Shown here: positions 1 to 39,003 of the stretch, piece by piece
Layout of the letters: every line of letters starts with the position of its first letter
Numbering within the stretch: position 1 is the first letter of the stretch
Source: a virus
IMG/VR virus record: IMGVR_UViG_3300008462_000404
Span: 1 to 39,003 of that record
Direction: 5' to 3' (one strand)
Length of the DNA stretch: 39,003 bases
The notes under the pieces: generated by a model
What the model saw: the letters and a program-made list of their open reading frames with translations, nothing else
Database searches by the model: none
Told to the model about the DNA's origin: nothing
Translations under genes and position numbers: made by a program

Positions 1-183
1 GAGACCGGCACCCTGAGCGACCCGCACGGGCCGCAATTCGAATACACGCGCGGCCTGGACCCGAACTGGCAACCAGGCTTCGCGGTCCTCCCCATCATCG
101 GCGGTGAGCTGCACCGGCCCTACACGGTTTCAGTGTTCGACGCGCCGAAGCCGCGCGTGCGGGTCAAGGCGGTGAGCGCATGA
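1..183 (+). CDS. Metallophosphoesterase, C-terminal part (continues from window end)
   Basis: The frame is open from base 1 with no start codon and ends in TGA at 181-183, giving 60 residues. It begins ETGTLSDPHGPQF, a stretch that in phage metallophosphoesterases follows directly after a GPIYG-type segment. The frame leaving the right edge ends in exactly MGPIYGV and stops on a codon boundary. The two pieces therefore join in frame into one 325-residue protein, and the window is a circular molecule opened inside this gene. The catalytic metal-binding motifs all lie in the N-terminal piece (38209-39003). The stop overlaps the methylase start (ATGA at 180), so the two genes are probably translationally coupled. 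Confidence 0.85.
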   Translation, partial: ETGTLSDPHGPQFEYTRGLDPNWQPGFAVLPIIGGELHRPYTVSVFDAPKPRVRVKAVSA

Positions 184-911
184 GGGGCGAGAAAATCGGG
201 CTGGCGACGCTGTATCTTGGCGACGCGCGCGAAGTGTTGCCCACGCTCGGTAAGGTGGCGCACATCATCACCGACCCGCCCTACAGCGACCGGACGCATG
301 CGGGGCATGACGTTGGCGCCATCGCGCGGCGCGATGGCGCCAATCGTGCGGGCCTCGGCTACGCGGGGCTTTCGCCAGCCGACTGCAACGGCCTCGCCCT
401 TACCTTCGCGGAGATGTGCGACGGCTGGATCGTGTGGATGACGGACCACACCCTCGCGCCCGTCATCTCCAAGGCGCTGGACGGTATGGGGCGCTACGTG
501 TTCGCCCCGCTGCCCTACTTTCACCGAGGCCGTTCTGTGCGCCTGACCGGCGACGGGCCTTGCTCGTGGACAGATTGGTTGGTCTGCGCGCGCACTCCGG
601 CGCTGTCCAAGTGGGGCACGCTGCCCGGGGGCTACATCGCAGGCCCCGGCTGGGACGACAAGGCGCGCATGGGCGGTAAGCCCACCGCCCTAATGAAGTG
701 CATCGTTGATGACTACAGCCGCGCCGGGGAGCGCGTCTGTGATCCCTTCATGGGCGCGGGCACCACGGGCGTTGCGGCCGTGCAGATGAAGCGGCGTTTC
801 GTGGGCGTGGAGATTGACGCCGGCGCGTTCGACCTTTCCTGCCGCCGCATTGAGGAAGCGCAGCGCCAGTCTGATATGTTCCGCGACGCGCCTGCGCTGG
901 TGTCGGCATGA
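180..911 (+). CDS. DNA methyltransferase, DPPY class (N6-adenine or N4-cytosine)
   Basis: This 243-residue protein transfers methyl groups from S-adenosylmethionine to an exocyclic amino group in DNA. The catalytic motif DPPY lies at about residues 33-36 and the cofactor-binding motif DPFMGAGTTG at about 183-192. That order (catalytic motif first) is the beta-type arrangement. DPPY fits adenine-N6 best, but N4-cytosine cannot be excluded. No restriction endonuclease is adjacent, so it looks like an orphan phage methylase that protects DNA or alters regulation. It starts at ATG 180 overlapping the previous stop, and its own stop overlaps the next ATG at 908. The coding sequence contains a perfect 15-bp inverted repeat at 313-343, just after DPPY in a part that seems variable in the family. 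Confidence 0.93.
   Translation: MRGEKIGLATLYLGDAREVLPTLGKVAHIITDPPYSDRTHAGHDVGAIARRDGANRAGLGYAGLSPADCNGLALTFAEMCDGWIVWMTDHTLAPVISKALDGMGRYVFAPLPYFHRGRSVRLTGDGPCSWTDWLVCARTPALSKWGTLPGGYIAGPGWDDKARMGGKPTALMKCIVDDYSRAGERVCDPFMGAGTTGVAAVQMKRRFVGVEIDAGAFDLSCRRIEEAQRQSDMFRDAPALVSA
313..343. repeat. Perfect 15-bp inverted repeat inside methylase gene
   Basis: The left arm TTGGCGCCATCGCGC (313-327) and right arm GCGCGATGGCGCCAA (329-343) are exact reverse complements separated by one base. It encodes the stretch VGAIARRDGAN of the methylase. Its length and perfection are unusual for coding DNA, and each arm contains GGCGCC. Confidence 0.9.
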
Positions 912-1135
912 GCGGCCCCCGTCTTGTCGCCCCGGGCGAACTTGGCGTGTCCCTGGCCTTCGCGGACACGGCCCGGGCGGCGCTTGAGCGGGTGCTGGCC
1001 AAGGGGGCGATTGCCTTGGTGATCATCTATGAGACCGCGAACACATACGCCGCCGAGCCTGTGCCGCCGTCGAGCGCGCTCACGGTCGGCCTCATTCATG
1101 AATACGTCACGGCAACCAGCCCGGGGGACGACTGA
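908..1135 (+). CDS. Small hypothetical protein, lysis region
   Basis: The 75-residue product is not one I recognise. Its start overlaps the methylase stop (ATGA at 908), and the spanin gene begins two bases after its own stop, so it belongs to the same transcript as the lysis genes. The middle (about residues 15-42) is alanine- and leucine-rich and probably helical. There is no signal peptide, no cysteine and no clear membrane segment. The C-terminus is threonine- and serine-rich and ends in acidic residues. The coding call rests mainly on tight packing between two convincing genes, so function is unassigned. Confidence 0.6.
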   Translation: MSGPRLVAPGELGVSLAFADTARAALERVLAKGAIALVIIYETANTYAAEPVPPSSALTVGLIHEYVTATSPGDD

Positions 1136-1137
1136 CC

Positions 1138-1419
1138 ATGCCCGCGCTCGCCACCCTCCTTGCCCCGCTGCTGGGGCCAATCCTGCGCGCGCTGGCATGG
1201 GCCGGTGGCGCGCTGGGCCTCTACCTCAAGGGCAGGGCGGACGCAGCGCAGCACGCGCGCACGGAAGCCATGGCCGTGGATCTCCACACAAGGGATGAAC
1301 GCGATGCGATTGACCGCGCCATTGCTCGGGATGCTGACCCTGTTGGCAGGCTGCAACGCGACTGGTCCCGCCCCGACCCCGTGCGGCCCGTGGCGCCCGA
1401 TCCTGATCGGGGCGGGTGA
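1138..1419 (+). CDS. Rz: Rz-like inner-membrane spanin (i-spanin)
   Basis: The 93-residue protein has an N-terminal hydrophobic segment (about residues 3-30) and then a charged helical region rich in Arg, Asp, Glu and Ala. This is the layout of an inner-membrane spanin, which bridges the periplasm and helps fuse inner and outer membranes in the last step of lysis of Gram-negative hosts. The assignment is strengthened by a second, out-of-frame gene nested in its 3' part that encodes a lipoprotein (1295-1492), the classic Rz/Rz1 arrangement. It is directly followed by the endolysin. The sequence similarity itself is weak, so the call rests on topology and context. Confidence 0.72.
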   Translation: MPALATLLAPLLGPILRALAWAGGALGLYLKGRADAAQHARTEAMAVDLHTRDERDAIDRAIARDADPVGRLQRDWSRPDPVRPVAPDPDRGG

Positions 1420-1492
1420 CGTGCTGACCGACGAAACCGCGCGCGAGGTGTTGAGCCACAACACCCTCGGGCGCCAACTGTGCGGGTGGTGA
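1295..1492 (+). CDS. Rz1: Rz1-like outer-membrane lipoprotein (o-spanin), nested in Rz
   Basis: The product has 65 residues from ATG 1295, or 62 from ATG 1304. It begins with a short signal sequence ending in the lipobox LAGC, with the lipidated cysteine at residue 20. Signal peptidase II would release a short mature lipoprotein anchored in the outer membrane. The mature part contains a DVLTDETAREVLSHN segment followed by a C-terminal Cys-Gly-Trp, a pattern I associate with spanin lipoproteins of alphaproteobacterial phages. The gene starts inside the i-spanin frame (+1 register), runs 73 bases past its stop and ends one base before the endolysin ATG. AAGGG just upstream of ATG 1295 could serve as ribosome-binding site. 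Confidence 0.75.
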   Translation: MNAMRLTAPLLGMLTLLAGCNATGPAPTPCGPWRPILIGAGDVLTDETAREVLSHNTLGRQLCGW

Positions 1493-1493
1493 C

Positions 1494-2177
1494 ATGGGTA
1501 TCTGGACCAGCCTTGCCGCGCTGTTCCGCCGCGCGCCGCCGATAGTCTCGACGCCCGCGCCCGAAGCCCTCGGCGCATACCAGATCGCCAAGGTGCTGCA
1601 CGCCCTCCGAGCCGACGATCCCCCCGTGTGGGCGGCCATCATCGCCCCCGCCATGGCCCGATACGGCATCAACACGCCCCGGCGCGCGGCGGCATTCCTC
1701 GCCACGGTGGTGCATGAGACCGGCGGGCTGCGGCGGATGGAGGAAGCGCTCAGCTATTCAGCCGGGCGCCTGGTGGTGGTCTGGCCGTCGAGGTTCACCG
1801 CGGCGACCGCTGGCGCCTACGCGCACAGCCCCGAACGGCTGGCCAACAAGGTCTATGCCTCGCGTCTGGGCAACGGCGGCGAGGCATCGGGCGACGGGTG
1901 GCGGTTCCGGGGCGCGGGGCTAATCCAAATTACGGGCCGGTCGAATTACGCCGCGCTAGCCAAGGCGTTCGGGCGCGGTGTGGACGATGCCGCCGCGTGG
2001 GTGCGGACCCGCGAGGGCGCTGCCGTGTCTGCCGCGTGGTGGTGGGCTGCGAACGGATGCAACGAGCTTGCCGACGCGGGCGACGTGGCCGGATGGCGGC
2101 GCCGGGTCAATGGCGGGCTGACCGGGCTTGATGACGTGCGGGCGCTGTATGGGATGGCGCTGGAGGCGATGGGGTAG
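1494..2177 (+). CDS. Endolysin, glycoside hydrolase family 19 type
   Basis: The 227-residue enzyme is predicted to cut the glycan strands of peptidoglycan at lysis. It has the GH19 (chitinase-like muramidase) pattern: HETGGL with the catalytic Glu at residue 75, a second acidic pair EE at 83-84, the NKVYASRLGN stretch at about 118-127, SGDGWRF at about 132-138 and the GLIQITGRSNY signature at about 142-152. One residue of the usual RGRG turn is Ala here (RGAG). The N-terminus (about residues 1-20) is short and basic with no clean signal peptide, so export probably depends on the holin. It follows the spanin pair by one base and is the last recognisable enzyme of the late transcript. Confidence 0.93.
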   Translation: MGIWTSLAALFRRAPPIVSTPAPEALGAYQIAKVLHALRADDPPVWAAIIAPAMARYGINTPRRAAAFLATVVHETGGLRRMEEALSYSAGRLVVVWPSRFTAATAGAYAHSPERLANKVYASRLGNGGEASGDGWRFRGAGLIQITGRSNYAALAKAFGRGVDDAAAWVRTREGAAVSAAWWWAANGCNELADAGDVAGWRRRVNGGLTGLDDVRALYGMALEAMG

Positions 2178-2216
2178 GCTGTGGTAGGTTTTTCGCGGTG
2201 CTATTCGCGTACTGCT

Positions 2217-2246
2217 TCTCCCCTGGGGGTGCAATCCCAGGGGAGA
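2217..2246 (+). terminator. Hairpin after endolysin, probable terminator or attenuator
   Basis: The 11-bp arms 2217-2227 and 2236-2246 are perfectly complementary (core CTCCCCTGGG / CCCAGGGGAG) around an 8-base loop. A short CTTT follows. The T-run is weak, so it may attenuate rather than fully stop late transcription. It lies between the endolysin stop and a small downstream gene. Confidence 0.55.
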
Positions 2247-2273
2247 CTTTCCTCAGAGGACACAGCAAACACC

Positions 2274-2480
2274 ATGATCCCAGAAATTTTCAAAACCAGC
2301 GACACGCCAGAAGCGTGGCGGGTCGAGTTGCTTGACGCAGACGGTGACGGGGGCGTCTCCGTTGCGACATTCAGCGGGCCAGACGCCGAGGCGCACGCAC
2401 GCAAGTATGCGCTGGGATTTGCGCAGGGCGGCGATCTTCAGTTGGTCCACTACTACAGCCAGGGTCCGGGCAACCCTTAG
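2274..2480 (+). CDS. Small hypothetical acidic protein
   Basis: The 68-residue product from ATG 2274 is unrecognised. It is acidic in the middle (DADGDGGVS) and ends in an aromatic YY segment. The open frame extends further upstream to 2181 but would then run through the 2217-2246 hairpin. The internal ATG, preceded by AGAGGA at 2255-2260, is the better start. It is the last rightward gene before the convergent gap. Separation from the endolysin by the hairpin suggests a lower or separate level of expression. Confidence 0.55.
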   Translation: MIPEIFKTSDTPEAWRVELLDADGDGGVSVATFSGPDAEAHARKYALGFAQGGDLQLVHYYSQGPGNP

Positions 2481-2740
2481 CCCGCCTTAATGGTTGCCGA
2501 GTGGACGCCAGTTGGACAATCCCCCGCCGCGCCTCGGCTAACCCATTGGCTGGGCTACCGTATTCCCCCACAGCCGCCCACCTTGACACGGTAGGGGGCA
2601 CTTAGGCGCACCTACCTATGGCACGCTTCTTGCCGGGGTAGGCTAGAATGCCTCATCGCAAACTATATATGGGCGCCCGCTATCGAGTGGGGCGCCTGTG
2701 GACGAATTAGCCTAAGCGATTGCGTTTGTTATCAAGCACT

Positions 2741-2749
2741 TGTGGATAA
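2741..2749 (-). promoter_or_regulatory. Perfect DnaA-box match
   Basis: TGTGGATAA here is the reverse complement of the DnaA consensus TTATCCACA. A weaker relative (TGTGGACGA) lies at 2697-2705. A single box can occur by chance, but it sits in the AT-rich part of a noncoding gap. Confidence 0.4.
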
Positions 2750-2807
2750 GGTTGTTCACAACCCCCAATTGCCGCATAAGATATATTCGCGAAAGAATTG
2801 CTGGCGC

Positions 2808-2821
2808 CACTACATGTAGTG
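2808..2821. repeat. 14-bp perfect palindrome
   Basis: CACTACATGTAGTG reads the same on both strands. Its position in the convergent gap suggests a binding site for a dimeric protein or part of a recombination or termination structure. It does not resemble the TCAGA-N3-TCTGA operators of the switch region. Confidence 0.6.
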
Positions 2822-2822
2822 C

Positions 2823-2865
2823 GCGCAACGGAAGAATAACCCATTGCGGTTGCGCCTTTATTCTT
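2823..2865. terminator. Two interleaved inverted repeats at convergent gene ends
   Basis: GCGCAAC (2823-2829) pairs with GTTGCGC (2849-2855), and AAGAATAA (2832-2839) pairs with TTATTCTT (2858-2865). The arms interleave, so in RNA they could form either of two hairpins or a pseudoknot. Read rightward, the first stem is followed by a T-rich stretch, as in an intrinsic terminator. The second overlaps the stop codon of the last leftward gene. Confidence 0.45.
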
Positions 2866-3145
2866 AGCGCGCGCGAGGTTTGGACGCAAGACGAGCTTGC
2901 GCGTTGCCTCGTTCAAAGCGCATCAGCATCAAGGCTTCGCGCTCCGCGTATTTCTTCGGTTGGCTCAGGATTTCCAGCCGGTTGGCGAATGTGCGCAGGA
3001 TCTCCGCAATGCGCCGCGCGTCGATCTGGTCGCGGATCTCGAAGCGCAGTTGCATCCCGGCATTGCCCACAATGGCGCGGTCCATGGGGGATAGGTGGTC
3101 GCCCGTCTCCACGATGCGCTGGACGGTGGCTGCGTGGTCGCTCAT
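2864..3145 (-). CDS. Small hypothetical protein, last gene of the left operon
   Basis: The 93-residue product is unrecognised. It is mostly charged and helical, with an N-terminal stretch rich in Asp, His and Val and a very basic C-terminus (ending in KPRAR) that could contact nucleic acid. There is no cysteine, signal or membrane segment. Its ATG (3145) overlaps the stop of the upstream mini-gene (ATGA), which continues the coupling chain of the leftward operon. Its stop lies inside an inverted repeat that may end the transcript. Confidence 0.6.
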   Translation of the reverse strand: MSDHAATVQRIVETGDHLSPMDRAIVGNAGMQLRFEIRDQIDARRIAEILRTFANRLEILSQPKKYAEREALMLMRFERGNAQARLASKPRAR

Positions 3146-3225
3146 TGCGCTATCTCCATTCGCAGGGTGCGCTCCGACTTGCCCAGCCTGGCGCCCGCCG
3201 CAGCGAGGGTGATGAGGTCACTCAC
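3142..3225 (-). CDS. 27-residue mini-gene resembling a helix-turn-helix fragment
   Basis: A GTG start at 3225 overlaps the upstream stop (GTGAGTGA) and its TGA overlaps the downstream ATG, so it fills the gap between two operon genes exactly. The product contains AAAGARLGKSERTLR, which resembles the recognition half of small excisionase or MerR-type HTH proteins, where ...LGVSERTLRR... is common. It stops well short of such families, so it is either a remnant or a very small regulator. It is too short for certainty; the coupling is the main support. Confidence 0.4.
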   Translation of the reverse strand: MSDLITLAAAGARLGKSERTLRMEIAQ

Positions 3226-3859
3226 CCGTCCCGCCCTCCATCGTCGCGGGCGGGGTGGGGAGGGTGAGGGCGCGGATGGCTGTCCAGATGTAAGTTGCTG
3301 TCTGGTATTGAGAGGCTGTGGGGAGGCTATCGTGTGTCTTGGGCAGCGCGCCGTCCGCTACCCCCGCCGCCGCCTCCCTCATCGCCTCCGCCCCCGCGCG
3401 CCACGCAGCCTGTCGGAGGGCGGTGACTTCGGCGGGGGTGAGGGCGGCGCCAACGATATCCGCCAGTTCATTGGCCAGCAGCCGGGTGTTCGGCGTCCAT
3501 GTGCATTCGTTCGCAATGCCTGCGACCTTTCGCAACGCCTCCTCCAGCACCCGGACCCGCGCGGCCAGGGCGTCGCGTTCCTGATTGCGCGTGAGCGTGG
3601 CGGCGTGCGCTGCCTCAATCGCCTGATCGCGCTCGTCTTCGATGGCGAGGCGCCTTCTGCACTCGACTATATAAAGGTCGCGCGCGGCATCGTATTTGCG
3701 TTCCAGCGCCGCCGCATCCTCGGGCAGCAGGCAGCCCAGGGAGCGGGCGGCGGCGAGGGCGTCACGAGACCCTTGAATCGGGTCTTTGGCTGTGGCGAAC
3801 TCCGCGCGGATCGCATACTCCACGTCCTCGGCGCTCGCCACCTTCGTGTCGTCGCTCAT
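3218..3859 (-). CDS. Hypothetical early protein with coiled coil
   Basis: The 213-residue product has no domain I can name firmly. Residues about 45-115 are rich in Glu, Arg, Ala and Leu with heptad-like spacing, typical of a coiled coil. An EALRKVAGIANEC-like stretch follows. This layout recalls the Ea-type early proteins that lambda-like phages carry in their left operons, but that is an analogy rather than a demonstrated match. The start overlaps the stop of the gene at 3856-4200 and its own stop overlaps the following GTG. It is probably cytoplasmic, as it has no signal or membrane segment. Confidence 0.65.
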   Translation of the reverse strand: MSDDTKVASAEDVEYAIRAEFATAKDPIQGSRDALAAARSLGCLLPEDAAALERKYDAARDLYIVECRRRLAIEDERDQAIEAAHAATLTRNQERDALAARVRVLEEALRKVAGIANECTWTPNTRLLANELADIVGAALTPAEVTALRQAAWRAGAEAMREAAAGVADGALPKTHDSLPTASQYQTATYIWTAIRALTLPTPPATMEGGTGE

Positions 3860-4200
3860 GCCTTCGCCCTCCTTCGGTGGTCATCCCTGCGCCGCTGCAG
3901 ACCAAGCTCGGTCATGACGCGATAGACCGCCGTGTTGCTGGTCCCCAGTTGCGCCACCAGCGCCCGTATCTCGATTACGCCCGCGTGCGCCGCCCGGATC
4001 ATCGCGATTTCCTCACCGTTGAACTGGCGCCGCAGATGTGTGCGCTTGGTGTTGCCCGCGCGCCTGGCATCGGCCAGCACGATGCACCAGTGGCACACCA
4101 GCCGGGCGTGCTGCGGTGTCGCCACCACGCCCCCGCCGCATCGGTCGCATTCCAGGATCGGCAGGCACATGACCCGCGCCGGGGATTGGTGGGTTTGCAT
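3856..4200 (-). CDS. Zinc-ribbon / helix-turn-helix protein
   Basis: The 114-residue protein has two CxxC pairs near its N-terminus, CDRC at about residues 18-21 and CHWC at about 36-39, as expected for a zinc ribbon. The C-terminal half contains EIRALVAQLGTSNTAVYRVMTEL, which has the spacing of a helix-turn-helix, and a basic tail. It is likely a small DNA-binding regulator of the early region. Its target cannot be read from the sequence. It lies three bases after the upstream gene and overlaps the next one (ATGA), within the leftward operon. Confidence 0.7.
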   Translation of the reverse strand: MQTHQSPARVMCLPILECDRCGGGVVATPQHARLVCHWCIVLADARRAGNTKRTHLRRQFNGEEIAMIRAAHAGVIEIRALVAQLGTSNTAVYRVMTELGLQRRRDDHRRRAKA

Positions 4201-4203
4201 GGC

Positions 4204-4458
4204 TCAGCCCTCCTCGACCAGTTGGGGGAATGCATCAGCCAGCGCTCTACGCACGCGCCCGACGACCATGGGGCCTATGTCGCTAGGCGTCTCTCGCGTG
4301 TGCCAGATGGTGAGTTGGCCGGGGTTTTCGCGGCTGGCGCCGAAGCCGACGCGGCCAGCCACACTCCCACCCAGCAACAAGACCACGTACCCAAATGGGC
4401 GTTCTGCAACGGGGCTGCGATTATCGATCCCCGCGACGCGGTAAAGGTTGTTTGCCAT
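4204..4458 (-). CDS. Small hypothetical protein next to the recombinase
   Basis: The 84-residue product is unrecognised. It opens with polar residues, then has a glycine- and valine-rich core (GYVVLLLGGSVAGRVGFG) that looks more like a beta-structured core than a membrane helix, and a charged C-terminal half. It follows the bet gene by three bases and precedes the zinc-ribbon gene by three, so it is expressed from the same leftward message. No function can be assigned beyond membership of the early operon. Confidence 0.6.
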   Translation of the reverse strand: MANNLYRVAGIDNRSPVAERPFGYVVLLLGGSVAGRVGFGASRENPGQLTIWHTRETPSDIGPMVVGRVRRALADAFPQLVEEG

Positions 4459-4461
4459 GGC

Positions 4462-5403
4462 TCAGCCCTCCATCCCCGGCTCGCGCTCGCCATCCGCGAA
4501 CGACGCCAGCCGCGCCGTGATGGCTTCCTCTGCGACAGTGACCACGGCGGGGTCTGCCAGCGCGATGGTGTCCAGATGTTCGCTCATGGCCGTCTGCCAC
4601 TGGCGCACGGCCATGGCGCTTTCCAACTTGGCGAGCGCGCGTTCGACGGCGCGGGGCCACGTCTCCTGCGCGACCATGGCCAGATCCCCGGACGGCGCCA
4701 GCACCGGCCAGCGCGCGGCCTCGGCGGGCTGCGTGAGGGTCTGGGCATAGGCGCGCAGGTCGCCAGCCGGGCGGGCGTCCTCGACCACGGTGGATTGGAC
4801 GGTGCGGGGTTCGGTCTTGCCCTCCATTTCCTCGGCAGTCGGCTCGCCGCCAGTCAATTCGGGGAACGCCATCCGCAGCGCCTGCGCCTCGGCGCACTTG
4901 GCGATCTGGCCGTAGGGGCGCTTGGCCCACATTTCGTTGGGCGCCTCGCTATCACGCCCGGCTGTCGCGTAATTCTCCGTCCAGTATTCTTTGGCGGTGA
5001 ACTCGGCGTCGCCTCGCTTGACCGTCACCCGGCACCATGCGGGAAATGTCACGGTGCGCGAGCGCTCGTTGCCGTCCCGGTCGGTGCCAGCGAAGGTCTT
5101 GGTCTGGTCGGGACCGAACTCCGGCTCGCTCTTGCCGTTGTAGACGCCAGAGCGCGCGGCCTGGATGCGGTAAAGCGCAATGCCGGGCATCACCACGTCG
5201 CGCATTTCGCCGCGCTCGCCCTTCGTCGCGCCCTTCACCCACATGGGCACGATGTGGACGGGCTTAAGCATAGGGTCGAGGCCGCGCGCCTGGCAGTAGC
5301 CGAGCGCCATGCGGACGCTCTCGGGCTTGGCGCCGGGGTAAAGGCTGTCGCGCATGATCTCGACCATGCGGTTGTCGTCGGGGACTTTGGTGATCGCGTT
5401 CAT
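4462..5403 (-). CDS. bet: Bet/RecT-family single-strand annealing recombinase
   Basis: The 313-residue protein promotes annealing of complementary single strands in phage recombination. The N-terminal two thirds carry the Bet/RecT pattern: a QARGLDPMLKPVHIVPM stretch (about residues 33-49), DVVMPGIALYRIQAARSG (about 68-85), EPEFGPD and the EMWAKRPYGQIAKCAEAQALR segment near residue 165. The C-terminal third is variable, as usual in the family, and probably recruits host SSB or other partners. I see no exonuclease partner in the operon, although lambda pairs Bet with one. Its start overlaps the preceding stop (ATGA at 5403). Placement in the leftward operon matches lambda. Confidence 0.92.
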   Translation of the reverse strand: MNAITKVPDDNRMVEIMRDSLYPGAKPESVRMALGYCQARGLDPMLKPVHIVPMWVKGATKGERGEMRDVVMPGIALYRIQAARSGVYNGKSEPEFGPDQTKTFAGTDRDGNERSRTVTFPAWCRVTVKRGDAEFTAKEYWTENYATAGRDSEAPNEMWAKRPYGQIAKCAEAQALRMAFPELTGGEPTAEEMEGKTEPRTVQSTVVEDARPAGDLRAYAQTLTQPAEAARWPVLAPSGDLAMVAQETWPRAVERALAKLESAMAVRQWQTAMSEHLDTIALADPAVVTVAEEAITARLASFADGEREPGMEG

Positions 5404-5882
5404 GCTGTGGTTCCTTTGATCGTTGTGATGCGGAGTTGCGGGCCGCCCCCGTTCGACAAGACCGCGCCCGGTACGCTGCCACCGGCACGCAGGGCGCGCT
5501 CGATGGCGGCCTTGTCCGGGGCTGTGCGCAGCATGGTGGGCGAAAGAAGGGCCTCGTCTGTGATGATGACCGACGCCTTGCCGTTGGCGACGCCGGCCTG
5601 GTGCGACGCGGAGCGGATCACGCCTGTCGTCTGATTGAGAACGTCAAGCAGCAGCGCCCGCGTGTCGCGGACCACCCCCTTGGCGACTTCCTCCGCGGCT
5701 TCGGCGGCGAGGATCACGGGGATGAGGGCCGCAGTCTTGTGGTGCAGGCCGCTAGCCAAGGTCACATCGACCGCGGCATCCCGCATACTGGCAGTGAAGT
5801 GGTCGGCAGGCCCCGGCCCGTAATTCAGCCGCTCGGCAAAATCGTTGATCTTCGCCAGCAGGGCAGCCTCTGACTTGCTCAT
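5400..5882 (-). CDS. Hypothetical protein upstream of Bet
   Basis: The product has 160 residues from ATG 5882. The frame stays open further upstream, but that part overlaps the neighbouring gene and lacks a coupled start, whereas ATG 5882 overlaps the previous stop (ATGA). The protein is helical and Ala/Val/Leu-rich in residues about 1-100, with a Gly/Pro-rich C-terminus. I recognise no motif. Its position directly before the annealing protein suggests an accessory role in recombination or DNA handling, which is only inference. Confidence 0.65.
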   Translation of the reverse strand: MSKSEAALLAKINDFAERLNYGPGPADHFTASMRDAAVDVTLASGLHHKTAALIPVILAAEAAEEVAKGVVRDTRALLLDVLNQTTGVIRSASHQAGVANGKASVIITDEALLSPTMLRTAPDKAAIERALRAGGSVPGAVLSNGGGPQLRITTIKGTTA

Positions 5883-6118
5883 GACCCAAGCCCGATCAGC
5901 GACAGTTGCCCCTCGGGCGGGTAATTCACGTCTGCCCCGAGCGCGACGAGCGCGGCCTTGAGCGCCTGCGCGTTGCCCCAGCATTCGTCCGCGTCGTCTG
6001 CGATCTGCTGGCGCCGGTTCAGGTTGCGCTCGGCTGCGTGCGACCGCAGCAGGTCGGTATGCCGGGTGGTGTAGCGCCCATGCATCGCGACCATGCGGCT
6101 GATGGCGTCGGGGGTCAT
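5879..6118 (-). CDS. Small hypothetical protein, helical
   Basis: The 79-residue product from ATG 6118 is unrecognised. It is rich in Arg, His, Asp and Ala in its first 50 residues (for example AAERNLNRRQQIADDAD), which suggests charged helices. It ends in a Gly/Pro/Leu-rich tail. Start and stop both overlap neighbouring genes by the ATGA pattern, which fixes the start better than the longer upstream extension. No membrane segment or metal-binding motif is visible. Confidence 0.6.
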   Translation of the reverse strand: MTPDAISRMVAMHGRYTTRHTDLLRSHAAERNLNRRQQIADDADECWGNAQALKAALVALGADVNYPPEGQLSLIGLGS

Positions 6119-6261
6119 GGCATCGTCACCATGAGCAGCCCGACGATCACCCCGGCCAGGCCAAGTGTCAGGGCCACGAACTGCGCCACGAATACGAGCG
6201 CGCGCCAGACCATGCTGCGGGGGGCAGGCGGCCATGGCTGGTAGATCCCGCGGTCACTCAT
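6115..6261 (-). CDS. Small membrane protein (one transmembrane helix)
   Basis: This 48-residue gene has ATG 6261 overlapping the pentapeptide gene stop and TGA overlapping the next ATG at 6118. The product has a short Pro-rich cytoplasmic start followed by one long hydrophobic helix (about residues 19-46, ending [12 protein letters not shown]). Small single-span proteins of early phage operons often act on host membrane proteins or in exclusion of other phages. Which of these applies here is unknown. The double overlap is the strongest evidence that it is real. Confidence 0.6.
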
Positions 6262-6902
6262 GGCGCAATCTCCGCCCATGCCTCAGCCATCGCGACCGCT
6301 GCCCGGTAAGCGCGCCCGTGCTGGTTGTCGCCATGCTTTGCCGCGACAGCAGCCACAAACTCCGCAGCCGGGCTGGGTCCGAAGCAACCGCGCTGCACGT
6401 AAAGGCCCTCAGTGGTCGCGAAGGCCAGCAGCGTGCCACGCTCGCTTCCGATATTGCTGACGGTGAGAATGCCACGCGCGGTAAGCGTGAGCGTTTTGCC
6501 GTTGGCGCCGGTCAGATTGGCGCCGGACAGATAGGCGCCGACCAGATAGGCGCCGACCAGATAGGCGCCGGACAGATCGGCGCCGGACAGATCGGCGCCA
6601 GCCAGATAGGCGCCGACCAGATAGGCGCCGGACAGATCGGCGCCAGCCAGATCGGCGCCAGCCAGATCGGCGCCGGACAGATCGGCGCCGGACAGATCGG
6701 CGCCAGCCAGATAGGCGCCGGACAGATAGGCGCCGGACAGATAGGCGCCGGACAGATCGGCGCGGGCTTTGACCGCGATCTGCACCGCCGCCTTGATGCG
6801 TCCGAACAGCGGGATCGCGGCGTCAACCTCGGCGCGGAAAAGCACCTCGGTGCTATCCCATCGCGAGACAATCTCGACGGGCACTGTGGTGGGGGCGTCC
6901 AT
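6258..6902 (-). CDS. Pentapeptide-repeat protein with conserved C-terminal domain
   Basis: The 214-residue protein has three parts. Residues 1-47 form a leader. Residues 48-135 are an unbroken run of pentapeptides of the form A(D/Y/N)L-x-G, which fold as a right-handed square beta-helix. Residues 136-214 form a domain with [21 protein letters not shown] and a final helix, a module I have seen attached to phage pentapeptide proteins. Some pentapeptide proteins mimic DNA and protect or inhibit gyrase (the Qnr/MfpA type), but the family is broad and that function is not shown here. The start overlaps the preceding stop (ATGA at 6902), so the longer upstream frame was not used. Confidence 0.88.
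6498..6752 (-). repeat. 15-bp tandem repeats encoding 17 pentapeptides
   Basis: The units are 15 bp long and nearly identical, most containing GGCGCC followed by GACAGAT, GCCAGAT or GACCAGAT-type sequence. They encode [15 protein letters not shown] and VGAYL variants in sequence. Identity between neighbouring units suggests recent expansion by slippage or unequal recombination. Copy number is likely to vary between relatives. The repeat also keeps an opposite frame open, which is not evidence for a second gene. Confidence 0.9.
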
Positions 6903-7225
6903 CAAACGCGCTCCCCGAACAGCGTCGCGGGGCCTGTGAACTCGTCCTTGCGGCGAAGCTCCCGCACATGGGCCAGCGCCTCGGCCTTCCACGGCAGCAG
7001 GGCGGCCTCGACGGCGGCCAGCACCGTCTCGCAGCGGGCGGCCTCTTCCTCGGTGCTGTCGGCTGCGACAACATCCCAGGTTTCAGCCAGCCAGATGCAC
7101 AGATCGTAGAGGGCGCTGGACGCAGCAGCGTGGCGCGCGTCAATGGCGTCCTGCGCGTCGGCGGCGCGGGCTGCGGCGAGGCCCGGGGGAACCCAGGCGT
7201 AACCGGCTGTGGCGGTGTTCGGCAT
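6902..7225 (-). CDS. Hypothetical protein, first gene of the left operon
   Basis: The product has 107 residues from ATG 7225; an alternative ATG at 7234 would add three. I prefer 7225 because AAGGGA sits about 8 bases upstream of it, while the same motif touches the other ATG. The protein is alanine-rich and helical with a central Asp/Glu patch, and has no known motif. It lies directly downstream of the predicted operator-controlled leftward promoter, the position of the antiterminator N in lambda. It shows no arginine-rich N-terminus like N, so that role is not supported. Confidence 0.65.
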
Positions 7226-7251
7226 CGGCGTCATCCCTTGTTGGTGGGATG

Positions 7252-7280
7252 ATATTGTCAGACGGTCTGACGTCCGTCAA
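7252..7280 (-). promoter_or_regulatory. Leftward early promoter (PL-like) with operator in its spacer
   Basis: On the minus strand, -35 TTGACG (7275-7280) and -10 CAATAT (7252-7257) are separated by exactly 17 bp. The spacer contains operator GTCAGA-CGG-TCTGAC (7257-7271), so a bound repressor would block polymerase directly. Transcription would start near 7245, about 20 bases before the first leftward ATG. Confidence 0.75.
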
Positions 7281-7293
7281 TCAGAAAATCTGA
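7257..7293. promoter_or_regulatory. Left operator pair (OL-like)
   Basis: There are two dyads of the form TCAGA-N3-TCTGA: GTCAGACGGTCTGAC (7257-7271) and TCAGAAAATCTGA (7281-7293). Their centres are 23 bp apart, about two helical turns. The same dyad recurs beside the repressor gene (7803-7859), which identifies it as the likely repressor/Cro site. Confidence 0.8.
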
Positions 7294-7417
7294 CATTCAT
7301 TTTGCAACCGCGCGCGTAACATCATTGACTGAAGTAAAATTTCCGTCACAGTTGGGGGGGGCACAACCCAGGGATGCAGTCAAGTGAAAGACTTTGTGTG
7401 GCCTGCTTCGACCGTGC

Positions 7418-7765
7418 CTAAGCCGCAGATATCAACGCCGGTAAAACGGAAGCCGGTGAAAAATCCGGGCGATCAGGGTCAATCCCTCTCTCTCTGGCTA
7501 GGAGCCTGATCGCTAATGTGAGAGGCAGTTTTCCCGCGTCGCCCATATAGATGTAGTCCATCGTCAGGCCAGGTACGGCTTCGCACATGGCGGCGACACC
7601 AGCGGGCGGCGGGAAGTTCGGCTTCTTTGGGTTGACCGCCTCCCAATTGGCAAAAGCCGTCCGCTCCACGCCAATCCGCGCAGCGAACGCAGTTGCGGTA
7701 GCGCCATACTCATCTCGCACTGCGCGAACTCGGCGCGCGACATCATCTCGGTTGAGCTTCGCCAT
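7418..7765 (-). CDS. HTH repressor (CI-like, no protease domain)
   Basis: The product has 115 residues from ATG 7765 (ATG 7771 is also possible). It contains an XRE-type helix-turn-helix at about residues 22-42 (TATAFAARIGVERTAFANWE) and a second conserved stretch, PGLTMDYIYMGD, common in small phage repressors. No S24 self-cleavage domain is present, so induction is not by the classical RecA/LexA-like cleavage. The frame is open up to 7834, but that extension would run through two operators. The shorter start leaves a normal control region. It is transcribed leftward, back to back with the Cro-like gene, exactly as lambda cI and cro. It probably holds lysogeny through the TCAGA-N3-TCTGA sites. 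Confidence 0.82.
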   Translation of the reverse strand: MAKLNRDDVARRVRAVRDEYGATATAFAARIGVERTAFANWEAVNPKKPNFPPPAGVAAMCEAVPGLTMDYIYMGDAGKLPLTLAIRLLARERGIDPDRPDFSPASVLPALISAA

Positions 7766-7802
7766 GGCCATAAGTCTGCCAAGGTCGGAATAGCCTGTCT
7801 TT

Positions 7803-7859
7803 TCAGAAGGGCTGACGCGTGTGTCAGAAAACACGCTTGCGATCCTTCAGATATTCTGA
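7803..7859. promoter_or_regulatory. Right operator triplet (OR-like)
   Basis: Three sites lie in the repressor/Cro interval: TCAGAAGGGCTGA (7803-7815, one mismatch), a half-site TCAGA with poor second arm (7824-7836) and TCAGATATTCTGA (7847-7859). Centres are 21 and 23 bp apart. This matches the three-operator plan of lambda OR. The imperfect middle and left sites would bind more weakly than the right one. Confidence 0.75.
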
Positions 7860-7865
7860 CATTCT
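7837..7865 (+). promoter_or_regulatory. Rightward early promoter (PR-like); leaderless Cro message
   Basis: The -35 TTGCGA (7837-7842) and weak -10 CATTCT (7860-7865) are 17 bp apart, with an operator in the same register as in the leftward promoter (four bases, then the 13-bp dyad, then -10). A start about seven bases further falls on the Cro ATG at 7873, and no ribosome-binding site precedes it. The message may be leaderless. Confidence 0.55.
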
Positions 7866-7872
7866 GCTGGGC

Positions 7873-8088
7873 ATGGACGCACCTGCAATCATTTCCGCCC
7901 TTGGAGGCCCGCCTGTGTTGGCGCCCCTGCTCGGCGTCTCCCGCACCGCCGTCTGCAACTGGCGGCACAGCGGCATCCCATCTCGGCACTGGCCAAAGAT
8001 TGCCCGCGCTGCGGCCAAGGCCAAGCCGACGAGGGCCATTACCATCGACGTGCTGGAGCGCGCATCGCTGGCCGAGGCCACGCACTGA
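7873..8088 (+). CDS. Cro-like HTH regulator
   Basis: The 71-residue protein starts at ATG 7873 (the frame is open from 7819, but that part lies across the operators). Residues about 4-40 form a helix-turn-helix of the Cro/YdaS kind: PAIISALGGPPVLAPLLGVSR followed by TAVCNWRHSGIPSRHW. The TAVxNWxxxGIPxRHW pattern is typical of small phage Cro proteins. It should bind the TCAGA-N3-TCTGA operators and favour lytic growth by shutting off the repressor. It is the first gene of the long rightward early operon. Its stop overlaps the next ATG. Confidence 0.85.
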   Translation: MDAPAIISALGGPPVLAPLLGVSRTAVCNWRHSGIPSRHWPKIARAAAKAKPTRAITIDVLERASLAEATH

Positions 8089-8561
8089 TGGCCCGGCCCG
8101 GTCGCCCGGTCGGCTACGTGTGCAGCCCCGAGACGCGGGCGCGCATCAGTGCGTCGCGGCGCCGCCACGACCGCGACGCGGTGCTGAACGCCTGGGCCGC
8201 GGGCGCGGCCTATCCGGACATCATCCAGCAGACCGGAGTCAGCAAGAGCAGCATCGGCTCCATCATCGAGGCGGCCCGCGCCGCTGGTGATCCGCGCGCC
8301 CATGTGCGCCCCCGTAACTCCTTCCGCGCAGCCATGCCGGACCACGTTCGGCGCCATTACCTCAAGCTGCGTGCGTGCGGCCTCTCGCGCTTGGTCGCGG
8401 TGGCCGAGTGCGACCAGCTTTTCCAGACCGCGCGCCCCGCCGCCTCCGAGGCCGGCGCGTGTGGCGGGGAGGGCCGGGCATCCCTCCCGTCCTCCCCGCC
8501 TGTCTCCGCCCCCTGTGTTGCTGCCGTCCATGCAGGAACCATGCAGGAGCAACCCCGATGA
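8088..8561 (+). CDS. HTH protein with NUMOD3-like N-terminus
   Basis: This is a 157-residue protein. Residues about 13-26 (CSPETRARISASRR) resemble the NUMOD3 DNA-binding motif found in homing-type nucleases and regulators. Residues about 30-65 (VLNAWAAGAAYPDIIQQTG then VSKSSIGSIIEAAR) form a probable helix-turn-helix. A second helical region follows, and the last 40 residues are low-complexity. No nuclease active site is visible, so I read it as a DNA-binding regulator of the early operon. Start and stop both overlap neighbours (8088 and 8558). Confidence 0.72.
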   Translation: MARPGRPVGYVCSPETRARISASRRRHDRDAVLNAWAAGAAYPDIIQQTGVSKSSIGSIIEAARAAGDPRAHVRPRNSFRAAMPDHVRRHYLKLRACGLSRLVAVAECDQLFQTARPAASEAGACGGEGRASLPSSPPVSAPCVAAVHAGTMQEQPR

Positions 8562-8935
8562 GTGCCAGCGTATGCTGTGCCGAATTTCCGGCTAACGAAA
8601 TCCGTGAGGTTGCGCGCGCCTATGAGGCGACGCACGGCCTGAAGCGGGGCAGGGGCCTCCTTGCCGAGCGCGCGGGCATGTCTGACCGCAGGCTACGCGC
8701 CCTGCTGTGGGAAGCCGCGCGCCCCTACGCCGATGAGTTCCTGGCCGTCCAAGCGGCGGCCATGCTGGTGCGCCGCGAGCGTGCCGAGAAGATCCGCGCC
8801 GAACTCCAATCCCTCGAAATGGAACTAAAGAATGGTGTGGATCATGCGCGCGTGGATAGCCGCGGCCTGGGCGCTGTGCGCGGGGATCGCCTGTCTGTGG
8901 CTGGCCTGCGCTTGGACGGCGGGCAAGGTCGGTGA
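8558..8935 (+). CDS. Hypothetical HTH-like protein
   Basis: This 125-residue protein has its start overlapping the previous stop (ATGA at 8558). Residues about 27-55 (LKRGRGLLAERAGMSDRRLRALL) have helix-turn-helix spacing. A charged helix with RRERAEKIRAELQSLEMELK follows, possibly a dimerising coiled coil. The last 30 residues overlap the small membrane-protein frame at 8832 and look less natural than the rest. It is probably another DNA-binding early protein with an unknown target. Confidence 0.68.
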   Translation: MSASVCCAEFPANEIREVARAYEATHGLKRGRGLLAERAGMSDRRLRALLWEAARPYADEFLAVQAAAMLVRRERAEKIRAELQSLEMELKNGVDHARVDSRGLGAVRGDRLSVAGLRLDGGQGR

Positions 8936-9002
8936 CGGATGCTGGCACGCCGCTGAGTGGTTCGGCCAGCGCGCCCGTCGATGGGTTCGGCGCCATGACT
9001 GA
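8832..9002 (+). CDS. Small membrane protein overlapping its neighbours
   Basis: The product has 56 residues from ATG 8832, or 52 from ATG 8844. A hydrophobic, Trp- and Ala-rich helix covers about residues 5-31 (WIAAAWALCAGIACLWLACAW), followed by a basic tail ending RRWVRRHD. It overlaps the 3' end of the previous gene by 104 bases in another frame. Its stop (9000-9002) overlaps the ATG at 8995, the start I prefer for the GcrA-like gene. The clean transmembrane pattern and that overlap support it; the long upstream overlap counts against it. Confidence 0.45.
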   Translation: MVWIMRAWIAAAWALCAGIACLWLACAWTAGKVGDGCWHAAEWFGQRARRWVRRHD

Positions 9003-9999
9003 CGAGATTGCTGCGATGAGCAGCGATGCCGCCGGGGGCTTCCCGGATCGTGCCTGTGTGATTGGCGTCCCTCCCTCAAACTTCGCGGGCGCTTCCAACG
9101 AGGCGCCCGCGCTTTTTGATGGCGAGGATCTGCGCACCGCCGTGCTGCGCCTGCGCGCGGCGGGCATGGCCTACAGCCTGATTGCCTCGGCCTTGGGTGT
9201 TAGCAAAGGGCAGGTGGCGGGCATCATCTACCGCACACAGAAACCCGACGCGATGGCAGACTATCGCGCCCGCAACCCAGGCAAGGGGCGAGACAAGAAG
9301 CCCCGCGCGCCACGCCCCGGCTTGGCCCGTCCATACGTGCCGCGTGGCGGCGCTGCTCCGGTCGATGTTGGGCAAAAATTTGGGTGGTTGACCGTGACCG
9401 GCGACGCCGGACACGACGCGTATAATTACCGGCTGCTTGCGACCGTTTGTGGCTGCGGCGCGGCGCGCGTTGTTCGCCGCGCTGTCTTGTCCGCGGGCAG
9501 GGCCACATCGTGCGGGTGCAAGGCAAGCCTGACGAGGGTGGCGGCGCGGCGCGGCCTCACGTCGAGCGCAAGCGTTGAGCCTGATTTCGACGCGTGGGAT
9601 ATTCCGCACGCCGCCCCGCCCCCTGCTGTGGCCAAGCCCTACGTCGAGCGCGCAACACGCGCCGCCCGCTCCCTGCGCGGTGCGGCTGAGATCGAGGTTG
9701 CGCGCGCACGTGCAGCACAGGCGCCCAAGGCAGCACCCCGTGCGCGTGGCCAGACCACCGTCATCCGCAAGCCGGTGCCGGGGCAGGTGTTTGCCGCAGT
9801 CGAACAGGCCCCGGTGGAGCGCATCACCCTGGACGCGCCCGTCCTCGGCGCCTGCTGCTGGCCCATGTGGCAGCACGGCATCCGCCCCTCGTATGGCGAG
9901 CATCGGTTCTGCGATGCGCCCCGATACGCGGCCCATCACCGCTACTGCGAGGGCCATGCGGAGCGCGCGTTTGTGCGTGGGGAAGGGGTGACGGCATGA
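8995..9999 (+). CDS. GcrA-like regulator split by a cysteine-rich domain
   Basis: The product has 334 residues from ATG 8995; a GTG at 8932 would add 21. An N-terminal HTH-like part (LRAAGMAYSLIASALGVSKGQVAGIIYR) and a C-terminal CCWPMW...HRFCDAP...YCEGHA signature match the two ends of GcrA, the alphaproteobacterial factor that binds sigma-70 and methylated promoters. Between them lies a domain starting GQKFGWLTVTGDAG with CGCG and SCGC, the pattern of a small zinc-binding domain common in phage proteins. A long Ala/Arg/Pro linker follows. GcrA itself is shorter and lacks this insert. A role in redirecting host transcription is inferred. Two DNA methylases in the same genome make a methylation-linked role attractive. 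Confidence 0.75.
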   Translation: MTDEIAAMSSDAAGGFPDRACVIGVPPSNFAGASNEAPALFDGEDLRTAVLRLRAAGMAYSLIASALGVSKGQVAGIIYRTQKPDAMADYRARNPGKGRDKKPRAPRPGLARPYVPRGGAAPVDVGQKFGWLTVTGDAGHDAYNYRLLATVCGCGAARVVRRAVLSAGRATSCGCKASLTRVAARRGLTSSASVEPDFDAWDIPHAAPPPAVAKPYVERATRAARSLRGAAEIEVARARAAQAPKAAPRARGQTTVIRKPVPGQVFAAVEQAPVERITLDAPVLGACCWPMWQHGIRPSYGEHRFCDAPRYAAHHRYCEGHAERAFVRGEGVTA

Positions 10000-10157
10000 C
10001 GCCCGCTGACATCGCCCACCTTCGCCAAATCTGCGCCACGGCAGACAGCAACGCCACAGTCACGCTCATGCCGGTGCGCGTACTGCGCGACCTACTGGCG
10101 GCATGGGAAGCACAGAACAAGGCGCAGCCCGATGGCATGGCAGGGCGCGGCGCATGA
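9996..10157 (+). CDS. Small hypothetical protein
   Basis: The 53-residue product starts at an ATG (9996) that overlaps the stop of the GcrA-like gene and ends in a TGA that overlaps the ATG at 10154. It begins MTPADIAHLRQICATAD, a start I associate with small phage early proteins of unknown function. It forms one or two amphipathic helices and has a polar C-terminus. There is no membrane segment. Function is unknown. Confidence 0.6.
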   Translation: MTPADIAHLRQICATADSNATVTLMPVRVLRDLLAAWEAQNKAQPDGMAGRGA

Positions 10158-10228
10158 CCTACGCGGCGCTGTTCCATCTCGCGCTGATCGCGTGCGGCAT
10201 GGCCTGGATCGTGGGGGCGCTGCGGTGA
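10154..10228 (+). CDS. 24-residue membrane peptide
   Basis: The ATG at 10154 overlaps the previous stop and the TGA at 10226-10228 overlaps the GTG start of the VRR nuclease, so the mini-gene fits exactly between them. The peptide is almost one hydrophobic helix (about residues 3-21, ALFHLALIACGMAWIVGAL). It could be a membrane peptide, or its translation may simply carry ribosomes to the GTG start of the next gene. Its size keeps confidence low. Confidence 0.42.
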   Translation: MTYAALFHLALIACGMAWIVGALR

Positions 10229-10635
10229 GCGACTTTGCCGACAGCTTCGACTACGGCGGCCAGGTCCGCCCGCCGCGCGCGCCACGCAAGCCCCCCGGGA
10301 AGGTCGCCAGCGAACGCGCCGTGCAAATGGCCATCATCGCCCGCCTCCACGTCCATGGCGTGTTCACGTGCCACATTCCCAACGCCGGCAAGCGCGGCGC
10401 TGCTACCGGCGCGCGGCTTAAGCAGGAGGGAATGCGCCCCGGCTTCCCGGATCTCTACTGCGCCGCCAATGGTCGCCACGTGCTGCTTGAGGTCAAGGCC
10501 GCGGGTGGGCGCCTGTCGCCGAACCAAGTTGAGTGCCATGCGGATCTGCGCCGTCGCGGCGTCTGTGTCGCGGTGGTCTACAGCCAAGACGAGGCGGTTG
10601 AAGCCTGCGTGGCGGCGGGGGTCATCAAGGCATGA
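10225..10635 (+). CDS. VRR-NUC domain nuclease
   Basis: The product has 136 residues from GTG 10225, coupled to the previous stop (GTGA). Residues about 30-120 show the VRR-NUC fold of the PD-(D/E)xK superfamily: ERAVQ with Glu 30, HIPNAGKRG at about 50-58, GMRPGFPDL with catalytic Asp 76, LLEVKAAGGRLSPNQ with Glu 89 and Lys 91, then a final strand-helix. Stand-alone phage VRR nucleases act on branched or flap DNA, such as Holliday-type structures, during replication or before packaging. It sits among the replication genes, which supports that role. The N-terminal 30 residues are a basic, Pro-rich tail. Confidence 0.88.
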   Translation: MSDFADSFDYGGQVRPPRAPRKPPGKVASERAVQMAIIARLHVHGVFTCHIPNAGKRGAATGARLKQEGMRPGFPDLYCAANGRHVLLEVKAAGGRLSPNQVECHADLRRRGVCVAVVYSQDEAVEACVAAGVIKA

Positions 10636-10841
10636 CCATCGCCACCATCATCCCCGTGCCGCCCGAGGTCCAGAACCGCGCTTGGCAGCAGGCGTATGCC
10701 CTCGTCACCGACCACCTTGACCAACTCGACCCCGTGCAGAGGGCCGTCGCCGCGGGCATCGCGTGGCGCAAGGCGGGCACCCTGACATGGGACCAGTGCC
10801 AGGACGCGGCGAGGCTGTATCAGCGGGTGGTGGGGGCATGA
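10632..10841 (+). CDS. Small hypothetical protein
   Basis: The 69-residue product has its start overlapping the nuclease stop (ATGA at 10632) and its stop overlapping the methylase ATG at 10838. It forms two or three helices with the pattern VQRAVAAGIAWRKAGTLTWDQCQDAARLYQ. There is no metal site, signal peptide or membrane span. It is unrecognised; position suggests a replication or DNA-processing accessory, but nothing in the sequence shows it. Confidence 0.6.
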   Translation: MTIATIIPVPPEVQNRAWQQAYALVTDHLDQLDPVQRAVAAGIAWRKAGTLTWDQCQDAARLYQRVVGA

Positions 10842-12010
10842 GGGTCGGTTCCGTCTGCTCGGGCATCGGCGCCCCTGAGTGCGCTTGGCAGAGCCTTGGC
10901 TGGCACTCCGTCTTCGCCTCGGAGACCGCCGCATTCCCGCGCGCCGTGTTCGGCCATCGCTTCCCCAGCGTGCCCATCCATGGCGACTTCACCACCATTG
11001 AGGCTGACACCTATGGGCCAATTGACCTTCTTGTCGGCGGAACCCCCTGCCAATCGTTCAGCGTCGCCGGCCTCCGAGGCGGAATGGCTGACGAGCGCGG
11101 CAACCTGGCCCTTGAATTTCTCCGCTTGGCTGATCGCCTCAACCCCCGCTGGGTGGTTTGGGAGAATGTCCCCGGCGTCCTGTCCAGCAACAGCGGAAGG
11201 GATTTTGGCTCCTTCCTCGGGGGCCTGGGCGAACTCGGGTATGGGTTCGCCTATCGAGTGCTTGACGCTCAGCACTTCGGAGTGGCCCAGCGACGGCGCC
11301 GCGTGTTCGTTGTCGGATATCTTGGAGACTGGCGCCGTGCCGCCGCGGTACTTTTTGAGCGCGCGAGCCTGTGCGGGCATCCTGCGCCGCGCCGAGAAGC
11401 GGGGGAAGACCTTGCCCCCACAATTAGCGCGCGCCCTTCAGGCGGCGGCGGCCTCGGCACCGACTTCGATCTTGATGGAGGTTTGCAGCTCGCCCGCTGC
11501 GTGACGACGCGCGAGGGGCAGCGCATGGACCCCACGCTTGAGACCTACGTCACGGGCACGCTCTACGGCAACGGCAAAGCGGCGGGCAGCGCGACACAGC
11601 AGGATGCCGAGGCTGGCCTGCTTGTCTCCCACACCCTGCGCGGCGACGGCTTCGACGCCAGCGAGGATGGCACGGGGCGCGGGACGCCGCTGGTTCCGAT
11701 AACCTTCGGCATCGACGCGGAACACAATGGCCGCGCCGAGCTCATGGGCACCCTCCAAGCACGCGCTCATGCCGCTTGCTCCACGGCAGCCATCACTGGT
11801 CCATCTGTTCGCCGCCTCATCCCCATGGAATGCGAGCGCCTTCAGGGCTTCCCAGATGGCTGGACCGCCGTTCCCTATCGCGGAAAGCCCGCCGCTGACG
11901 GCCCCCGCTACAAGGCAATTGGCAACAGCATGGCAGTGCCCGTGCTGCGCTGGATGGGTGAGCGCATCGCGCGGGTGGCCGCTCTCGCTGCCGTGGAGCA
12001 AGCGGCATGA
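10838..12010 (+). CDS. C5 cytosine DNA methyltransferase (Dcm type)
   Basis: This 390-residue enzyme methylates cytosine at carbon 5 using S-adenosylmethionine. Ordered motifs are visible: motif I SVCSGIGAPECAW (residues 5-17), motif IV GGTPCQSFS with the nucleophile Cys 71, motif VI ENV (109-111), motif VIII QRRRRVF (151-157), a target-recognition region at about 170-335 and motif X with YKAIGNSM near residue 365. LIPMECERLQGFPDGWT before motif X is typical. No partner endonuclease is nearby, so it is an orphan methylase probably protecting phage DNA. The start is ATG 10838, overlapping the previous stop. Its target sequence cannot be predicted by eye. Confidence 0.95.
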   Translation: MRVGSVCSGIGAPECAWQSLGWHSVFASETAAFPRAVFGHRFPSVPIHGDFTTIEADTYGPIDLLVGGTPCQSFSVAGLRGGMADERGNLALEFLRLADRLNPRWVVWENVPGVLSSNSGRDFGSFLGGLGELGYGFAYRVLDAQHFGVAQRRRRVFVVGYLGDWRRAAAVLFERASLCGHPAPRREAGEDLAPTISARPSGGGGLGTDFDLDGGLQLARCVTTREGQRMDPTLETYVTGTLYGNGKAAGSATQQDAEAGLLVSHTLRGDGFDASEDGTGRGTPLVPITFGIDAEHNGRAELMGTLQARAHAACSTAAITGPSVRRLIPMECERLQGFPDGWTAVPYRGKPAADGPRYKAIGNSMAVPVLRWMGERIARVAALAAVEQAA

Positions 12011-14064
12011 GCGCCCTAGCCGACGCCGCGGCCATCCTGGCATCGCGCGGCATCCCGGTCTTTCCTTGCCTGGCATCCAAAGCCCCCGCGACCGAGCGCG
12101 GCCTATACGCGGCCAGCACCGACCCCGAGCAGGTGCGGCGCATGTTTGCCTCGCCCGCTGCGGTCCTGATCGGGATGCCGACAGGCGCCACAACCGGCCT
12201 CTATGCCGTGGACGTGGACATCAAGCACGGCGCCAAGGGTGACGAGTGGTTGCAGGCCAATAGCCACCGCCTGCCGCAGACGCGCACCCACAAGACGCAA
12301 AGCGGTGGCCTCCATCTCCTGTTCACCGTCCCGGCTGGCGCCAAGATCCGCAACAGCCAAAGCAAGATAGCCCCGGGCGTTGACGTGCGCGGTGACGGTG
12401 GGTTCGTTATCGTTCCCGGATCGCCTGAATACGCCGTGGCCGATGACAGCGATCCGGCAGAGATGCCCGCTTGGCTGCTCGAGCTGCTCAAGCCCGCCCC
12501 CGCCCCCACGCCGCAGCCCATGGCGCCCCGCCCCCGCGCAGATGACAGCCACGGCACGCCCTACGGAATGCGCGCCCTCGATGCCGAATGCGCCGCAGTC
12601 TGCAACGCCCCGTTCGGCCAACAGGAGGGCACGCTCAACGAGGCGGGGCTGAAGCTGGGCGCCCTGTCCGCCGGCGGCGAGCTGGACCCGTCCTATGCCC
12701 GGTCCTCCCTGATCCGCGCAGCCCTCGCCATGCCAAGCCAAGGCGGGCGCGAGCCGTGGACCCCGCAGGACGTGCAGAAAAAGGCCGAGCGCGCATTCGA
12801 AGACGGAATGCGCAAGCCCCGCCAGGCGCCGCCGCGCGAGGTGCGCCACACCATCCGCGTGGAGATCGTCCCGCCCGAGCCGCCGCCATACGCCGAGCCG
12901 CCCGATTATTGGCAGGCAGAAGTGGACCCGGAGCCTGCGGAACAGCGGAACGCTGCGGAACATTCCGCGCAATCCGCCGAGGCGCCGGCCCGCCCAGTGC
13001 CGCACCTCACCACGCCCGAGCCGTTCCCGACCCTGAGCCTGGACGATCTCGAAGCCCTACAGCCCCCGGAATGGCTGATCGACAAGCTGATCCCGGTTGA
13101 TGCCTTCGCCCTCCTCGTTGGTCCGTATGCCAGCCTCAAGTCGTTCCTCGCCCTCGACCTGTCTCTGTGCGTCGCCTACGGCATCCCCTGGCAGGGGCGT
13201 CCGGTCAAGCAAGGCCCGGTCCTCTACATCGCCGGCGAAGGCGCTGCAGGCATGGCAAGCCGCGTCAAGGCGTGGCGGCGGGTCCATGGCGTCGAGGATC
13301 AGGAAGCCCCGTTCCGCCTGCTGCGCGCCCGGCTAAACATCCTGGACCCCGGACACATTGGGCGCCTGGTCGCCACAGCCGCACACGACTTCAAGGGCGA
13401 GCCGGTGCGCCTTGCGGTCAATGACACCCTCGCCCGGTCGATGGTCGGCGCCGATGAGAACTCCGCGCAGGACATGGGCCGCGCCGTAGCCGCCACGGAT
13501 GAGATCCGCGACGAGCTCAAATGCACGACGCTGACGGTGCATCACATGGGCAAGGACAAGGACCGCGGCGCCCGTGGGTCCATAGCCCTCCCCGCCGCCG
13601 CTGACACCACGCTGGTGGTCGAGCGCGAGGGTTCCCGGCTGACCATCACTGTGGAAAAGCAAAAGGACGCCGAGGAAGGCGAGCCAATCGTTCTGGAAGC
13701 CAAGAAGTTCGGCACCGACGGCGACCCGAACCCGACTGAGGACGCCCCGACATCCCTGGTCCTGTGCAGCAGCGACGAGGGCGCACATCCCCTGAAGGCC
13801 ACCGAGCGGCGCCTATCGGGCGACCAGCAGCAGGCGCTCCGGGTGCTGCATGACGCCATCGCAGAGAACGGCGCCCCAGACTTCCCAGGCGTCCCGCGCG
13901 GCCTGCCGAGCATCCCCGAGGATTGGTGGCGGGACAGGTTCCACGAGCGCTGCAAGCCCGGGGCGGACAAAGACACCAAGCGCAAAGCCTACCGCCGGGC
14001 CGCCGACGCACTGATGCAAGCGGGCCTTGTCGCCTGCAATCGCGGGCGGGTCTGGGCGGTATGA
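12007..14064 (+). CDS. Replication protein: primase-polymerase fused to RepA-like helicase
   Basis: This is a 685-residue fusion. The N-terminal 150 residues match the bifunctional primase-polymerase (Prim-Pol) domain, with acidic VDVDIK (Asp 69, Asp 71), SGGLHLLF (His 103) and VDVRGDGGFVIVPGS (about 125-139). A Pro-rich linker (about 280-340) leads to a RecA-fold ATPase of the RepA/AAA_25 type: Walker A GPYASLKS near 372-379, a VNDTLARS segment near 472 and HHMGKDKDRGARGS near 513-526. The Walker A has the unusual loop PYASL. The C-terminal 100 residues may bind DNA. It should open the origin and prime synthesis. No DNA polymerase is encoded, so host polymerase is presumably used. Iteron-like repeats follow directly. 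Confidence 0.9.
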   Translation: MSALADAAAILASRGIPVFPCLASKAPATERGLYAASTDPEQVRRMFASPAAVLIGMPTGATTGLYAVDVDIKHGAKGDEWLQANSHRLPQTRTHKTQSGGLHLLFTVPAGAKIRNSQSKIAPGVDVRGDGGFVIVPGSPEYAVADDSDPAEMPAWLLELLKPAPAPTPQPMAPRPRADDSHGTPYGMRALDAECAAVCNAPFGQQEGTLNEAGLKLGALSAGGELDPSYARSSLIRAALAMPSQGGREPWTPQDVQKKAERAFEDGMRKPRQAPPREVRHTIRVEIVPPEPPPYAEPPDYWQAEVDPEPAEQRNAAEHSAQSAEAPARPVPHLTTPEPFPTLSLDDLEALQPPEWLIDKLIPVDAFALLVGPYASLKSFLALDLSLCVAYGIPWQGRPVKQGPVLYIAGEGAAGMASRVKAWRRVHGVEDQEAPFRLLRARLNILDPGHIGRLVATAAHDFKGEPVRLAVNDTLARSMVGADENSAQDMGRAVAATDEIRDELKCTTLTVHHMGKDKDRGARGSIALPAAADTTLVVEREGSRLTITVEKQKDAEEGEPIVLEAKKFGTDGDPNPTEDAPTSLVLCSSDEGAHPLKATERRLSGDQQQALRVLHDAIAENGAPDFPGVPRGLPSIPEDWWRDRFHERCKPGADKDTKRKAYRRAADALMQAGLVACNRGRVWAV

Positions 14065-14216
14065 GTGGGGTGGGACATTCCGGGACAGAACGGGACATGT
14101 CCGGGACATTGTCCGGGACATCCGGTGGGACATCGCGGGGGATAGCCCGGCAGGGCTACCCCGAAATGTCCCGCGTCCGCAAGTCTTTTGTTTTGAGATG
14201 GATTATCGGGAAATGA
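14061..14216 (+). CDS. Short frame spanning the iteron repeats
   Basis: A 51-codon frame starts at an ATG overlapping the helicase stop and ends in a TGA overlapping an ATG at 14213, so the coupling pattern of the operon runs through it. The product is low-complexity (Ser, Gly, Thr, Arg) because it translates the GGGACA repeats, and ends in a basic VRKSFVLRWIIGK. It may simply be a frame kept open to carry ribosomes through the repeat array. The DNA repeats are probably the functional part. Confidence 0.35.
   Translation: MSGVGHSGTERDMSGTLSGTSGGTSRGIARQGYPEMSRVRKSFVLRWIIGK
14072..14132. repeat. Six helically phased GGGACA repeats (iteron-like), candidate origin
   Basis: GGGACA occurs at 14072, 14082, 14092, 14103, 14115 and 14127, with spacings of 10, 10, 11, 12 and 12 bp, so all copies face roughly the same side of the helix. 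An inverted copy, TGTCCC, lies at 14167-14172. Inside the array GGACA-T-TGTCC forms a small dyad. A locally AT-richer stretch follows at about 14180-14210. Placement right after the primase-helicase gene is where plasmid-like origins often lie. Confidence 0.65.
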
Positions 14217-14527
14217 GACAGCCCCGCCCCGCCTGGCAGCGCACCGCCACCCCATCGGCCAAGGTCGCACGTGCCCTGCAACTCGCGACCGACGCATACA
14301 CCGCAACCCGGCTGATCGAGCGCGGCGCCGTCGCGACCCCCATGGGCGGCAAGACAACCCTCCGCGTCCCGGGCGAGCAGATGGCCGTGACACTGCCAAC
14401 CGAAGCCGTGGAACTGGCCAAGGCGCAGGCGAGGGAAGCGGCGGCGATGTTTGGAGGGCGAGGGAATAACCAACCCGCGCACTCGGATAATCACGCGTGC
14501 GCGGTCAACGGAGGTGGCGACACATGA
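14213..14527 (+). CDS. Hypothetical protein after the iterons
   Basis: The product has 104 residues from ATG 14213; ATG 14198 in the same frame is possible. It is basic at the N-terminus (MRQPRPAWQR) and Ala/Thr-rich in the middle, with a central helix AVELAKAQAREAAAMF, and ends in a polar tail rich in His, Asn and Gly. No motif is recognised. ATG 14213 is preferred because it overlaps the preceding stop. Its own stop overlaps the next ATG (14524). It could assist replication by position, but that is a guess. Confidence 0.58.
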   Translation: MRQPRPAWQRTATPSAKVARALQLATDAYTATRLIERGAVATPMGGKTTLRVPGEQMAVTLPTEAVELAKAQAREAAAMFGGRGNNQPAHSDNHACAVNGGGDT

Positions 14528-14751
14528 CGCATCGATACACCACCAAGGCGTGGCAGGACGAGGACGGCGCCGGATGGGGTTCGCGCCCGACCGAGACCGT
14601 CTTTGAGGATGCCTGTGATCCGGTCAACATCGGCATCCTCGACCAGTACGGGACGCCCCTGTTCCGCGTCGCTGAGCGCGGGCGGCTCGGGTTCGATCTC
14701 ACGCCACCTCGCGCGCGCGTGCGCGTCAAAGCCCGGAGCATCCGAGCATGA
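14524..14751 (+). CDS. Small hypothetical protein
   Basis: The 75-residue product from ATG 14524 is unrecognised. It is rich in aromatic and acidic residues in its first half (TTKAWQDEDGAGWG) and basic at the end (RARVRVKARSIRA). The start and stop overlap the neighbours by the ATGA pattern. There is no cysteine and no membrane segment. It is one of a run of five small proteins between the replication genes and the terminator. Confidence 0.58.
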   Translation: MTHRYTTKAWQDEDGAGWGSRPTETVFEDACDPVNIGILDQYGTPLFRVAERGRLGFDLTPPRARVRVKARSIRA

Positions 14752-14969
14752 ACAACCCCGTCGATCTGGCCGCGGCCCGTGCCGCGCGCAAGCCCATGCA
14801 GGACGGCGGATGGCTCGGCTGCCCGACCTGCGGCGGGGACACTTGGGGCGCGCTGGCGACACCTCACGGCCCGTCTGTTTTGGCTCTGGTCTGCCACGAC
14901 TGCACCACGAGGCTGAATTTGAACGCGGGCCGGGTGATCGGCGCGGTCAACCGGGAGGATGGGCGCTGA
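14748..14969 (+). CDS. Small zinc-ribbon protein
   Basis: The 73-residue protein has two metal-binding pairs, CPTC at about residues 25-28 and CHDC at about 50-53. This is the spacing of a small zinc ribbon. The N-terminus (VDLAAARAARK) is helical and basic. Such proteins usually bind nucleic acid or act as adaptors for a larger complex. No partner is evident. Its stop overlaps the next ATG (TGATG at 14967-14971). Confidence 0.65.
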   Translation: MNNPVDLAAARAARKPMQDGGWLGCPTCGGDTWGALATPHGPSVLALVCHDCTTRLNLNAGRVIGAVNREDGR

Positions 14970-15175
14970 TGGAACCCAAACAACCGTGGTGCGCCAAGCT
15001 CCAATACCCGGGCCTCCTGCCGTTCCTGTTCGGCACGGTCTGGGTGCGGGATGGCCGGCAAGAGGAAGCCACGACCGCGATCCGCGAACTGTGGGCCACG
15101 CGGTTTCCCCACCCCATGCCGCCCATCGTCGCGATGATGCCGGGCGCGCTCGTGTTCCAAGGACAGGAGGAATGA
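14969..15175 (+). CDS. Small hypothetical protein
   Basis: The product has 68 residues from ATG 14969, overlapping the zinc-ribbon stop. It opens with MEPKQPWCAKLQYPG and has an aromatic, Pro-rich N-terminal half followed by a helix (EEATTAIRELWATRF) and a hydrophobic C-terminal end. It is unrecognised. A strong ribosome-binding site (AGGAGG at 15165-15170) lies near its 3' end and serves the next gene. Confidence 0.57.
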   Translation: MEPKQPWCAKLQYPGLLPFLFGTVWVRDGRQEEATTAIRELWATRFPHPMPPIVAMMPGALVFQGQEE

Positions 15176-15684
15176 TGGCCCGCGCCCCCACCCGACGTGA
15201 CGCTGCGGACCGCGGCTCCACAGGCCGCGCCCAGCAGGCCCGCCCGCGCGGCATGGTCACGGTCGCCATTCCCGTGGACGACGCGACACGCCTGCAACGG
15301 GCCGCAGTGCTGCGGTATGACGACGCCCACCTGATCGACCGGATGCATCAGCGGGCGCAGTTGACCGACAGGCAGCATGAGAACGCCTGTGCGTTCCTCG
15401 CCTTGTGGACAGCCTCGCACGTCACGCCCCGGGTTACTGCGCGGTTCTCCGACGCCCCGCCAGGTCGCGAGCTTGGCAGCGATCCCGACGCGGCCACGCC
15501 TGCGGATCTGATGCGCCACACCCTGCGCAGGCTCGGGCAGCACCGTGCGGCGCTGTTGGTCGGACTGTGCGTGGGCGAGCATCCCGGCGTGCAATGGCTG
15601 GCCACGCTACATGCCGCGCTGGATATGCTGGACGGGCTACAGGCGCGGTGGGATGGGATGCGGTGGAAAGCGGAGGAAGCTTGA
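15172..15684 (+). CDS. Hypothetical protein, last gene of the right early operon
   Basis: The product has 170 residues from ATG 15172; ATG 15175 directly follows and is nearly as well placed behind AGGAGG. The first 30 residues are basic and Arg/Ala-rich. The rest is helical, with HLIDRMHQRAQLTDRQHENA and RHTLRRLGQHRAALLVGLCVGEHP. The position before the terminator and terminase, and the last-gene-of-early-operon context, are where late regulators often lie in lambda-like phages. There is no motif to support an antiterminator role. Confidence 0.65.
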   Translation: MMARAPTRRDAADRGSTGRAQQARPRGMVTVAIPVDDATRLQRAAVLRYDDAHLIDRMHQRAQLTDRQHENACAFLALWTASHVTPRVTARFSDAPPGRELGSDPDAATPADLMRHTLRRLGQHRAALLVGLCVGEHPGVQWLATLHAALDMLDGLQARWDGMRWKAEEA

Positions 15685-15728
15685 CACAGCCCCCGATTAA
15701 TGCCATGTCCTCCCGTGAAGCCACAGTT

Positions 15729-15760
15729 GCGCCCGGAGCCATACGCTCCCGGGCGCTTTT
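15729..15760 (+). terminator. Intrinsic terminator between early operon and terminase
   Basis: GCGCCCGG-AGC (15729-15739) pairs with GCTCCCGGGCGC (15745-15756), with one bulged G and a five-base loop, followed by TTTT (15757-15760). It lies 45 bases after the last early stop and just before the small terminase. Late expression must read through it or start beyond it. TTGACA at 15681-15686 lies upstream, but its -10 partner is poor. Confidence 0.8.
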
Positions 15761-15775
15761 GCGTTCGGGGGTCTG

Positions 15776-16171
15776 ATGGGCGGGCGAACCTCCGGCACGC
15801 GTCCCAAGGGCAGCGGCATCCCGGCAGGGGGCGACGGCTGTGGACCGCCGAAAGGCGCAGGCAATCGCCAGGCCGGCCCCGGACGCCCCGAGGGTGTGGC
15901 GAACGGCGAGGGCAAGCGCGCATCGTTCCGCGCCATCATGGCGCCGCACGTCGAGGCCACCGCAGAGAGGTGGCTGACCATCATCAGCACGCCAGGCCAT
16001 CCCCACCACCACACCATGATCATCAAGCACGCCGAACTAATGGGCGAGATGAAGCAGGTGGTCGATATGAGCGTGAAGACCGACCCCTCGCAGATGACGG
16101 ATGCAGAGCTTGCAGCTATCGCCGCACGAGGCCGCGCAGCTTCTGCTCGACAGGAGGAAGATCAGGGGTGA
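15776..16171 (+). CDS. terS: Terminase small subunit (probable)
   Basis: The 131-residue protein is in the standard place before the large terminase. The N-terminus (about residues 1-45) is Gly/Pro/Arg-rich (GGRTSGTRPKGSG...GRPEG), common in small terminases of this kind. A helical core follows (FRAIMAPHVEATAERWLTI), then a His-rich turn and a C-terminal acidic helix. It would bind the packaging start site and recruit the large subunit. The helix-turn-helix is not obvious by eye. Its 3' end overlaps the large subunit by 71 bases in another frame. Confidence 0.75.
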   Translation: MGGRTSGTRPKGSGIPAGGDGCGPPKGAGNRQAGPGRPEGVANGEGKRASFRAIMAPHVEATAERWLTIISTPGHPHHHTMIIKHAELMGEMKQVVDMSVKTDPSQMTDAELAAIAARGRAASARQEEDQG

Positions 16172-17603
16172 CCTGGGCGCGTGGTCTGTCCACGCCCTAG
16201 CAGCTAGCGGGTTCAAGCCTGCCGCGCACCACCGCCTGATCATACGAGAGCTTGATGCCGTCGCGCGGGGCGAAACGCAGCGCCTGATGCTGTTCCTGCC
16301 GCCCGGTTCGGCCAAGTCCACATACGCATCCGACCTGTTCCCCGCCTGGTATTTGGCGCAGGGCAGGGGGCGGAAGATCATCGCGGCCAGCAACACGGCG
16401 GAACTTGCGGGCACCTTCTCGCGAAGGGTCCGGGGCCGCATCCGAGAGCATGGCGCCATCCTCGGCTATGGGATGGAGCGCGAGGCCGAAGACCTTTGGT
16501 CCACGACAAACGAGGGCGAATACCGCGCCGCGGGTATCGGCGGCGTCATCACCGGCTTGCGCGCGGATCTGGCCCTCATCGACGACCCCGTGAAGTCTCG
16601 CGAAGAAGCCGACAGCGAGTTGCGGCGCGACCGGACGTGGGCGTGGTTTCAGGACGACTTGACCACCCGGCTGAAGCCCGGCGCGTCCATCGTGCTGATC
16701 CAAACCCGATGGCATGAGGACGACTTGGCTGGCCGGTTGCTCGCATCGCAGCCCGATCAGTGGCGCGTGGTGCGGCTACCTGCCATTGCCGACAGCCCGG
16801 ACGACCCTCTAGGCCGCAAGCCCGGCGATTGGCTGTGGGGTGACGACACCTACGGTTACGCGGCGGACCTGGCCGAGAAGAAATCGAACGCGACGGCGCG
16901 CACATGGAGCGCGCTGTATCAACAGGCGCCGGCCCCAGAGACGGGCGACTATTTCCGGCGCGACTGGTTGCGCACCATGCCGGCGGCGCCTCCCCGCGAC
17001 GCCATGCTGATCTACGGCGCGAGCGACTATGCCGTGACGCAGGATGGTGGCGACTACACGGCGCACGTGGTGGTGGGCCTGGATATGGACCAGCGCCTGT
17101 GGCTGCTGGACGTGTGGCGCCAACAGGCCGCGTCTGACGTGTGGGTGGAAGCCTTCTGCGATCTGGTGCGGCAGTGGAAGCCAATCGGGTGGGCTGAGGA
17201 AACCGGGCAGATCCGCGCAGGTATCGGGCCTTTCCTCGACCGCCGAATGCGTGAGCGGCAAGCCTACGTGGCGCGGCGGCAGTTTCCGACCCGCGGCGAC
17301 AAGAGCGTGCGGGCGCAGTCCATTCGCGGGCGCATGGCGCTGCAAGGGCTGCACATGGCCGATGGCGCCCCGTGGCGCGCGGACCTTGAGGCCGAGTTGA
17401 TGAGCTTCCCTGCGGGAAAGCATGACGACCAAGTGGATGCGCTCGGGCTGGCCGGGCAGTTGCTGGATTTGATGGTCGCGCCCCGCAAGCCGGTGGAGCC
17501 GCCTGTTCCCCGCTTCGAATACGGCGCGCCTGCCCCTGGCATCAGTCTGGGCGTGTCCATCACCGAGTTGATCAAACGGGCCGAGCGCCGACGCGCCGGC
17601 TAG
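16101..17603 (+). CDS. terL: Terminase large subunit
   Basis: The 500-residue DNA-packaging motor has an N-terminal ATPase and a C-terminal nuclease. The ATPase has Walker A PPGSAKST (residues 67-74), Walker B LALIDDP with Asp 161/162 and coupling motif QTRWHEDDLAG (201-211). The nuclease carries GASDYAV near residue 308, a DYTAHVVVGLD strand near 316-326 and the HDDQVDALGLA signature near 440. This is the usual length for the family. ATG 16101 lies inside the small-subunit gene. Which packaging mode is used (headful or cos) cannot be read directly; no cohesive-end site is recognised. Confidence 0.96.
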   Translation: MQSLQLSPHEAAQLLLDRRKIRGDLGAWSVHALAASGFKPAAHHRLIIRELDAVARGETQRLMLFLPPGSAKSTYASDLFPAWYLAQGRGRKIIAASNTAELAGTFSRRVRGRIREHGAILGYGMEREAEDLWSTTNEGEYRAAGIGGVITGLRADLALIDDPVKSREEADSELRRDRTWAWFQDDLTTRLKPGASIVLIQTRWHEDDLAGRLLASQPDQWRVVRLPAIADSPDDPLGRKPGDWLWGDDTYGYAADLAEKKSNATARTWSALYQQAPAPETGDYFRRDWLRTMPAAPPRDAMLIYGASDYAVTQDGGDYTAHVVVGLDMDQRLWLLDVWRQQAASDVWVEAFCDLVRQWKPIGWAEETGQIRAGIGPFLDRRMRERQAYVARRQFPTRGDKSVRAQSIRGRMALQGLHMADGAPWRADLEAELMSFPAGKHDDQVDALGLAGQLLDLMVAPRKPVEPPVPRFEYGAPAPGISLGVSITELIKRAERRRAG

Positions 17604-17615
17604 GAGTTCCGCACC

Positions 17616-17909
17616 ATGTACACACCAGTCGGCACGACTGCGGCGATCACGGTCACTGCGTCCAACGCTACCGGCGCGGTGGTCATCCCGAACGAGAACT
17701 GCGGCCTGTTCGTGTCCAATGTAGGCACGGCGCCCGTAACCTTCACGTGGGGATCGAGCGCGCAGACCGCGGTATTCGGCGCGGGCATCACGCTGCCCCC
17801 GAACACGTGGACGCTGGTCACGTGCAACAAGGCGACGACGAGCATTGGCGCCATCAGCAGCGGCACGGGTAGCATCCTGTACCTGACGCCTGTGTCGTTC
17901 AACGGCTGA
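17616..17909 (+). CDS. Small structural protein (putative)
   Basis: This 97-residue beta-rich protein lies between large terminase and portal. It is Thr/Val/Gly-rich with short strands (GAVVIPNENCGLFVSNVGTA, VTFTWGSS, TWTLVTCNK), which suggests a small beta-sandwich of the kind used in capsid decoration or fibre bases. It shows no homology I can name. Its stop overlaps the portal start (TGATG at 17907-17911), so the two are co-translated. Confidence 0.68.
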   Translation: MYTPVGTTAAITVTASNATGAVVIPNENCGLFVSNVGTAPVTFTWGSSAQTAVFGAGITLPPNTWTLVTCNKATTSIGAISSGTGSILYLTPVSFNG

Positions 17910-20251
17910 TGAGCGACACGACCGCCGTTGCCACGCTGGAGACGCCTGCCGATGCCGGCAAGGGCGGCGCCGGGCTGGTCACGTACTACCTCGACGCGCT
18001 GGAAGTCTCGGACAAGAGCGAGCGCGAGTGGCGCAAGCGTGGCGCCGAGGTGGTCAAGGACTATCGCGACGACGGATGCCTGACCGCGACCATGGCGGAC
18101 GGCTCGCTGCACGGCCTGAAGAAGTTCAATATCCTCTATTCGAACACCGAGACCATCGCGCCCGCGCTCTACAACTCCACGCCGGTTCCGGACGTGCGGC
18201 GCCGGTTTCGCGATGACGACCCTGTGGGCAAGGTGGCGGCGCAGTTGCTGGAGCGCTGCCTGATCTACACCATCGACGTGTGTGGCTTCGATCAGCCCAT
18301 GGAGGCTGCGGTCAAGGACGCGCTCCTGCCGGGCCGCGCGGTGACGCGCATTCGGTACGAGCCGACGATTGAGGGCGAGGGCGACCAAGCCCAGATCGTG
18401 GACGAGAAGGTCACGGTCGAGACGGTGGCCTGGGATCGCTTTCGCCGTGGCCCCGGGCGCTTCTGGCGTGAAGTGCCGTGGGAGGCTTTCGAGCATTTCC
18501 TGAGCCGTGACGAGTTGGTCAAGATCAACCCGCGCATCGGCGCGACCATGGACCTTGACTGCGTTGTGGGCGACCGGCCCGAAGATGCCAAGCCCGACGG
18601 CGACCTGCTGAAGCGGGCCCGTGTCTGGGAAATCTGGGACCGCGAGCGCAAGAGGGTGGTGTTTGTCGCCCCGTCCTACCGGGATGGCCCGCTGGCCGAT
18701 CTGGACGACCCCTTGGGGCTGACAGACTTCTTCTGCACGCCACGCCCCATCTATGCGCTGGAGACGCCGGGCAGCCTTGTGCCGGTGGAGCCGTACCGGC
18801 TGTATCGCCGGCTGGCCGATGAATTGGAGCACGTCACGGTGCGGATTTCCGCGCTTGTCGAGGTGATGAAGTTCCGCGGCGTCTACAACGACCTTGGCGC
18901 CGGCGAGGTGATGACGGTCATTGAGGCGCTGGAAGATGGGCAGTTTGGCCCGATCCAGTCTCCCATGGCCGCGGATGGCGGGATCAAGAACGCCTTCTTT
19001 GTGATGCCGATTGACATGCTGGTTCCGGTGCTGGCGCAGCTTTACGCGGCGCGGGACCAGATCAAGCAGACCATCTACGAGGTCACGGGCATTTCCGATA
19101 TCGTGCGCGGTGCTTCCACCGCGAGCGAGACGGCCACGGCGCAGCAGATCAAGGCGCAATGGGGATCGCTGCGGGTCCAGAAGCTGCAAAAGGAGGTTCA
19201 GCGTTACGCGCGGGACATTCTGCGGCTGGTGGCCGAGGTGATTGCCGAGAAATTCCAGCCGGCGACGATGCTGGCCATGAGTGGCTTGCAGATCCCGACT
19301 GAGGCGCAGGTACAGCAGGCAGCGATGCTGGGGCACAATGGCGGGCCGCCGATGGGCGCCGAGCCGGGGCAGCCTCCCCAGGCCCCCGCCGCGCCTGAGC
19401 CGCCGCCCGTGACGCTGGAGGCTGTGGTTGCCCTGCTGCGGGACGACAAGCTGCGCAGCTATCGCGTGGATATCGAGACAGACAGCACCATCCGCGCCGA
19501 TCTGACGCGGGACCAGCAGAACGTCAGCCAATTCGTGCAGGGTTTCGGCGGCTTCATCCAGGCGGTGGGTCCGGCGGTGCAGAGCGGCTACCTGACGGCG
19601 GGCGACGCGGGCAAGATGCTCAAGTCGTTCTCCCGCGTGTTCAAGCTTGGGCGCGAGGTCGAGGATATGCTGGACGAGTTGGGGAGCCGTGAGGCGCCGC
19701 CCCAGCCCGATGCCGGCCAGGCGGAAGCCCAGGCAGCGGCACAGCAGGCGCAGGCTGATGCTGAGTTGCAGGGGCGCATTGCTCAAGCGGAAATCGCGGC
19801 AAAGGCCGAGATGGAGCAGGTCAAACTCCAGGCGCAGCAGCAGTCCGACGCTGCCAAGCTTCAGGCGCAGGCGCAGGCTGAGCAGTTGAAGGCGGAACTA
19901 TCGCTCCAGGTCGAACAGATGAAGGGCGAGGTTGCCCTCCAAGTTGAGCAGATGAAGCAGGCTGCGGAGACCGAGCGCGAGCAAATGCGCATCCAGTCTG
20001 CCGGGCAGATGAAGGCCACCGAGCTTCGCTATACGGCTGGCGAGAAGCAGACCGAGGAAGGCGAATGGACCTCGGAGCATGCCGAGAACCAGGCGGCCAT
20101 TACGGCGCTTCAGGCGGGCCAGGCTGAGATGGCCAACGCGCAGGCGGGCATGGCTGCGGCCATGGCACAGCTTGCACAGACGATGGCGGCACCGCGCCGG
20201 CTTGTGCGCGATCAAGCGGGCCGTCCAATCGGCTCTGAGATGGTGAACTGA
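17909..20251 (+). CDS. Portal protein
   Basis: This 780-residue protein forms the dodecameric ring through which DNA enters and leaves the head. Residues about 1-480 carry the podovirus portal pattern (FNILYSNTETIAPALYNSTP, DVRRRFRDDDPVGKVAAQLLERCL, IYEVTGISDIVRGAS). The C-terminal 200 residues are strikingly Gln/Ala/Glu-rich with heptad repeats (about 590-760), a predicted long coiled coil that could form a barrel inside the head. Long C-terminal barrels occur in P22-like portals. It follows the terminase and overlaps the small gene before it. Confidence 0.93.
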   Translation: MSDTTAVATLETPADAGKGGAGLVTYYLDALEVSDKSEREWRKRGAEVVKDYRDDGCLTATMADGSLHGLKKFNILYSNTETIAPALYNSTPVPDVRRRFRDDDPVGKVAAQLLERCLIYTIDVCGFDQPMEAAVKDALLPGRAVTRIRYEPTIEGEGDQAQIVDEKVTVETVAWDRFRRGPGRFWREVPWEAFEHFLSRDELVKINPRIGATMDLDCVVGDRPEDAKPDGDLLKRARVWEIWDRERKRVVFVAPSYRDGPLADLDDPLGLTDFFCTPRPIYALETPGSLVPVEPYRLYRRLADELEHVTVRISALVEVMKFRGVYNDLGAGEVMTVIEALEDGQFGPIQSPMAADGGIKNAFFVMPIDMLVPVLAQLYAARDQIKQTIYEVTGISDIVRGASTASETATAQQIKAQWGSLRVQKLQKEVQRYARDILRLVAEVIAEKFQPATMLAMSGLQIPTEAQVQQAAMLGHNGGPPMGAEPGQPPQAPAAPEPPPVTLEAVVALLRDDKLRSYRVDIETDSTIRADLTRDQQNVSQFVQGFGGFIQAVGPAVQSGYLTAGDAGKMLKSFSRVFKLGREVEDMLDELGSREAPPQPDAGQAEAQAAAQQAQADAELQGRIAQAEIAAKAEMEQVKLQAQQQSDAAKLQAQAQAEQLKAELSLQVEQMKGEVALQVEQMKQAAETEREQMRIQSAGQMKATELRYTAGEKQTEEGEWTSEHAENQAAITALQAGQAEMANAQAGMAAAMAQLAQTMAAPRRLVRDQAGRPIGSEMVN

Positions 20252-20253
20252 CC

Positions 20254-20652
20254 ATGCCATTTATCACCACAGCGAACCGCAACCGGGCGGCTGATGCCGT
20301 CTGCGTGCGCGCGAACAGTGGCAGCCTGCGGATTTACAGCGGCACGCCCCCGGCGAGCGCGGATGCGGCCCTGTCGGGCAATACGCTGCTGGCGAGCCTC
20401 GCGCTGTCGGCTTCGGCGTTTGGTTCGGCTGCGAGCGGCGTGGCCACGGCTGCGGCCATCTCCGACGACACCAGCGCAGATGCGACCGGGACGGCGACCT
20501 TCTTCCGGGTGCTGGAGAGCGACGGGACGACCGTGGTTTTCCAGGGCACGGCGGGCAGCGGCGGCACTGAGTTGGTCCTCTCCACGGCGAGCATCACCGC
20601 CACAGGCAACGTCTCGGTGTCCTCGCTGACCTACACGCAGGCGGCCAGCTAA
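20254..20652 (+). CDS. Conserved phage structural-region protein
   Basis: This 132-residue protein has the pattern SGSLRIYSGTPP...ALSGNTLLASLALSASAF...TATFFRVLESDGTTVVFQGTAG. I have seen this arrangement in many tailed phages as a protein of unknown function beside capsid or tail genes. It is beta-rich and lacks a signal peptide. It starts two bases after the portal stop and ends flush with the next ATG. A particle component is probable by context. Confidence 0.75.
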   Translation: MPFITTANRNRAADAVCVRANSGSLRIYSGTPPASADAALSGNTLLASLALSASAFGSAASGVATAAAISDDTSADATGTATFFRVLESDGTTVVFQGTAGSGGTELVLSTASITATGNVSVSSLTYTQAAS

Positions 20653-21447
20653 ATGGCGATCACCACCCTGGATGGCCTGATCGGCGGCACCAAGGGCGCC
20701 GGCCACGTGTTCAAGAACGCCACCAAGCCGGCTGTCGCTGCGGGCTTCTGGGCATCCTATTGGGCGGCTGGCGTCATCCCCGCCGTGGGCGTGCTGGCGG
20801 TGGGCAACACCACGGCCGGCGTCATCCCCACCGAGGCGACGGCGGGCGCAATGGCGTTCACGGACCCCACAGGCGGGACCACAAGCTACGTGATGGGCGC
20901 GACGGTGCTTTCGACCGTCACGGGCACCGTCTACCTGTACGACCGCACCTATCACCTTGGCGCGCTTGTGCCAGCCTCTGGCGCCTATGCCGGCCCGGTC
21001 ACTGGAACCGTCATGGACCGCCCGGCAGATGGCGCGGGGCTGGAGATGTGGGCGGAAATCGTCACGGCCCTGTCCGCAGCAGCGCACACCGTCACGGTGA
21101 CTTACAACGACCAGAGCGCCGCGAGCAGCACCGGAACGGTCATCCTGGCGGCATCGGCACCCATCGCCCGCATGTATCCGGTCACACTTGAGGCTGGCGA
21201 CAGTGGCGTGCAGCGCATCACCGGCGTTTCCGGATCGGCCACCCCGCCGACTGGCACGTTCAACCTTCTGACGGCCCGCCCGATCATCCGCGTGGGCGTC
21301 ATCGCGAACGTGCCTGTTCGGCTTGGCATCCCCGATTGCGGGCTGCGTCCGCTCTACGCCAATTCGTGCCTTGCGCTGGCCTTCTTCAACCCCACCGGCA
21401 CGACCGCGCCGGACATTCAGGTCAGCCTTGATCTGACCACGGGCTAA
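20653..21447 (+). CDS. Hypothetical structural protein
   Basis: This 264-residue protein is rich in Gly, Thr, Ala and Val and mostly beta-structured. Its N-terminus names no domain, and there are two Cys in a conserved-looking C-terminal stretch (GIPDCGLRPLYANSCLALAFFNPTG). It begins directly after the previous stop. It could be a head-to-tail or fibre component. The region between portal and scaffold in related phages holds such virion proteins, but none can be matched by eye. Confidence 0.68.
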   Translation: MAITTLDGLIGGTKGAGHVFKNATKPAVAAGFWASYWAAGVIPAVGVLAVGNTTAGVIPTEATAGAMAFTDPTGGTTSYVMGATVLSTVTGTVYLYDRTYHLGALVPASGAYAGPVTGTVMDRPADGAGLEMWAEIVTALSAAAHTVTVTYNDQSAASSTGTVILAASAPIARMYPVTLEAGDSGVQRITGVSGSATPPTGTFNLLTARPIIRVGVIANVPVRLGIPDCGLRPLYANSCLALAFFNPTGTTAPDIQVSLDLTTG

Positions 21448-21451
21448 GGCT

Positions 21452-22303
21452 GTGTCGCGGCCTTCGCGGGCGTCTGGCCTTGGCCTGGCAGGGTCAGGCT
21501 TCGATGGCCTGCTGTTCTTCGAGCAACAGCCCGGCGATGCCGGTCCTGATCTTGCCGCGAGCATTTACCTAGACGCAGCATCGGGCGGCGTTACAGGCAC
21601 CGCGACGGTCCTGATTGACGGCCCGGCGGTTGCTGCAAGCGGCACGGTTACGGCGCCGGCGGTCACGGGCGCGGCTGCTTTCACTATCGACGGGCCTGCC
21701 ATCGCGGCCACAGGCACGGCCACTGCGCCGGGCATCACCGGCACTGCTGCCTTCACGATTGATGGCCCTGCCGTCGCAGCGTCTGGCACGGTCACAGCGC
21801 CCGGGGCGACGGGTACGGCGGCGGTTACGGTCGGCGGCCCTGCCATTGCTGCGGCGGGCACTGTCACGGCGCCTGGCGGCGTCACAGGGACGGCTACGAT
21901 CAGCTTTGCCGGCCCGGCTGTGGCTGCGGTTGGCGAGGTTACGGCGCCATCGGTCGAGACGGCCAACAGCGGCGGCGGCATCGGCCCCCGGCGCATTCGG
22001 CCCATCAAGTATGTCCGGGATCGCGAGGAACCACAGAAGCCCGCCCCGGCACGTGTGGAGGCGCCGCAACAGCCGCCCGGCCCGACGCAGGAACAGCGGG
22101 CAGCCGCCGAGCGTGAGGCTGTGGAACGCCTGGCCGCAGAGATGCGGCGGATAGATGCGGAGCGTGATGAGCGCGACCGCACCGCAGCGGCGCAGGTTGA
22201 AGCGGCGCAGGCCGAGATTGACCGGATGAAGGCGCGCTTGGCCCTGGCCATCCGCATGGACGACGACGAGGCGGCGGCGGTGCTGCTGCTTCTGGCGAAC
22301 TAG
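21452..22303 (+). CDS. Repeat-containing structural protein with C-terminal coiled coil
   Basis: The product has 283 residues from GTG 21452. Residues about 48-168 hold five imperfect 24-residue repeats of the form TGTA-xxx-(I/V)DGPAxAAxGTVTAP, each a likely pair of beta strands. A basic linker follows, then a heptad-rich helix (about 205-275) with many Glu/Arg/Ala. The alternation of repeated beta blocks and coiled coil suggests an extended fibre or head-surface filament. No catalytic motif is seen. The function is inferred from shape and context only. Confidence 0.72.
   Translation: MSRPSRASGLGLAGSGFDGLLFFEQQPGDAGPDLAASIYLDAASGGVTGTATVLIDGPAVAASGTVTAPAVTGAAAFTIDGPAIAATGTATAPGITGTAAFTIDGPAVAASGTVTAPGATGTAAVTVGGPAIAAAGTVTAPGGVTGTATISFAGPAVAAVGEVTAPSVETANSGGGIGPRRIRPIKYVRDREEPQKPAPARVEAPQQPPGPTQEQRAAAEREAVERLAAEMRRIDAERDERDRTAAAQVEAAQAEIDRMKARLALAIRMDDDEAAAVLLLLAN
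21593..21955 (+). repeat. Five 72-bp tandem repeats
   Basis: The tract encodes five units of 24 residues (the fourth has 25) centred on GPA-x-AA-x-GTVTAP. Unit number may vary among relatives, as in modular fibre proteins. Confidence 0.8.
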
Positions 22304-22312
22304 GAAGCCCCA

Positions 22313-22528
22313 ATGCCCGTGGCCCGCAGCCTTCTCGCCATGCGCCGAGGCGGCATGTGGCCGTGGTTCCATGCCGGGCAATCGCCACAGCAGTGGGTTT
22401 CGAGAATGACGCCCCGCCGCAAGGCGCGCGTGGCCGCGTTGGCTCGCGGGCGCACGCTGCAATGCAAGCGGGCGGGCAAGCACAACCAAGCCGCCCGGTG
22501 GCTCGATCTTTGGGAGGCTGCGGCCTGA
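22313..22528 (+). CDS. Small basic hypothetical protein
   Basis: The 71-residue product is rich in Arg, Lys and Trp (MRRGGMWPWFHAG, MTPRRKARVAALARGRTLQCK). AGGAAG at 22302-22307 is a good ribosome-binding site. The strongly basic character suggests contact with nucleic acid. It is expressed with the scaffold and portal genes, and its stop overlaps the following ATG. Confidence 0.62.
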   Translation: MPVARSLLAMRRGGMWPWFHAGQSPQQWVSRMTPRRKARVAALARGRTLQCKRAGKHNQAARWLDLWEAAA

Positions 22529-22809
22529 TGCCCCGTTTCATCATGCATGAAGGCGAGTTGGTCGAGGTCGTGCGCGGCCCGCGTCAGCCGAGCCGGTTCC
22601 CGATGATCACGCGCGACCTGCCCGCCTATCGCTCCCCGTGCGGCACCGGCTGGATTGATGGCCGCGCCGCGCGCCGCGAGGATCTGAAGCGCAACAACTG
22701 CATCGAGGTCGGCCCGGGCGACATGAAGCCCAAGCCGATCACGGAAATCCCGCAATACGTCAAGGATTGGCAGGCGGGCCGCGGCGTCGAGCGGACCAAG
22801 CCCGAGTAA
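22528..22809 (+). CDS. Small hypothetical protein of the head region
   Basis: The 93-residue product from ATG 22528 overlaps the previous stop. It contains RDLPAYRSPCGTGWIDGRAARREDLKRNNCIEVGPG, a PYRSP...ARREDLKRNNC pattern that I recognise as recurrent in short-tailed phages just before the scaffold, though without known function. The protein is basic and polar with two Cys. It is not secreted or membrane-bound. Confidence 0.72.
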   Translation: MPRFIMHEGELVEVVRGPRQPSRFPMITRDLPAYRSPCGTGWIDGRAARREDLKRNNCIEVGPGDMKPKPITEIPQYVKDWQAGRGVERTKPE

Positions 22810-22821
22810 CAAGGAAGCCCC

Positions 22822-23814
22822 ATGTCGGAAACTGTGACCGCTGCGCCGGAAGGCGCGGGCGAGCAGCAGCTTGCGCCCGTCTCCACGCCTGCCCCCGAGA
22901 CGCAGGCCGAGCAGCACACGCCCACGCTCCGCGAAAGCCTCGAAGCGGCATACGCCGAAGCCTCTGGCCCCGAGCGTGACGAGAGCGGCAAGTTTACCGC
23001 AGACAAGAATGCGGCCCCACCCGAGGAGGCAGCGGCGGCAGAACGCCCCGCACCGCCCGAAGGTTGGGCTGATAAGGCAAAGGTGGACTGGAACCGCCTG
23101 CCGCGTAGCGTTCAGGATGAAGTCCTGTCGCGCGTGACAGCGACCCCATCGGCGCCCCCGGACCCCTTGGCGGGGGTCTACCAGCAACTGCACGGGACGT
23201 TTGAACGACGCGGGATCATCCCGGAGCAAGGTGTCAAAGCCTTCGCTCAGATCGTCGGCCAGATGTACGAAGACCCGCGCGCGACCCTGGCATCTCTCGC
23301 CAAACAGTTCGGCGTGGCCGACTTTGGACCGGCCAACCCACCACCGCCCGCGGATGCTGCCCAGCAATGGGAAGACCCCGCGATATCGGCGGTGAAGACT
23401 GAGCTTGCCGAGTTGAAAGCGTGGAAAGCCGCTCAAGAGAACGAGAAGCAGTCCACGAAGGCAGCGAGCGAACACCGCATCCAACAGGACGTGGCGTCAC
23501 AGATCGCGGCATTCTCCAAGGACAAGCCCGACTTCGCGAAGGTTCAGCCCGTGATGGCCGAACTCATTCGCAGCGGTCAGGCGAAGGATTTGGCGGAAGC
23601 CTACGACCAAGCGATCTGGGCCAATCCGCAGACCCGCGCAGCGCAGATCGAGCGCACGCAGAAAGCGGCTGAGGCAGAGCGTGCGGCGCAGGCGAACAAG
23701 GCCCGCGCATCCGCCGCCGTCAACGTCCGGTCTGATGCGTCTGGCATCGTCGCACCTTCGGGCAGCATCCGCGAGACCATGAGCCGCGCATACGACGCCG
23801 TAACCTCGGGCTGA
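22822..23814 (+). CDS. Capsid scaffolding protein (probable)
   Basis: This 330-residue protein is placed directly before the major capsid gene. It is low-complexity and acidic at the N-terminus (Glu/Ala/Pro-rich, about residues 1-80), then has a helical region (about 180-300) with many Ala, Gln, Lys and Glu, including AIWANPQTRAAQ, a motif common to scaffolds of this type. Scaffolds guide procapsid assembly and leave before or during packaging. No protease motif is visible, so it may be released intact. Confidence 0.85.
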   Translation: MSETVTAAPEGAGEQQLAPVSTPAPETQAEQHTPTLRESLEAAYAEASGPERDESGKFTADKNAAPPEEAAAAERPAPPEGWADKAKVDWNRLPRSVQDEVLSRVTATPSAPPDPLAGVYQQLHGTFERRGIIPEQGVKAFAQIVGQMYEDPRATLASLAKQFGVADFGPANPPPPADAAQQWEDPAISAVKTELAELKAWKAAQENEKQSTKAASEHRIQQDVASQIAAFSKDKPDFAKVQPVMAELIRSGQAKDLAEAYDQAIWANPQTRAAQIERTQKAAEAERAAQANKARASAAVNVRSDASGIVAPSGSIRETMSRAYDAVTSG

Positions 23815-23845
23815 CCCCGAAACACCATCATAGGAGGTTAGGCAC

Positions 23846-24811
23846 ATGCCGACCCCGAGCACCGTCTTTTCGGAGATCGTGACCACCACGCTCCGTTCCC
23901 ACCCCAGCGAAGTGACCGACAACGTGTCGGCCAATAACGCCTTCTACAACTGGCTGAAGCGCAAGAACCGCATCAAGCTGCTCTCGGGCGGCTATGAGAT
24001 CGTGCGCGCTCTCGACTACGCCGAGAACAGCACCTACCAGCGCTACAGCGGCTTCGACACGCTGAACACCGCGCAGTCCGACGTGCTGACCGCCGCCAAG
24101 TACCCCTGGGTGCAGGCTGCCGTCCACATCACCGCTTCCGGCGCCGAACTGCGCATGAATGCGGGCAAGGAGCAGATCATCGACATGGCGGAAGCCCGTA
24201 TGCGCAACGCGAAGCGCACCGCGGCCAACAACATGAGCCTGGATATCTATTCCTCGGGCGCGCTGACCAACCAGATGGGCGGCCTGGCATCCATCATCCA
24301 GACCGCCGGCACGGGCACCGTGGGGGGCATCGACTCCTCCACGTGGACCTTCTGGCAGAACAAGGTTCGCGAGGCTGCGGGCACCAACACCATCAGCAAG
24401 GCGACGATCAAGGGTGAGATGAACACCCTGTGGTATTCGCTGGTGCGCGGCATGGACAAGCCGGACCTGCTCATCTCGACGCAGGACTTCTACGGCATGT
24501 ACGAGGAGAGCCTTCAGGATCTCCAGCGTTATGCCGACAGCGACACCGCCGCCGCCGGCTTCAACACGCTCAAATACAAGACGGCCAGCGTGATCTTCGA
24601 CAGCAACGCCAATTTCGCGACGACCGGCGAGCGCATGTACTTCCTGAACACCGAATACCTGGAAGTCGTCGCCCACCGCGCCGCGAACTGGAACACGCTG
24701 CCCGACAAGGTCAGCATCAACCAAGACGCGGTGATCATCCCGCTGATCTGGCAGGGGCAGATGGTCTGCTCGAACCGTGCCCTTCAGGGCCTTCTCATCG
24801 ACGCGGCCTAA
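23846..24811 (+). CDS. Major capsid protein
   Basis: This 321-residue protein sits at the canonical place after the scaffold, with a strong ribosome-binding site (AGGAGG at 23832-23837). The sequence has the pattern of phage capsid subunits with the HK97-like fold: an N-terminal arm, a long helix region (MRNAKRTAANNMSLDIYSSG) and a strand-rich C-terminal half. MGGLASIIQTAGTGTVGGID and INQDAVIIPLIWQGQMVCSN are typical of a family I have seen in podophages. It should be the most abundant virion protein. Confidence 0.93.
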   Translation: MPTPSTVFSEIVTTTLRSHPSEVTDNVSANNAFYNWLKRKNRIKLLSGGYEIVRALDYAENSTYQRYSGFDTLNTAQSDVLTAAKYPWVQAAVHITASGAELRMNAGKEQIIDMAEARMRNAKRTAANNMSLDIYSSGALTNQMGGLASIIQTAGTGTVGGIDSSTWTFWQNKVREAAGTNTISKATIKGEMNTLWYSLVRGMDKPDLLISTQDFYGMYEESLQDLQRYADSDTAAAGFNTLKYKTASVIFDSNANFATTGERMYFLNTEYLEVVAHRAANWNTLPDKVSINQDAVIIPLIWQGQMVCSNRALQGLLIDAA

Positions 24812-24825
24812 GGAGGGCGCAACAC

Positions 24826-25314
24826 ATGCCTTACGTTATCGGGGCGAACCCGTCCCTCACCTACACGGCGACCGAGATCCAGCAGAGCGGCAAGGGCTTC
24901 TCGGTCAACGACCGCATGGTCGATCAGTCCGGCGCCGAGTGGCTGTTCGTGCTGGCCGGCGTGGGTGGCCTCACGGCCAGCTACGTCGCCATCGTGGACG
25001 AGGCGGGCGGCGCCATCATGGTCACTTCCACGAACGGCGCCTACGGCGACCGTGCGGGCGTGCCGCTGGTCGCGATTGCCGCGTCCAGCTACGGCTGGGT
25101 GCAGATCTACGGCGCGTGCGCTGCGGTGCAGGTCTCCGCGTCCTGCGCGGCGAACGTCCGCATCAACACGACCGCCACGGCTGGCCAGCTTGACGACGAC
25201 GGCACGTCCGGCGCCGAGCCACTGCTTGGCCTGGCGCTGACCACGGCGCGCGCGGCATCGGCGGGCACCGCCCCGGCGTTCCTGTCGTACCCGCTGTTCG
25301 GCACCACCCTCTAA
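24826..25314 (+). CDS. Putative head decoration protein
   Basis: The product has 162 residues from ATG 24826, preceded by AGGAGG. It is Gly/Ala/Val/Thr-rich and begins MPYVIGANPSLTYTATEIQ, the start of a family I have often seen directly after capsid genes. The middle (SYGWVQIYGACAAVQVSASC) and end (GLALTTARAASAGTAPAFLSYPLF) suggest a small beta-rich trimer-like protein. A role on the capsid surface is inferred from position and composition. Confidence 0.75.
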   Translation: MPYVIGANPSLTYTATEIQQSGKGFSVNDRMVDQSGAEWLFVLAGVGGLTASYVAIVDEAGGAIMVTSTNGAYGDRAGVPLVAIAASSYGWVQIYGACAAVQVSASCAANVRINTTATAGQLDDDGTSGAEPLLGLALTTARAASAGTAPAFLSYPLFGTTL

Positions 25315-25322
25315 CCCAAAAC

Positions 25323-25357
25323 GGGCGGCATCCTCCGGGGTGCCGCCCACCCTCTTT
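25323..25357 (+). terminator. Intrinsic terminator after capsid genes
   Basis: GGGCGGCA (25323-25330) pairs with TGCCGCCC (25341-25348) around a G/C-rich loop, with a CTCTTTT tract following by 25357. It probably lets the capsid part be made in excess over the tail genes. Confidence 0.85.
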
Positions 25358-25368
25358 TGGAGCAACAC

Positions 25369-26001
25369 ATGAGCGATCTTCTGGACACGCCAACGGACGC
25401 GCAAAACCGCGCCCTGACCGTGGTGGCCTTGGAATTTTGGACCGACTACGAGAACAACAACGGCGAACTCGTCGCCGTGGACTGGGTGCGCTGGGGCAAG
25501 CGCGGCGACAACTCCACGATCGTGGTCGAGAAGGTGGCGCGGGTATCCAAGCCCCTGGACCAGACCAACTCCGACGGCAGCCGCATGACCAACCCCGTGT
25601 GGGCGGCCATCCAGGCGCGCTACAGGGCGTGGAAGGAAGGGCAGGCGCTGCCCGACGACGGGATGCCGCTCGACGCCTGGGCGGGCCTGTCCAAGGCGCA
25701 GGTCAAAGCCTTCAAGGGCGCGGGGTTCCAGGCTGTGGAGCATATCGCCCTGATGACCGATGCGGATCTGAACAAGGTGCGGCTGCCAGACGTGCGCCGC
25801 GTGCGTGACCTGGCCCGCGCCTTCGTGCAGAGCCGGGACCGCGACGCGCCCATTGAGGCGAAGATTGCCGAGCGCGACGCGCGCATCGAGCAGCAGGCGA
25901 CGGAGATGGCCGAGATGCGCGAGAGCCTGGCAGCCGCGACCGCGGCAATCAAGCGGCTGGGCGACGACCCGGCGCCGAAGCGCGCCAAGGCTGACGCCTG
26001 A
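25369..26001 (+). CDS. Hypothetical protein after capsid operon
   Basis: The product has 210 residues from ATG 25369 (GGAG shortly upstream). Residues about 20-75 have aromatic and charged residues in a compact stretch (EFWTDYENNNGELVAVDWVRWGKRGDN). The middle is helical (WAGLSKAQVKAFKGAGFQAVEHIALMTDADL), and residues about 150-205 form a coiled coil. This hints at a virion or assembly protein joining head and tail genes, but no family is certain. Its stop overlaps the ATG at 26001. Confidence 0.7.
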   Translation: MSDLLDTPTDAQNRALTVVALEFWTDYENNNGELVAVDWVRWGKRGDNSTIVVEKVARVSKPLDQTNSDGSRMTNPVWAAIQARYRAWKEGQALPDDGMPLDAWAGLSKAQVKAFKGAGFQAVEHIALMTDADLNKVRLPDVRRVRDLARAFVQSRDRDAPIEAKIAERDARIEQQATEMAEMRESLAAATAAIKRLGDDPAPKRAKADA

Positions 26002-26711
26002 TGGCGACCCTCCTGTCCATTTGCGCGGATGCGGCGGATATCGTCGGCATCCAGCAGCCCACGGGCATCATGGCAGGGGCAGACCAGACCGCGCGCACGC
26101 TGCGGTCCTGCGCGCAGCGGGAGGGCATGGCCCTTTCCCGCCGCTGGAACTGGCAGCGCCTGACGATGGCGCACACCTTCACCAGCACCGCCACCACCAT
26201 CCAGGCGGATGGCCTGCCGTCCGGGTGGAACGGGCGCATGGTGTCGGATACTTTCTACAACCGCACGCAAAAGCGCGGCGTGCGCGGCCCGCTCAATCCG
26301 CAGGAATGGCAGGCGTATCTCGCGCTCACGGCGCCGGTGGTCACAGACGCATTCCGCATTCAGGAGGGCGCGCTCGAGCTGCTGCCCACGCCGTCTGCGG
26401 GCTGGACCTACGCATTCGAGTACGTGTCCTCCGAGTGGTGCGAAAGCGCGACCGGCACGGGGCAGGCGCGGTGGGCAGCGGATACCGATGTTCCGCGGCT
26501 TGACGAGGAACTGTTCACGCTCGGGGTCATCTGGCGCTATCTGCAATCGCGCGGCCTGGAATACGCCGAGGCGATGCGGTCCTATGAGGTCGAGGTCAAC
26601 AACGCCATGCTGCGCGACGGCGCGCGGCGCACGGTGGATCTCCGAGGCAACTACGGCACCATGGACCGCCCGCGTTACCCGGCAGTTCCTGAAGGGTCGT
26701 GGGTCGTCTGA
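26001..26711 (+). CDS. Head-tail connector / tail accessory protein (probable)
   Basis: This 236-residue protein has a hydrophobic-aromatic start (LLSICADAADIVGIQQPTGI) and central pattern SRRWNWQRL, near the spacing of the head-to-tail adaptor (gp4/tail-tube A) family of short-tailed phages. The long C-terminal helix EELFTLGVIWRYLQSRG also fits that family. The assignment is by position (after capsid, before the large tail hub) and pattern, not by a decisive motif. Start and stop overlap neighbours. Confidence 0.75.
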   Translation: MATLLSICADAADIVGIQQPTGIMAGADQTARTLRSCAQREGMALSRRWNWQRLTMAHTFTSTATTIQADGLPSGWNGRMVSDTFYNRTQKRGVRGPLNPQEWQAYLALTAPVVTDAFRIQEGALELLPTPSAGWTYAFEYVSSEWCESATGTGQARWAADTDVPRLDEELFTLGVIWRYLQSRGLEYAEAMRSYEVEVNNAMLRDGARRTVDLRGNYGTMDRPRYPAVPEGSWVV

Positions 26712-28258
26712 TGCTGCGTCAAGCGGTCCGCCCTAACCCGTCGCGCCGCCCCACGGCGCAGTTCGTGTCCCTGCCGGCGCCGGTGGGCGGGCTGAACTTC
26801 CGCGACAGCATCGCCAAGCTGAAGCCGACTGAGGCGCTGATCCTCGACAACTATTTCCCCGAGGCGAGCGAGGTTCGGCTGCGGCGCGGGTATACGGCGC
26901 ACGTCACGGGGTTCACCGATCCGGTTGAAACCCTGATGGAGTATTCCGAGCCTGCCGACCGCAAGCTGTTCGCAGCGTCCGGGACGGATATCTATGACGT
27001 GACGGCGGCTGGCGCTGTGGGCGCGGCTGTGGTTTCGAGCCTGACCAATGCCCGGTTTCAGCATGTGAACTTCGGCGCCGGCGGGGCTGACTATATCGTG
27101 GCAGTCAACGGCGCCGATGGCGTGCGGACCTACAACGGCGCGGCCTGGGCCACGCAGGTGATCACGGGCGCGACCGCGGCAAACTTCGTGGACGTGGCCA
27201 TTCACAAGAACCGGCTGTGGTTCACGCAGAACGCCAGCATGACCGTCTATTACCTTGCAAGCGGGGCTGTGGCGGGCGCGGCGACGGCGCTGGATCTGGC
27301 GCCTGTGTTCCGGCTTGGTGGCGCTGTGCAGTTCATCTCGCCCGTGTCCTTCAGCAGCGGCAACGTCACGGATGACGGGCTGGTGTTCGTGACGACGAAT
27401 GGTGAGGTCGCGCTGTATCTCGGCACCGACCCCGCGTCCTCGACCACCTTCTCGTTGCAGGGCCTGTTCCGCATCGCGCCCCCGGTTCCAGGGCGGCGGG
27501 CCTATACCCGGTTCAACGGCGATTGCGTGGTGTTGACCGTGGCGGGCATCATCTCGCTGATCGCGGCGGCACGCATCGACATTTCGCAGCAGGGCGCGCT
27601 GAGCGTGTCCGACAAGATCGACACGGAATTGCGCCGCCAAGTGGCGAACGAGCGCAGCACCTTCGGGTGGCAGATTTTCGTCTACCCGAGCGGCCAGGCC
27701 ATGATGGTCAACGCGCCGCAGGGGAGCGACCTGTTCGACCAGTGGGTGATGAACACCCTGACCGTGGCGTGGGGGCGGTATCGCAACCAGAATGCCCTGT
27801 GCTGGTCTCTGCTGGATGCGGACCCGTATTTCGGCGGCCAGACGGCGGTGTATCGCGCGGATTTCGGCCAGGACGACGCAGGCGCGGCGCAGACGGGCGC
27901 GATCAAGTGGGCATTCTCGCAACTCGGCACCACGTCAATCAAGCGGGTGACGATGATGCGCCCCTTGATGACGACGAATGCGGCCTTTTCGCCCCGTCTT
28001 GGCGTGGATATCGACTTCTCGGACAATGCCCCGACCGATGTTGGCGCATCGCCCACCGTGACCGCGGCGCTTTGGGATGCGGCGCTGTGGGACGTGGCGG
28101 TTTGGGGCGGCGATAGCTACGTGTCGCGCGAGTGGAGCGGGCTTGCGGGTATTGGGGTTTGGTTTTCCCCGCGCATGAGTACCTCGACGCTCGGGCTATC
28201 CATCACGGTCAACGCGCTGGATATCGCTTACGAGCGCGCGCAGCTTCCGGCGCTGTGA
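26711..28258 (+). CDS. Tail hub / DNA-stabilisation protein (P22 gp10-like, probable)
   Basis: The product has 515 residues from ATG 26711, overlapping the previous stop. It is strand-rich with several repeated modules (APVGGLNFRDSIAKLKPTEALILDNYFPE, GYTAHVTGF, YIVAVNGADGVRTYNGAAW, VFVTTNGEVALYLGTDP), typical of the beta-propeller tail hub that closes the portal channel in P22-like phages. WGRYRNQNALCWSLLDADPYFGG supports that reading. It is likely central to the short tail. Confidence 0.8.
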   Translation: MLRQAVRPNPSRRPTAQFVSLPAPVGGLNFRDSIAKLKPTEALILDNYFPEASEVRLRRGYTAHVTGFTDPVETLMEYSEPADRKLFAASGTDIYDVTAAGAVGAAVVSSLTNARFQHVNFGAGGADYIVAVNGADGVRTYNGAAWATQVITGATAANFVDVAIHKNRLWFTQNASMTVYYLASGAVAGAATALDLAPVFRLGGAVQFISPVSFSSGNVTDDGLVFVTTNGEVALYLGTDPASSTTFSLQGLFRIAPPVPGRRAYTRFNGDCVVLTVAGIISLIAAARIDISQQGALSVSDKIDTELRRQVANERSTFGWQIFVYPSGQAMMVNAPQGSDLFDQWVMNTLTVAWGRYRNQNALCWSLLDADPYFGGQTAVYRADFGQDDAGAAQTGAIKWAFSQLGTTSIKRVTMMRPLMTTNAAFSPRLGVDIDFSDNAPTDVGASPTVTAALWDAALWDVAVWGGDSYVSREWSGLAGIGVWFSPRMSTSTLGLSITVNALDIAYERAQLPAL

Positions 28259-28262
28259 GGCG

Positions 28263-28706
28263 ATGCAACTGGTATTCGGTCATGACGCAGCGGTGGCGGC
28301 GTGGGTGGCTTCACGCATCCCGCACGTTGGCACGGCAGAGGCATTCGGACCGCTGGCGGCAATCGGCGTGGCGCGGGGCGGGGAACTGATCGCGGGCTGC
28401 GTCTATCACAATTATCTCGCGCCCTATGCGATTGGTGAATTGAGCTTCGCGGCGTCGTCGGCGCGGTGGGCCACGCGGGGCAACATCCGCGACATGCTGG
28501 CCATCCCGTTTCGGCAATACGCCTGGCGCCGGGTATCGTGCGTGGTGCGCCATGACAATGCGCGCGTGGCGCGGCTGCTGACCGGGCTTGGCTTCAAGCG
28601 GGAAGGGGCGGCGCGCGAGATGTTCAGCAGCAAGCCCAAGGTTCACGGCGTCGTCTACGGGATGCTTTCCCGTGAGTATGACGCCTTGGTGGAAAGGTTT
28701 CGGTAA
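28263..28706 (+). CDS. GNAT-family acetyltransferase-like protein
   Basis: This 147-residue protein has the GNAT layout: a beta-rich N-terminal half, RWATRGNIRDMLAIPFRQYAW in the coenzyme-A-binding region and a C-terminal VVRHDNARVARLLTGLGFKREG (motif of the second helix), where Asn-Ala-Arg and Gly-Phe-Lys-Arg are characteristic. The substrate is unknown. A GNAT gene amid tail genes is seen in a number of short-tailed phages. It could modify a virion or host protein. Its stop overlaps the next gene by one base. Confidence 0.82.
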   Translation: MQLVFGHDAAVAAWVASRIPHVGTAEAFGPLAAIGVARGGELIAGCVYHNYLAPYAIGELSFAASSARWATRGNIRDMLAIPFRQYAWRRVSCVVRHDNARVARLLTGLGFKREGAAREMFSSKPKVHGVVYGMLSREYDALVERFR

Positions 28707-29698
28707 TGGGCAAATCGAGCGGAAGTCCCCCCCCGGCACCAGACCCCACGGCGACGGCCAACGCGCAGGCCGCGGCCAATGCGGAGACCGCGCGGGTGCA
28801 GGCGAACCTGAACCGGGTCAACCAGTATACCCCAACGGGCAGCCTCACGTACTCAAATTCCGGCATGGATCTGGAAGCCGAGGCGCGTGCGCGCACTGAC
28901 CGGATGCAGGCGGAATACGGCGCGGGCACCTACCGGCCAGGCGCGAACGACGGGCAGTTCGTCTATGGCGATGAATACAACGCGGCGCTCGGGGATCTGC
29001 GCTCCAAGAACCCGAACGGCGAGCGCTGGTCCTCGACCACCACGCTGTCCCCCGATCAGCAGCGCCTGCTTGATTTGAGCGAGCAAGCCCAGATCGGGTA
29101 CGGCGAGGCGGTGACATCGCAGCTTGGCAAGGTGCAGGGCATCCTGTCCGAGCCGATCAACTTCGATGGCCTGCCCAAGCTGACGGATGGCAGCACGTCG
29201 CGCGATGCGGCTGCGGCTGCGCTGTATGGCCGGATCAACCCGGGCCTTGAGGCGCAGCGGACGGCGCTGGATACGCGGTTGCGGAACCAGGGCCTCACGC
29301 CCGGGTCTGAGGCTTGGAATACGGCTTTCCGTGAATACGGCATGACCGAGAATGACGCGCGGCTGGCGGTGCAGGCGCAGGCCGGCGCGGAACAGCAGCG
29401 CACATACGGCATCGAGAGCGGTATTCGCAACACGGCGTTGCAGGAACTGCTGGCCAGCCGCAGCGTGCCGCTGAACGAGGCGAGCGCGCTGCTGAGCGGG
29501 TCGCAGGTCAGCAACCCGACGTTTACCAACGCGCCCCAGGTGCAGGTGGGCAACACGGATTACCTCGGCGCGGCGCAGTTGGGGCAGTCCGGGCAGAATG
29601 CAGCCTACCAGAGCAAGGTGGCGAACACCAACGCCAACAACACCGCTGCGGCGGGCGCGGCCACGGCTGCGATCACGGCGGCGGCCATCATCGCGTGA
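28706..29698 (+). CDS. Virion-associated protein, internal or tail (probable)
   Basis: This 330-residue protein begins MGKSSGSPPPAPDPTATANAQ and continues with NAETARVQANLNRVNQYTPTGSLTY, a start I recognise from virion proteins of many podophages. It is Ala/Gln/Asn/Ser-rich and helical through the centre (GINPGLEAQRTAL, NEASALLSGSQVSNP) and ends in a hydrophobic Ala/Ile run (AATAAITAAAIIA) that could insert in a membrane. It may belong to the ejected proteins. Confidence 0.75.
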   Translation: MGKSSGSPPPAPDPTATANAQAAANAETARVQANLNRVNQYTPTGSLTYSNSGMDLEAEARARTDRMQAEYGAGTYRPGANDGQFVYGDEYNAALGDLRSKNPNGERWSSTTTLSPDQQRLLDLSEQAQIGYGEAVTSQLGKVQGILSEPINFDGLPKLTDGSTSRDAAAAALYGRINPGLEAQRTALDTRLRNQGLTPGSEAWNTAFREYGMTENDARLAVQAQAGAEQQRTYGIESGIRNTALQELLASRSVPLNEASALLSGSQVSNPTFTNAPQVQVGNTDYLGAAQLGQSGQNAAYQSKVANTNANNTAAAGAATAAITAAAIIA

Positions 29699-30423
29699 GG
29701 GATATCCTCGCGCGGCATGATCGGGTGGCCCTGAATTTCAGCGGGGGGAAAGACTCTCTCGCCTGCGTCTATATGCTGCGCGAGCATCTGCACCGGATCA
29801 CGATCTACCACAACGACACGGGCGACTTGCTCCCCGAGGTCTGCGAGATCGTGGAGCATGTGAAGGGCTTCGCGCCCGACTTCGTGCATATCCGCGGCGA
29901 TGTGGCGGGCTGGATCGCGGGCCACGGCATCCCATCCGATGTGGTGCCCTATACGGCGCATCCGGTGGCCCGTGAGGTCGGGCAGGGCGGGCGCCTCGCG
30001 AGCCGGTATGACTGCTGCTACGCGAACCTGATGAAGCCCCTATGGGACCGCATTGTGGCCGATGGCTGCACGCTGGTGATCCGGGGCACCAAGACTGTCG
30101 ATTTCCCCCGTCTGCCGGTGCGCGATGGCGAGACGCACAGCGGGGTGGAGTTTCTGCACCCGCTTGAGGGCTGGTCCCACGCCGAGGTGTTTGCCTATCT
30201 GCGCGAGCAAGGCGCGCCCATCTGCCGTGTCTACGACGACGCCGAGCAATCGCCCGAATGCGCGCGGTGTCCAGCCTGGCTGAACGTCGGGCAGGCGGCC
30301 TATCTGCGGAAGCACCACCCTGCGCTGTTCGCGGGCTACCGCGAGCGGATGGCGGTGGTGCTGGATGAACTTGACGCGCCGTTGCGCGCGCTTGCCAGTG
30401 AAGCGAAGGAGCTTGGGCTATGA
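29695..30423 (+). CDS. PP-loop ATPase related to PAPS/APS reductase, with Fe-S-type cysteines
   Basis: The product has 242 residues from GTG 29695 (overlapping the prior stop). Residues 16-21 are the PP-loop SGGKDS. Cys 107 and Cys 108 are adjacent, and C189-x-x-C192 follows after 80 residues. This CC-X80-CxxC pattern matches the [4Fe-4S] ligands of APS reductases. The catalytic ECGLH-type C-terminus of the reductases is absent, so sulfonucleotide reduction looks unlikely. The protein is perhaps nearer to DndC-like or nucleotide-modifying PP-loop enzymes. GTKTVDFPRLPVRDG resembles the loop seen in these families. Its place in the tail block is unusual. Confidence 0.85.
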   Translation: MRDILARHDRVALNFSGGKDSLACVYMLREHLHRITIYHNDTGDLLPEVCEIVEHVKGFAPDFVHIRGDVAGWIAGHGIPSDVVPYTAHPVAREVGQGGRLASRYDCCYANLMKPLWDRIVADGCTLVIRGTKTVDFPRLPVRDGETHSGVEFLHPLEGWSHAEVFAYLREQGAPICRVYDDAEQSPECARCPAWLNVGQAAYLRKHHPALFAGYRERMAVVLDELDAPLRALASEAKELGL

Positions 30424-30644
30424 TGGATCCAATGGGCAAGCCCGATGCGCTGCCCCCAATGGCCGTGCCGATGCCGGGTGCAGCGCCCGCCGAGAGCATG
30501 GACGAGCGCCGGCGCCGCCTGATGATCCAGGCGCTGCAGGGTGGCGGCGCGCAGGGGGGCGTGAACTATGCTGGCCTCGGCGCGGCACTGGGCCAGATCG
30601 GAGCATCCGCCCTCGGCACGCAGAACGGCGGTTACAAGGGCTAA
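30420..30644 (+). CDS. Small hypothetical protein
   Basis: The product has 74 residues from ATG 30420; ATG 30423 directly follows. It is Pro/Met-rich at the N-terminus (MDPMGKPDALPPMAVPMPGA), with a helix ERRRRLMIQALQG and a Gly-rich C-terminus. It is coupled to the preceding PP-loop gene (ATGA). Small Gly/Pro-rich proteins here may be virion-linked, but no function can be assigned. Its end overlaps the oppositely oriented lipoprotein gene by four bases. Confidence 0.6.
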   Translation: MMDPMGKPDALPPMAVPMPGAAPAESMDERRRRLMIQALQGGGAQGGVNYAGLGAALGQIGASALGTQNGGYKG

Positions 30645-30913
30645 GCCCGGCAGCGGAACCTGAGACTGAAGTCATATAGCCCGCGATACTGGTCCACGTT
30701 GCGGGACAGTTCGCCGGGCTGAACCTGCTGGCCGCGCGAGGCACAGAACGCGGTGGCGCTGTCCACGACGCGGGTTTGTGCCGTTGTGGCCGCGCCGCTC
30801 ATCCAATCGGTCTGAGCCGTGACGGTGAACTCGTCCCCACCGAGTGGCAGGACGGGCGTTGTAGCCGCGCAGCCTGCAAGGGCGAGCGCGATCAAGGCGA
30901 CTGTGGGTTTCAT
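30641..30913 (-). CDS. Lipoprotein, leftward insert in the late operon (moron candidate)
   Basis: The 90-residue product begins MKPTVALIALALAGC, a signal sequence with lipobox LAGC and lipidated Cys 15. The mature part contains two further Cys, at CASRG (about 57) and RFRC (about 88), which may pair. It belongs by pattern (PLGGDEFTVTAQTD, SATAFCASRG, LRFRCRA) to a small lipoprotein family seen in both bacteria and phages. It is the only leftward gene within the long late rightward block, which is typical of a gene acquired separately and expressed in lysogens, for example for exclusion of other phages. That role is inference. Confidence 0.8.
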   Translation of the reverse strand: MKPTVALIALALAGCAATTPVLPLGGDEFTVTAQTDWMSGAATTAQTRVVDSATAFCASRGQQVQPGELSRNVDQYRGLYDFSLRFRCRA

Positions 30914-30919
30914 CCCACA

Positions 30920-30949
30920 ATCCTAACGAGTGTTTCATGGAAGGCGCAA
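30920..30949 (-). promoter_or_regulatory. Possible promoter for the lipoprotein gene
   Basis: On the minus strand, -35-like TTGCGC (30944-30949) and -10-like TAGGAT (30920-30925) lie 18 bp apart. The start would fall near ATG 30913, giving little or no leader. The -35 is weak. A separate promoter is required in principle because the surrounding genes run the other way. Confidence 0.4.
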
Positions 30950-32805
30950 TAGGAATGGGCGAAAGCACTTCCGCGCTGTATCTGCGCGACCCCGAGCAGG
31001 CCACACTGATGCGGCGGCAGCAGCTTGCCCAGCAGTTGGCAGCGGGGGCATCCCAGACGCCCATGCGCACCGCTGCGGGCCCGTGGTCTGCCATTGCGCA
31101 GGCGCTCTCTGGCGCGGTTGCGGGCGTGGTCAACGATGGCCGCATGGAAGCACTTGGCGAGGAACGCCGCACTGGCGCCGCCGAGTTCATGGCCCGCGCG
31201 CTCGGTGGCCAGACGCCGCCTGCCACGCCAGCCCCGGCGCTGCCGCCCGGCGGGCCTGCGCAGCCGCCGCCGATGCCCGGCCCGGTGGCGCAGACGCCGC
31301 TGGCGCCGGCCCGCGCGTCCGCACAGCCCCCGCCCGAACTCATGCCGCACTTCGAGGCGGCCAGCCGCGCGACCGGCGTCCCCCTTCAACTGCTGATCGC
31401 GCAGGCGGCGCAGGAAAGCGGTTTCCGCCCCGATGCGCGCGGCGCGGCTGGCGAAATTGGCGTGATGCAGGTCCGCCCGACCACGGCGCAGCAGCCCGGC
31501 TATGGCGTGCAGCCCATCGACCCGGCGACGCTCTCGGACCCCGCCGCCAATATCATGTTTGGCGCGCAATACCTGGCAGGGCGTGGCCGGGCCAATGGCG
31601 CCACGGATCTGAGCGACCCGGCACAGCGCGCGGTTGCACTGCGGCAATACAACGGCACCGGGCAGGGCGGCGACCCGAACTACGTCACCAACGTATCCGG
31701 TCGCCTGCCGGATGGCGCAGCGCCTGCCGCGCCGGCTGCCGCGCCCCAAGCCCCCGCAGCGCCCCCGCAGCAGTCCGAGCGCCAGCGCATCGCGCGGATT
31801 GCCTTGGAGGGCATGCAAAGCACCAACCCCGCCATTCGCGAGCGGGCCACGCAGCTTATGCAGTATGCGCAGACCCTGCCTCAGAACGATGGCGGCGCGG
31901 TCACGACAGCAGCGCCCGGCAGCGCGCTGATCCGCAACGGGCAGGTGATCGGCAACATCCCCGCCGCCCCTGACCGTCCCGGCGAGACTGAGCGCCTGAT
32001 CCCCCGGTGGCGCGAACTGAGCGAGCTTGGCGCCAATGCCACGCCGCAGCAGGTTGCCGAGCGCGACATGCTTTCCCGCCGCATCGGCGGCGCGGGCAAC
32101 AATGTGAATATCGACCAGCGCGGCCAAAGCACCTTCGAGCAGGAGCGCGGCAAGACGCTGGCGGCAGAGGAACAGGCCCTGCGTCTCGGCGGCACCAATG
32201 CCCGGCAGACCCTCGCCCGGCTTGGTGAGGTGGAACGCAACCTTGGGCGCTTCACCACGGGCGTGACGTCGGAAACACGCATCCGCGCCGGCCAGATCGC
32301 CACGGGCCTGGGCATCCCCCTGCCTGTGCTTGAGCGCTTGGGCATCGACCCCAACGCGGTGGCGTCTGGCGAGCAAATCCGCTCGCAGGCGTCGGCCATG
32401 CTTCAAGGGATGCTTGGGCCGGGCGGCTTCCCGAGCGCCAACTTCTCGAACGCAGACCGCGAAATGCTGGAGCGGGCGCTGCCCAGCCTCGCGAACAGCC
32501 CGAACGGCAACCGGCTCATCATCCAGACCATGCGCCTGATGGCCGAGCGCCAAGCCGAGGTGTCCGGCGCATGGAACGACTGGCGCCGGGTCAACGGCTC
32601 CGGGATGGAGAGCTTCGAGCGGTTCAACATGGAGCGGATGCCGCAACTGACAAACCGCGACGTTCTGGCACCGCTGCTGCAAGACGCCTTCCCGGCGTCT
32701 GACGCATCGGTGCCCAGCGCCACGGTGCCCGGCCCGAATGGCGGCGCGGCAACACCGCCGCCGGCGCTTCCTCCCCCGCCTCCTGGCTTCAGGGTGGTCC
32801 GCTAA
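30937..32805 (+). CDS. Ejection/tail protein with lytic transglycosylase domain
   Basis: The product has 622 residues from ATG 30937; ATG 30955 is an alternative with AGGA just before it. A Pro-rich segment (about 90-130) leads to a soluble lytic transglycosylase (SLT) domain at about 130-260: LLIAQAAQESGFRPDARGAAGEIGVMQVRPTTAQ has the catalytic Glu (in QES) and the GVMQVRP turn. YLAGRGRAN and YNGTGQGGDPNYV complete the pattern. The remaining 350 residues are helical. Such proteins open peptidoglycan locally during DNA entry. It follows the lipoprotein gene and overlaps its promoter region. Confidence 0.88.
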   Translation: MEGAIGMGESTSALYLRDPEQATLMRRQQLAQQLAAGASQTPMRTAAGPWSAIAQALSGAVAGVVNDGRMEALGEERRTGAAEFMARALGGQTPPATPAPALPPGGPAQPPPMPGPVAQTPLAPARASAQPPPELMPHFEAASRATGVPLQLLIAQAAQESGFRPDARGAAGEIGVMQVRPTTAQQPGYGVQPIDPATLSDPAANIMFGAQYLAGRGRANGATDLSDPAQRAVALRQYNGTGQGGDPNYVTNVSGRLPDGAAPAAPAAAPQAPAAPPQQSERQRIARIALEGMQSTNPAIRERATQLMQYAQTLPQNDGGAVTTAAPGSALIRNGQVIGNIPAAPDRPGETERLIPRWRELSELGANATPQQVAERDMLSRRIGGAGNNVNIDQRGQSTFEQERGKTLAAEEQALRLGGTNARQTLARLGEVERNLGRFTTGVTSETRIRAGQIATGLGIPLPVLERLGIDPNAVASGEQIRSQASAMLQGMLGPGGFPSANFSNADREMLERALPSLANSPNGNRLIIQTMRLMAERQAEVSGAWNDWRRVNGSGMESFERFNMERMPQLTNRDVLAPLLQDAFPASDASVPSATVPGPNGGAATPPPALPPPPPGFRVVR

Positions 32806-34880
32806 TGGCAAACGTCGCAGTTAACGACGCGGGCGAAGTGATGGTGCAGGACGGCCAGGCTTGGCGGTCTGCACCAATCGCAGAAGGCCCGAACGGCGCC
32901 CGTGTGTATTTCGACGGGCAGGGCTGGCAGCCGGTGCCACAGGGCAACGCCCCCGCGCCTGAGCAGCCGAGCCTGCTTGCTCGCGCAGGGCGGGCTGTGG
33001 ACGGCACTGTGCGGCAGATCGCGCGCGGCGCCACCTTCGGCTTTGCGGACGAGATCGCCGCGGGCGCACGCACTGGCGCCGGGCTTTGGGGCGACTATGG
33101 CGCGGCACTTGGCGAGGAACGCGCCCGCGACCGGCAATTCGAGCGCGACAACCCCGTAACCGCTGGCGTGGCCAATGTGGTGGGCGGTGTCGCGTCGCCT
33201 CTCGGGCGCCTCGGCGTGTTCAACCCGGGGCGCGCGGCTTCGCTCCCCGGCGCTGTAGCGCGCGGCATGGGCGCGGGCGCTGCGGGCGGCGCTGTCTCGG
33301 GCTTCGGTGAAGGCGAGGGGGGGCTTGAAACCCGCGCCGGTAGCGCCCTGCTCGGCGGCGGCATCGGCGCGGCTGTGGGCGGCGCGCTGCCCTTGGCCAT
33401 TGCGGGCGGCCAGGCTGTTGCGGGCGCTGTAGGGCGCCGCGTGGGGCTGGCCAGCGGCGCGCCGGAAGCGGAGCGCATGATCCTGCGCGACCTTCAGCGC
33501 GACGGCGTGGACCCCCAGACGCTGCTTGCGCGCACGCAGGAAGCGGCAACCGCAGGACGGCCCGAAGTCTTGGCCGATATGGCTGGGGAGAATGTCCGAC
33601 AGTCGGCGCAGGTTATTGCCCGCACGCCCGGCGCTGGTCGGCAGCAGGCGGCGGATTTGGTGGCAGCGCGCGGCGGTGCGGCGCAGGGCGAACGGCTGGC
33701 CGCAGAGGTCCGGCGCGCGGTGAGCGGCGAGGATTTCCGCGAGACGACGCAGAACCTGCTGACCACGCGCGCGCAGTCTGCCGCACCGCTGTATGACGCG
33801 GCCTATGCGGTGCAGCTTCCCGCCGATGCGCGGCTTGGGGCGTTCCTCCGCGACCCTGACGTAACCCGAGGCGTTCAAGAGGGCATCACCCTCGCGCGGC
33901 GCGAGGCGCTCGCGGCTGGCCAGGAGTTCAACCCTGCAAGCCTGGGGGTGGCCATCGGGCAGGACGGGGCCGTGACCCTCACGGGCGGCGCCTCCACCCG
34001 GCTGTTCGACATCGCCAAGCGCGGCCTCGACGCCATGATCGACGGCGCCACGACCGGGGCTGAGCGGCGTTCGCTGCGTCAGGTGCGCGACGCGATGGTG
34101 TCCCGAGTGGACGAACTGAACCCCGCATTTGCCGAAGCCCGCGCTGCCTATGCTGGCCCGTCTGCCTCGCTGAACGCGCTGGAAATGGGGCGCCGCTTGC
34201 TGACGGAAGGTGTGGACGCAGCCGAGGTAACGGCACGCGACATTGCCCGCCTGGCGCCCGGCGAGCGGGAGTTCTTCCGCACGGGCGTAGCGCGCGGCCT
34301 GATGGACCGTCTCGGGCGCGCCACGGATGGCGCCGAGCAGACGCGCCTCAACCAGATGTTCGGCTCGCCTGCTGTGCGGGATCGGCTGCGCGCGGCATTC
34401 GATAGCGATGAGGATTTCACGCGCTTCGCCGGCGCGCTGCGATCTGAAGCCAATATGGCGGCCACCAACCGCGCCATCGCGCCGAACGGCGGCAGCCCGA
34501 CCATGCCGATGCAGGAGCGTGCGGCGGATCTGCGCGCGCCGCCGTCGAGCGGTGTTCTGCTTGACCCCACGCGCGCCGCTGAGACTGGCCCGTTGTCGCC
34601 CTCGCTGATCCGCGCCGGCGTGACGGGCGGCGTTACCGCGCCGGTATTCCAGGGCATGGAGCGGCTACAGCAAGCCATGGTGCAGGGGCGCTACCAGCGC
34701 AACACCGAAGCCATGGCGCCCATGCTGTTCGGCAATGACCCCGCAGCACGGGAGCAGATCGCCCGGCAGTTGATGGCCCGCGCCTTGGCTGATGAGCGGG
34801 CGGCCACTCAGGTGGCGCCGCGCATCCGCGCCCTGTCGCGCGGCCTGGCAGTGGGCGGAAGCCTGAACGCTAACGACTGA
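32805..34880 (+). CDS. Large internal/ejection protein (probable)
   Basis: This 691-residue protein overlaps the transglycosylase stop by one base. After an N-terminal 60 residues with a WxP pattern (GQAWRSAPIAEG, GQGWQPVPQG), it has a Gly/Ala-rich hydrophobic tract (about 85-225), with repeats of GAAGGA- and GGGIGAAVGGALPLA-type sequence, that could form or cross a membrane pore. A long helical body follows. Size, composition and place match the injected proteins of short-tailed phages (P22 gp16/gp20 type), which form a trans-envelope channel. No catalytic motif was found. Confidence 0.75.
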   Translation: MANVAVNDAGEVMVQDGQAWRSAPIAEGPNGARVYFDGQGWQPVPQGNAPAPEQPSLLARAGRAVDGTVRQIARGATFGFADEIAAGARTGAGLWGDYGAALGEERARDRQFERDNPVTAGVANVVGGVASPLGRLGVFNPGRAASLPGAVARGMGAGAAGGAVSGFGEGEGGLETRAGSALLGGGIGAAVGGALPLAIAGGQAVAGAVGRRVGLASGAPEAERMILRDLQRDGVDPQTLLARTQEAATAGRPEVLADMAGENVRQSAQVIARTPGAGRQQAADLVAARGGAAQGERLAAEVRRAVSGEDFRETTQNLLTTRAQSAAPLYDAAYAVQLPADARLGAFLRDPDVTRGVQEGITLARREALAAGQEFNPASLGVAIGQDGAVTLTGGASTRLFDIAKRGLDAMIDGATTGAERRSLRQVRDAMVSRVDELNPAFAEARAAYAGPSASLNALEMGRRLLTEGVDAAEVTARDIARLAPGEREFFRTGVARGLMDRLGRATDGAEQTRLNQMFGSPAVRDRLRAAFDSDEDFTRFAGALRSEANMAATNRAIAPNGGSPTMPMQERAADLRAPPSSGVLLDPTRAAETGPLSPSLIRAGVTGGVTAPVFQGMERLQQAMVQGRYQRNTEAMAPMLFGNDPAAREQIARQLMARALADERAATQVAPRIRALSRGLAVGGSLNAND

Positions 34881-34971
34881 ACAGCGCGACGGCCAGCGTG
34901 GCGACGAACGCCACACCGCCAGCAATCGCGACCGGCTGCAACACCGGCTGCGCCCAGATCAGCCATTCCAT
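34870..34971 (-). CDS. Possible small antisense membrane peptide
   Basis: A 33-codon leftward frame from ATG 34971 gives MEWLIWAQPVLQP and then a hydrophobic helix (VAIAGGVAFVATLAVALF). It overlaps the last codons of the ejection gene and fills most of an otherwise noncoding gap of 139 bases. Only its hydrophobic pattern and placement support it. No promoter or ribosome site is clear. Confidence 0.3.
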   Translation of the reverse strand: MEWLIWAQPVLQPVAIAGGVAFVATLAVALFSR

Positions 34972-34973
34972 CA

Positions 34974-35004
34974 CCGCGCCACCCTACCGGTGCGCGGGGC
35001 TTTT
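34974..35004 (+). terminator. Hairpin with T-tract before tail fibre gene
   Basis: CCGCGC and ACC (34974-34983, with one C bulged out) pair with GGTGCGCGG (34989-34997) around the loop CTACC, and GGC then TTTT (35001-35004) follows. This resembles an intrinsic terminator or attenuator between the ejection genes and the fibre. Confidence 0.6.
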
Positions 35005-35019
35005 GCATAGGAGAAGCCC

Positions 35020-36183
35020 ATGCCTCGCAACGGCACCGGCGGCTACACGCAGCCCAGTCCAGACGTGCAGTCTGGCACGACCATCGCTTCGGCAGTCGTG
35101 AACGGCAAATGGGATGATCTCGGGCAGGAGATCGCCAACTCCATCGCCGCGGACGGCCAGACCACGCCAACTGCCAACCTGCCGATGGGCGGCTTCAAAC
35201 ACACCAATGTCGCGGACGGGACAAGCGCGACGGACTACGCCGCGTATGGCCAGCTCACCACGCTTAGCGCCGCCACGGCACGGGAGCCGTTCCTGACCAA
35301 TGGCGGCTTCGATATCTGGCAGGCCAGCACCAGCCTTGCCATCGCCGCGAGCGCGACCACCACCGCGACGATCTACGCCGCCGACCAATGGTGCATGGAG
35401 ACGAGCGCCAACCAGGCGTGCGTAGTGTCGCGGCAGACGGGCACGAACACGGCGCGCTACCGGGTGCGGGTGCAGCGGAACAGCGGCCAGACCGGAACCT
35501 CAGTGCTGCGGTTCCAGCAGCCTTTGGAAATCTGGGACGTGATCCGGCTGCGCGGGCGGGTGGTCACGGTGTCATGCACCGCGAAGGCCGGGGCGAACTT
35601 CGCCGGCGCGCTGCGGATGAAGCTGCTCACTGGCACCGGCACGGAAGGGCGGCGGACGAACGCGGCCAGCTACACCAGCGAGGCGACGCCGCTCGATACG
35701 GCCATGGCGATCACCACCAGCGACGCGACGTTCAGCGGCACGGGCACTGCGGTTTCGGCATCCGCGACGCAGGCGGCGCTGGTGTTCGAGTGGACGCCTG
35801 TGGGCACGGCTGGCGCTGCTGATCTGTTCGAGTTGCAGGACGTGTGGCTGGACTTCGGCGCCACCGCGACGGCATTCCCGTATGAGCCTCCGCAGCAGAC
35901 GGCGGCGCGGTGCAATCGCTTCTTTTGGAAGACGCTCGCGCAGGTCGATTACGTCGGCAACGCGGCGGCCTCCACGCAGAACCAACTCATCGTGCTGAAG
36001 TATCCCGCGACGATGCGGGCGACGCCCACCGTGAGCGCGGCATTCTCGGGCGGGGTAAACGTCACCTCGGTGGGTGTGGCGAACACGAACGCGGACATGG
36101 CGCAGCCCTACGCCGTTTCAGTCGCCTCGGGCACGACCGCCTACACCTACGACGCAGGCAACACCGCGGACGCGCGGCTGTGA
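35020..36183 (+). CDS. Tail fibre / receptor-binding protein (probable)
   Basis: This is a 387-residue protein with a ribosome-binding site AGGAGA just upstream. Residues about 1-90 (including NLPMGGFKHTNVADGTSATDYAAYGQL) resemble the N-terminal anchoring region of podovirus tail fibres. The middle (about 95-290) is beta-rich with a carbohydrate-binding-like pattern (NGGFDIWQAST, FELQDVWLDFGATATAFPYEPP). The rest is strand-rich and variable, as expected of a receptor-binding tip. It is followed directly by a second fibre-like gene. Confidence 0.82.
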   Translation: MPRNGTGGYTQPSPDVQSGTTIASAVVNGKWDDLGQEIANSIAADGQTTPTANLPMGGFKHTNVADGTSATDYAAYGQLTTLSAATAREPFLTNGGFDIWQASTSLAIAASATTTATIYAADQWCMETSANQACVVSRQTGTNTARYRVRVQRNSGQTGTSVLRFQQPLEIWDVIRLRGRVVTVSCTAKAGANFAGALRMKLLTGTGTEGRRTNAASYTSEATPLDTAMAITTSDATFSGTGTAVSASATQAALVFEWTPVGTAGAADLFELQDVWLDFGATATAFPYEPPQQTAARCNRFFWKTLAQVDYVGNAAASTQNQLIVLKYPATMRATPTVSAAFSGGVNVTSVGVANTNADMAQPYAVSVASGTTAYTYDAGNTADARL

Positions 36184-37028
36184 GGAACCTTCGCAGGCTG
36201 CTCATGATCGCCGGGGGGCAGAACAGCGGCGGCCTCCTCCTCGACACCCTCGCCGTGCAGCCTGTCGCGGCCTACTCCGCAGCGCGGAAACTGCGCGCCG
36301 CCTATGCGGGCAGTATCTACCGCGCCCGTCGGTCAAGCGACAATGCCGAGTTGGATATCGGGTTCAATGGGAACCTGCTGGATAGCGCGGCGCTGCTCGC
36401 GCACACGGGCGCCGGTAGCGGGAACCTCGCCACCCAATACGACCAAAAAAGCGGCGCGGCGGCGAACATAACAACCGCCGTGGCAGCCGATCAGCCTGTC
36501 TTGGTGCTTACTGGGGTGCTGACCACGCAAAATGGTAGCCCCGCCGCCCGCAGCGCGGGTGGCTCGGGCGCAGGCCTTGAGGCTGCGGACGTTCTAGGCG
36601 GCAATAGCTCCGAGCTTATGCTGCAGGTGGTGCAGGTGCCGAGCGGCGGCAGCACGCAGTATCAATACAGCTTCGCGGCTAGCGTTGGCGCGTTCGCTCC
36701 ATTTTCCGACAGCACCTATTATTGGGACGTGGGTGCGAACACCGCGCCGAACCGGGTGCAGTCTGGCGCCATCGCGGTCAATGGCACGACCGACATTTTG
36801 ACCTTCATCAACAGCGTGTCGCTCAACCGGCAAGAAATATGGCGCAACGGCGTGCTGGTGGCGTCTGACGCGACCGGCCACAACATCGCTACCACGCGGT
36901 TCCGGGCATATTTCCAGGGCATCGATTACGTCCACGAGATGCTGGTGTTCAACTCTGCCGCAGCCATCGCCCAGCGCGCAGCCATCACTGCGAACCAAGC
37001 CGCATTCTATGGGGTGACGCTGCCATGA
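36180..37028 (+). CDS. Second tail fibre/spike protein with arabinofuranosidase B-like module
   Basis: The product has 282 residues from GTG 36180 (overlapping the prior stop), or 274 from ATG 36204. It contains a module starting AAYSAARKLRAAYAG, then YRARRSSDNAELDIGFNGN, ALLAHTGAGSGNLATQYDQ, a pattern I know from the alpha-L-arabinofuranosidase B-like domain of phage and bacterial surface proteins. The second half is a lectin-like beta-sandwich (ELMLQVVQVPSGG, NRQEIWRNGVLVASDATG). It may bind or cut host surface sugar. The catalytic residues are not certain by eye. Confidence 0.78.
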   Translation: MRNLRRLLMIAGGQNSGGLLLDTLAVQPVAAYSAARKLRAAYAGSIYRARRSSDNAELDIGFNGNLLDSAALLAHTGAGSGNLATQYDQKSGAAANITTAVAADQPVLVLTGVLTTQNGSPAARSAGGSGAGLEAADVLGGNSSELMLQVVQVPSGGSTQYQYSFAASVGAFAPFSDSTYYWDVGANTAPNRVQSGAIAVNGTTDILTFINSVSLNRQEIWRNGVLVASDATGHNIATTRFRAYFQGIDYVHEMLVFNSAAAIAQRAAITANQAAFYGVTLP

Positions 37029-37429
37029 TCGCGCTTCGTCTCTCCTCCGAGGCGGCGGCGCAAGCCGTGTCGCGCGGGCTATGGCTGCTGTCTCGCCCCG
37101 AAAGCGTGGGCGCCACCGAAACCACGCAATACCTCGCGTCGTGGGAGGCGCAGGAGGACGGCACCGCGCTGCTGATCCTCGACCCGGCGTGGACCCTCCC
37201 AATCCACCCCGATGTGGTCGCGCAGATCCTGGACCCCGAAGACACGCACGGTTCGCAGGCTGCCGTTGCCGCGCTGCTTGGCCCGCTGCTGACCGACTTT
37301 GCCGAGGGCGTGGCGACCACGGGCGGGCTGATCGCGGCAGGCGGCGACCTGGCGCTGTCCGACCTGCTGCCGCTGGTGAACCCGGATCTGGTCGCGGACT
37401 ACGTGCCGCCCGTGAGGGGCACGCCATGA
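37025..37429 (+). CDS. Hypothetical protein after the fibre genes
   Basis: The 134-residue product from ATG 37025 overlaps the previous stop. It forms helices and strands, with WEAQEDGTALLILDPAWTLPIHPDV as the most distinctive stretch and an Ala/Leu-rich end. The position directly after fibre genes is one where fibre-assembly chaperones are found, but no such motif is seen. Its stop overlaps the next ATG at 37426. Confidence 0.65.
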   Translation: MIALRLSSEAAAQAVSRGLWLLSRPESVGATETTQYLASWEAQEDGTALLILDPAWTLPIHPDVVAQILDPEDTHGSQAAVAALLGPLLTDFAEGVATTGGLIAAGGDLALSDLLPLVNPDLVADYVPPVRGTP

Positions 37430-37704
37430 CCTTCTGGCAGCGGTCCTACGGCATCCCCGGCGCGCAGCACGCTGCGGGCGCGCTGGCCATCCAATGCACC
37501 GCGGCGTGGCTGCTGTCTGCGGCATCCGTGCCTGGCTTCTGGTGGGCGGGTGCGGCGCTCGGCGGCGGGTTCTTCACCGCGCGCGAGTTCTGGCAGATGC
37601 GTCGCGAAGCCCCGCCCGTGTGGTGGCAGAACCGCACGCCGTGGGATGTGCTTACGGCTGTTCTCCCGGTGCTCGCCGTCGCCCTCGCGATGGAGTTCAT
37701 CTGA
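37426..37704 (+). CDS. Small multi-span membrane protein (holin candidate)
   Basis: The 92-residue protein has three hydrophobic segments: about residues 14-33, 37-52 and 74-92. It is rich in Trp and Ala, with basic residues between spans 2 and 3. Size and topology fit a class I holin that would open the inner membrane at the lysis time. Two more small membrane proteins follow, so the actual holin is not certain. It starts at an ATGA overlap and its stop overlaps the next ATG. Confidence 0.65.
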   Translation: MTFWQRSYGIPGAQHAAGALAIQCTAAWLLSAASVPGFWWAGAALGGGFFTAREFWQMRREAPPVWWQNRTPWDVLTAVLPVLAVALAMEFI

Positions 37705-38015
37705 TGGCACCAGCCCAGCCCCCAGACAAAAAGCGCCTCCATTGGGATGGCACAGTCACGGCGGGGAACCTGCTGACCGCGGCAAGCATGATCGTGCTGC
37801 TGATGGTCTGGGGCCTGCGCCTCGAAAGCCGGGTTGACATGATCGAGGAGCGCGCCGGGCGCTCGGAGCGCCTTGCCGATACCGGCACCGCGCAGATTGC
37901 AGGAATGCGGGACACGCTCTCGCGCCTGCAAGCGGACCAAGCTTCGATGTTGCGGGCGCTTACGCGCATCGAGGGCATCCTTGACCGGGCACAGCAACAG
38001 GGAGGGACGCGATGA
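37704..38015 (+). CDS. Membrane-anchored coiled-coil protein
   Basis: The 103-residue protein has a Pro/Lys-rich 18-residue start, one transmembrane helix (about residues 19-39) and then a charged coiled coil (about 40-95; RVDMIEERAGRSERLAD, MRDTLSRLQADQ). This recalls i-spanins and holin-accessory proteins. A spanin pair already lies at 1138-1492, so a separate membrane role is possible, for example a holin partner. It overlaps both neighbours. Confidence 0.65.
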   Translation: MAPAQPPDKKRLHWDGTVTAGNLLTAASMIVLLMVWGLRLESRVDMIEERAGRSERLADTGTAQIAGMRDTLSRLQADQASMLRALTRIEGILDRAQQQGGTR

Positions 38016-38212
38016 TGCGCGCGAAGCTTGACGCGGTGTGGGCCTACGTCTGCACGATTGACCCTGGCACCATGCGCAGCCTGTGCTGGGCAATGGTGGG
38101 CGTCCTCGGCATCGACGGGGGCGAGACCGCCCTGACCTACATCACCGGCGTGGCCATGGTCGCGCTCGGCGTGGCCAGCGCCGTGATGCCGCCGAAGAAG
38201 CCCGCCCCGTGA
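38012..38212 (+). CDS. Small membrane protein (holin candidate)
   Basis: The product has 66 residues from ATG 38012. There is a moderate hydrophobic segment at about 21-34 and a strong one at about 40-59 (ALTYITGVAMVALGVASAVM), with a basic Pro/Lys tail. The layout is that of a class II holin with two spans. It lies directly before the metallophosphoesterase, with its stop overlapping that GTG start. Confidence 0.62.
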   Translation: MMRAKLDAVWAYVCTIDPGTMRSLCWAMVGVLGIDGGETALTYITGVAMVALGVASAVMPPKKPAP

Positions 38213-39003
38213 CGGCCTCGGCGCACAGTCGAGACGAGTTTGCCGCGATCTGGCGCGAGGAGGGCGGCAGCGTCGTCAAAATCGCGCAGCGCCTGAACAT
38301 GGCGGAAGCCGTGATCTACAAGCGCCGCCGCCGCATGGAGAGCGAGGGTTTCTCGCTGCCCGGCAATGAGGATTGCGCCAGTCCGGGCGGGGGCATCACC
38401 CCGTGGGCATACCCGCGCCAGATCGAGACGACAGTTGGCGACGGGCTGATCCTTGCGTTCGGGGATCTGCATTCGGTCCCGCTGGACCGCCGCGAAGCCG
38501 AGACGCCTGCCATGCGCATGATGCTGGCCTGGCTGGCCGACCATGGCGCGAACGTCCGGCTATTGCTGTGCATGGGCGACGTGTTGGACGGCGCTTCGAT
38601 TGGGCGCCATCCGCCTCTCGGGTGGAAGGACCAGCCAAGCATTGCCGACGAGATCGGGGCAGGGGTGCATGATCTCGACCGGATTGCGGCCCTCGCGCCG
38701 CACGCCGAGCGCCTGTTCGTGGTGGGCAACCACGACGAGCGCTTTGACCGGACACTGGCGCAGCAGGCCAAGGAATTCCGCGCCGTCACCGGAATGCGGT
38801 TCCAGGATCATTTCCAGCGCTGGCGCATGGCGTGGTCGGTGCGCATCAACGGCGACATCGTGGCCACGCACAAGCGCCACGGCGGGGTTCACGCGGCCCA
38901 CAACAACGCCATGAAGTCGGGCGGCGCGCACGTCGTGACCGGCGATACGCACCGGCTTACCTCGCTGGTGCAGACCGGGCTGATGGGTCCGATCTACGGC
39001 GTC
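38209..39003 (+). CDS. Metallophosphoesterase with N-terminal HTH, partial (continues at base 1)
   Basis: GTG 38209 opens a 265-codon frame that leaves the window on a codon boundary. Residues about 8-45 form a helix-turn-helix-like domain (EEGGSVVKIAQRLNMAEAVIYKRR). The phosphoesterase motifs then appear in order: DLH (86-88), GDVLD (123-127), GNHD (173-176), His 221 and GDTH (245-248), which bind two metal ions. The substrate could be nucleic acid or nucleotide; the HTH suggests DNA. Joined with 1-183 the protein is 325 residues. It overlaps the holin candidate before it. Confidence 0.92.
   Translation, partial: MTASAHSRDEFAAIWREEGGSVVKIAQRLNMAEAVIYKRRRRMESEGFSLPGNEDCASPGGGITPWAYPRQIETTVGDGLILAFGDLHSVPLDRREAETPAMRMMLAWLADHGANVRLLLCMGDVLDGASIGRHPPLGWKDQPSIADEIGAGVHDLDRIAALAPHAERLFVVGNHDERFDRTLAQQAKEFRAVTGMRFQDHFQRWRMAWSVRINGDIVATHKRHGGVHAAHNNAMKSGGAHVVTGDTHRLTSLVQTGLMGPIYGV

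Follow-up and report, generated by a model that had tools for sequence, protein, structure and literature searches.

The Vibrio cholerae satellite phage TLC-phi carries an attP with a dif-like XerC arm and central region and a divergent XerD arm (PMC5357621), and it integrates as double-stranded DNA through the host XerC/XerD recombinases (PMC5357621, PMC4246890); PMC9765430 attributes to it, by citation, an Xer activator of its own, XafT. Large elements also occupy dif: the gonococcal genomic island and EludIMEX-1 have a conserved XerC half, to which the gonococcal one adds a dif-homologous centre and a divergent XerD half (PMC5357621). In the literature that we consulted, dif use is described for filamentous phages, microviruses, tailless phages and genomic islands, with no tailed phages described. 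Temperate tailed phages are usually recognised by an encoded integrase, and the absence of one is read as a sign of a virulent or plasmid-like phage. Here we analysed a viral DNA record of 39,003 nucleotides (the whole stretch, hereafter the window) and conclude, with a probability of roughly 0.88, that it is the complete genome of a temperate tailed phage which infects Acetobacteraceae, lacks a recombinase and integrates through host XerC/XerD at a partial dif.

Genome, lysogeny switch and replication genes

The main genes and regulatory sites outside the attachment region are as follows.

1-39003, no strand: phage genome, circularly closed; record ends meet within one phosphoesterase gene (38083-39003 into 1-183)
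1494-2177, plus: endolysin, closing the late genes read rightward, on the left side of the attP gap (phrog_181, E 6e-70)
4462-5403, minus: RecT-type single-strand annealing protein, SSAP (PF03837, E 5e-30; phrog_2449, E 2e-88)
5400-5984, minus: Gam/Gp157-like protein (phrog_253, E 4e-7; PF05565, E 2e-4, below cut-off)
7258-7293, no strand: left operators, two exact TCAGANNNTCTGA sites (7258, 7281), from motif counts against shuffles
7418-7834, minus: CI-like repressor, HTH only, no protease domain (phrog_2328, E 1e-5)
7803-7859, no strand: right operators, 7803-7815 with one mismatch and 7847-7859 exact TCAGANNNTCTGA
7819-8088, plus: Cro/YdaS-like regulator (phrog_8008, E 5e-11; PF15943 and PF14549 weak)
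12007-14064, plus: Prim-Pol/AAA_25 replication protein, helicase (PF09250, E 1e-31; PF13481, E 2e-35)
14072-14121, plus: iteron-like GGGACAT repeats, from a repeat search
16101-17603, plus: terminase large subunit (phrog_38, E 7e-106)
17909-20251, plus: portal protein (phrog_12082, E 9e-168)
23846-24811, plus: major head protein (phrog_9953, E 9e-85)

The 39,003-bp record is a complete map. Its last and first ORFs share a reading frame across the record ends and together encode a single phosphoesterase, which aligns uninterrupted with four phage proteins and with G421, a related viral genome (YGV followed across the junction by ETGTLSDP, against YGVDTGTLAD), so the missing recombinase is not caused by truncation. 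An earlier note on this DNA had found no integrase, transposase or partition gene and proposed profile searches as a check; these agreed, with no match to tyrosine (PF00589) or serine (PF00239) recombinases in six frames, no integrase, transposase or ParA/ParB among the PHROG matches of about 50 ORFs, and none of the partition genes expected of a phage-plasmid in PHROG and Pfam scans. The window phage thus encodes no site-specific recombinase, as is required of an integrative mobile element exploiting Xer (IMEX), and the integrase that lambda-like temperate phages carry next to attP is absent.

The same note had described a lambda-like repressor with a Cro-like gene, Bet in the left operon, and a primase-polymerase/helicase with iteron-like repeats, all of which were recovered, Bet as the RecT-type SSAP. 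The repressor and Cro genes diverge over shared operators, as in lambda-like temperate phages. Four of the five operators that it had counted stood up (4 seen against 0.41 expected, a number reached in 0 of 100 shuffles); the fifth, near 7824, is weak.

The GGGACAT repeats are the probable phage origin. Together with the Prim-Pol/helicase and the closed circular map, they could suggest a circular plasmid prophage replicating without integration, as the earlier note had also proposed. We consider this very unlikely: PHROG and Pfam scans detected neither ParA/ParB nor a plasmid-type Rep initiator, there is no plasmid record of the window phage, and its capsid protein has no plasmid relatives save weak Stenotrophomonas matches and a large Burkholderia replicon. 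Headful-packaged virion DNA also gives circular maps, Prim-Pol/AAA proteins and iterons are ordinary parts of phage replication too and may serve lytic replication here, and the dif-matched attP described below would be purposeless in a plasmid; a relative that carries this element is found integrated.

The host family is probably Acetobacteraceae, judging from the dif match, the terminase and prophage relatives. Among 85k genomes scanned, the sole close terminase match (74%) was in Paeniroseomonas, which we rejected as the same phage; its genome has no portal gene, so the terminase likeness reflects mosaicism. The prophage remnant G517, which lies in a chromosome and has a related capsid, was uninformative.

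A dif-like site in the convergent gap

In lambdoid phages, attP lies in the convergent gap. We located the predicted attP of the window by the geometry shared across phages and by comparison with an empty site, and the gap contains the following features.

2481-2863, no strand: convergent gap with predicted attP
2619-2633, plus: sigma54-promoter-like box TGGCACGCTTCTTGC, present too in G421, L177 and G435
2662-2672, no strand: palindrome 1, degenerate in the window (ACTATATATGG), 118 bp ahead of the attP core
2769-2779, plus: predicted XerC-binding arm of attP, TTGCCGCATAA, matching the XerC half of Acetobacteraceae dif
2780-2785, plus: predicted attP central (crossover) region GATATA, identical to the dif centre in many Acetobacteraceae
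2786-2796, plus: XerD side of attP, degenerate, TTCGCGAAAGA, where dif has TTATGGAAA..
2809-2819, no strand: palindrome 2, ACTACATGTAG, 29 bp past the core start and 147 bp from palindrome 1
2830-2846, plus: conserved box GGAAGAATAACCCATTG, 21 bp past the palindrome 2 start
2864-3145, minus: conserved 93-aa protein, last gene of the left operon, adjoining attP, with homologs beside the same element in relatives

Fifteen base pairs at 2773-2787, CGCATAAGATATATT, match the XerC half and central region of the Acetobacteraceae dif CGCATAAGATATATTATGG exactly before the sequences diverge, supplying the dif mimicry by attP that marks an IMEX. The match occurs once in the window genome, within the convergent gap; across 300 shuffled genomes the best dif match was typically 8 and at most 13. 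The dif sequence itself is single-copy and was found in 183 of 397 Acetobacteraceae genomes, with no reversed control pattern among the matches listed from that search. The arrangement of the TLC-type IMEX TLC-phi, a dif-like XerC arm and full centre beside a divergent XerD arm, is present both in the window and in a prophage of Roseomonas mucosa AD2 (see below). Because the XerD side is degenerate, a simple E. coli-type dif score that gives weight to that arm produced no hit in the window better than chance.

The attP core is flanked by the two palindromes, 118 bp from one and 29 bp from the other, and this fixed geometry recurs in three other integrase-less viral genomes, G421, L177 and G435. 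The palindromes lie 147, 147, 146 and 147 bp apart in the four genomes, with ungapped identity between them of only 32-46%. Palindrome 1 reads CTANATNTAG in the three relatives, with no further copy in these genomes; the TGGCACGCTTCTTGC box precedes it by 43, 44, 43 and 54 bp in the window, G421, L177 and G435 and was not seen in AD2, and the GGAAGAATAACCCATTG box is identical in G421 and L177 (Y at one position). The relatives' cores, GGTATA, TGTATA and GATGTA, are dif-centre variants found in genomes of the family; G421 and L177 have a weak XerC arm. In a further genome, G317, the core is the atypical CAAGGA and an intact dif lies at another position, so its site is unproven. The viral contigs L175, L176 and L178 were rejected as GGAAGAATAACCCAYTG carriers, the matches being due to chance.

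These comparisons bear on the plainer explanation offered earlier, that the integrase was lost, which would leave an effectively virulent phage with the gap as a relic. Integrase-bearing relatives with similar capsid genes do exist, and in two of them, G422 and G427, the integrase occupies the matching spot and there is no long dif match. A relic, however, would not keep the element, the flanking gene and exact spacings in at least three closed, strongly diverged integrase-less genomes (the window, G421 and G435, the latter two likewise with no encoded site-specific recombinase found), and integration in the absence of an integrase is seen for AD2 and is probable for G397 and G632. Conservation of attP across several independent integrase-less genomes contradicts the loss, which we regard as extremely unlikely.

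The dif match could also be fortuitous or part of a promoter (a TATATT -10 box) in a merely regulatory or small-RNA region, and conserved sigma54-like and TATA-like boxes are indeed present in the gap. This has almost no probability in our estimate, since the match is far beyond that of shuffles and the R. mucosa AD2 breakpoints, obtained independently, coincide precisely with the core predicted here. An RNA gene was likewise rejected: Rfam returned no match, folding was no better than shuffles on both strands (z -0.85, -1.52), and the consensus fold was weak.

A relative integrated at dif and the adjacent 93-aa protein

Plasmid p1-AD2 of R. mucosa harbors an integrase-less prophage, marked by a relative of the 93-aa gene. 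Compared with five unoccupied plasmids, its ends fall in GGAGTTTCGATAATATTTCTTATGTCAAAT, with the 12 bp CGATAATATTTC shared, and the segment of crossover maps onto the XerC arm and 6-bp Xer core. The core is 118 bp past palindrome 1 and 29 bp ahead of palindrome 2, as in the window, and the N-terminus of the window's Prim-Pol/AAA_25 protein is 56% identical to an AD2 prophage protein. Within 40 kb, the polarity of GGGNAGGG (the FtsK motif) is 15/3 to the left of the empty site and 0/16 to its right (Fisher p 4e-7), a flip that identifies this site as the dif of the replicon; GC skew gave no dif mark on the plasmid, its cumulative extremes lying elsewhere, and only the GGGNAGGG polarity did so. 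A relative of the window phage is thus integrated exactly in dif, as expected of an IMEX, and the sole tyrosine recombinase on the 416-kb AD2 record is at least 115 kb from the prophage, which is both diverged and decayed, with an IS21 and no terminase or portal seen.

The earlier note had suggested that host XerC/XerD might carry out integration in the convergent gap, to be decided by insertion at a fixed point within 2481-2863. The suggestion was strongly supported by the dif match in the gap, the same element in other integrase-less phages and the relative integrated at dif; the fixed point was found for that relative, at the equivalent position, and no lysogen of exactly the window phage was found. 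On this sequence evidence, the window phage very probably inserts with the host enzymes.

Homologs of the 93-aa protein adjoin the same element in G421, L177, G435, AD2 (25% identical), G397, G317 and G632, and it is the only unknown protein common to all members. It matches no PHROG or Pfam family, and its AlphaFold model is all-helical at low confidence (pTM 0.28). We consider it a candidate Xer accessory/activation or directionality factor.

Integration at dif might instead be catalyzed by an unrecognised recombinase of the phage, for instance a divergent left-operon protein, several of which have no family match; in Vibrio, tailless prophages located at dif include some with an integrase (PMC11630473). 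We judge this quite improbable, given that the six-frame recombinase searches were negative, that the shared unknown protein, at 93 aa, has roughly half the length of the catalytic domain in tyrosine recombinases, and that the AD2 crossover segment falls on the XerC arm and Xer core.

Proposed Xer mechanism and comparison with known systems

Under the preferred reading of integration by host XerC/XerD, the phage would present these enzymes with a partial dif comprising the XerC arm and central region, its XerD side degenerate. Recombination of attP with the replicon's dif would yield attL (host XerC arm, core and phage DNA) and attR (phage XerC arm, core and an intact host XerD arm). A dimeric protein, which may be the adjacent 93-aa product, probably binds the palindromes (-118 and +29 bp relative to the core), and these would build a synaptic complex and set activity or direction. 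We predict XerC/XerD catalysis and infer the roles of the palindromes and the 93-aa protein, as well as lysogeny by this particular phage. On balance, we lean slightly towards a broader scenario in which a lambda-like tailed lineage swapped its integrase for a compound attP (a dif mimic with two phased palindromes) and a small phage protein that, with no need of FtsK, turns XerC/XerD on or off, so that double-stranded DNA lysogeny at the replication terminus is reversible, with the attP centre evolving to fit each host's dif variant.

Such a lineage would be missed or misclassified if an integrase were the criterion. Lambda-like tailed phages would join the filamentous phages, microviruses and genomic islands for which the literature consulted documents host-Xer exploitation, with the fixed-spacing palindromes and 93-aa protein offering a testable new Xer accessory system and the attP core allowing host range to be predicted.

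Among tailed phages, the capsid group of Mx8, Mx9 and ppBjS10J-1 has major head proteins 38-43% identical to that of the window phage, whereas the early regions are likely unlike. The lambda-like G422 and G427 share the divergent repressor/Cro switch, the recombination genes in the left operon and an attachment locus at its end, but have a tyrosine integrase where the window clade has a dif mimic and the 93-aa gene. The gonococcal genomic island and EludIMEX-1 differ as genomic islands that are not phages and lack their capsid, terminase and lysis genes. TLC-phi has the same attP layout, and its XafT is a possible parallel to the 93-aa protein; it is a small filamentous satellite phage, in contrast to a 39-kb tailed double-stranded DNA phage with a lambda-like switch, whose attP is distinguished by flanking palindromes at fixed spacing.

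A closed genome with a lambda-like switch and no recombinase

The 39,003-bp window is an entire IMG/VR record, classed as linear; its right end cuts the last ORF (38083-39003), and the first ORF (1-183), already open at the left end, continues in that frame. When joined (38083-39003 + 1-183), the two pieces give one unbroken alignment to phosphoesterases from four other phages, and the joint is gapless (YGV joined to ETGTLSDP, versus YGVDTGTLAD) against G421, a 39.8-kb genome that portal and capsid genes (capsid identity 73%) place closest to the window among viral relatives. Because of this continuity, the window is a complete, circularly closed map, so that no missing gene is concealed in a missing end. 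The earlier note had described a genome without integrase, transposase or partition gene, and our family scans of about 50 window ORFs likewise detected no tyrosine recombinase, serine recombinase, transposase or Par protein.

The lysogeny switch comprises two genes identified in family scans:
7418-7834, minus strand, HTH repressor
7819-8088, plus strand, Cro/YdaS-like protein

Four TCAGANNNTCTGA operators surround the repressor gene, versus 0.41 expected, and none of 100 shuffles gave four. The lambda-like switch proposed earlier stands in its repressor, its Cro-like gene and the RecT ('Bet') encoded within the leftward operon, with four operators counted and the fifth weak.

Among related viral genomes, G421 is also closed (327-bp overlap of its ends at 94%), and G435 (36.6 kb), which has RecT, a Gam/Gp157-like protein and late genes in common with the window, has ends that join within a single gene, where the reading frame slips slightly; neither yielded an integrase family match. 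G427, G428, G431 and, weakly, G422 do match an integrase family, and G422 and G427 have the gene at the left-operon end, adjoining the convergent gap. The terminase of a Paeniroseomonas aquatica locus (L042) shares 74% identity with that of the window, but a matching portal is absent there, which marks a mosaic phage.

Other window genes include one with a 15-bp repeat in 17 copies (6258-6992), encoding a pentapeptide-repeat-like protein with homologs in G421 and G435; a PAPS-reductase-like protein amid the virion genes (29695-30423; 75% identical in G421); and two DNA methyltransferases (180-911 and 10763-12010), the latter 83% identical across ~490 bp to Caulobacter phage DMCA.

A conserved element in the convergent gap

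G421, G435 and the related viral contig L177 share an element with the window, which lies in the gap and adjoins a conserved gene:
2481-2863, gap containing the element
2864-3145, gene for a conserved 93-aa protein, matching no known family in family scans

Each element carries two CTANATNTAG palindromes (copy 1 of the window is degenerate), with no further copy anywhere in the compared phage genomes. Their spacing is 147, 147, 146 and 147 bp in the four phages, despite inter-palindrome sequence only 32-46% identical in ungapped comparison. A TATA-like box lies 30 bp upstream of palindrome 2 in all four, and another conserved box 21 bp beyond it. RNA structure in the window gap was unsupported.

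Separately, a sigma54-promoter-like box (TGGCAY-N5-TTGC; window 2619-2633) upstream of palindrome 1 is kept in all four phages, 54 bp from the palindrome in G435 versus 43-44 bp elsewhere, about one helical turn farther; a transcript from this predicted promoter would enter attP. The attP gap also contains a perfect DnaA-box-like TTGTGGATAA (2740-2749), not conserved in G421.

A related prophage integrated at dif

Roseomonas mucosa plasmid p1-AD2 (NZ_CP025188.1, 415,646 bp) encodes a weak homolog of the 93-aa protein, as the final left-operon gene of a 31,349-bp prophage, AD2, that spans the record origin. The prophage runs from a leftward operon through a YdaS regulator, Prim-Pol (56% identical to the window's across residues 4-277) and virion proteins to an endolysin, followed by host genes, and the same host genes occur without it on other R. 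mucosa plasmids. Alignment of empty and occupied sites defined attB as GGAGTTTCGATAATATTTCTTATGTCAAAT, attL as AGTTTCGATAATATTTC-AAATGAAAAGA and attR as AGATGCGATAATATTTC-TTATGTCAAAT, with CGATAATATTTC common to all three. The sole tyrosine recombinase of p1-AD2 lies outside the prophage, at 298.6 kb, and the replicon gave no serine recombinase match.

Judged by sequence and context, the empty site is dif. The FtsK-orienting motif GGGNAGGG changes polarity around it: within 40 kb, its two orientations number 15 to 3 on one flank and 0 to 16 on the opposite flank (Fisher p 4e-7). GC skew of the plasmid gave no signal marking the dif. The crossover core, positioned from empty sites and independently of the palindromes, falls exactly 118 bp past palindrome 1 and 29 bp ahead of palindrome 2, matching core placement in the viral genomes. 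AD2, a diverged and partly decayed prophage, is the proven case of integration at dif; it is probably defective, since an IS21 is inserted inside it (L191:3488-5715) and no terminase or portal is annotated.

Empty-site comparison covers AD2; further putative integrated cases are G397 and G317, in which genes homologous to the 93-aa one adjoin att-like sites that keep the 29-bp spacing, and G632, which has an intact dif-like XerD arm (TTATCAGAAAT) on one contig and the phage arm on another. G317 is unproven as a dif-integrated case because its core, CAAGGA, is atypical and its genome has an intact dif. Of the two related elements (L212 and L213) in the alphaproteobacterial G632 genome, one is fused to a XerD arm of the host and the other has the attP form; the 93-aa homolog here occupies the other side, and 93 bp separate palindrome 1 from the core.

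A predicted attP and its parallels among Xer users

Sites of the dif type are substrates of the XerC/XerD recombinases, which IMEX elements exploit through partial dif mimics. At the 118/29-bp coordinates the window reads TTGCCGCATAA-GATATA-TTCGCGAAAGA (2769-2796). Our search of Acetobacteraceae found a dif site in 183/397 genomes, typically one per genome, with CGCATAAGATATATTATGGAAA and close variants predominating among the matches listed. The window shares 15 bp with this dif, CGCATAAGATATATT (2773-2787), once and within the gap, versus a usual match of 8 and a maximum of 13 in shuffled genomes; the XerD half is degenerate. The cores GGTATA (G421, L177), TGTATA (G435) and GATGTA (G397) match dif-centre variants that occur in further members of the host family. 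We infer Acetobacteraceae as the host family; no lysogen of the window phage itself was seen. The fixed-point integration at 2481-2863 suggested earlier is supported by this predicted attP in the gap and by AD2, integrated at the equivalent point.

The window phage very probably integrates by host XerC/XerD via a partial dif mimic; a putative accessory complex would most naturally be built from the palindromes and the 93-aa protein. In TLC-phi and the gonococcal island, the XerC half and the centre resemble dif but the XerD half departs from it (PMC5357621; PMC4246890), a pattern that the window attP fits, its XerC half and centre being dif-like and its XerD half divergent. TLC-phi also carries the gene for an activator, XafT (cited in PMC9765430). 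In the open literature searched, the documented users of dif are filamentous phages, microviruses, tailless phages and islands, and one Vibrio study reports diverse integrases in its tailed prophages. Within that literature (subscription papers and preprints lying outside its scope) the search turned up no tailed phage that uses dif.
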